Assembly (NCBI GenBank): GCA_007693455.1
Contig: REDP01000163.1
Coordinates: 1-33,230, forward strand
DNA length: 33,230 bases
Source of the DNA: Planctomycetota bacterium
GTDB taxonomy: Bacteria > Planctomycetota > UBA11346
Direction of reading: 5' to 3'
Both the position numbers and the translations under genes were made by a program. Under the pieces are notes generated by a model. It was not told where the DNA came from and made no database searches. It saw nothing but the letters and a program-made list of their open reading frames with translations. The first letter of the stretch is position 1. The number at the start of each line of letters is the position of its first letter. Positions 1 to 33,230 of this stretch are shown one piece after another.

Positions 1-84
1 AGGGTAGCTAGCGCAACCCTGGGCTAGTATGCGAAGCCCCGTTGGGGCTTTAAACGCTTACCGACACCCTACCTCGTTTTTTTT
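1..84 (+). terminator. Structured terminator-like element with T8 tract at the window edge
   Basis: A 7-bp perfect hairpin (aagcccc 34-40, loop gtt, ggggctt 44-50) sits inside a weaker outer stem (gtatgcg 27-33 with cgcttac 55-61, one mismatch). Bases 1-5 (agggt) can pair with 66-70 (accct). A run of eight T follows at 77-84. This fits a Rho-independent terminator for a gene lying before the window, or a branched structured element cut by the window edge. Only one copy is present here, so it cannot be called a repeat from this window. The hairpin is seen; the terminator role is inferred. Confidence 0.45.
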
Positions 85-140
85 GATCTCGCCATTCGTG
101 CGGTGGTGTAAATGAATACACGAACCCAAAACGCTTCATG
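85..140. other. Non-coding stretch between terminator-like element and repeat copy 1
   Basis: No gene is evident in the 309 bases before the first CDS. This part holds a small inverted repeat (ttcgtg 95-100 with cacgaa 119-124; within it gtgta pairs with tacac) directly ahead of repeat copy 1. The left terminal arm expected for the repeat family is not recognisable here, so this segment may be a diverged left arm or unrelated sequence. Confidence 0.3.
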
Positions 141-254
141 CCATTGATCTCCCGATCGGCCTGCAAAAACGACCTGAATAGGGCTCTTTTTGCGTTAAAA
201 GCATGCACCGCGAAGCGGAAATTTCTTATCCAAGGTGAGCTTTGCGCCGCCCTG
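141..254 (+). repeat. Interspersed structured repeat, copy 1 (left end lost or diverged)
   Basis: This is the first of seven related intergenic repeats. It keeps the hairpin around gatctcccgatc (arms ttgatc/gatcgg pair with two G-T wobbles), the gcaaaaa...tttttgc hairpin, the ccgcgaagcgg hairpin and the right terminal arm gctttgcgccgccctg. The left terminal arm is not recognisable and no flanking direct duplication is seen. It lies 55 bp upstream of the phosphohexomutase start, in the same orientation as all other copies. Confidence 0.85.
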
Positions 255-309
255 TGGCACAGTATTGTCTCCTTCTTGAGCCAGGTGCGAGCGATGGCAT
301 CATCCGTGC

Positions 310-1686
310 ATGACGAATTCATCGCTGCAGTCCTGTGTCGTCAGTGTTTCGGGTATTCGCGGAGTTGTTGGATCGGGCATGGATCCTGGACTTATGCTTG
401 CTTGGGGCGCGATTCTGGGGCGGCATCTTGCACGCGGGCGCACGGTGGTGGTAGGGCGTGATGCGCGCCCGTCGGGGGCGGTGTTGATGCAGGCTCTGGC
501 TGCTGGCCTGCGCGGGGTGGGCGCTTCGGTTATCGACATTGGCGTGGTTCCCACTCCTACCGTGCCTCACGCAGTGCGTCGTTTGCGCGCTGGGGCGGGA
601 GTGCAGATCTCCGCTAGCCATAACCCTGAGCCATGGAATGCCCTCAAGATCTATACCCGTAAGGGACGTAATATCGATCAGTCCACGCTTGATCGCCTAC
701 TGGCGGCCTATCAGCGTGGGGTGGAGGGTTTGTGGTGCAGTCATGAGGGCCTTGGCGGGCACAGCGTGGATGATCAAGCCATTAGCGCGCATATTCGCTC
801 GGTAATGGCTGCCGTTGATGTGGCGGCTATTCGTAAGCGGGCCTTCCGCGTGGTCATCGACAGTGTCAATGGCTCGGGGGCAATGATGGGCCCAGAGCTC
901 TTGCAGGCCTTGGGCTGTCAGGTGATACCGCTTTATGATCGTATAGCCGATCCCTTCCCCCGTAATCCCGAGCCCACTGCTGCCAATGTCACAGAGACGG
1001 GTAAGATTGTCCGTGCAGTTGGTGCAGATGTGGGTTTTGTGCAGGATCCCGATGCGGATCGCTTGGCCCTTATTGATCATCGCGGCACCTATATTGGTGA
1101 AGAGTATACCTTGGCCCTGTGTGCTGCTGCCCGGTGTGCCGCCCATGGCCCGGGGGCAGTGGTCGCCACCAATCTGAGCACCAGTCGTATGGTTGAGGAT
1201 GTTGTTGAGCGCTTTCATGGCTCGGTAGTGCGTACGCCAGTGGGTGAGGCGCATATTCTTGACGCTTTGACCCAGCACGGCGCAGTGCTAGCGGGGGAGG
1301 GCAACGGTGGCGTGGTCGATCCACGGGTGGTGCAGTGCCGCGATGCGCAAATAGCAATGGCATTGATCCTGGAATACTTGGCGGGTCGCAATGGTACGCT
1401 GATGCAAGCCGTGGCAGAGATTCCGCGTTATGCCATGCACAAAGAAAAGATTGCTTGGGATCGACAGCAGGTGGCTGATGCCATTCCCGTATTGCGGCGT
1501 TCGGCTTTTGCCCACGGTGCAGAATGCGATGAGCGCGATGGGCTCAAACTTTCGTGGTCCGACCGCTGGGTGCATGTGCGTGCCTCGGGAACCGAGCCAG
1601 CTGCTCGTATCATTAGCGAAGCTCCTGATGCCAAGGCTGCGCGTTTACTTGCGCGGCAATTGCGTCAAGCTTTGCAACATACCTAA
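310..1686 (+). CDS. glmM: Alpha-D-phosphohexomutase, probable phosphoglucosamine mutase
   Basis: The 458-residue protein has all four phosphohexomutase signatures. They are the phosphoserine loop SASHNP (Ser103), the metal loop DPDADR (Asp246, 248, 250), the sugar-binding loop GEGNGG (329-334) and the phosphate-binding RASGTEP (424-430). Family members isomerise hexose 1- and 6-phosphates. The GEGNGG loop and the run after DPDADR most resemble archaeal/PVC-type phosphoglucosamine mutases, which would feed UDP-GlcNAc for peptidoglycan and lipopolysaccharide. Phosphomanno- or phosphoglucomutase activity cannot be excluded from sequence alone. The ATG at 310 is the only in-frame start giving the N-terminal SGIRGVVG strand; no clear Shine-Dalgarno precedes it. 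A zinc-ribbon gene follows after 86 bp. Confidence 0.9.
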   Translation: MTNSSLQSCVVSVSGIRGVVGSGMDPGLMLAWGAILGRHLARGRTVVVGRDARPSGAVLMQALAAGLRGVGASVIDIGVVPTPTVPHAVRRLRAGAGVQISASHNPEPWNALKIYTRKGRNIDQSTLDRLLAAYQRGVEGLWCSHEGLGGHSVDDQAISAHIRSVMAAVDVAAIRKRAFRVVIDSVNGSGAMMGPELLQALGCQVIPLYDRIADPFPRNPEPTAANVTETGKIVRAVGADVGFVQDPDADRLALIDHRGTYIGEEYTLALCAAARCAAHGPGAVVATNLSTSRMVEDVVERFHGSVVRTPVGEAHILDALTQHGAVLAGEGNGGVVDPRVVQCRDAQIAMALILEYLAGRNGTLMQAVAEIPRYAMHKEKIAWDRQQVADAIPVLRRSAFAHGAECDERDGLKLSWSDRWVHVRASGTEPAARIISEAPDAKAARLLARQLRQALQHT

Positions 1687-1772
1687 TCGCTCTTGCTTAG
1701 TAGGTTGTATATGTCCCCTGCGCCTGCTGACCACGAGTATAGACAATTGCACTGAAAAAAGGATATGGCGGC

Positions 1773-2732
1773 ATGAGTGAAAAAAAATCTGACGACGAGT
1801 TCTTTCCTGGTTTTATTGAAGATGACACGCCGCCCAGGAAGCCCGTGCCGCCACCAGTTGAAGAAGATGATGCCAGTGGCTTTAACCCCTTTGCTGATGA
1901 GTCGGCGGTGGAATCGGTTAGTCCCGATCCAGCTGCCCCTGTGCCCCACAAAGATGGCCCTCCCAGCGGTGCTGCAGTGGCTCCGGGGACTCCGGCTGCG
2001 CCGCCTGTCGCGGGTGGTTTTGATGCCTTTTCGGGCGCAGGCCAGCAACCCGATGAGGAGCCCGAAGAGGATGTGGCCCCTGGTGCGCGCAAAGATTTGT
2101 GGGTCTGCCCCCATTGTGGGGCCAAAAACCGTCCCGATCGCGATACCTGTCGCTCCTGCGGCAAGTCTCCCGATGAACCGGTGGTAGCGCCCTGGCACCG
2201 CCAGCCCAAAGTGATCATTGCCATCGCAGGCGCTGCCCTTGTCGTGGTACTGCTGCTGATTTTTACTGGTGGCGAACGTGTGGATATGCGTGCGGCGTCT
2301 TTGGCCGGCATTGATAATGATCTGCGTCGCCAGAGCGGCGTTCAGGTGGAGCTACCCCTAGGTGATGGGGTTTTTGTCAGCGAAGGGCGTTTCGCCGCAG
2401 TGGGTCGGGTGGCCCAGGTGCGCAGGCGCGATGAACATCTTATGCTGACCTTGGGTTTTGCCGATCGCTCGCGCGATGGCGAAAGTCAGATCCATGATGA
2501 GGGGGCGGATGATGTGGGCGTGCGCAATGCCTTGGGTGGCATTTCGCGGGTCCCCTATGCTCGATTGGTTGTGCTGGATCCTGATAACCGTATCGCCAGC
2601 GACATTTCCACCCAGGATGTGGTTTCGGTGTATGGCCATTACGGCTCTAGTGAAGAGCATGGGACATCAAATCCTGGAGGGCGCCGTTTTGTCCTTTTGA
2701 TTGAAGGTTTTGACCATTTGTCCCTGCGTTAA
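1773..2732 (+). CDS. Zinc-ribbon single-pass membrane protein, unknown function
   Basis: The 319-residue protein has an acidic, proline-rich N-terminus (1-105) without signal peptide. A four-cysteine zinc ribbon follows (CPHC at 112-115, CRSC at 126-129), then one transmembrane helix (about 147-166) and a roughly 150-residue C-terminal domain that should lie outside the cytoplasm. That domain contains alternating beta-type segments (for example FAAVGRVAQV, RLVVLDP, FVLLIEGF). The zinc ribbon resembles the RanBP2/zinc-ribbon type used for protein or nucleic-acid contacts. The start is supported by AAGGAT upstream of ATG 1773. No family was recognised for the C-terminal domain. Co-transcription with the upstream mutase is possible. 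Confidence 0.85.
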   Translation: MSEKKSDDEFFPGFIEDDTPPRKPVPPPVEEDDASGFNPFADESAVESVSPDPAAPVPHKDGPPSGAAVAPGTPAAPPVAGGFDAFSGAGQQPDEEPEEDVAPGARKDLWVCPHCGAKNRPDRDTCRSCGKSPDEPVVAPWHRQPKVIIAIAGAALVVVLLLIFTGGERVDMRAASLAGIDNDLRRQSGVQVELPLGDGVFVSEGRFAAVGRVAQVRRRDEHLMLTLGFADRSRDGESQIHDEGADDVGVRNALGGISRVPYARLVVLDPDNRIASDISTQDVVSVYGHYGSSEEHGTSNPGGRRFVLLIEGFDHLSLR

Positions 2733-2770
2733 TGCTGAGCCCGGCATGTGGGTAAGCCGTCTTTGGGGGC

Positions 2771-2807
2771 ACGCCGCCGCGCCGTGTTAGGCAATGCGCG
2801 GCGGTGT
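2771..2807. terminator. Bidirectional terminator hairpin between convergent genes
   Basis: A 12-bp stem (acgccgccgcgc 2771-2782 with gcgcggcggtgt 2796-2807, one G-T pair) with a 13-nt loop separates two convergent genes. It overlaps the minus-strand stop codon by one base. There is no strong T tract on either side, so termination is inferred from the stem and its position. Confidence 0.55.
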
Positions 2808-4975
2808 TACAAGCCGCTGCTGACTAATGGCATGGCTCGCGGCTCGAGCATAAGGATCACCGATTCGGTAACAACGATGAGGTGATCGCGGCCACCATCA
2901 CGTAAACGTTGGAATGGAAAGCCGGCTTTGCCGCTGTCCCAGCGCGAGGGACTGCCCCGCGGAGGACGAAATTCATTGTTGCGGTTGAGGTTCCACGCAG
3001 AAGACGAGAGGTGTTCGCCGCGGTCGGGGAGACTGTCGGCGGCGGTGTTGACGCTTGGCCCACGTTCGATGCTGCCGACAACGTTTCGACCGCGTTCATG
3101 ACCAACGAAAATGGCGCGCTCTCGGCGATCAGTAAAAAAGGTATCTGCCTCAATGGTGGCAATAACGCTACTGTCGCCGCGTTCTGAAAAAGCCAGGATG
3201 CGATCCTGGCGATCAATGACCAGAGAGCCTTGGCGCGGAATAATAAAGATGTCTTGCGGAACCATAACGGCGGCAAGAGGTTGATTCTCAGGGCCGTTAT
3301 CTTTGCGATATAAGCGGCCGCCAAAGCGGAAGAAGCGGCCATAGTTATTGGCTTCCCCGTGCCACCAAGGCGGGCGCCGGGTATTTGCTTCGGGGTCCTT
3401 GCGCACGGTTTCGGTAACCTGGCCGTTTTCTAAGTCCAGGCGATGCCAGGCCTCATCATTCTCGGCAATGGCAAAATTGTGCCAGGGGTGACTACGGATG
3501 CGCCAGTGTGCGGCGGGTAGTTGGAGTGGGACTTCTTCGCGTTGGGCGGGGTCGTGATGGAGGGTCACCATGGTGTAGCGAGGGTTGTCGCCGCCAGTGC
3601 GATAGAGCATGCGCCTGCGGCAGTGTACCCAGGCGTCATCGGCTTCTCCGTGCCAGAGCTCCTGTCCGTGATTGTCAAAAACGCTGCGGAGATTATCGGG
3701 ATGAACTGCCATGGTATAATGATGACTATCATGTACGGATTGAATGGGCGCTTGGGCCTCGGCCCAGGGAATGATTTCGGGGCTCGGGCTTTGTAGGCGC
3801 AAAAGGGAAATGGAATGGTCATCCCATACATAGAGGGTATGTGGAGAAAAATCGCTGCGACTATACCTGTTGGCGATGCTCATGCGTGGATTGGCAGTGG
3901 TATTGTCGATCAGATCAGGCCAATAATACAAAGCAATGGTATAGGGCTGCTCGCTGGCTTCTTCAATAATATTGCCAAGAAGATCTGTGCTCGCTTCACT
4001 GCTGGCCCCCCATCCCGAACCGATAATCAACCACTGTCCCACGGTCCACGCCCCAGGATTGCGGCCAATGGCTACGTGCGGTGAAAAGGGGTGACGTTCT
4101 CCCGTGCCATCGAGAAGCTCCCAGGTGTCGCCTTGGCGTAGGAGCGAACGATCAGGACCAACAGCAAAGTCATCCAGTGTACTCATTTGTTGTCGCTCAT
4201 TGGAAAATACGATGAGTGTCGTAGGGCGGCCTTGCTGTGCCCGGTCGGCGACTACCCAGCGTCCTTCATGGCCCACGGCGTGGGGGTTGCGGAAGTCATT
4301 GATAATACGTTGGTGCTCGGCACTGGCGATGACAATGCGCTGATTGTCGCCACGAGATCGGTTGATGGCGGCCACCACTGCACTGCCATCCTCGGCCACG
4401 GTAATGCGATCAAAAAGGTGGTCGTTTTGCTCTTCGAGAATACCGTGTAGGCCAACATCCCGCCTCCACAGCACCGATCCTGAGTCCCTGGCCACTACGC
4501 CGAGGGTGACTTGCCGGCGGTTCCAGGGGCCATGGGTACGGGCAAGGCCAATGTGGTTTTCAAGGCGGGTATAGGCACTGCGCCCAGGATGAAAGGGTAG
4601 GGGGATGCTCAGTTGAAGGGGCCGTCCAGAGGGGCTGGTGCGGTAGAAGCGGTGACCGCTGATGACCGCAATATGGGAATCGCGATCCCAATGGTTGTGT
4701 ATGTCCTCGGGAAAGCCCAGGAGCGGGGATCCGAGAACCTGACTGCGTCCCAAATACGGTAAGGTTTGCCGCCGGCGCAGGTGATCGTGCGCCTCCATAT
4801 AGGCTTCCAGTTGGATGCAGGTCCAGAGATCACCATGCTGCCGCGCTTGCGCGTAGAGCTCATGAATGGCAGTGGCTTCATGTTCGTCTTCGGCGGATAC
4901 GGCGGGGCTGCTAATGGCCCAGATGAGCAGGCCGAGTGCGAACACGCACAGCAAGGCATGGATACGCGGAGGCAT
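2807..4975 (-). CDS. Large secreted protein, probable beta-propeller fold
   Basis: The 722-residue protein begins with a clear signal peptide (hydrophobic core at about 7-24, cleavage likely after VSA at 28). Its body is rich in short beta-strand-like segments with DxGxxLW-type turns, for example ARDSGSVLW (162-170) and FDNHGQELW. Such turns occur in PQQ/WD-like beta-propeller blades. No catalytic motif or known family was recognised. It starts 10 bp after the kdsA stop, with AAGGAT (overlapping that stop) as ribosome binding site, so it is almost certainly co-transcribed with kdsA. A link to envelope biogenesis is only suggested by that context. Confidence 0.8.
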   Translation of the reverse strand: MPPRIHALLCVFALGLLIWAISSPAVSAEDEHEATAIHELYAQARQHGDLWTCIQLEAYMEAHDHLRRRQTLPYLGRSQVLGSPLLGFPEDIHNHWDRDSHIAVISGHRFYRTSPSGRPLQLSIPLPFHPGRSAYTRLENHIGLARTHGPWNRRQVTLGVVARDSGSVLWRRDVGLHGILEEQNDHLFDRITVAEDGSAVVAAINRSRGDNQRIVIASAEHQRIINDFRNPHAVGHEGRWVVADRAQQGRPTTLIVFSNERQQMSTLDDFAVGPDRSLLRQGDTWELLDGTGERHPFSPHVAIGRNPGAWTVGQWLIIGSGWGASSEASTDLLGNIIEEASEQPYTIALYYWPDLIDNTTANPRMSIANRYSRSDFSPHTLYVWDDHSISLLRLQSPSPEIIPWAEAQAPIQSVHDSHHYTMAVHPDNLRSVFDNHGQELWHGEADDAWVHCRRRMLYRTGGDNPRYTMVTLHHDPAQREEVPLQLPAAHWRIRSHPWHNFAIAENDEAWHRLDLENGQVTETVRKDPEANTRRPPWWHGEANNYGRFFRFGGRLYRKDNGPENQPLAAVMVPQDIFIIPRQGSLVIDRQDRILAFSERGDSSVIATIEADTFFTDRRERAIFVGHERGRNVVGSIERGPSVNTAADSLPDRGEHLSSSAWNLNRNNEFRPPRGSPSRWDSGKAGFPFQRLRDGGRDHLIVVTESVILMLEPRAMPLVSSGL

Positions 4976-4985
4976 GTGCTAATCC

Positions 4986-5843
4986 TTATCGGGGTAGGGG
5001 CGGATGAGGCCGGCCAATGGCTTGATGGATTGCCACGACAGAATCAAGAAATGCGGGAAGATCGTCTGCTGGAATGACATTGGGCCCATCGGAGAGCGCT
5101 TGTTCGGGGTAGTCGTGGGTTTCGAGAAAAAGCCCCTCTACGCCCACTGCTAAGGCCGCACGCATGAGTGCTGGGGCAAGATAGCCGCTGCCCGAAGAAT
5201 GGTCACCACCGCCCCCCGGCATTTGCACGGAGTGGGTGCCATCGTAGATGACGGGCACTCCCATGGCGCGTACCAGGGGAAGGCTTCGCATATCACTGAC
5301 TAGATTATTATAGCCAAAGCTTGTCCCACGTTCAATAATCACTAGGTCGCTGCCGCCGGCTTCATAAAATTTATCAATAATTGCCCGACAATCCCAAGGG
5401 GCAAGAAACTGACCCTTCTTAATAGACGTGGCTGTGCCGCTGCGGGCACAGGCTACGATAAGGTCGGTTTGCCGGCATAAAAACGCTGGCACCTGAATCA
5501 GATCAACGCTTTGCGCAACTGCCTCCACATCGGCGGTTTCATGGACGTCGGTGGTAACCGCAACCTGAAGCGTGTCTCGGATGTGGCGCAGGGCCGCCAG
5601 GCCATCGTGAAGTCCTGGCCCGCGGAAAGAGCGGTGGCTGGTGCGATTGGCTTTATCGTAGCTTGCCTTGAAAATTACCGGGAGCCCACGCTCGTGGCAG
5701 GCGCTTACCACGCGTTGGGCCATGCGCATAAGGTGCTCGGGGCTTTCAATGACACAGGGGCCGCTAATAATGACGGGATTTGCTCCGCCAATAGTTACGG
5801 GAGTGATCGCAGGATCGTTCAGGGTTACCGGGCGGATGGTCAT
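4986..5843 (-). CDS. kdsA: 3-deoxy-8-phosphooctulonate synthase (Kdo-8-P synthase)
   Basis: The protein is 285 residues, the usual length for KdsA. The enzyme condenses phosphoenolpyruvate with arabinose 5-phosphate to form Kdo 8-phosphate for the lipopolysaccharide inner core. Family motifs run in order: SGPCVIES, FKASYDKANRTS, TTDVHE, VPAFLCRQTDL, IKKGQFLAPWD, ERGTSFGYNN and YDGTHSVQ. The ATG at 5843 is chosen over an upstream in-frame start at 5969 because AAGGA lies 7 nt upstream and the family N-terminus begins here. The gene is first in a two-gene minus-strand operon with the secreted protein downstream. It implies an outer membrane containing Kdo. Confidence 0.96.
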   Translation of the reverse strand: MTIRPVTLNDPAITPVTIGGANPVIISGPCVIESPEHLMRMAQRVVSACHERGLPVIFKASYDKANRTSHRSFRGPGLHDGLAALRHIRDTLQVAVTTDVHETADVEAVAQSVDLIQVPAFLCRQTDLIVACARSGTATSIKKGQFLAPWDCRAIIDKFYEAGGSDLVIIERGTSFGYNNLVSDMRSLPLVRAMGVPVIYDGTHSVQMPGGGGDHSSGSGYLAPALMRAALAVGVEGLFLETHDYPEQALSDGPNVIPADDLPAFLDSVVAIHQAIGRPHPPLPR

Positions 5844-5961
5844 TGCAGGTCCTTGGCGGCAGGGGTGGGCGTCAAGAGCTATCCTAGCATAGCGGGTAAG
5901 CGGGGGAAAGGGGGCGCCGACCCGCGCTTGCCTCTGCGCGGTGTCCGTCAACAGTGCAGGT

Positions 5962-7149
5962 ATGACCACTGGGCGATGGATACTCCTGCAACGTTACGCA
6001 CCCCAAGTGGTGATGGCAATGGTGTTGGCAGTGGGCTTGGCAGGGGTTGTAGCCTTTTACGTTGCCCTGCGCCCCTGCGTTGTGGAGCATCAGCCTGGCG
6101 CCCGCTTAAGCTATGTTTTACGCAGTGAATTGCAGTCAGTGTCCCATGGCGATGAGGGGGAGGGCCTGCTGCCGCAATCGCGTTTTACCCATTACCGGAT
6201 TCACCTCTATATGCTTGGTTTGGATGGGGAGGCCGCGCTGTTGGTGGAATATGACGGGCCACGACGGCCCTCCTTGTATCAGGTGATGGTGTCGCGCGAT
6301 GGTCGCGTGCGTCTCCATGATGGCACGCGCTTACATGATTATGGTCCCACAGTCGGGTATTTTGATTTTAATCTTTTGACCTTGCCGCCAGGCCTTGATC
6401 AGTATTGGCATGCGGCTCTGCGCTATGCGTATCCCCCGCCAGAGCATGGTTCGCTGACGGCCCACGTCCAGCGCACTCAAAATGGTGCCCGCCCCCGCTT
6501 CCGTTGGCAGTACCCTGCCATCGAGTGGATTGATCGTCACCCCGAAATGCCGTCCGAACAGCGTTATGTGCAAATGCGAGACCTGGATGTCCGTTATCGT
6601 TTTGATACGCGTTCAGGCGTCTGGAGTGACGCGCGCATCCGCTTTATCGCTGGCGTTGAGGTGGACAACGATCCGGGCTATCGCCACGAGCGCGTAGAGC
6701 TTCAGTTGGATCTGCTTGATGTGCGTTCTGGCAATGAACAGCAGCGCCATCGCTTGCAGGCGCAGGTACGCGCCCTGCAGGCGGTAGAAGCGATGCTTGT
6801 TCAGGGCGATCGCCAAGGGGTGATGCAGCGCCTGCGAGAGCTGCGTGGCATTGCCCAGGGAGATCCCTTTTTGGATGCTCTGCTGCACCACTGGTACGAG
6901 GACGTCACAGCCTCCCCGCAGGCCCAGAGTCATGCGGTGCAGGTGGCAACGGTGCGCAGCCGGGGTGCTGCTGAAGATATTCGTTGGTCTTTGATTGCTG
7001 ATGGGTATCCAGCTTATATCAGTCAGCAGTCAGAGCGTATGGTGGTATTCGCTGGACCATTTAAAGAGCGTGACGCGCAGGTTTTATCAGACATGCAGCG
7101 GTTATTCCCCCGCAATCGTCCATTTTGGCAGAGCACGCCCTCTCGGTAG
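5962..7149 (+). CDS. Single-pass membrane protein with C-terminal SPOR-like domain
   Basis: From ATG 5962 the protein has 395 residues: a short cytoplasmic tail, one transmembrane helix (about 17-37), a large beta-rich periplasmic region (45-255), a helical stretch (about 260-310) and a C-terminal segment (324-383). That last segment matches the SPOR pattern: HAVQVATVRSR, an ADGYPAYI strand and VVFAGPFKERDAQV. SPOR domains bind denuded glycan strands of septal peptidoglycan, so a role in division or wall remodelling is plausible. An in-frame GTG at 5941 would add seven residues; neither start has a strong ribosome binding site. It is divergent from kdsA and convergent with ispE. Confidence 0.8.
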   Translation: MTTGRWILLQRYAPQVVMAMVLAVGLAGVVAFYVALRPCVVEHQPGARLSYVLRSELQSVSHGDEGEGLLPQSRFTHYRIHLYMLGLDGEAALLVEYDGPRRPSLYQVMVSRDGRVRLHDGTRLHDYGPTVGYFDFNLLTLPPGLDQYWHAALRYAYPPPEHGSLTAHVQRTQNGARPRFRWQYPAIEWIDRHPEMPSEQRYVQMRDLDVRYRFDTRSGVWSDARIRFIAGVEVDNDPGYRHERVELQLDLLDVRSGNEQQRHRLQAQVRALQAVEAMLVQGDRQGVMQRLRELRGIAQGDPFLDALLHHWYEDVTASPQAQSHAVQVATVRSRGAAEDIRWSLIADGYPAYISQQSERMVVFAGPFKERDAQVLSDMQRLFPRNRPFWQSTPSR

Positions 7150-7160
7150 TCACGGGGTAA

Positions 7161-8036
7161 TTATTCGTGCACGAGAGTTGCTGAGCGATCGAGAAAATGG
7201 GTTGCCACCACACGTACCTGTGCTGGTGGTGGCAACTGCGGGGGGTCAAGGCTGATGAGGGTGCTGCCGCTGCCGCTTAAACCCCAGCGCAGGCCTTGTT
7301 GCGTAAGCCACTGTCCAATCTCGCGCAGTGCTGGCTGGACTCGACAGGCGGCTGGCCAGAGATCATTATGAAGACACTCCTGGGGGCGACGTTGCCACAT
7401 TTGCTGCCATACGGCGCGACCCCAGGCGCTGCGCGGAGCACGTTCGTGGTCGTGTACGGCAGCGAATACCTGGGGAGTCAGGCAGGAAAATGATGGGATG
7501 ATGAGCCACAGTGGCCTTCCGACCTCGCCATGCATGGGGAGGGGAGAAAGTATTTCGCCGCGGCCCAGCCCATGGGCGCGACCTCCCTGGAGAAGGAAGG
7601 GTACGTCGGCGCCTAGCTGGAGGCTGTTGGCAATCCACTCAAGGCTTCCTTGTGCACCTGGAATCAGATGTCGTATGTCCCGCAAGAGGCCCGCCGCATC
7701 CGCAGAGCTTCCGCCCAGGCCACTGCCCACGGGGATGTTCTTGTCAATATGCACCCGCCAGGTGCCAGTCAGGCCGTAGTCGCGACGGAGATATTCCACA
7801 CAACGCCACACAATATTGCTCTCCCGACAGGGGATGCTGGGGTCGCTGCAGCTGAGGGCTATGCGATCAGGCCCGTGGGGCGAAAACCGGATATGCAGTA
7901 CATCGTGCAGGGCAATGCATTGAAAGGTGCTTTCAAGAAGGTGGAATCCCGCGCCATCGCGACCCAGGAGGCGGAGACCTAAATTCACTTTAGCTGGGGC
8001 GATACAGCGAAAATAGTAGGTCTGACTGCTGCCCAT
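7161..8036 (-). CDS. ispE: 4-diphosphocytidyl-2-C-methyl-D-erythritol kinase
   Basis: This 291-residue GHMP kinase phosphorylates CDP-methylerythritol in the MEP isoprenoid pathway. Visible motifs are the N-terminal APAKVNLGLRL with Lys16, the GHMP phosphate loop PVGSGLGGSSADAAGL (102-117), GADVPF with the catalytic Asp (about 144), and the C-terminal GLSGSGST. The ATG at 8036 is chosen because GGAGGG lies 5-6 nt upstream and the family N-terminus starts here; an upstream in-frame start at 8084 would only add residues not typical of the family. The stop lies 11 bp from the convergent SPOR gene. Confidence 0.95.
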   Translation of the reverse strand: MGSSQTYYFRCIAPAKVNLGLRLLGRDGAGFHLLESTFQCIALHDVLHIRFSPHGPDRIALSCSDPSIPCRESNIVWRCVEYLRRDYGLTGTWRVHIDKNIPVGSGLGGSSADAAGLLRDIRHLIPGAQGSLEWIANSLQLGADVPFLLQGGRAHGLGRGEILSPLPMHGEVGRPLWLIIPSFSCLTPQVFAAVHDHERAPRSAWGRAVWQQMWQRRPQECLHNDLWPAACRVQPALREIGQWLTQQGLRWGLSGSGSTLISLDPPQLPPPAQVRVVATHFLDRSATLVHE

Positions 8037-8203
8037 GAAACCCTCCGAAGGTGCTTGGCAAGAAGGGTAGTGCGCTCGGGCCATTGCGCAAAGGGAGCTA
8101 TTGTTCGGGTTGGAGAGCGTCTTCTTGGTCCATCATACACCCTCCCCCCCGATCTCGGGCCTGGGCTTGTGATGGGGTGGGTTTGGGTGAATGCTCTCCC
8201 TTT

Positions 8204-8241
8204 CAAGTGACGAGTCTTTCCCCGATGGGGTCTCCCACTTG
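8204..8241 (+). promoter_or_regulatory. Inverted repeat in the leader of the HEAT-repeat gene
   Basis: caagtg (8204-8209) pairs with cacttg (8236-8241), and inside it cccc-gat-gggg (8220-8230) forms a second stem. It lies between divergent ispE and the HEAT-repeat gene, 47 bp before the latter's start. It could be a leader RNA hairpin or an operator; nothing in the sequence decides. Confidence 0.3.
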
Positions 8242-8288
8242 TAAAAGGGGACACACTGTGCCCGGGATTGATGGCTGAGGAGGTCTCA

Positions 8289-10652
8289 ATGCGCAAGTCG
8301 CTGACTGCCCTGATCATGGGCATTACATTGAGCAGCACGGGTATACCATATGCCCATAGCGCCGAGTTGGATGCCCGCCCGGGTGTCGTGGCTGAGGATC
8401 AGATTCGTGAAATCCTTTCCGAGGCGGTGAATGAATTCCGCACCGGTCGCTATCGGCAAGCTGCAGCGCGTTTGGCAGATGCCTTGGCGCTTGATCCAGA
8501 AGATCGCCTGATCTATGAGTTTTACTTGGCCATCGGGCATGAGAAGTTCATTCGCATGAGTGAGCGTGCCGAGCTCGACACGGTCATGAAAGAGATCTTG
8601 CGCAAGTACAACGTTTACCGTGATGAGCTGCGCCGCAGTGATGATTATATAACCCTTCTGATTAGTAAGCTGGATGCGCGTGGTGACGATGACCCCCGCT
8701 TTAGTGATGAGCGGCAGCGTTTTGTCGCCACCCAAGAGTTGGTGGCCATTGGCCCCATAGCCGTGCCGCACCTCATGCGGCATCTGGTGGATACGCGTGA
8801 AGATCGCCTGCGGGATTATTGCCGCGTAGTGCTCTCGCGCATGGGTTATCGCGCAGTGATCCCTCTTATTGAAGGCCTTAAGGCTGAAGACCCTCGTTTA
8901 GTTGCCAGTGTAGCCATGAGCTTAGGTGATATTCAAGACGCCCGCGCGCTGCCTGGCTTACAAAACATTATAGACCACCATGAAGATGATACGGTGCGCC
9001 GAGTTGCGCGTAATGCACGCAATCAAATAGCTCGCGCCAATGGTATTTTTCAGGATCTGCCCGAAGGTGGGATGCTCTATTATCAAGAAGCCCTGCGTTA
9101 CTTCCGTGATGGCGATCAGGTCCGCGATGAGTCGGTGGCCAATGAGTCCCTCATGTGGCGCATGGAAGGTGATGAGCTCTCCTATGAGACCGTGCCTCGC
9201 TATGCCTGGAACGAATTAATTGCCGAACAGCTGCTCTTTGACGGCGCTGCGGCCTATACAGACTTTGAGGCATTCTATCCCTTGATGGCAGCAGTCTTGA
9301 CGGCACAGATGGAAGAAGTCGCCGCGCGTCATCGCTTGGCTGGCGAACGTATCACCAACCCCAATCGGCCCTATGAAGCCCTTCCTGCCTTGGAAGAGCG
9401 CAAAGAAGCCGTGGCGCTGCTTGAAGATCGGGTGATTGCCTTTGGCCCACGCTACCTCTACCGTGCCATTCAGCAGGCGATTGTTTCCGAGCGCTATGAT
9501 GTGGCAGCCCGTCTCATGGAATTGCTGCGCGACCCCCATCTCGCCCATGCCGAAAGGCTTCTCCCATCCCTCGATGAGGGGCTGAATCCGGAAAAACTGG
9601 GTAGTGTTCTTGTGGCCGCCCTTGATCACCCAGACCGCCGTGTGTCCTATCATGCGGCAATCACCTTGGCCCATCTTGACCCCAAGCTGGAGTTTTTCGC
9701 TGCCGAGCGCGTGATTCCCATGCTTGCCCAGGCGGTTGGTGAGTGGTCCATGCGCGTGGTGTTGGTGGTGGATCCCGATTATCGCTCGCGCAATGCCGCG
9801 CGTCAGGGACTGCAGCGACAAGGTATTTTTGTGATTACTGCCGCCGACGGCTTTGAGGCCCGTGCCCGTATTGCTGAAGCACCGGTTAAGGATGCAATCA
9901 TCATTGCCGGTGATCTCATTCCTTCCCTGCGGGATGAATGGGGTCGCACCATTGAAGTTCCCGAGCAAACGGCAGGTGGATTGATTGCCGCCTTGGCTGA
10001 GGATCGCCGTACGGAAAACACACCCGTGATCTTGAGTCTGCCCGAAGAGCGTGAGATTTCGGTGACCATTCAAAACCAACTTGGTGATCGGGTTGCCGCA
10101 ACCGTTCAGCGCCCCTACGATCCCGTGCAGTTGCGCGGGGCAGTGGACTCGGTCCTGGGCGATGATGAGCTGCCGGAAGTCAATCGCCAAGCGCGCGAAA
10201 GCATTGCATTGCATGCAGCGCGTGCTTTAGCCTCCGTTCATCCCGTCAATAAGAGCCAGTTCCCCGTGGCTGATGCCCTGGACGCTCTTTTGACTACCAT
10301 CAGTCATCGCAGCGACCCCATTCGCATTGCCGCCCTCCAGGCCATTGCCCACACCGGCGATGCCAGCCGCATCAACCGCGTCACTGAAGTCTACGATGAG
10401 CTCAATGGCAATGGTCAACTCGATGACAAAGATGATGTTCGTATCGCCTTTCTCTACGCCATTGGCAACCTTGATGCCACCACTGACGCGGCGGTGGCGA
10501 TTATCAAGGAAGCTATGCAACATCCCAACCGTGCGGTACAGCGTGCCGCGCATGAGGCAGCTGGCCATGGCGGTGCGCCATCGCCTGCCATCCTCTTGCA
10601 CTATCAACAGCAGCAACGCCTCGACGTGCGCGCCCCCGGCGCCGGTAACTGA
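8289..10652 (+). CDS. Secreted HEAT-repeat protein with embedded degenerate receiver-like domain
   Basis: ATG 8289 has GAGGAGGT 5 nt upstream and gives 787 residues; the longer in-frame start at 8268 lies before this site. Order: signal peptide (about 1-24, AHS-A); TPR-like helices (38-85); HEAT-type helical repeats (about 150-250, for example VASVAMSLGDIQDARALPGL); a less clear helical region; more HEAT (440-485). A receiver-like alpha/beta domain follows (about 488-625), opening RVVLVVDPDYRSRNA with TAADGFEARARI, then terminal HEAT repeats (640-770). The strand where a receiver has its phosphoacceptor Asp reads DAIIIAGD, and the KP motif is RP, so phosphotransfer looks lost. NGNGQLDDKD (707-716 region) resembles a calcium loop. 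It probably heads an operon with the next two genes. Confidence 0.82.
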   Translation: MRKSLTALIMGITLSSTGIPYAHSAELDARPGVVAEDQIREILSEAVNEFRTGRYRQAAARLADALALDPEDRLIYEFYLAIGHEKFIRMSERAELDTVMKEILRKYNVYRDELRRSDDYITLLISKLDARGDDDPRFSDERQRFVATQELVAIGPIAVPHLMRHLVDTREDRLRDYCRVVLSRMGYRAVIPLIEGLKAEDPRLVASVAMSLGDIQDARALPGLQNIIDHHEDDTVRRVARNARNQIARANGIFQDLPEGGMLYYQEALRYFRDGDQVRDESVANESLMWRMEGDELSYETVPRYAWNELIAEQLLFDGAAAYTDFEAFYPLMAAVLTAQMEEVAARHRLAGERITNPNRPYEALPALEERKEAVALLEDRVIAFGPRYLYRAIQQAIVSERYDVAARLMELLRDPHLAHAERLLPSLDEGLNPEKLGSVLVAALDHPDRRVSYHAAITLAHLDPKLEFFAAERVIPMLAQAVGEWSMRVVLVVDPDYRSRNAARQGLQRQGIFVITAADGFEARARIAEAPVKDAIIIAGDLIPSLRDEWGRTIEVPEQTAGGLIAALAEDRRTENTPVILSLPEEREISVTIQNQLGDRVAATVQRPYDPVQLRGAVDSVLGDDELPEVNRQARESIALHAARALASVHPVNKSQFPVADALDALLTTISHRSDPIRIAALQAIAHTGDASRINRVTEVYDELNGNGQLDDKDDVRIAFLYAIGNLDATTDAAVAIIKEAMQHPNRAVQRAAHEAAGHGGAPSPAILLHYQQQQRLDVRAPGAGN

Positions 10653-10691
10653 TTTTCCACTCGCCCAGGCTCTATCTGGAGTTTCGACACC

Positions 10692-11582
10692 ATGAACACT
10701 GCCATCAAGGTCTTCATCATCTTGAACCTGCTTCTGGCCCTCGGCTTTGCGTATATGCAAATGCTGACCTACGCCACGCGCGAAAACTGGAAGCGCCGCT
10801 GGGATCAGGATACCCGTAACTTGGCTGAAGAGTTGGTTGCTGCCAACCGTTCCACAGCTATCGCCAGCCACGATAAGGCGGTTGCTGAGGCGGCTACGGC
10901 TCGTGCCCAAAATCAGATTCAAGGTCTGACCCAAACCATCGAGGACCAAAAGTCCCGCCTGGATCAGCGCGAAGCTGATGTGGTCAACTTGAATCTGCGC
11001 ATTTCCAAGCAGGACGAACAAATCCAGGCGCAGATTCTGCAGATCCAAAACCTTAATGAAACACTGGCAACCACTCGCCAGCGTAACAGCGAGCTCAACA
11101 ATATCGCTGCAGTGGCGCGTGCGGTGGCCCACGAATTAGACGTCCGCCTTGCCGAATTAGAGGATGACTTTAACAACGCCCAGGTTGAACTGCGGCGCCG
11201 CGAACAAAGCATCGCACGCATGGAAGAAGATATTAACCGTAAAGATGCACGTTTAGCCTTGGTGCGCGAGCGCCATCGCGGGGTGTACGATGAAATCACT
11301 AGTGATGAGCCGCCCAGTGCTGAAATCATCGAAGGCATGGTGGCAGCCATCCATAATGATCCCAGTGGTCGCCAGGATCTGGTGATGATTACTGTGGGAC
11401 GGAATGCTGATATTCGCCCCAATATGGAGTTCATCATTCTGCGTGGCGACCAGTATATCGTTAAGGTGCGCGTTGATCGGGTGCTTGATGACATGGCAGC
11501 CTGCCGTGTGATCCCCGAAACTTGGAATACCCGTGGACACACCATCCAGCAGGGTGACCTGGTGCAGAACCGTCTGTGGTAG
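10692..11582 (+). CDS. Membrane-anchored coiled-coil protein, unknown function
   Basis: The 296-residue protein has an N-terminal membrane anchor (6-22), then a long heptad-rich, Gln/Arg/Glu-rich coiled coil (about 30-200). A compact beta-rich C-terminal domain (about 215-296) includes VMITVGRNADIRPNMEF, YIVKVRVDRV and IQQGDLVQN, resembling small SH3-like barrels at the end of envelope coiled-coil proteins. No family was recognised. A GGAG about 11 nt before the ATG supports the start. It follows the HEAT gene by 39 bp and precedes a tiny membrane protein by 44 bp, so the three are likely one transcript and may form an envelope complex. Confidence 0.82.
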   Translation: MNTAIKVFIILNLLLALGFAYMQMLTYATRENWKRRWDQDTRNLAEELVAANRSTAIASHDKAVAEAATARAQNQIQGLTQTIEDQKSRLDQREADVVNLNLRISKQDEQIQAQILQIQNLNETLATTRQRNSELNNIAAVARAVAHELDVRLAELEDDFNNAQVELRRREQSIARMEEDINRKDARLALVRERHRGVYDEITSDEPPSAEIIEGMVAAIHNDPSGRQDLVMITVGRNADIRPNMEFIILRGDQYIVKVRVDRVLDDMAACRVIPETWNTRGHTIQQGDLVQNRLW

Positions 11583-11626
11583 TTTGGTACGTTTAAGCAC
11601 GCCCTTTTCTGCTGAGGAATACTGGC

Positions 11627-11770
11627 ATGGATGAAAACAACGATAAAACCTATATGGTCCTGGTGATTGTCACCTTCCTGGCATTAGCCCTCGCCTTTGG
11701 TTTTGCCTTTATTGAATGGCAAGAACTCAGTGACCCTGAATACGTCGTACAGCCGAGTGTTTTCCCCTAA
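11627..11770 (+). CDS. 47-residue single-pass membrane protein
   Basis: The ORF runs ATG to TAA and encodes 47 residues. It has a short charged head (MDENNDKTY), one hydrophobic helix (about 10-29, MVLVIVTFLALALAFGFAFI) and an acidic tail ending SVFP. GAGGA lies about 10 nt upstream. It sits directly after the coiled-coil gene and before a terminator-like hairpin, so it probably closes that operon. Small size and membrane topology suggest an accessory subunit of the preceding envelope proteins; this is inference from position only. Confidence 0.7.
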   Translation: MDENNDKTYMVLVIVTFLALALAFGFAFIEWQELSDPEYVVQPSVFP

Positions 11771-11800
11771 TCGCTGCGATACACTTCGTTTTTGCCTGAG

Positions 11801-11824
11801 CACCCAGCCACCTTTGGCTGGGTG
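11801..11824 (+). terminator. Hairpin after the HEAT/coiled-coil operon
   Basis: A perfect 9-bp stem (cacccagcc 11801-11809, 6-nt loop, ggctgggtg 11816-11824) is followed by a short T-containing stretch. It lies 30 bp after the small membrane gene and 37 bp before the kinase ATG. It would fall inside the kinase if that gene used the upstream TTG, which supports the later start. The T tract is weak. Confidence 0.5.
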
Positions 11825-11860
11825 TTGGCGTTTGCGCTCAGCGCCCTATTCTCAACGCCT

Positions 11861-13276
11861 ATGCTAACCCCAGGAAGCACTATTGGCGGACTCACCATCC
11901 AAGAACTCTTGGGTCGCGGAGCCATGGGAGAAGTCTATCGGGCGGTGCAAAATTCACTCAACCGCCCAGTGGCAGTAAAGCATATCAGTCAGCACCTAGT
12001 GGATAATGAGACCGTGCAGGCGCGTTTTTCCCGCGAAGCTCAGGTTATTGCCAAGGTAAACAGCCCGCATGTGCTTGGCGTGTATGAATTCGGCTGTTTT
12101 ACTGATGAACAGGGGGAGCCCCATTGGCTCTTGGTGATGGAGCTGGTTGATGGCGGGGCCAATGCCAAGGATCTTATGCGGCGTGGTCTGGATTGGCAGC
12201 AAGCAACCTCAATTATTGCTCAGGTTGCGGAGGGTATGGTGGCAGCAGCCGAGCACGGCATCGTGCATCGGGATATCAAGCCAGATAATATTATGGTGAC
12301 CAATAAGGGGGTGGCTAAGTTGGCAGACTTCGGTTTAGCCAAGGCCGAAGATTCCCATGCCATGACCATGGACGGCGCATTGCTGGGTACCCCGTACTAT
12401 ATGCCGCCAGAGGCTTGTCGTGGTGAGGCCGTAGATCAGCGTGGGGATATCTATTCACTGGCTGCCACCTGGTATCATATGCTTGCAGGTCGCCCGCTTT
12501 TTGAGGCGGCCAATACCATGATGCTGCTGCGTGCCCATGCCGAGGATCATCCTACCCCCATTCGCAAACACATGCCGTCTCTGCCTAAAGCCGTGGCGGC
12601 GCTGCTGCATCAGTGTTTGGCCAAGCAACCAGCGCAGCGCCCCCCCAACGCCGAGGCCTTTCTTACGGCCCTACGGGCTGCTGTGCCTGCGCGGCAGCCC
12701 ATCCCGGCGCGACTGGACAGTGCCATTTTTGATCGCCAAGGCTCCACCGAAGGTAATTCCAGTACGGTGCAGACGCGCTTGGCTGACGCTGGAAACAGTG
12801 CCACAGCTGCTACAGCCTTGGCCCAAGACCCAGGTATGGCATCCACCTTGGGGGCAGAGTTGGCGCTGTCATCATCGTCCCATGGTTCACGGCGGACGTT
12901 GATCATTGCCGGGGGTATCCTTGGTGTGGTCCTGATCGTCCTCCTGGGGTGGCTTGTCATGCGACCAACCGCCGAGCGTAGTGCGATTATTGAAGGCTAT
13001 TTGGCCCGAGGAGAGGTCATTCAAGCATGGTCCATGCTTGAAGATGCCGATGATGATGAGGCGAGGGCATTGCGAGAAAGTGTCCGTCAGCACGCGCGTC
13101 GCCATGCCAGCGACGTCATGCAGCGTGGTCTCGACCTTTTGGGTAATGGTGCCATGTCCCAAGCTTTGGAGCTCCTTCAGAACCATCGTGAGATAGCGGT
13201 TATAGCGGGGGCAGACGATCGCTATGACGAAGTGATCACCCGCCTGCGCGCCGCCATGCCAGAGAATGAGCCCTAG
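11861..13276 (+). CDS. Membrane-anchored serine/threonine protein kinase (PknB type)
   Basis: From ATG 11861 the protein has 471 residues. The kinase domain (about 10-275) is complete: glycine loop GRGAMGEVYRA (18-28), catalytic Lys40 in PVAVKHI, HRDIKPDN with Asp138, DFG (156-158), GTPYYMPPEA and an Arg in the QRPP motif. A Ser/Ala-rich linker (285-342), a transmembrane helix (346-367) and a roughly 100-residue helical, TPR-like outer domain follow. Substrates are unknown; it may serve the adjacent HEAT/coiled-coil envelope proteins. An in-frame TTG at 11792 would extend it through a terminator-like hairpin, so the ATG is preferred although no strong ribosome binding site is visible. Confidence 0.92.
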   Translation: MLTPGSTIGGLTIQELLGRGAMGEVYRAVQNSLNRPVAVKHISQHLVDNETVQARFSREAQVIAKVNSPHVLGVYEFGCFTDEQGEPHWLLVMELVDGGANAKDLMRRGLDWQQATSIIAQVAEGMVAAAEHGIVHRDIKPDNIMVTNKGVAKLADFGLAKAEDSHAMTMDGALLGTPYYMPPEACRGEAVDQRGDIYSLAATWYHMLAGRPLFEAANTMMLLRAHAEDHPTPIRKHMPSLPKAVAALLHQCLAKQPAQRPPNAEAFLTALRAAVPARQPIPARLDSAIFDRQGSTEGNSSTVQTRLADAGNSATAATALAQDPGMASTLGAELALSSSSHGSRRTLIIAGGILGVVLIVLLGWLVMRPTAERSAIIEGYLARGEVIQAWSMLEDADDDEARALRESVRQHARRHASDVMQRGLDLLGNGAMSQALELLQNHREIAVIAGADDRYDEVITRLRAAMPENEP

Positions 13277-13284
13277 TCGTGGCA

Positions 13285-13480
13285 CCAGGGCGGCGCAAAG
13301 CTTGCCCCCGGGGCCACTGGTCTCCGGGGCAGTGGCATTAAGCGTTACGCCCCCTTGGGGCTTAGCATTGAGCTCCTGATCGGCCCGCAATAAAACGCCC
13401 TAAATAGGACGTTTTTGCGCGATAAGCATATTCCGCGAAGCAGGCATTCCTTCCCTATGATGCGCTTTGAGTTGCCCTGG
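13285..13480 (+). repeat. Interspersed structured repeat, copy 2 (enlarged by extra hairpins)
   Basis: The terminal inverted repeats are ccagggcggcgcaaagctt (left) and gctttgagttgccctgg (right). The typical left-middle part is replaced by about 50 extra bases forming two more hairpins: gccactg 13313-13319 with cagtggc 13330-13336, and gccccc-tt-ggggc at about 13349-13361. The gcaa...ttgc hairpin and a changed ccgcgaagcagg hairpin follow. It lies 8 bp after the kinase stop and 51 bp before thpR. No convincing flanking duplication is seen. Confidence 0.85.
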
Positions 13481-13531
13481 CCGCGGTATTCCTTGCCTTG
13501 TTGTTGTCGGGGGACCGTCCACAATATTTCC

Positions 13532-14089
13532 ATGCGATGCTTTCTTGGACTGCGGCCAGACGCTGATGGTTGTGATCGATTGGAAACTCTTACGCGCCCC
13601 CTGCGCCAGTGGCAGCTTCCCGCGCGCTGGACACATACGCAGGATTTCCATCTCACCCTGTGCTTTTTGGGTGACATTGATGACGCTGATGTTCAAGGTG
13701 TGCGCTATAGTATAGAGGAGGTGGCGGGTAGCATGCCACGGCCGCAATTGCGCCTCAATGGCCTGGGAGCGTTTGGTGGTAAGTCGCACCCCAAGGTGGT
13801 GTATGCTGCGGTGGATGACCAAGGTGATGCCTGTGCGGCTTATCACCGGGACCTCTGCGAAGTCATGGGGATGCGCCCATCACGGAATTTTCAGCCGCAT
13901 TTTACCTTGTGTCGACCGCAGCGGGTGCCCGAGCATAGCCCGCGCGATTGGCCTGATTTGATCACCGCATTCGGCGCCGCAGAATGGGGTGATATTGGGG
14001 TAGCGGAAATGGTGCTCTATGAAAGTCGCCAGCCCAGCAATGGTGGCCCGCGTTACCACAGTATCGCCCAATGGCCCCTGTTGTCGTAG
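13532..14089 (+). CDS. thpR: RNA 2',3'-cyclic phosphodiesterase (LigT/2H family)
   Basis: The 185-residue protein belongs to the 2H phosphoesterase superfamily, with both His-x-Thr catalytic motifs: HLTLCFLG (His40, Thr42) and HFTLCRP (His123, Thr125). These enzymes open 2',3'-cyclic phosphates on RNA, and some reseal tRNA halves in vitro. The N-terminus MRCFLGL is typical of the family and fixes the start at ATG 13532. Longer in-frame starts upstream would translate through repeat copy 2 and are rejected. ilvD follows after 82 bp. Confidence 0.9.
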   Translation: MRCFLGLRPDADGCDRLETLTRPLRQWQLPARWTHTQDFHLTLCFLGDIDDADVQGVRYSIEEVAGSMPRPQLRLNGLGAFGGKSHPKVVYAAVDDQGDACAAYHRDLCEVMGMRPSRNFQPHFTLCRPQRVPEHSPRDWPDLITAFGAAEWGDIGVAEMVLYESRQPSNGGPRYHSIAQWPLLS

Positions 14090-14171
14090 TTCCCTGACTT
14101 GCTAGCATGCCGCCCCGCCAGGGTAAGCTTGGCATAATAGGTTCACCAGCATTGATGACAGAGGAAGATGC

Positions 14172-15881
14172 ATGCGTTCAGACACAGTTAAAGCAGGATT
14201 TGATCGGGCGCCACATCGCGCCTTATTGCGCGCTACGGGTGTTGGCGAAGATGATTTTTCCAAGCCCTTTATCGCTATTTGTTCATCGCATATTGAAATC
14301 ATTCCAGGCCATGTGCATCTCGATAAAGTGGCGCGGATTATTGCCGATGCCGTGCGTGAGGCTGGTGGGGTGCCCTTTATTTTCAACACCATTGGGGTTG
14401 ATGACGGCATCGCCATGGGACATGATGGAATGCTGTATAGTCTGCCATCGCGTGAACTGATTGCCGATAGCTTGGAAACGGTGGTGAACGCCCACTGTTT
14501 TGATGGCCTGATTTGTATTCCCAACTGCGATAAGATTGTTCCCGGGATGTTAATGGGGGCCATGCGCTGCAACATTCCCACCCTGTTTGTTAGTGGTGGA
14601 CCGATGAAGGCGGGGGCCACCGAGGACGGCGAAGCGATTGATCTTGTCTCTGCTTTTGCTGCCGTTGCTGAACACAATGCCGGCACGATCAGCGATGAGC
14701 GTCTCTTGCATATTGAGCAAAATGCTTGTCCTACCTGTGGATCCTGTTCGGGGATGTTTACCGCCAATAGTATGAACTGTTTGAGTGAAGCTCTGGGTTT
14801 GGCTTTGCCTGGTAACGGCACCATCCTGGCTGGCGATAGTCCCGAGCAGCTCAACCCCGAGCGGATCGATCTCTTCCGTCGGGCTGGCGCCCATATTCTC
14901 AAACTTGTGGAATGGGACCTCAAGCCCCTCGATATTGTCTCCCTCGAAAGTTTTGATAACGCCGTGGCTCTGGATATCGCCATGGCAGGCAGCACCAATA
15001 CCGTATTGCATCTCTTGGCAATCGCCCGTGAGGCGGGAATACCCTATGATCAGATGCGGATTAACGATATTTCCAAGCGCGTACCCACGTTGTGTAAGTT
15101 AAGTCCCAATGGTCCCCATCACATCCAAGATTGCCATCGCGCAGGGGGTATTTATGCGATTCTCGGTGAGCTTGCTGCAGGTGGCTTGTTTGATACCTCG
15201 CGCCCAACCATAGTCGGTAAAACCTTTGCAGAACTGCTTCAGGGGGTGCGCACCCAGGATCCAATTGTTATCCGTAGCATTGATAATCCTCACACCGCAG
15301 ATGGGGGATTGGCAATCCTGAGTGGGAACCTCGCGCCCAATGGCTGTGTGGTGAAAAGTGCTGGAGTTGTGCCCGAAATGCTTGCCTTTGAAGGTACGGC
15401 AGTGTGCTTTAATTCGCAGACAGAAGCCTGTGCTGGCATTCTCGGCGGTAAGGTGCGCGAAGGGGATGTGGTGGTGATTCGCTATGAAGGGCCCAAGGGT
15501 GGGCCTGGGATGCAGGAGATGCTTGCCCCCACCAGTTATATTAAGGGGGCTGGTCTTTCGGGTAAAGTGGCCTTGGTGACCGACGGTCGCTTTTCAGGTG
15601 GCACCTCAGGTGCCAGCATTGGCCATGTGTCGCCTGAGGCGGCAGCTGGCGGTGTGATTGCATTGGTGCACGACGGTGATCGCATTCGTTACAATATCGC
15701 CGAGCGCAGCATTGCTTTACTCGTTGATGACGCTGAGTTGCAACGCCGCCGCCAGACCCTGGTGCCACCGCAGAAGCCCGTGCCAGGATCCTGGCTGAAA
15801 CGGTATCGAGCCCTGGCCACCAGCGCCGATACGGGGGGTATTCTGCGCATTCCCGAAGAAACCAGTGTGCTGACTTCTTAA
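14172..15881 (+). CDS. ilvD: Dihydroxy-acid dehydratase
   Basis: The 569-residue Fe-S dehydratase makes the 2-keto acid precursors of valine, leucine and isoleucine. Visible motifs are [21 protein letters not shown] with Cys119, the cluster region [17 protein letters not shown] (Cys189/Cys192), [11 protein letters not shown] and the C-terminal [11 protein letters not shown]. The PGHVHL motif, instead of the PCN-type sequence, resembles the E. coli enzyme, which carries a 4Fe-4S cluster; the cluster type here is inferred. Start ATG 14172 has GAGGAA upstream. The protein is somewhat shorter than the E. coli one. Its stop overlaps the convergent TPR lipoprotein stop by four bases. Confidence 0.95.
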
Positions 15882-16738
15882 CGCCGCTCGCTGGCGCGTT
15901 CCTGCCAATACGCGGCACGCTCTTCATCGCCTTGTTGCCGCGCCAGATCGGCCAATTCACTGGCAGTATTGGCATTGGGTTGGAGTCGATAGGCGCGTTC
16001 AAAGCCACGTCTGGCACTCTCCAGTAAGCCATCTTCGGCGTCCAGTTCAGCAAGGCGGCGGTGGGCAGATGCCACCTGTGGCTCGAGACTGCGGTAGCGG
16101 TTGAGCAGGCGGCGCTCAAGATCGCGATCACCCTGCATGCGGGCAATATGTGCGCGCGCGGCGATGGCAGGGGTGAAGTGTTGATCTCTTTCTAGGGCTT
16201 CGGCAAATGCGGCCTGGGCAACACGGTAATCTTCGCGAAGCATGGCCACATAGCCACGGCCGTAGGGACCGGCAGGATGGTGGGGAAAAAGATCTTGCAG
16301 GCTGCGGAAACTTGCCTGGGCCGAGCTTGTGCGTTGCAGCGCCAGGTATGCCTGAGCTTGCAGGAGGCGTGGTTGTGGCCAGCGCGGAGCAGCATTGATC
16401 GCGGCATGTAAGTGCTCCAAGGCCTCTTCATAGGCTTCGTTGGCCATATCCACCCGCGCCATCAGATACCACAAGCGAGGATGCCGATAGCCATCCTCGA
16501 GCGCTTGGCTGACGGCCTCTTGGGCCTCGCTGAAAAGGCCTTGTCGCAAGAGGTCTTCAATTTGATCCATGGTGCGAGAGCGTTCGATGCTGGAGCTATG
16601 GGGTCGGTCGCTGCCTACTACTCGTCCTGGTGGCACACAGGACTGGAGCAACATCGCCACCAGTGCGCAGAAAATAAGGCCAGCGCACTGCCAAGCATCC
16701 TTGCCTCGCTCAAGCCGAGAGTCGTTCATTGTACCCAT
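15878..16738 (-). CDS. TPR-repeat lipoprotein
   Basis: The 286-residue protein has a basic N-terminus, a hydrophobic stretch (about 19-31) and a lipobox-like LLQSC (Cys34), so it is probably a lipoprotein of the outer or inner membrane. From about residue 55 it consists of tandem TPR helices, with recurring W/A-x-x-A and ALxxxP patterns such as [20 protein letters not shown] and [15 protein letters not shown]. TPRs mediate protein contacts; no partner is apparent. ATG 16738 and ATG 16729 are both possible and neither has a good ribosome binding site. It is convergent with ilvD and divergent from dapD. Confidence 0.85.
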
Positions 16739-16909
16739 GGCATCGTTGTCTGCGCGTCATGCAACGGCCAGTTTGGCCCCAGAGCCTTCTGGGAGGCACG
16801 AAGTTCCTGACCAGCTTTGAATCGCCCTGATCGGCAAATGGCGCGGGATTGACCCTGCTCCAGAGGTGGTGAGAGTGTGTATTCACCTGCACGTGTATGG
16901 AGGCCTTGT

Positions 16910-18001
16910 ATGTCCGCAGCCTTTGCCCTGGGTATCGCTACCCGTAGTCTCAATCTCGCATCACCGGAATCTGTCGATCAGGAAAGCCCTGTGCTTGCGG
17001 TGTATTACCCCCAGGTTTTCCATGAACGCGAGCAGGCATCCCTTGCGGCTATCCGTCAGGCCCTGTCGCTACCGACAGGCAATCTCAGTCGCGAGCTGAG
17101 CGGCGAAGACCTGCAGGCCATTGCTTCCGCCCTGGAGGCCCATCACACCCCCGATCATGCCAAGGGAGTGGCCTTATCCCTGCGCGTGGTGGAAGGAGCG
17201 GCCCTGGCCAATGCAACGCGGATGCCCCTGCAGGCGCCTCAAGTGCCCGTGTTGATGGTTATTGATGACCTGGATCAGGCGCCACAGGATGCCTGTGATG
17301 TGTACCTACGCCTGCACCTTTTGTCGCATCGGGCCATCCAGCCCCATGGCTGCAGTCTCCAAGGGGCCTTTGGCTTGTTAAGTAATGTGGCCTGGACCAG
17401 TCATGGACCCTACCTCGCCAGCCAGGTAGACTGCTTGCGGGCACAGTGGCGCGCCAGGGGAGAAGTGCTTCAGGTCAGTAGCGTGGATAAGTTTCCACGT
17501 ATGACGGATTTTGTGGTGCCGAGTGGAGTGCGTATTGCGGATGCTGACCGTGTGCGTTTGGGCGCTCATTTGGCCAGTGGTACCACGGTGATGCATGAAG
17601 GTTTTGTGAACTTCAATGCGGGCACCTTGGGGGCCAGTATGGTAGAGGGCCGTATTAGTGCCGGTGTTGTCGTGGATGACGGCTCCGACATCGGTGGTGG
17701 CGCCTCGATTATGGGAACCCTATCGGGTGGTGGCCAGGAGGTCATTCGCGTGGGTAAGGGCTGTTTGTTGGGTGCCAACGCGGGCTTGGGCATTAGCCTT
17801 GGTGACGGTTGCACGGTTGAGGCAGGCACCTACATCACTGCTGGCGCCAAGGTTCGCTGCCCCGATGGCAGTCTGGTGAAGGCATCGACACTGAGTGGCC
17901 GGGACGGGTGTTTATTCCGTCGCAATAGCATGGATGGGGCGCTGGAAGTGATTTTTAAGGCCAATGCCACAGAGCTGAATCAGGAATTACATGCAAATTA
18001 G
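16910..18001 (+). CDS. dapD: 2,3,4,5-tetrahydropyridine-2,6-dicarboxylate N-succinyltransferase
   Basis: The 363-residue enzyme succinylates tetrahydrodipicolinate in the succinylase branch of lysine/meso-diaminopimelate synthesis. The left-handed beta-helix (about 205-315) carries the highly conserved [39 protein letters not shown] and [15 protein letters not shown] segments. These closely match the longer DapD type known from actinobacteria and pseudomonads, rather than the short E. coli type. An N-terminal alpha/beta domain (1-200) precedes it. Start ATG 16910 has GGAGG 7 nt upstream, so an in-frame GTG at 16877 is rejected. The product feeds peptidoglycan cross-links. Confidence 0.94.
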
Positions 18002-18121
18002 CGCTCCTGGGCGGCGGTGAGGGGACCTGGTGTCGTATGCCGCATATGGTTTCGCACCCTAGCTCACGTGCTCCAGGCATAGGGTAATTCATGTGTGGCA
18101 CAGATTCATAAAGGAGTATCA

Positions 18122-18490
18122 ATGGCCATGGAAATGTTTGGATATCGCCAATGCGGCACCTGCCGCAAGGCCCAGCAGTGGTTGCGCGAACATGGTCATG
18201 AAATAGCAATGAAGCCCATTCGTGACACTCCTCCCACGGTCTCGCAATTGCGCAGTATGCTCGAGTATCTCGGCGGTAATCGCAAGCGCCTGATAAATAC
18301 CAGTTCCAAAGACTATCGTGAAAGTGGCCTGAAGGATCGCCTGTCAGATCTCAGCGATGACGCCCTGATGCGCGAACTGCGCAGTAATGGTAATCTCATT
18401 AAACGGCCTTTTCTGCTGTGTGATGGTGGTGGCACTACGGGCTTTAAGGAAGACGAATGGCGGGAACTTCTCGGCCCCTTGCCCTCCTAG
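18122..18490 (+). CDS. ArsC/Spx-family thioredoxin-fold protein
   Basis: The 122-residue protein has the ArsC/Spx fold: N-terminal FGYRQCGTCRKAQQWL with a CxxC (Cys11, Cys14), DTPPTVSQLRSML, and the family hallmark NLIKRPFLL (91-99). The family includes glutaredoxin-dependent arsenate reductases, Spx-type regulators and YffB-like proteins. The CxxC and absence of arsenic genes nearby favour a YffB/Spx-like role over a dedicated arsenate reductase, but the function is open. The start at 18122 follows AAAGGAG with good spacing. Confidence 0.88.
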   Translation: MAMEMFGYRQCGTCRKAQQWLREHGHEIAMKPIRDTPPTVSQLRSMLEYLGGNRKRLINTSSKDYRESGLKDRLSDLSDDALMRELRSNGNLIKRPFLLCDGGGTTGFKEDEWRELLGPLPS

Positions 18491-18512
18491 ATTTTCTATC
18501 GCGGGATTGCTC

Positions 18513-18633
18513 ACGGGACCGCCGATCTCCTGATCGGTCAGCAAAAACGACCTGAATAGGGCGCTTTTTGCGCTCAAGGCATGCACGGCGAAGCGGGAAT
18601 TCCTTACCCAAGGTGAGCTTTGAGCTGCCCTGG
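18513..18633 (+). repeat. Interspersed structured repeat, copy 3 (lacks left arm, flanked by duplication)
   Basis: It contains the ccgatc-tcct-gatcgg hairpin, the gcaaaaa...tttttgc hairpin, the cggcgaagcggg hairpin and the right terminal arm gctttgagctgccctgg, but no left terminal arm. It is flanked by the direct repeat gggattgctc (18503-18512 and 18632-18641); the second copy overlaps the last bases of the element. The duplication surrounds the shortened form, so the shortened form itself appears to have inserted. It lies between the ArsC/Spx-like and DoxX genes. Confidence 0.9.
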
Positions 18634-18769
18634 GATTGCTCGTTTGCGTTGGTTGCATGCCGTCATTGCTGCGCCATACTGTGATTGGTTGGGATCGGGC
18701 AGTATGCAGGGCGCTCCCTTTCCTGATACGCTTTGCATCGCTCTGGGCAGTAGGGACAAGGAGTCTTTT

Positions 18770-19195
18770 ATGATTCGCAGCATGCTTACTCGCTCGTGGA
18801 TGCTGGGTTCACTGATGCACTCGGGACTGCCTCAGCAGATAGCAATGCTGCTGATGCGGGTGTGGTTTGGTGGCGCAATGTTTTTGGCGCATGGCTGGTC
18901 GAAGATTGGACGCAATCCCAGTGAGTTTCACGACCCCCTGGGTATTGGCCTAGAGTTAAGTTTATACTTGGTTATTTTTGCAGAGGTCTTTTGCGCCCTG
19001 CTTATTGTTGTGGGTTTGGCAACGCGTCTGGCGACCATCCCCCTGATGATTACCATGGCGGTAGCGGGCCTTCTGGTCCATCCCGTGCACACTGGAGCCA
19101 TGTCCTATTTTACCGCCTATCTGGTGCTATTGATTCTTGGTCCAGGAAAATGCTCCCTCGACTATCTCGTCTGGCGTAGCCCGGCGCAAAACTAG
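18770..19195 (+). CDS. DoxX-family membrane protein
   Basis: The 141-residue protein has four predicted transmembrane helices and the DoxX signatures LLMRVWFGGAMFLAHGWSKI, an LVIFAEVFCALLIVVGLATR helix and MAVAGLLVHP. DoxX-like proteins are integral membrane subunits linked to redox and thiol stress, for example with thiosulfate:quinone oxidoreductases, but most are uncharacterised. ATG 18770 has AAGGAG 7 nt upstream. Longer in-frame starts reach back towards repeat copy 3 and are rejected. It is convergent with the dehydrogenase that follows. Confidence 0.9.
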   Translation: MIRSMLTRSWMLGSLMHSGLPQQIAMLLMRVWFGGAMFLAHGWSKIGRNPSEFHDPLGIGLELSLYLVIFAEVFCALLIVVGLATRLATIPLMITMAVAGLLVHPVHTGAMSYFTAYLVLLILGPGKCSLDYLVWRSPAQN

Positions 19196-19234
19196 AAAGC
19201 GGCTTATTTCCAGACATGGGCAGGGCGCAGTGGA

Positions 19235-20092
19235 CTAGGATCGGTTGCTTGGGTCTGCCGCCCGCAGCATGGCGGCAAAGTCAAGATCACCATCACCTGC
19301 AGCCAGGCGCTGGGCATAACTCTGGCACAAGCGATGGGTTTGGGGGAGTTCGCGATCCACATCGCGGGCCAGGCGCAGAGCCAAATCCAGATCCTTATGA
19401 AGATGCTTAATGGAGAATTGTGGACTCCAATCGTGGGAGGCCATCTTATCCCGCTTCAGATCAACCAGGCCAGAGCGAGCGACATTACGATCGAGGACGG
19501 CCCAATAATCCTCATCGCTAATGCCTGCAGCTCGGGCAAGACTCAGTGATTCGGCCATGGCTTGATAGGTTGCGGCAATAGTGAGGTTCATTGCCAGCTT
19601 AATCGCGGCTGCCTTGCCAACGCTTCCCAGTGGTATGCGCGCGTTGCTTATGGCGCTGTATGCCGCTTCCACTTGGGCAAAGCAGGAATCGTCATCGCCA
19701 ATAAAAAAGACGGTTTGCCGCTGTTCGGCGGCAGGCTTACTGCCGGTAAAAGGCATATCAAGATAGCGATGGCCGGCCGAACGCACGCGCTGGGCAAGAT
19801 CCTTGGTTTCATCCACGCCAATGGTCGCGTGTTGAGCGATGATCGTGTGTGCGTTGAGGTGGGGCAGTATGGCATCGATAATCTGCCTGGTAACCGGGCC
19901 GTCAGCAAGGACCAAGGCAATCAGGTCAGCATCGCGCACGGCCTCGGCAAGATCCTCGCACCAGCCAGGGCTCTCTGCTTTGGGACTGCGATTCCAGCTG
20001 CGGATGGGGTAGCTATCCTGATGCCAATTGCGGGCCCATATGGAGCCAATAATGCCCAGTCCAAGTACGGCAATACGGGGGTAGTCGCTCAT
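19235..20092 (-). CDS. NAD(P)-dependent beta-hydroxyacid dehydrogenase family protein
   Basis: The 285-residue protein has the two-domain fold of the 3-hydroxyisobutyrate / glyoxylate-succinic semialdehyde reductase family. It shows an N-terminal Rossmann motif GLGIIGSIWARN (11-22) and a substrate-loop MPFTGSKPAAEQ, a family position usually occupied by a P-V-S/T-G-S/G motif. The catalytic lysine region is GSVGKAAAIKLAMN. The substrate cannot be assigned. AGAGGA lies about 10 nt upstream of the ATG. It is divergent from the SNF2 gene, with repeat copy 4 in the gap. Confidence 0.88.
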   Translation of the reverse strand: MSDYPRIAVLGLGIIGSIWARNWHQDSYPIRSWNRSPKAESPGWCEDLAEAVRDADLIALVLADGPVTRQIIDAILPHLNAHTIIAQHATIGVDETKDLAQRVRSAGHRYLDMPFTGSKPAAEQRQTVFFIGDDDSCFAQVEAAYSAISNARIPLGSVGKAAAIKLAMNLTIAATYQAMAESLSLARAAGISDEDYWAVLDRNVARSGLVDLKRDKMASHDWSPQFSIKHLHKDLDLALRLARDVDRELPQTHRLCQSYAQRLAAGDGDLDFAAMLRAADPSNRS

Positions 20093-20222
20093 GGCTGTAA
20101 TCCTCTATTGGCAACGGGGGGAGGTCTCTGGCGACCTGTGTTGCGCGGCATTGGTTTGTATGTGCTGACTGTGAGCCTTGGCCACCTTGGTCTTCTTACA
20201 AGGGCTTATTCCGGGCCTTGTA

Positions 20223-20358
20223 CAGGGCGGCTCAAAGCCTGCCCTCGGGATCGCCTGATCGGTCTGCAAGAATGACCTGAATAGGACGCTTTTTGTGTTC
20301 AATGCATCCACCGCGAAGCGGAGATTTCTTATCCAAGGTGCACTTTGCGCCGCCCTGC
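20223..20358 (+). repeat. Interspersed structured repeat, copy 4 (9-bp flanking duplication)
   Basis: The element runs from cagggcggctcaaagcc to gcgccgccctgc with matching terminal inverted repeats. It is flanked on both sides by ggccttgta (20214-20222 and 20359-20367), a clean 9-bp direct duplication. The first internal hairpin has lost about six bases relative to copies 3, 5 and 7. The gcaagaa...tttttgt and ccgcgaagcgg hairpins remain. It lies in the gap between the divergent dehydrogenase and SNF2 genes. Confidence 0.9.
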
Positions 20359-20367
20359 GGCCTTGTA

Positions 20368-20701
20368 AAGGCCAGGATGCTCAAACGTACTCTTTCTATG
20401 GTGCGTATAATGGTTCTGGAGCCTCTCAGCGGTTGCGGATAGGAAACATTACGACCAGGCCGAGTGGGAGGAGGAGCGGGATTGTACGTCTCTTGAGGCA
20501 GTGGAGAAAAAGTGTTGTTGCGGTGGCGATGCCAGTGCTATACTGCCAAGACATTGGTCATTGTGGCTCCCTCATGGAGGCGCAGTGGTGCTTTCTGAAA
20601 ATAAAGAATTCGGACGGTGACTGATACGGTGCGTGGCCGTTGGTAAGCGCCGAAATGGTAGTGGAAGTGGCCCCCTAGGCCCATGTGGGAGTGGAATATC
20701 C
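20368..20701 (+). other. Long non-coding leader before the SNF2 gene
   Basis: No gene was recognised in this stretch. It contains a TATAAT at 20406-20411 without an obvious -35, and a ttgttg (20515-20520) / tatact (20539-20544) pair with 18-bp spacing. Either could be a sigma-70-like promoter for the SNF2 gene. If that gene starts at the upstream GTG 20633, the last 69 bases are coding. Confidence 0.35.
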
Positions 20702-23389
20702 GTGAGTAAATCAGGAGCGGCAGCGAGTAGGTCCTCGGCAGCAGGCAAGGCCGGAACGACGCGAATTGCCAAAGGTGAAGGTCAAATTGTCCTAACGCTG
20801 GGGAATGTGCTGCCAGGATGTCGGCGTACGCGCACATTGAAGGTGCAGGGCGCGGTTGGTATTAAGGAAGAGCCTCTCTACGAGCTTGATAGCATCCAGC
20901 GCGCCATCAATCAGGTGCGCGGCGTGCATCCACCACCGATTATGGTGATTGATGGGCAACAGTTTCCCTTGGTGATCGAGGGGTCTCCCCGGTCGCCGCG
21001 CCTAATGATGGAAGACTGTGGCGAACACATGCGTCTCTATCTTGAGGTGAGTGGTGCTGCAGTGCAAAATGTATGGGCCTTGCCTGGGCCGCATATCGTC
21101 TTCCGTGGGCGTATCATTCCCCTGGAGTGGACTGGGCCCGCAGAAGATTTAGACCCCTTAATGACTGGCTCCATCAAAGTCGCCAAGCGGCTTTTGGTGC
21201 GTTCGCCCTGGCGGTCTCTCCTGGCCCATGCGGGGCAAGTGCCACCGCAGGCGGAAAAGGCCAAGGCCGTGCGCGGTCGTCCCTCTCCGATTCTTGAGAT
21301 GTGGGAAGTGGATTCACGCCTCTGTGGTCGAGTGCGCTTTAAGTATCACGAAGATCTCCCCGAAATTGATCCCCTTGAGCGTATCGGTTTGATCGTTGCT
21401 GAAGGTAAAGACGGTCAGATCTATAAGTGTGAGCGGGATCGCGATCAGGAGTTTAATCGCTCCAACGAGTTTATTAAACGCGGCGCTTTGGTGCAGCGTC
21501 GTGGCGCTTTTGGCTTTGTCGCTGATGGTGATGCCGCAGATCGCTTCCTGGCGCAAGTCATCCCCAATCTGCAAGGCTGGGATGTACGCGGACGCGATTC
21601 TTTGCATCGAGGTCGTCCGCCCAAGGATATTACCATCCATACCAGCGTGAATGCTGACAAAGAGCATCTTGCCCTGGGTATAAGTGCCGAGGTTGAGGGG
21701 CGCGAAGTTTCCATTAAAGAATTACTGGCCAGTGCAAGTCGCGGGCAGAACGTGATTATCTTTAAAGATGGTATGCGTGCCCGCATTAACGACGAATGGC
21801 TGGCGCGCTACCGTACCCTGGTTGAATTCGGTGGCGTGGAGAAATCCACTGGCAATAAGGTGAAGGTCAAGCGCCATGCCGCGGCGTTGGCCGTGGGCCT
21901 TGCCGAAAGTGGCGGGACCATGGAACTCGATGAGGCGACCATGGACTTAGCCCAGCTGGCTAAGGGTGGAGCTAAAATCCCCTCGGTTCCCATCCCCGAT
22001 GGCATCAATGCAACCCTGCGTGAATATCAGCACGAGGGATTCAATTGGATGGTATTCCTCTCCGATCGTGGTCTAGGTGGTGTCTTGGCTGATGATATGG
22101 GGCTCGGCAAAACCGTGCAAAGCTTGGCGTTTATCCGTCATCGTATTTTAGAAGATCCGGGTATTCAATTGGTGGTGGCGCCTCGCTCGGTGGTGGATAA
22201 CTGGGCCGAAGAGTGTCAAAAGTTTGTGGCAGATATCCCTGTCTATATCCATCTTGGCCTGGACCGAACCAAAAAACTTGAGGAATTGCCACGAGATGGC
22301 ATTCTACTCACCAGTTATAATATTTTGCAGCGAGATATTGCTCTATTAAAGCAGTTGCAGTATTCCACCATTATTCTTGATGAAGCGCATATCATCCGCA
22401 ATCCCGAGGCAAAGACAACGCGTGCGGCCCTCAATTTGGTGAAGAACTCACGGCGACGTATGTGTCTTTCGGGAACCCCGGTGCAAAACTGCGCCGAAGA
22501 CCTGTGGCCGATCTTCCATTTCCTTATGCCCTATTTCTTGGGTCGCCGCAAGGTCCTGAAAGAAACCCTTCAGGATGACAAAAAAGCCATCGAACGTTTG
22601 CGTTCACGAGTGGCACCCTTTGTTCTGCGCCGCATCAAGAAGGAAGTGGCCACCGAATTGCCACCCAAAACCGAAATTCTCCTGCATGCTCGTATGAGTG
22701 ATGAGCAGTATGTTTTCTACCGCGATCTTTTGGAAAAAGAGCGCGTGGGGGTGATGGATTTGCTGGGAAGCAGGGGGCTTGAGCGTTCTCGCGTGAGCAT
22801 TCTGGCCGCTATTACTCGCCTACGGCAGGCTGCCTGTCATCCTGCGCTTGTCGGCGGGGATCATGTGCCCTCGGCAAAGATTGATCTCTTCTTGGACTTG
22901 GTGGACGAACTGATTGCCGAAGGGCATCGTGCCTTGGTGTTCTCATCGTTTACCAAGTACCTCGCCTTGGTGCAGGAAGCCATGCAGGAGCGCGGGTATA
23001 CCTATCAGTACCTTGACGGCCGCACCCGTGATCGTGGTGCCCGCGTGCGTGCTTTCCAAGAAGGCGATGACCCACTCTTTTTGATCTCTCTTAAGGCTGG
23101 CGGCGTGGGCTTAAATCTTACCGCAGCAGACTACGTGATCATACTTGACCCATGGTGGAACCCAGCAGCCGAGGACCAAGCGGCTGACCGCGCTTACCGC
23201 ATCGGTCAAGACAAGCCAGTGATGGTCTATCGTATCGTGACCACAGATTCCATTGAGGAGCGCGTGCTGCGTCTCCAAGATGAAAAGCGGCGCTTGGTTG
23301 GCGACCTAGCTCTTGAAGGTTTGGCACGGGCTTTGGAGGCCGGCGATGTAGAGAAGCTTTTCGAAATCGCCGCCCATGCAGGAGCCTAG
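20702..23389 (+). CDS. SNF2-family helicase-like ATPase (HepA/Rad54-like)
   Basis: From GTG 20702 the protein has 895 residues; GTG 20633 would give 918. The first half (to about 440) is a long uncharacterised region of the kind found in bacterial SNF2 proteins. The ATPase core follows: DDMGLGKT (P-loop), ILDEAHIIRN (DEAH), LSGTPVQN (motif III), then SLKAGGVGLNLTAADYVI and DPWWNPAAEDQAADRAYRIGQ (motifs V-VI). The family translocates on double-stranded DNA to remodel protein-DNA or RNA polymerase complexes. The 20702 start is favoured by GGAGTGGA upstream, but the Ser/Gly-rich N-terminus makes it uncertain. A hairpin terminator follows. Confidence 0.92.
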   Translation: MSKSGAAASRSSAAGKAGTTRIAKGEGQIVLTLGNVLPGCRRTRTLKVQGAVGIKEEPLYELDSIQRAINQVRGVHPPPIMVIDGQQFPLVIEGSPRSPRLMMEDCGEHMRLYLEVSGAAVQNVWALPGPHIVFRGRIIPLEWTGPAEDLDPLMTGSIKVAKRLLVRSPWRSLLAHAGQVPPQAEKAKAVRGRPSPILEMWEVDSRLCGRVRFKYHEDLPEIDPLERIGLIVAEGKDGQIYKCERDRDQEFNRSNEFIKRGALVQRRGAFGFVADGDAADRFLAQVIPNLQGWDVRGRDSLHRGRPPKDITIHTSVNADKEHLALGISAEVEGREVSIKELLASASRGQNVIIFKDGMRARINDEWLARYRTLVEFGGVEKSTGNKVKVKRHAAALAVGLAESGGTMELDEATMDLAQLAKGGAKIPSVPIPDGINATLREYQHEGFNWMVFLSDRGLGGVLADDMGLGKTVQSLAFIRHRILEDPGIQLVVAPRSVVDNWAEECQKFVADIPVYIHLGLDRTKKLEELPRDGILLTSYNILQRDIALLKQLQYSTIILDEAHIIRNPEAKTTRAALNLVKNSRRRMCLSGTPVQNCAEDLWPIFHFLMPYFLGRRKVLKETLQDDKKAIERLRSRVAPFVLRRIKKEVATELPPKTEILLHARMSDEQYVFYRDLLEKERVGVMDLLGSRGLERSRVSILAAITRLRQAACHPALVGGDHVPSAKIDLFLDLVDELIAEGHRALVFSSFTKYLALVQEAMQERGYTYQYLDGRTRDRGARVRAFQEGDDPLFLISLKAGGVGLNLTAADYVIILDPWWNPAAEDQAADRAYRIGQDKPVMVYRIVTTDSIEERVLRLQDEKRRLVGDLALEGLARALEAGDVEKLFEIAAHAGA

Positions 23390-23404
23390 TCTCCCTCGCG
23401 TATG

Positions 23405-23431
23405 CCGGCTGGTGGATTTTTCACCAGCCGG
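23405..23431 (+). terminator. Terminator-like hairpin after the SNF2 gene
   Basis: A perfect 10-bp stem (ccggctggtg 23405-23414, 7-nt loop gattttt, caccagccgg 23422-23431) starts 16 bp after the SNF2 stop. There is no T tract downstream, so it may be a Rho-independent-like terminator of weak type or an mRNA 3' end stabiliser. Confidence 0.6.
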
Positions 23432-23483
23432 TAAATCACCCTGGGAGTGACAACGCTTTCCCTTGAGCTGCGTATCATTATGT

Positions 23484-23515
23484 GGATGCATACTCGTGTG
23501 AGCAGATATGCATCC
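23484..23515. promoter_or_regulatory. 8-bp perfect inverted repeat upstream of secreted-protein gene
   Basis: ggatgcat (23484-23491) and atgcatcc (23508-23515) are perfect inverted copies separated by 16 bases, 40 bp before the start codon at 23556. Half-site centres are about 24 bp apart, somewhat more than two helical turns, which suits a dimeric regulator. A leader hairpin is equally possible. No regulator was identified. Confidence 0.4.
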
Positions 23516-23555
23516 ATTGCGTTTTGATACCTGTCTCTTTATAAGGAGGGGGAGT

Positions 23556-24329
23556 ATGCTGCGCCTGCTATCAACTATCCTGCTGTCGCTGCCGATGATG
23601 CTGTGGGCTGCCACTATCGAAATGCATGATGGCCGCGTCTTGCATGGCGTGTTGCAATCAAGTAGTGATGATGACCCTGTAGTCCTCCTGGTTGAAAAAG
23701 CTGGGATGCGTGCCTCCATGCGCCTAGCTCAAGAGGATGTGCGGGAGATTCGCCAGCACCTCGACCCACAACAAAAAGCCCTCAATCATCTGCGTCAGCA
23801 GTTTGCTGCTGCCCTGGACGACCCTGCCGCCTCTCCTGATAATCAGTGGGAGCTTGCGCAGGGCTTCGAGGAATTTCAGGCAGTAGCTGAGTTGCGAGCA
23901 GCTGCCCGAGCAGTGCTTCGCGATTGGCCCGACTTCGCCCCCGCCCGTACCCATTTGGGTTATGAACGGGTTGATGGGGAATGGCTCAATTATGCTCAAG
24001 CACGGCAGGCCCAAGGCCTAGAATGGTATGATGGGCGATGGCGTGATGCCCAAGAGGCGCAGCGTTTACGCGCAATCGCCCAGGCAGAGCGCGAAGAGCG
24101 CCGGCGCCAAGCCGATTTTCGACGCGTGCAACGCCGTTTAGCGGCGGAGGATCGCCGTCGCCGCTGGCACGACACCAGCACCCGTATTCCCGTGGTGAAT
24201 ATTGTCGGCCAGGGCAGCCACTCCTGCCCCTGGGGATCGACTCGTTATCATCATCACCGCACCACCGTACATCATCGCAGCGGTGGCTTTGTCAGCTTTG
24301 GAAGTGTCCGCCTACAGCAGGGCAGATAG
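23556..24329 (+). CDS. Small secreted protein, PVC-type, unknown function
   Basis: The 257-residue protein begins with a signal peptide (1-18, LWA-A). A small beta domain (about 19-68, TIEMHDGRVLHGVL...VREI) follows, with a pattern seen at the N-terminus of many planctomycete secreted proteins. Next is a helical region, then two related G-x-E/W-W-x-D-G-x-W-like units (HLGYERVDGEWL and GLEWYDGRWRDA). An Arg/Gln/Glu-rich charged helix (about 180-210) leads to a His/Gly-rich tail (YHHHRTTVHHRSGG) that might bind metal. ATG 23556 has AAGGAGG upstream, so an earlier in-frame start at 23508 is rejected. The function is unknown. Confidence 0.8.
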   Translation: MLRLLSTILLSLPMMLWAATIEMHDGRVLHGVLQSSSDDDPVVLLVEKAGMRASMRLAQEDVREIRQHLDPQQKALNHLRQQFAAALDDPAASPDNQWELAQGFEEFQAVAELRAAARAVLRDWPDFAPARTHLGYERVDGEWLNYAQARQAQGLEWYDGRWRDAQEAQRLRAIAQAEREERRRQADFRRVQRRLAAEDRRRRWHDTSTRIPVVNIVGQGSHSCPWGSTRYHHHRTTVHHRSGGFVSFGSVRLQQGR

Positions 24330-24358
24330 CCTGAGAGCAGATGGCTGTTCTTGCGTTG

Positions 24359-25423
24359 TTAGGCCGAGGCGATTTCTTCCCCAGTCAGAGCTTCAATGCT
24401 AATGCGTGATGCGACTTGTTCGGCAAGACTGGTAAATGCCCGTCCAGAATGGGAGTGGGGATGGGCCAGTACCACTGGCGTACCTTCGTCCCCACACTCA
24501 CGCACTGCTGGCTCCAGGGGTATGCCCCCGAGGAAGGGAAGGCCCTCGTCTTCGGCATAGCGCTGGGCCCCTCCAACGCCAAAGATGGGCGAGGATGTGC
24601 CACACTCGGGGCAGATAAACGCGCTCATATTCTCAACGATTCCCAATATTGGTATGTCAAGTTTATTGAACATGGTTACCCCGCGCTGGGCATCCAGGAG
24701 GGCAATGTTTTGCGGCGTGCTTACCACCACTGCCCCCTGTAGGGGGACGGTTTGCGCCAGAGTCATTTGAACATCCCCGGTGCCTGGGGGTAGGTCCACC
24801 AATAAATAATCAAGGTCACCCCAGGCCACATCGGTGATAAATTGGCGGATGGCGCCCATGAGCATGGGCCCACGCCAGATCATGGCGGCCTTGGGGTCGA
24901 CTAAAAATCCCATGGATATCATTCGTACACCATGGTTTTCTAGAGGGATCATTTGCTTATTGGCGACATAAGGTTCACGGGAGATGCCCATCATCATGGG
25001 GATCGAAGGCCCGTAGATATCAGCATCTAAAAGGCCCACCCGCGCACCGCTGGCGGCTAAAGCACATGCCAGATTGACGGTGACGGTGCTTTTGCCCACA
25101 CCGCCTTTGCCAGAGGCAACGGCAAAGACATGGCGCACTTTAGGTAGCACATCATCGGGCTTTTTCTTCTGCGGTACTTCGGCACTGACGGCTATTTCCA
25201 CCGCGTCCACCCCATCTACCGAAAGGGCGCGTTCGCGACATTGGTCCTCCAGTTCTTTTTTCACCGGGCAGGCAGCAGTCGTCAGTACTAAATGAAACAG
25301 CGCTGTGCTGCCCTCCATGCGTAGCTCACGGATCATGTTGAGACTTACCAAATCTTTGCCCAGATCGGGATCAATCACCTGACTCAGCTGCGCAGTAATC
25401 GCTTCAATAATGGCGTTGGACAT
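24359..25423 (-). CDS. mrp: Mrp/ApbC-type Fe-S cluster carrier ATPase
   Basis: The 354-residue protein has an N-terminal MIP18/DUF59-like domain (1-85), then the P-loop ATPase domain with SGKGGVGKST (104-113), VDLPPGTGD and the paired cysteines ICPECG (Cys271, Cys274) that bridge a 4Fe-4S cluster in the dimer. Members load Fe-S clusters onto target proteins, a likely need here for IlvD. ATG 25423 has GGGAGAG upstream. The longer in-frame start at 25621 would translate across repeat copy 5 and is rejected. The gene is divergent from the SSS symporter. Confidence 0.95.
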   Translation of the reverse strand: MSNAIIEAITAQLSQVIDPDLGKDLVSLNMIRELRMEGSTALFHLVLTTAACPVKKELEDQCRERALSVDGVDAVEIAVSAEVPQKKKPDDVLPKVRHVFAVASGKGGVGKSTVTVNLACALAASGARVGLLDADIYGPSIPMMMGISREPYVANKQMIPLENHGVRMISMGFLVDPKAAMIWRGPMLMGAIRQFITDVAWGDLDYLLVDLPPGTGDVQMTLAQTVPLQGAVVVSTPQNIALLDAQRGVTMFNKLDIPILGIVENMSAFICPECGTSSPIFGVGGAQRYAEDEGLPFLGGIPLEPAVRECGDEGTPVVLAHPHSHSGRAFTSLAEQVASRISIEALTGEEIASA

Positions 25424-25500
25424 AAGTGCTCTCCCTAGGGGGGTACGTAGGTCACTGTGATCTGTAAGCTGCCAATACAATCGCTGGCTTGCTCCCACCC

Positions 25501-25643
25501 TGGTGCGGCTCAAAGCTCGTCCCCGGGATCGCCGATCTCCTGATCGGCCAGCGAAAACGCCCTGAATAGGGCGCTTTTTGCGCCAAAAGCATGCACCGCG
25601 AAGCGGGAATTCCTTACCCAAGGTGAGCTTTGAGCCGCCCTGG
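25501..25643 (+). repeat. Interspersed structured repeat, copy 5 (full-length, flanked by duplication)
   Basis: This copy is near full length: the left arm tgcggctcaaagc pairs with gctttgagccgcc. It has the ccgatc-tcct-gatcgg hairpin, the long gcgaaaacgccct-gaat-agggcgctttttgc hairpin and the ccgcgaagcgg hairpin. A 13-bp direct repeat, gctcccaccctgg, lies at 25491-25503 and 25643-25655, overlapping the element ends by a few bases. It lies in the divergent gap between mrp and the SSS symporter, next to copy 6. Confidence 0.92.
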
Positions 25644-25664
25644 CTCCCACCCTGGAGTCAGCCG

Positions 25665-25809
25665 CCAGGGCAGCTCAAAGCTTGTCCCTGGGATCGCCGC
25701 TCTCCCGAGCGGCCTGCATAATCGCCCTGAATAGGGCGCTTTATGCACGAAAAGCATGCCCCGCGAAGCGGGCATTCCTTTCCCTGACAAGTTTTGAGTA
25801 GCCCCTTGG
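25665..25809 (+). repeat. Interspersed structured repeat, copy 6 (adjacent to copy 5, compensatory changes)
   Basis: The left arm ccagggcagctcaaagc pairs with the right arm ending gagtagccccttgg. The first hairpin is ccgctc-tccc-gagcgg and the second has gcataa/ttatgc. Both carry paired changes relative to other copies that keep the stems intact. The third is cccgc-gaa-gcggg. An 11-bp direct repeat, tggagtcagcc, lies at 25653-25663 and 25807-25817. The copy starts only 21 bp after copy 5 ends. Confidence 0.92.
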
Positions 25810-25864
25810 AGTCAGCCCCCTTTTGTGCCTTTGCTTCATCACTGTGACCTGCTAGGAATAGGGT

Positions 25865-27451
25865 ATGGATGGACTGGGGTTTGTAGATTGGCTGGTGCTC
25901 CTCAGTTATCTGGGGATCGTCTCCTGGGTCGCTTGGCGCAGCGGGCGTGCCCACCGTCAGGTCATTCATGACGATGGCGATACTGCCGATTATGTGCTGG
26001 CTGGGCGCTCCATTCCAGCCTGGGCGGCGGCGGTGTCGTTTATGGCCACAGCTTTATCGGCGGCCACGTTTATCGGCCTGCCCAATAAGGGTCGAGCTGA
26101 AGACCTGACCTATCTCGCTGCCAATATTGCCGCTTTTATTGCCATTGCAGTGGTGGCGCTGGTGTTTATCCCACTCTACTATCGACATCGTGTGCAAACC
26201 GTCTACGGCCTGCTTGGATTGCGCTTTGGTCCAGCTGCAGCCTGGACGGCAGGGGCCTTTTTTATTCTTGGTCGGCTCCTGGGAAGTGGCGCCCGCCTGT
26301 TTATCGCTGGTGGCGCGGTGGCATTTTTACTGGCTCCAGATGCGCAATCGGTGTGGGGGTTGATGGTTGCAGCAATTGTGGTGATGGCCCTGGTGGCGTC
26401 ATTGCTGGTGTTTATTGGAGGTATGCGTTCGGTAATCTGGACTGATGTCTGTCAGGCAGCAGTCTTTGTTTTGGCTGCAAGTGTGGTGATTGGGGTGCTC
26501 CTCTGGCGCATCCCCTTGGATGTGGTTGGAATTCTGGGTCATCTTGCTGACCCTGGCCCTGGCGAGCCATCGAAATTACGTCTCTTTGAAAGCGGTTTTG
26601 CGAGCCTTGATCCTGCCCACTCCTACTCCTTGCTCGCCATTGTGATTGGCCTGTCGTTAATCAACTTAGGTGCCTATGGCACCGACCAGGATATGACCCA
26701 GCGTCTGTTAACCTGTCGCGATGCGCGTTCTGGCGCGCGTTCGGCGATAATGGCCGTGCTTCTGGCGATCCCAGTGACCACTTTATTTATGGCAGTGGGG
26801 ATGCTGCTGTGGATTTTCTATGATCGTCCTGATATTATGGGGAATGCTGCGCCCAGTTATGATCCCGCCGATAACCCTTTTATTTTCGCGGTGTTTATTG
26901 CCCGAGAGCTGCCCAGCGGTTTGGCTGGATTGATGACGGCGGGACTCCTAGCGGCAGCAATATCCGGTCTGACTTCTGAAATCAATGCGATTGGGTCTAC
27001 TGCCATGAGTGATTGCTATCGGCCTCTGGTCCATAATCGTTCATCACGGCATTATATATGGGTCACCCGCATTGCCTCTGTTGCTGCGGCGATGGGTTTG
27101 GCGCTTACCGCGATTCTGTGTATTTCCTGGCAGGCGCGTGGGGTGGGTGATCTTATAGATTTTGCCCTTATGGTGATGATGTTTTGTTATTCGGGTTTAG
27201 TGGCAGTGTTTCTCTGTGCGGTGTGCTCGCGACGAGGTAGGAGTGCCAGTGCGGTAGCGGCTTTGTTTACTGGATTGATTGCGGTGATTGTTATGCAATT
27301 CGTGCCCTTACAGCGTCTCGGTTTGGTCCCTGGGGATGGTGCCACGCCGGTGAGTGCGGTTCTTGCCTTCCCCTTCCAGATGACCGTAGCAACTGGCCTT
27401 GCCTATATGGTGTGCATCGTAGCGCCAGCACGCAAGGCGCCGACGCCATGA
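25865..27451 (+). CDS. Sodium:solute symporter (SSS family), possible amino-sugar transporter
   Basis: The 528-residue protein has about 13 hydrophobic helices and the SSS layout: an outside N-terminus, DYVLAGRSIPAWAAAVSFMATALSAATFIGLP (the conserved segment around helix 2), then GGMRSVIWTDVCQAAVF and INLGAYGTDQDMTQRLLTC. Family members couple sodium entry to uptake of sugars, amino acids or similar small molecules. The substrate is not readable from sequence. The GH20, AnmK and MurQ genes directly downstream suggest a GlcNAc- or MurNAc-containing compound. Its stop overlaps the GH20 start (ATGA), indicating translational coupling. A weak AGGA precedes ATG 25865. Confidence 0.92.
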   Translation: MDGLGFVDWLVLLSYLGIVSWVAWRSGRAHRQVIHDDGDTADYVLAGRSIPAWAAAVSFMATALSAATFIGLPNKGRAEDLTYLAANIAAFIAIAVVALVFIPLYYRHRVQTVYGLLGLRFGPAAAWTAGAFFILGRLLGSGARLFIAGGAVAFLLAPDAQSVWGLMVAAIVVMALVASLLVFIGGMRSVIWTDVCQAAVFVLAASVVIGVLLWRIPLDVVGILGHLADPGPGEPSKLRLFESGFASLDPAHSYSLLAIVIGLSLINLGAYGTDQDMTQRLLTCRDARSGARSAIMAVLLAIPVTTLFMAVGMLLWIFYDRPDIMGNAAPSYDPADNPFIFAVFIARELPSGLAGLMTAGLLAAAISGLTSEINAIGSTAMSDCYRPLVHNRSSRHYIWVTRIASVAAAMGLALTAILCISWQARGVGDLIDFALMVMMFCYSGLVAVFLCAVCSRRGRSASAVAALFTGLIAVIVMQFVPLQRLGLVPGDGATPVSAVLAFPFQMTVATGLAYMVCIVAPARKAPTP

Positions 27452-29121
27452 CTGCTTCCCTGTATCTTTGGCCCTGGCCCAAGCAGGTAGAGCGACTCCC
27501 TGGGGCACTTCCTGCGCATAGTCCTTGTCCGCAGGCAGTGGTTGATGCCGCTTTGCCGCCAGAGCACTATCAGCTTTATGCTCCCAGTGATGCTGCAGCC
27601 CAATTGCGAGTGGCGGATGCTGCGGCGGCCCGTCACGCCCAGGCCACCTGGCAGCAGCTTATGGCCCATGATCCACCGCCAGCAGTGTCCATTGAAGATG
27701 GTCCAGACTTTCCTCTGCGCGGGATTATGCTCGACATAAGTCGCTGTCGGGTTCCCACCATGGCCCAACTCTTCGCGGTAGTGGATGGCATTGTTGCCAG
27801 CAAGGGCAATCATCTCCAATTATATGTCGAACACAGTCTTGCCTATCCTGGGCATGAGGCGGTATGGGCAGATGCCTCGCCTTTGAGTGTGGATGATCTT
27901 GCCGCGTTGCATCAGTATGCGGCCGCCCGCGGCGTGGAATTGGCGGCCAATCAAAATACCTTTGGCCACTGTGAGCGCTGGCTGCAGCATCCTGCCTATG
28001 CGCATCTTGGTGAATATGGCGACGTGGCCCAGCGGCTCGCCAATGGTGAGCCAGGCCCCTTTAGTCTCTGTCCCGTAGATCCGCGTTGCCGCAGCTTGGC
28101 GCGAAGCTGGTTGCGGCAGCAAATGGCCGTCTTGCCCGCCCCGTGGGTGCATGTGGGCTGCGATGAAACCGTGGATGTGGGACGAGGACGTTCGGCTGTG
28201 GCGGTGCAGCAGCGCGGCTTTGCGGCGATTTGGGCCGAGCACTGCCGTGCCATGTGCGAAACAGTGACCGCTGCTGGTCGTCGCCCATTGTTCTGGGCAG
28301 ACATGGCCTTGGAGCACCCCCAGGCCCTAGATCAGCTACCGCAGCAGGCGGTGGCGGTTGCCTGGCATTATGAGGCAGATGCGCCTTTTGCCCGTTGGGC
28401 TGAAGCCTTCGCCCAGCAGCAGCGGCAATGGTGGGTGGCGCCGGGCACCAGTGCCTGGCGTAGTTGGTTGGGTCGTGGCGATGCCCGTGACGGCAGCATT
28501 GCTACTGCTGCCCGCGATGGTTTGGCGGCTGGTGCGAGTGGTATGCTGGTGTGCGATTGGGGCGACTTGGGTCACCGCCAGCCCTGGCCCGTGTCCTGGT
28601 ATGGATTGGTGCAGGGGCTTGGGGCGGCGTGGCATGCAGCAGCTCCCATGGATCATGGAGCCATTGGTCGCTGGGCCTTGGGGGATGCGCAGGCTGGACG
28701 CTGGTTGGACGCCTGTTCGCGCTGCGATGGGATACTGCGTAGCCAGTTGCAGCACCCCTTACGGGGCGGGCCCCTGATCAATGCCAGTGCGCCCTTTGTC
28801 GATACCTGCTTGCCCTGGTCGCGGGATGATTGGGCGCCCCATGTGGAGTCCTGGCAGGCCCTGCGAGCCTCTCTGCAGGAACAGGGCCCGTTGCCCAGTG
28901 CGGCACCCCTGGCGGCGGAACTGAACCATGCGTGGCTGGCCGTGGATACCGCCCTTTGGCGGGCCTTGGCGCGGCGCGGGGCCGTATCCTCGCGCGGCTT
29001 ATCGGCAGCCTGGCAGTGGCTGGAACAGCAGCATGCCGCGCAATGGCATGATCGCTGCCGTCCAGGAGGCCTGGCTGAATCATGCGGCTACTACCAGCGC
29101 CTTGCCCAGGAGACTGAATAA
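27448..29121 (+). CDS. Glycoside hydrolase family 20-like beta-N-acetylhexosaminidase, cytoplasmic
   Basis: The 557-residue protein has a short N-terminal domain (1-85), then a TIM-barrel opening with DFPLRGIMLDISRCRVP (88-103). The barrel carries the catalytic Asp-Glu pair in HVGCDET (Asp239, Glu240), the substrate-assisted dyad of GH20, and WADMALEHP further on. The GCDET-VDVGRGRS form is typical of a GH20 branch found in Gram-positive and PVC bacteria. No signal peptide is present, so it should act on imported or recycled GlcNAc-containing fragments in the cytoplasm. The start ATG overlaps the symporter stop, and its stop overlaps the anmK start (TAATG). Confidence 0.87.
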   Translation: MTASLYLWPWPKQVERLPGALPAHSPCPQAVVDAALPPEHYQLYAPSDAAAQLRVADAAAARHAQATWQQLMAHDPPPAVSIEDGPDFPLRGIMLDISRCRVPTMAQLFAVVDGIVASKGNHLQLYVEHSLAYPGHEAVWADASPLSVDDLAALHQYAAARGVELAANQNTFGHCERWLQHPAYAHLGEYGDVAQRLANGEPGPFSLCPVDPRCRSLARSWLRQQMAVLPAPWVHVGCDETVDVGRGRSAVAVQQRGFAAIWAEHCRAMCETVTAAGRRPLFWADMALEHPQALDQLPQQAVAVAWHYEADAPFARWAEAFAQQQRQWWVAPGTSAWRSWLGRGDARDGSIATAARDGLAAGASGMLVCDWGDLGHRQPWPVSWYGLVQGLGAAWHAAAPMDHGAIGRWALGDAQAGRWLDACSRCDGILRSQLQHPLRGGPLINASAPFVDTCLPWSRDDWAPHVESWQALRASLQEQGPLPSAAPLAAELNHAWLAVDTALWRALARRGAVSSRGLSAAWQWLEQQHAAQWHDRCRPGGLAESCGYYQRLAQETE

Positions 29122-30200
29122 TGCGCAGGCAGTGGCGTCCACGCACCGTGCTTGGCTGCATGAGCGGCACGAGTTGTGATGGGGTTGATGTGGTGGCGGT
29201 ATCCTGGGGCGGGGATGGTCGGCCGCAGTTGTTGGCACATGCGGCCTATGATTGGGGCGATCTTGCCGACCGTGTGCGCGCTTACGCCGACGGCGCTGCC
29301 CTATCTGCTGGCGCAAGTCGTCACCTCCAACGTGATCTTGCCCAGGCTCATATTGAGGCGATTGCACGTCTTCCGGCAGAACTGCAGATGCAAGCCGAAC
29401 TCGTGGCGGTGCACGGGCAAACGGTCTATCATGCGCCGCCACTGTCTTGGCAGATGATTGATGCGGCGTGGATTGCCGCTCGCTTGTCCCGGCCGGTAGT
29501 CACTGATTTCCGCAGTGCCGACTTGGCTGCTGGTGGCCAGGGTGCACCGATTACTCCCTTGGCCGATCAGGAACTGTTCCCCGGTAAAGGCTGTCGTGCG
29601 GTGGTGAATCTTGGTGGATTTATCAATATAACCCTCCTGGATAATGAGCGCGTGTGCTCGGGCCGCGATCTGTGTCTTGCCAATCAACTCCTCGATCGTG
29701 CTGCTCGGACATGGCTGCAGCAGCCCTTCGATATGGACGGGGCCTGTGCCAGTACTGGCCAGCCTCAGGCTCAAGCCACTGCCCAATTGGCGCAGGAACT
29801 TATGAGCCAAAATCAGGGCCGCAGTCTCGGTACAGCAGACCAAGTCACGCCCTGGATTCAGCGCTGGCAGCCCCACCTTAGCGCAGCGGATGCCCTAGCG
29901 AGTATCTGTCAGGCCATTGCCACCTGTCTGCATGATCAGCTCCAGCACGATCGTCCGCATACGGTCTGGCTTGCTGGTGGTGGTGTGGCCAATGCGGCAT
30001 TATTGCAGGCGATTGCCCGTACGTGCACCGGCATGCGTGTTGTCAGTAGTGATGCGGCTGGCGTTCCACCCTTGCAGCGTGAAGCTGCCGCCATGGCAAT
30101 CCTGGCCCGGCGCCTCGCCATGCGACAGGCCATAACCATTCCTGCTGTCACGGGCTGCACCGCCCCAGCTCCCCTCGGTGCCACCTGGATCTACCCCTAG
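29121..30200 (+). CDS. anmK: Anhydro-N-acetylmuramic acid kinase
   Basis: The 359-residue kinase cleaves and phosphorylates 1,6-anhydro-MurNAc to MurNAc 6-phosphate in peptidoglycan recycling. Family motifs are GCMSGTSCDGVDVV (12-25), VAVHGQTVYH, DFRSADLAAGGQGAPITPLAD (129-149), AVVNLGGFINIT and WLAGGGVANAAL. The start codon overlaps the GH20 stop by one base (TAATG), so the two are translationally coupled. Its product is the substrate of MurQ, encoded next but separated by repeat copy 7. Confidence 0.94.
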   Translation: MRRQWRPRTVLGCMSGTSCDGVDVVAVSWGGDGRPQLLAHAAYDWGDLADRVRAYADGAALSAGASRHLQRDLAQAHIEAIARLPAELQMQAELVAVHGQTVYHAPPLSWQMIDAAWIAARLSRPVVTDFRSADLAAGGQGAPITPLADQELFPGKGCRAVVNLGGFINITLLDNERVCSGRDLCLANQLLDRAARTWLQQPFDMDGACASTGQPQAQATAQLAQELMSQNQGRSLGTADQVTPWIQRWQPHLSAADALASICQAIATCLHDQLQHDRPHTVWLAGGGVANAALLQAIARTCTGMRVVSSDAAGVPPLQREAAAMAILARRLAMRQAITIPAVTGCTAPAPLGATWIYP

Positions 30201-30202
30201 TG

Positions 30203-30344
30203 CTAGGGCGGCACAAAGCTTGCCCCGGGATCGCCGATCTCCTGATCGGCCTGCAAAAACGACCTGAATAGGGCGTTTTTGCGTTAAAAGCATGCTCCGC
30301 GAAGCGGAAATTCCTTACCCAAGGTGAGCTTTGAGTCGCCCTGG
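30203..30344 (+). repeat. Interspersed structured repeat, copy 7 (between anmK and murQ)
   Basis: The left arm tagggcggcacaaagctt and right arm gctttgagtcgccctgg are terminal inverted repeats. The ccgatc-tcct-gatcgg, gcaaaaa...tttttgc and tccgc-gaa-gcgga hairpins are all present. No flanking duplication is visible, so this copy may be older. It splits what would otherwise be a continuous symporter-GH20-anmK-murQ cluster. Confidence 0.9.
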
Positions 30345-30412
30345 AGGCAAATGGTCTAGGCTGCTTGCGCGCGGGGATCGACATCCAAGCTTAGTGACGC
30401 TAAGGAGTTCTC

Positions 30413-31330
30413 TTGCAGTCCATTCCCCCTGATCGCTCGCAGCTAGATACCGAACGCAGTGCCGGGGCCATACCCCTGCACACTTACGGTGTGCGCCAAC
30501 TGGTTGATACCATACAAACCGAAGATGCTGGCCTGCCCCAGGCACTGGCAGCGGCAGCGCCATCGATCAGCGCCTTTATCGCGGCAGCCGAAGCGGGTTT
30601 TTTGCGTGGTGGGAGGCTCATCTATATTGGCGCAGGAACCTCGGGGCGCTTGGGCGTCTTGGATGCCAGCGAAGTTCCCCCTACCTTCGACATGCCATCC
30701 AATCGGGTGGTAGCCCTGATCGCAGGCGGTGAGAGTGCTTTGCGACACTCCTCTGAAGGCAGGGAGGATGAACCCCACGGGGCCATTGGCGAACTTACCG
30801 CGCTCAATATCGGAGCCGATGACAGTGTGCTTGGCATTGCTGCCGGAGGCACTACGCCGTATGTCCGTGGTGCCCTGGAGTGGTGTGCGGCCTTACCCCA
30901 GGCACCAGTGACAGGGCTATTGGCCTGTGCCACGGTGCCTTTGCCTCGGGGGGTGCAGCATGCAATAACAGTCTTGGTGGGGCCAGAGATTGTTACCGGA
31001 TCCACTCGCATGAAAGCTGGCACAGCAACCAAGCAGGTCCTTAACACCATATCCACAAGCCTCATGATTCGTAGTGGTCGTGTCTACAATACGCTTATGG
31101 TGGCCCTGCGTGCCACGAATGCCAAGCTACAGGATCGTGCAGCGCGTATTATAGCCGATTTAGTGCCGTGTACCCGCGAAGAGGCATTTACTCACTTGCA
31201 GGCTGCTCAGGGAGATGCGATGCTGGCGGTGTTGATGGCGCGACATCGCTGTAGTTACCGGGACGCCCAGGGACACCTAGAGCACAGTGCTGGCTTTGCT
31301 TATGCAATGAGCACGCCGCCCCATTCCTAA
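30413..31330 (+). CDS. murQ: N-acetylmuramic acid 6-phosphate etherase
   Basis: The 305-residue SIS-domain etherase removes D-lactate from MurNAc 6-phosphate to give GlcNAc 6-phosphate. It has the family hallmarks IGAGTSGRLGVLDASEVPPTF (catalytic Glu87), GGESALRHSSEGRED (second catalytic Glu, about 115) and VTGSTRMKAGTATKQVLN. The usual GIAASG segment reads GIAAGG here. The start is a TTG at 30413, fixed by TAAGGAG 7 nt upstream and by the family N-terminus; TTG may keep expression low. It completes the route from AnmK's product, after repeat copy 7. Confidence 0.95.
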   Translation: MQSIPPDRSQLDTERSAGAIPLHTYGVRQLVDTIQTEDAGLPQALAAAAPSISAFIAAAEAGFLRGGRLIYIGAGTSGRLGVLDASEVPPTFDMPSNRVVALIAGGESALRHSSEGREDEPHGAIGELTALNIGADDSVLGIAAGGTTPYVRGALEWCAALPQAPVTGLLACATVPLPRGVQHAITVLVGPEIVTGSTRMKAGTATKQVLNTISTSLMIRSGRVYNTLMVALRATNAKLQDRAARIIADLVPCTREEAFTHLQAAQGDAMLAVLMARHRCSYRDAQGHLEHSAGFAYAMSTPPHS

Positions 31331-31438
31331 GATCCTAATATATTCTTGGATTATAACCGCAAACCCCAATATAGATTGGCGTGACAGGTAATTGAGCCAC
31401 AAGAAATACTGCACAATCTGCAGTGGAGTTTTCTCACC

Positions 31439-33070
31439 ATGCCAGCAGCTGACCTCCATCCCCAAGAACCCCAACGCCTTGCCGAGTTACGCGAGTTGGA
31501 GATTCTTGATAGTGATCCAGAGGCCGCCTTCGATTCCATTGTGCGTTTGGCATCTTGGATTGCAGGTACGCCAATATCTCTCCTGTCACTACTGGACGAC
31601 CAACGGCAGTGGTTTAAGGCGCGCTGGGGCCTTGATGTCTGCGAGACGCATCGCGATGAGGCTTTTTGTGCCTACGCCATTCTTGATAGTTCGCATATAC
31701 TCGAGATTCCCGATGCCCGAGAAGATGAACGGTTTAAAGATAATCCCCTGGTATGTGGCGCCCCGCATATTCGTTTCTATGCTGGGGTGCCATTGCGTGG
31801 CCCCAGTTCAGGACTGCCCATAGGAACCCTATGCGTCATCTCATCAGAACCCTATGTCCTGCGTGATGATCAACGGGTTGCTCTCCAGCAACTTGCCCTG
31901 CAGGCCGAGCAGCTCATAGCCTTTCGTCGAGCGGCCTTATTGCTACGCCAGCAAAATCAGGCCTTACATCAGGTTGCAGTCGATCGCAGTCGCCTCTTAG
32001 CTACCATAAGTCACGATACGCGAACTCCCCTGACAAGTATACTGGGCGTAGTAGAGTTATTGCAGCAGCAGTCGCTGCCTGAGCAAAGTACAGAACTTCT
32101 GGCTACACTAGATGCCGCGAGTACATCCCTCAATGGCCTCCTGACTGATTTAGGAGAGCTTGCGCGCTGTGAAGACGGTGCTATTCGCCTGCAGTTGCGG
32201 CCCTGGGATCCCGCACAAGTTGCTCATGAGTGCATGCGCATTGTATCCGTTTTCGGAAGAGAGAAGGGGTTACATTGCCATGTTCGTATTGAGGATACTG
32301 TGCCCCAGCGTTTGCGCGGTGATCCCGATCGGGTACGGCAAATAATAGTGAATATATTGGCCAATGCGGTAAAGTTTTGCCAACGCGGGGAGGTGCTCTT
32401 GGCTCTTTCGTGGAGAGCTGATGAAGAAGAGTTACATATTGTCATCAGTGATGACGGACCAGGTATGGAAGCCGAGCAAGCAAAGCATATATTCAAACCC
32501 TATACCCAGGTCCATGATGATGCCTCGATGCGAGCCAAAGGCAGTGGCCTGGGTTTGACAATTGTTCGTCACCTCGTCGATCTTATGCAAGGATCTATAA
32601 CGGTAGAGTCGACGCCGGAAAAGGGTACGCAATTTAGTCTCGCTATTCCATTCTCGATTGATGAGGGTACCGATCGCAAGCAGCGCCCCAAACACCTCCC
32701 TCAGCTTACTGGCCTGCGCTGCTTAGTGGTCGACGATGACGTGGTGAGTCAAAATATTCTCGTCGCCTTATTGCATAGCATCGGTTGTTTAGCTGAAGCT
32801 GTTGCAAGCGGTGAGGAGTGCCTTGCGCGGCATGCTGACTATGAAGTGATCTTGATGGATCAGAATATGCCACGTTTAAGCGGTTCTGAGGTATGCCAGC
32901 GCATTCGCGAGCAAGAAGTTGCACAAGGCTGCCCACCCAAGCCGATATGTGCCATCTCGGGTGATGCCAATATAGTGATAGGCCAGTTTAGCGCAGTGCT
33001 TGTCAAGCCAATTCGCCTCAAAGTATTGCATGAAACGATCGCCGCTATTTCTGGCCGAACGTCCACATAA
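31439..33070 (+). CDS. Soluble GAF hybrid sensor histidine kinase with receiver domain
   Basis: The 543-residue protein has a GAF-like sensor (about 15-165, with FCAYAILD and FYAGVPLRGPSSGLPIGTLCV), a HisKA dimerisation helix with the H-box ATISHDTRTPL (His192), and an HATPase with N-box NILANAVKF, DDGPGM and GSGLGLTIV. A C-terminal receiver (about 425-540) has phosphoacceptor Asp474 in ILMDQNMP and Lys523 in VLVKPI. No transmembrane helix is present, so it senses a cytoplasmic signal. The GAF resembles those in free-radical/light or redox-type sensors, but no ligand is evident. No output regulator lies next to it. GTGGAG lies about 12 nt before the ATG. Confidence 0.93.
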   Translation: MPAADLHPQEPQRLAELRELEILDSDPEAAFDSIVRLASWIAGTPISLLSLLDDQRQWFKARWGLDVCETHRDEAFCAYAILDSSHILEIPDAREDERFKDNPLVCGAPHIRFYAGVPLRGPSSGLPIGTLCVISSEPYVLRDDQRVALQQLALQAEQLIAFRRAALLLRQQNQALHQVAVDRSRLLATISHDTRTPLTSILGVVELLQQQSLPEQSTELLATLDAASTSLNGLLTDLGELARCEDGAIRLQLRPWDPAQVAHECMRIVSVFGREKGLHCHVRIEDTVPQRLRGDPDRVRQIIVNILANAVKFCQRGEVLLALSWRADEEELHIVISDDGPGMEAEQAKHIFKPYTQVHDDASMRAKGSGLGLTIVRHLVDLMQGSITVESTPEKGTQFSLAIPFSIDEGTDRKQRPKHLPQLTGLRCLVVDDDVVSQNILVALLHSIGCLAEAVASGEECLARHADYEVILMDQNMPRLSGSEVCQRIREQEVAQGCPPKPICAISGDANIVIGQFSAVLVKPIRLKVLHETIAAISGRTST

Positions 33071-33103
33071 CCCCGTGTGTGCCACTTGCCTATAAAGGGT
33101 ATT

Positions 33104-33230
33104 TTACGGCGATATGGCGTTTGAAATTTGTAGTACGCGAGAATCCACCCCAGAGAGGGAAAGGCTGTCGCGGTGGGTGCTGCCGTGGGTAAGATCGGTC
33201 CAGGTGCCTGGGGGGAGCGGGGCTTCTCGG
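33104..33230 (-). CDS. C-terminal end of a probable glycoside hydrolase (partial)
   Basis: The minus strand carries an open frame from the window edge to TAA at 33104-33106, encoding 41 residues beginning REAPLPPGTWTDLTHG and ending RVLQISNAISP. The LPPGTWTDL motif followed by a strand and RVLQI is typical of the C-terminal beta domain of glycoside hydrolases (GH13-, GH31- or GH36-like). The family cannot be fixed from this fragment. The gene runs out of the window, so start and length are unknown. It is convergent with the hybrid kinase. Confidence 0.55.
   Translation of the reverse strand, partial: REAPLPPGTWTDLTHGSTHRDSLSLSGVDSRVLQISNAISP

Follow-up and report, generated by a model that had tools for sequence, protein, structure and literature searches.

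The seven-copy repeat described here is, to judge from its sequence, very probably a MITE of the ISAs1 type, putatively moved by a transposase of that family. It was studied in a Planctomycetota contig of 33,230 nucleotides, the whole of which is hereafter referred to as the window. As in other MITEs, the element is short (about 142 bp) and without a gene call, has terminal inverted repeats, is bounded by target duplications and reaches a high intergenic copy number. An earlier note on this DNA had likened it to a MITE or an expanded REP/RUP-type element. The first comparison holds, and the REP part of the second may apply to hairpin 1 and the conserved foot preceding it, but the whole element inserts as a transposon with terminal inverted repeats and target duplications, and not as a REPIN.

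All seven repeats claimed for the window were recovered by repeat search, alignment, covariance model and nhmmer, all on the + strand, five being full-length and two left-truncated. The alignment yielded a consensus of about 142 bp, which begins with CAGGGCGGCTCAAAGCT, contains three hairpins and ends with AGCTTTGAGCCGCCCTG. The end repeats and hairpins reported in the note are thus real, as is the loss of the left arm in copies 1 and 3, for which the alignment begins at model positions 34 and 18, respectively. The layout said to be common to all copies is confirmed for the ends and hairpins, but not for copy 2, which has additional sequence between the left end and hairpin 1. The copies are as follows:

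145..254, + strand: copy 1, truncated on the left by ~32 bp (123.5 bits with nhmmer, covering model positions 34-143)
13286..13479, + strand: copy 2, both ends present, lengthened to 194 bp by ~50 bp of additional sequence after the left end (covariance-model match at 13285-13480, 87.3 bits)
18513..18632, + strand: copy 3, left ~24 bp missing (covariance model and nhmmer matches)
20223..20357, + strand: copy 4, hairpin 1 with a 7-bp deletion
25501..25642, + strand: copy 5, full length (163.9 bits), with its left end at 25501-25517 and its right end at 25626-25642
25666..25806, + strand: copy 6, member of a divergent subfamily, its hairpins showing paired changes (110.9 bits)
30204..30343, + strand: copy 7, full length (164.2 bits)

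None of these copies lies within a gene, according to gene calls based on codon usage, in agreement with the intergenic location initially proposed; copy 1 has a neighbouring gene on its right-hand side only, the contig starting there. Copy 7 is located 3 bp past the stop codon of anmK and 69 bp ahead of a murQ-like gene (Pfam AnmK and SIS-domain matches). These two genes nearly abut in the congener, and the insertion, in the region 30201-30412, may affect an operon for anhydro-MurNAc recycling.

Insertion as DNA is indicated by the target duplications, which were detected at 44 of 54 copies (score ≥7), versus 0.1 expected from shuffled flanks, and were mostly exactly 10 bp long. With the length fixed at 10 bp, 9 or 10 positions were identical for 50 of the 76 copies tested in this genome and for 14 of 18 in the congener. 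Within the window, the duplications are exact at copies 3, 5 and 6 and identical at 9/10 positions at copy 4; none was seen in the flanks of copies 1, 2 and 7. They are listed below, with no strand assigned:

18503..18512: duplication GGGATTGCTC left of copy 3, 10 bp, with an exact repeat at 18632-18641
18632..18641: duplication right of copy 3, 10 bp, its terminal G in common with the copy
20213..20222: duplication left of copy 4, 9/10 identical to 20358-20367
20358..20367: duplication right of copy 4, partner of 20213..20222
25491..25500: duplication GCTCCCACCC left of copy 5, with an exact repeat at 25643-25652
25643..25652: duplication right of copy 5, partner of 25491..25500
25653..25663: duplication TGGAGTCAGCC left of copy 6, with an exact repeat at 25807-25817
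25807..25817: duplication right of copy 6, partner of 25653..25663

In the target logo, a G...C preference was visible but weak, and it may be an artefact of the flexible placement of the ends. Several specific features were also observed. At copy 3 (18503-18641), the exact 10-bp duplication adjoins the truncated left end, as if the deletion had begun exactly at the transposon end. Tandem copies only ~8-23 bp apart were found at L082:1002-1291, L087, L083 and in the window (25491-25817), and at L082 one 9-10-bp duplication is present three times around two copies.

Elements of the ISAs1 family are recognised by an end repeat of 14-22 bp that starts with CAGGG, together with a direct repeat of 10 bp (PMC11946415). 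The ends of the element are 17 bp long and start with CAGGG, and CAGGGCGGCTCAAAGCT matches this description. The genome has one ISAs1-family transposase locus (PF13808, NF033564), the element ends of which, CAGGGCGACGCAAAGC and CAGGGCCACTCAAAGC, each differ by one base from the MITE end CAGGGCGRCTCAAAGC and lie beyond the coding frames by about 5 and 77 bp; we estimate the chance of finding both within 200 bp of the gene at about 2e-11. This family is rare among the relatives (5/59). The MITE and the ISAs1 element of this genome have only their ~18-bp ends in common, their interiors being unrelated. The NF033564 profile exceeded its cut-off in two overlapping frames of the single ISAs1 gene, indicating a frameshift; no currently active ISAs1 mobiliser was therefore found in this genome, and no target duplication was present in the flanks of its ISAs1 copy. 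Likewise, no ISAs1 gene was found in the MAGs of the congener and of G015, a member of another genus, both of which are incomplete. At L060:651-2541, a frameshifted ISAs1-family transposase is fused to an N-terminal DruA (Druantia) domain. We infer that the ISAs1 element of this genome, or a relative since lost or unassembled, moved the MITE. The transposase would act in trans, recognising the ends, moving the element and joining it to a 10-bp staggered cut, and copies landing in genes would be lost, leaving survivors between genes.

The interior is not insertion-sequence DNA. ISAs1-type ends may instead have come to enclose a REP together with two further hairpins, one of them terminator-like, and such a composite is the simplest reading because of the resemblance of hairpin 1 and its foot to the REPs associated with RAYT genes in this bacterial family. 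The internal features of two full-length copies are as follows:

25521..25548, + strand: REP-like module of copy 5, foot CCCCGGGATCGC and hairpin 1 (GCCGATC-TCCT-GATCGGC)
25551..25581, + strand: hairpin 2 of copy 5, a GC-rich stem followed by CTTTTTGC (25558-25573 listed as terminator-like)
25596..25606, + strand: hairpin 3 of copy 5 (CCGC-GAA-GCGG)
30223..30250, + strand: REP-like module of copy 7, foot 30223-30234 and hairpin 30233-30250
30253..30282, + strand: hairpin 2 of copy 7
30296..30308, + strand: hairpin 3 of copy 7

Hairpin 1 and the foot CCCCCGGGATCGC are similar, in foot and hairpin position, to REPs flanking RAYT genes in the same bacterial family, where these genes are bordered by inverted CCCCCGGGATCGC / CCTGGGAGCGC hairpins. 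The module forms inverted repeats on both sides of RAYT genes in G012 and G003, and the flanking REP of G003 combines CCCCCGGGATCGC with the stem GCGGCCG-TCC-CGGCCGC. Across 30 loci with Y1_Tnp matches, 16 such modules were counted, versus 1 in shuffled loci. REP tags described to date are mostly GTAG, GTGG, CGTC or CnGA (PMC3733652, PMC6006769); the REPs flanking RAYT genes of this Planctomycetota family (L285, L298, L282, L297 and L283) carry a GGGA[GT]CGC foot rather than the usual GTAG or CGTC tag. On the basis of the 12-13-base foot and the position of the hairpin, hairpin 1 and its foot probably constitute a REP enclosed by transposon ends.

The presence of this REP-like hairpin and foot raises the question of whether the whole element might be of the REPIN/BIME type, moved by a RAYT (Y1/HuH) rather than by a DDE transposase. 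The genome contains three Y1_Tnp matches, one with such REPs adjoining, and the same foot and hairpin are found alone and clustered in sister genera. Nevertheless, the constant 10-bp duplications and the match of the CAGGG ends to the ISAs1 element make such an origin highly improbable. Furthermore, 101 of the 104 module occurrences in the sampled loci (some of them overlapping) belong to unmistakable copies of the element, and the remaining three carry the end repeat too. A REPIN, a unit of two inverted REPs lacking a transposon-type duplication of fixed length, was rejected for the whole element, which has one REP-like module per copy in addition to the 10-bp duplications. In this genome, the stem of the REPs next to RAYT genes differs from that of the MITE, and at the loci sampled here a module bearing the MITE's own stem was confined to the MITE and truncated copies of it. 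The ISAs1-type MITE is thus retained for the whole element, and the palindrome would have spread in this genus by riding in it.

Weak matches in other genera led to additional MITE families. The first, in G015, is an ISAs1-type MITE of ~101 bp with ends CRGGGCGCCTCAAAAGTCGG and the same layout (L233, L236, L239-L244 and L246-L250); of 71 candidates, 15 were scored, and 10-bp duplications (≥9/10) were present in 10 of 13 copies, against 0 of 156 control pairs. Another family, found in G000 and the congener G001 (L252, L253, L261, L262 and L267) and in G007 (L251), is 111 bp long, with ends GGGCAYCTCTAWAAACTCACC and duplications of ~4 bp recognised by eye (ATAG, ACAA, CTAT, TCTA). All three MITE families have a nearly identical foot, CC[CT]GGGA[TGA]CGC, directly before hairpin 1, and a stem that varies by family. 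It is conceivable, albeit somewhat doubtful, that a RAYT-dependent REP has repeatedly been enclosed by unrelated transposon ends in this Planctomycetota family, giving rise to several MITE families: the ISAs1 type with 10-bp duplications, and a further type whose ends read GGGCAYCTCTA and whose duplications are ~4 bp long. Two kinds of transposase would then disseminate the palindrome, and the hairpins would be kept as aids to the propagation of the element.

The element folds strongly, with a value of -74.3 kcal/mol for the RNA of copy 7 (z = -7.8 versus shuffles), and both strands fold well. Over 91 copies, 90% of cells were paired (92% for the 17-bp terminal inverted repeats), and 67 cells of the stems had two-sided changes, inherited changes included; shuffles gave 25 ± 4 such cells and slid controls 16-31. 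The clearest covarying pair, A-T to C-G in hairpin 1, shifts as a block with a change in the loop across subfamilies. Covariation was rejected as proof of RNA function; this pair may reflect a small number of events or template-directed repair. Hairpin 2 (CGCCCT-GAAT-AGGGCG-CTTTTT) resembles an intrinsic terminator.

The very high genome copy number predicted from the seven copies was borne out by at least 146 matches, among the 150 candidates scored, to a model built from 25 copies, in a 3.63-Mb MAG consisting of 334 contigs. The end repeat occurs 289 times in this genome, versus 0 for a reversed control pattern, and 53 of the 56 end repeats within 433 kb fall in recognised copies. Another 400 kb of large contigs contained ~36 matches of ≥40 bits, which extrapolates to ~330 copies, an estimate likely to be low because several contigs end inside a copy. 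The genome total, partly extrapolated, is therefore probably 300 or more.

None of the 38 scored copies lies inside a gene, in a sample of 433 kb that is 88% coding according to codon-usage gene calls. Their junctions are tandem (18), divergent (14) and convergent (6), counts close to the shares of intergenic DNA in these arrangements (26.4, 14.6 and 5.8 kb, respectively), and the copies between tandem genes have the same orientation as the genes in 10 cases and the opposite orientation in 8. This distribution bears on the possibility that the host has domesticated the element for regulation, keeping it at gene ends as a mobile bidirectional terminator or a signal for RNA processing, a role with which the terminator-like hairpin 2, the strictly intergenic location and the covariation of the stems beyond shuffles would be consistent. 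However, the junction types track the amount of intergenic DNA, neither an orientation bias nor an excess at gene 3' ends was found among the scored copies, and none of the three sites tested is common to the congener. A role for the host is therefore unsupported, and we consider this explanation most unlikely; a host terminator was dismissed as the principal explanation. The least credible of the alternatives is a family of structured noncoding RNAs spread by duplication since, despite strong folding and pair covariation, there is no Rfam match, both strands fold well, the target duplications denote insertion as DNA and orientation is inconsistent. The gene context speaks for a selfish element that persists in intergenic DNA rather than for a host terminator or RNA.

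The search of related genomes proposed in the earlier note revealed many copies in only one of 59 relatives, the congener G001, and one weak match in each of two other genera. The copies of the congener are marked by diagnostic bases of their own and likewise show 10-bp duplications. At three junctions common to the two species (NAD-binding/SNF2, ArsC/DoxX-like and anmK/murQ), this genome carries the element and the congener does not; the junctions in the congener corresponding to those of copies 4 (orthologous) and 7 lack the element. Given this distinct variant and the empty orthologous junctions, each of the two species seems to have undergone its own amplification of the family.

Consistent with the novelty initially suspected, no Rfam family matched the window at the gathering threshold, or two copy-bearing loci at E ≤ 1. 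Exact core patterns were absent from GTDB contigs and IMG/VR (the congener consensus differs), and blastn gave no match to plasmids, although near relatives of this bacterium may be missing from all these collections. No ISAs1-derived MITE was found in the open-access literature (subscription journals and ISfinder lay outside this search). The MITE is of a known kind; the family and its composite build seem to be undescribed, judging from Rfam and open literature. A conspicuous repeat fragmenting this assembly is thereby explained, and the ISAs1 family gains a high-copy MITE. The element also suggests a possible bridge between repeats usually treated apart, RAYT-linked REPs and the MITEs of DDE transposons; if the REP module is confirmed, a comparison of genera within one bacterial family could test how REPs outlast their RAYT or break free of it.

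The element is similar to insertion sequences of the ISAs1 family, which have a DDE transposase, in its CAGGG end repeat, its 10-bp duplication and the near-identity of its ends to those of the genome's own ISAs1 element, but it has no transposase gene and its interior is unrelated. Like ERIC, Correia/NEMIS and RUP, it is short, mostly intergenic, geneless and present in high copy number; these repeats, set apart here by description rather than by sequence, differ from it in their ends, target duplications and hosts. As many as 711 copies of ERIC are present in Photorhabdus, and over 120 of Correia in Neisseria (PMC10969869). The element shares with RAYT-associated REPs and REPINs a short hairpin with a conserved foot, as seen in the inverted pairs that border RAYT genes of this bacterial family, but here the hairpin sits within an element with terminal inverted repeats and target duplications. 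The one precedent found for a REP within a MITE is QMITE2 of Coxiella burnetii, a MITE of 150-190 bp with terminal inverted repeats, duplications of 7-11 nt of variable sequence and a REP inside (PMC5896051). QMITE2 has a GTAG REP and a different host, whereas the element described here combines a GGGA[TG]CGC foot with ISAs1-type ends, and its module is found again in MITEs whose ends are unrelated.
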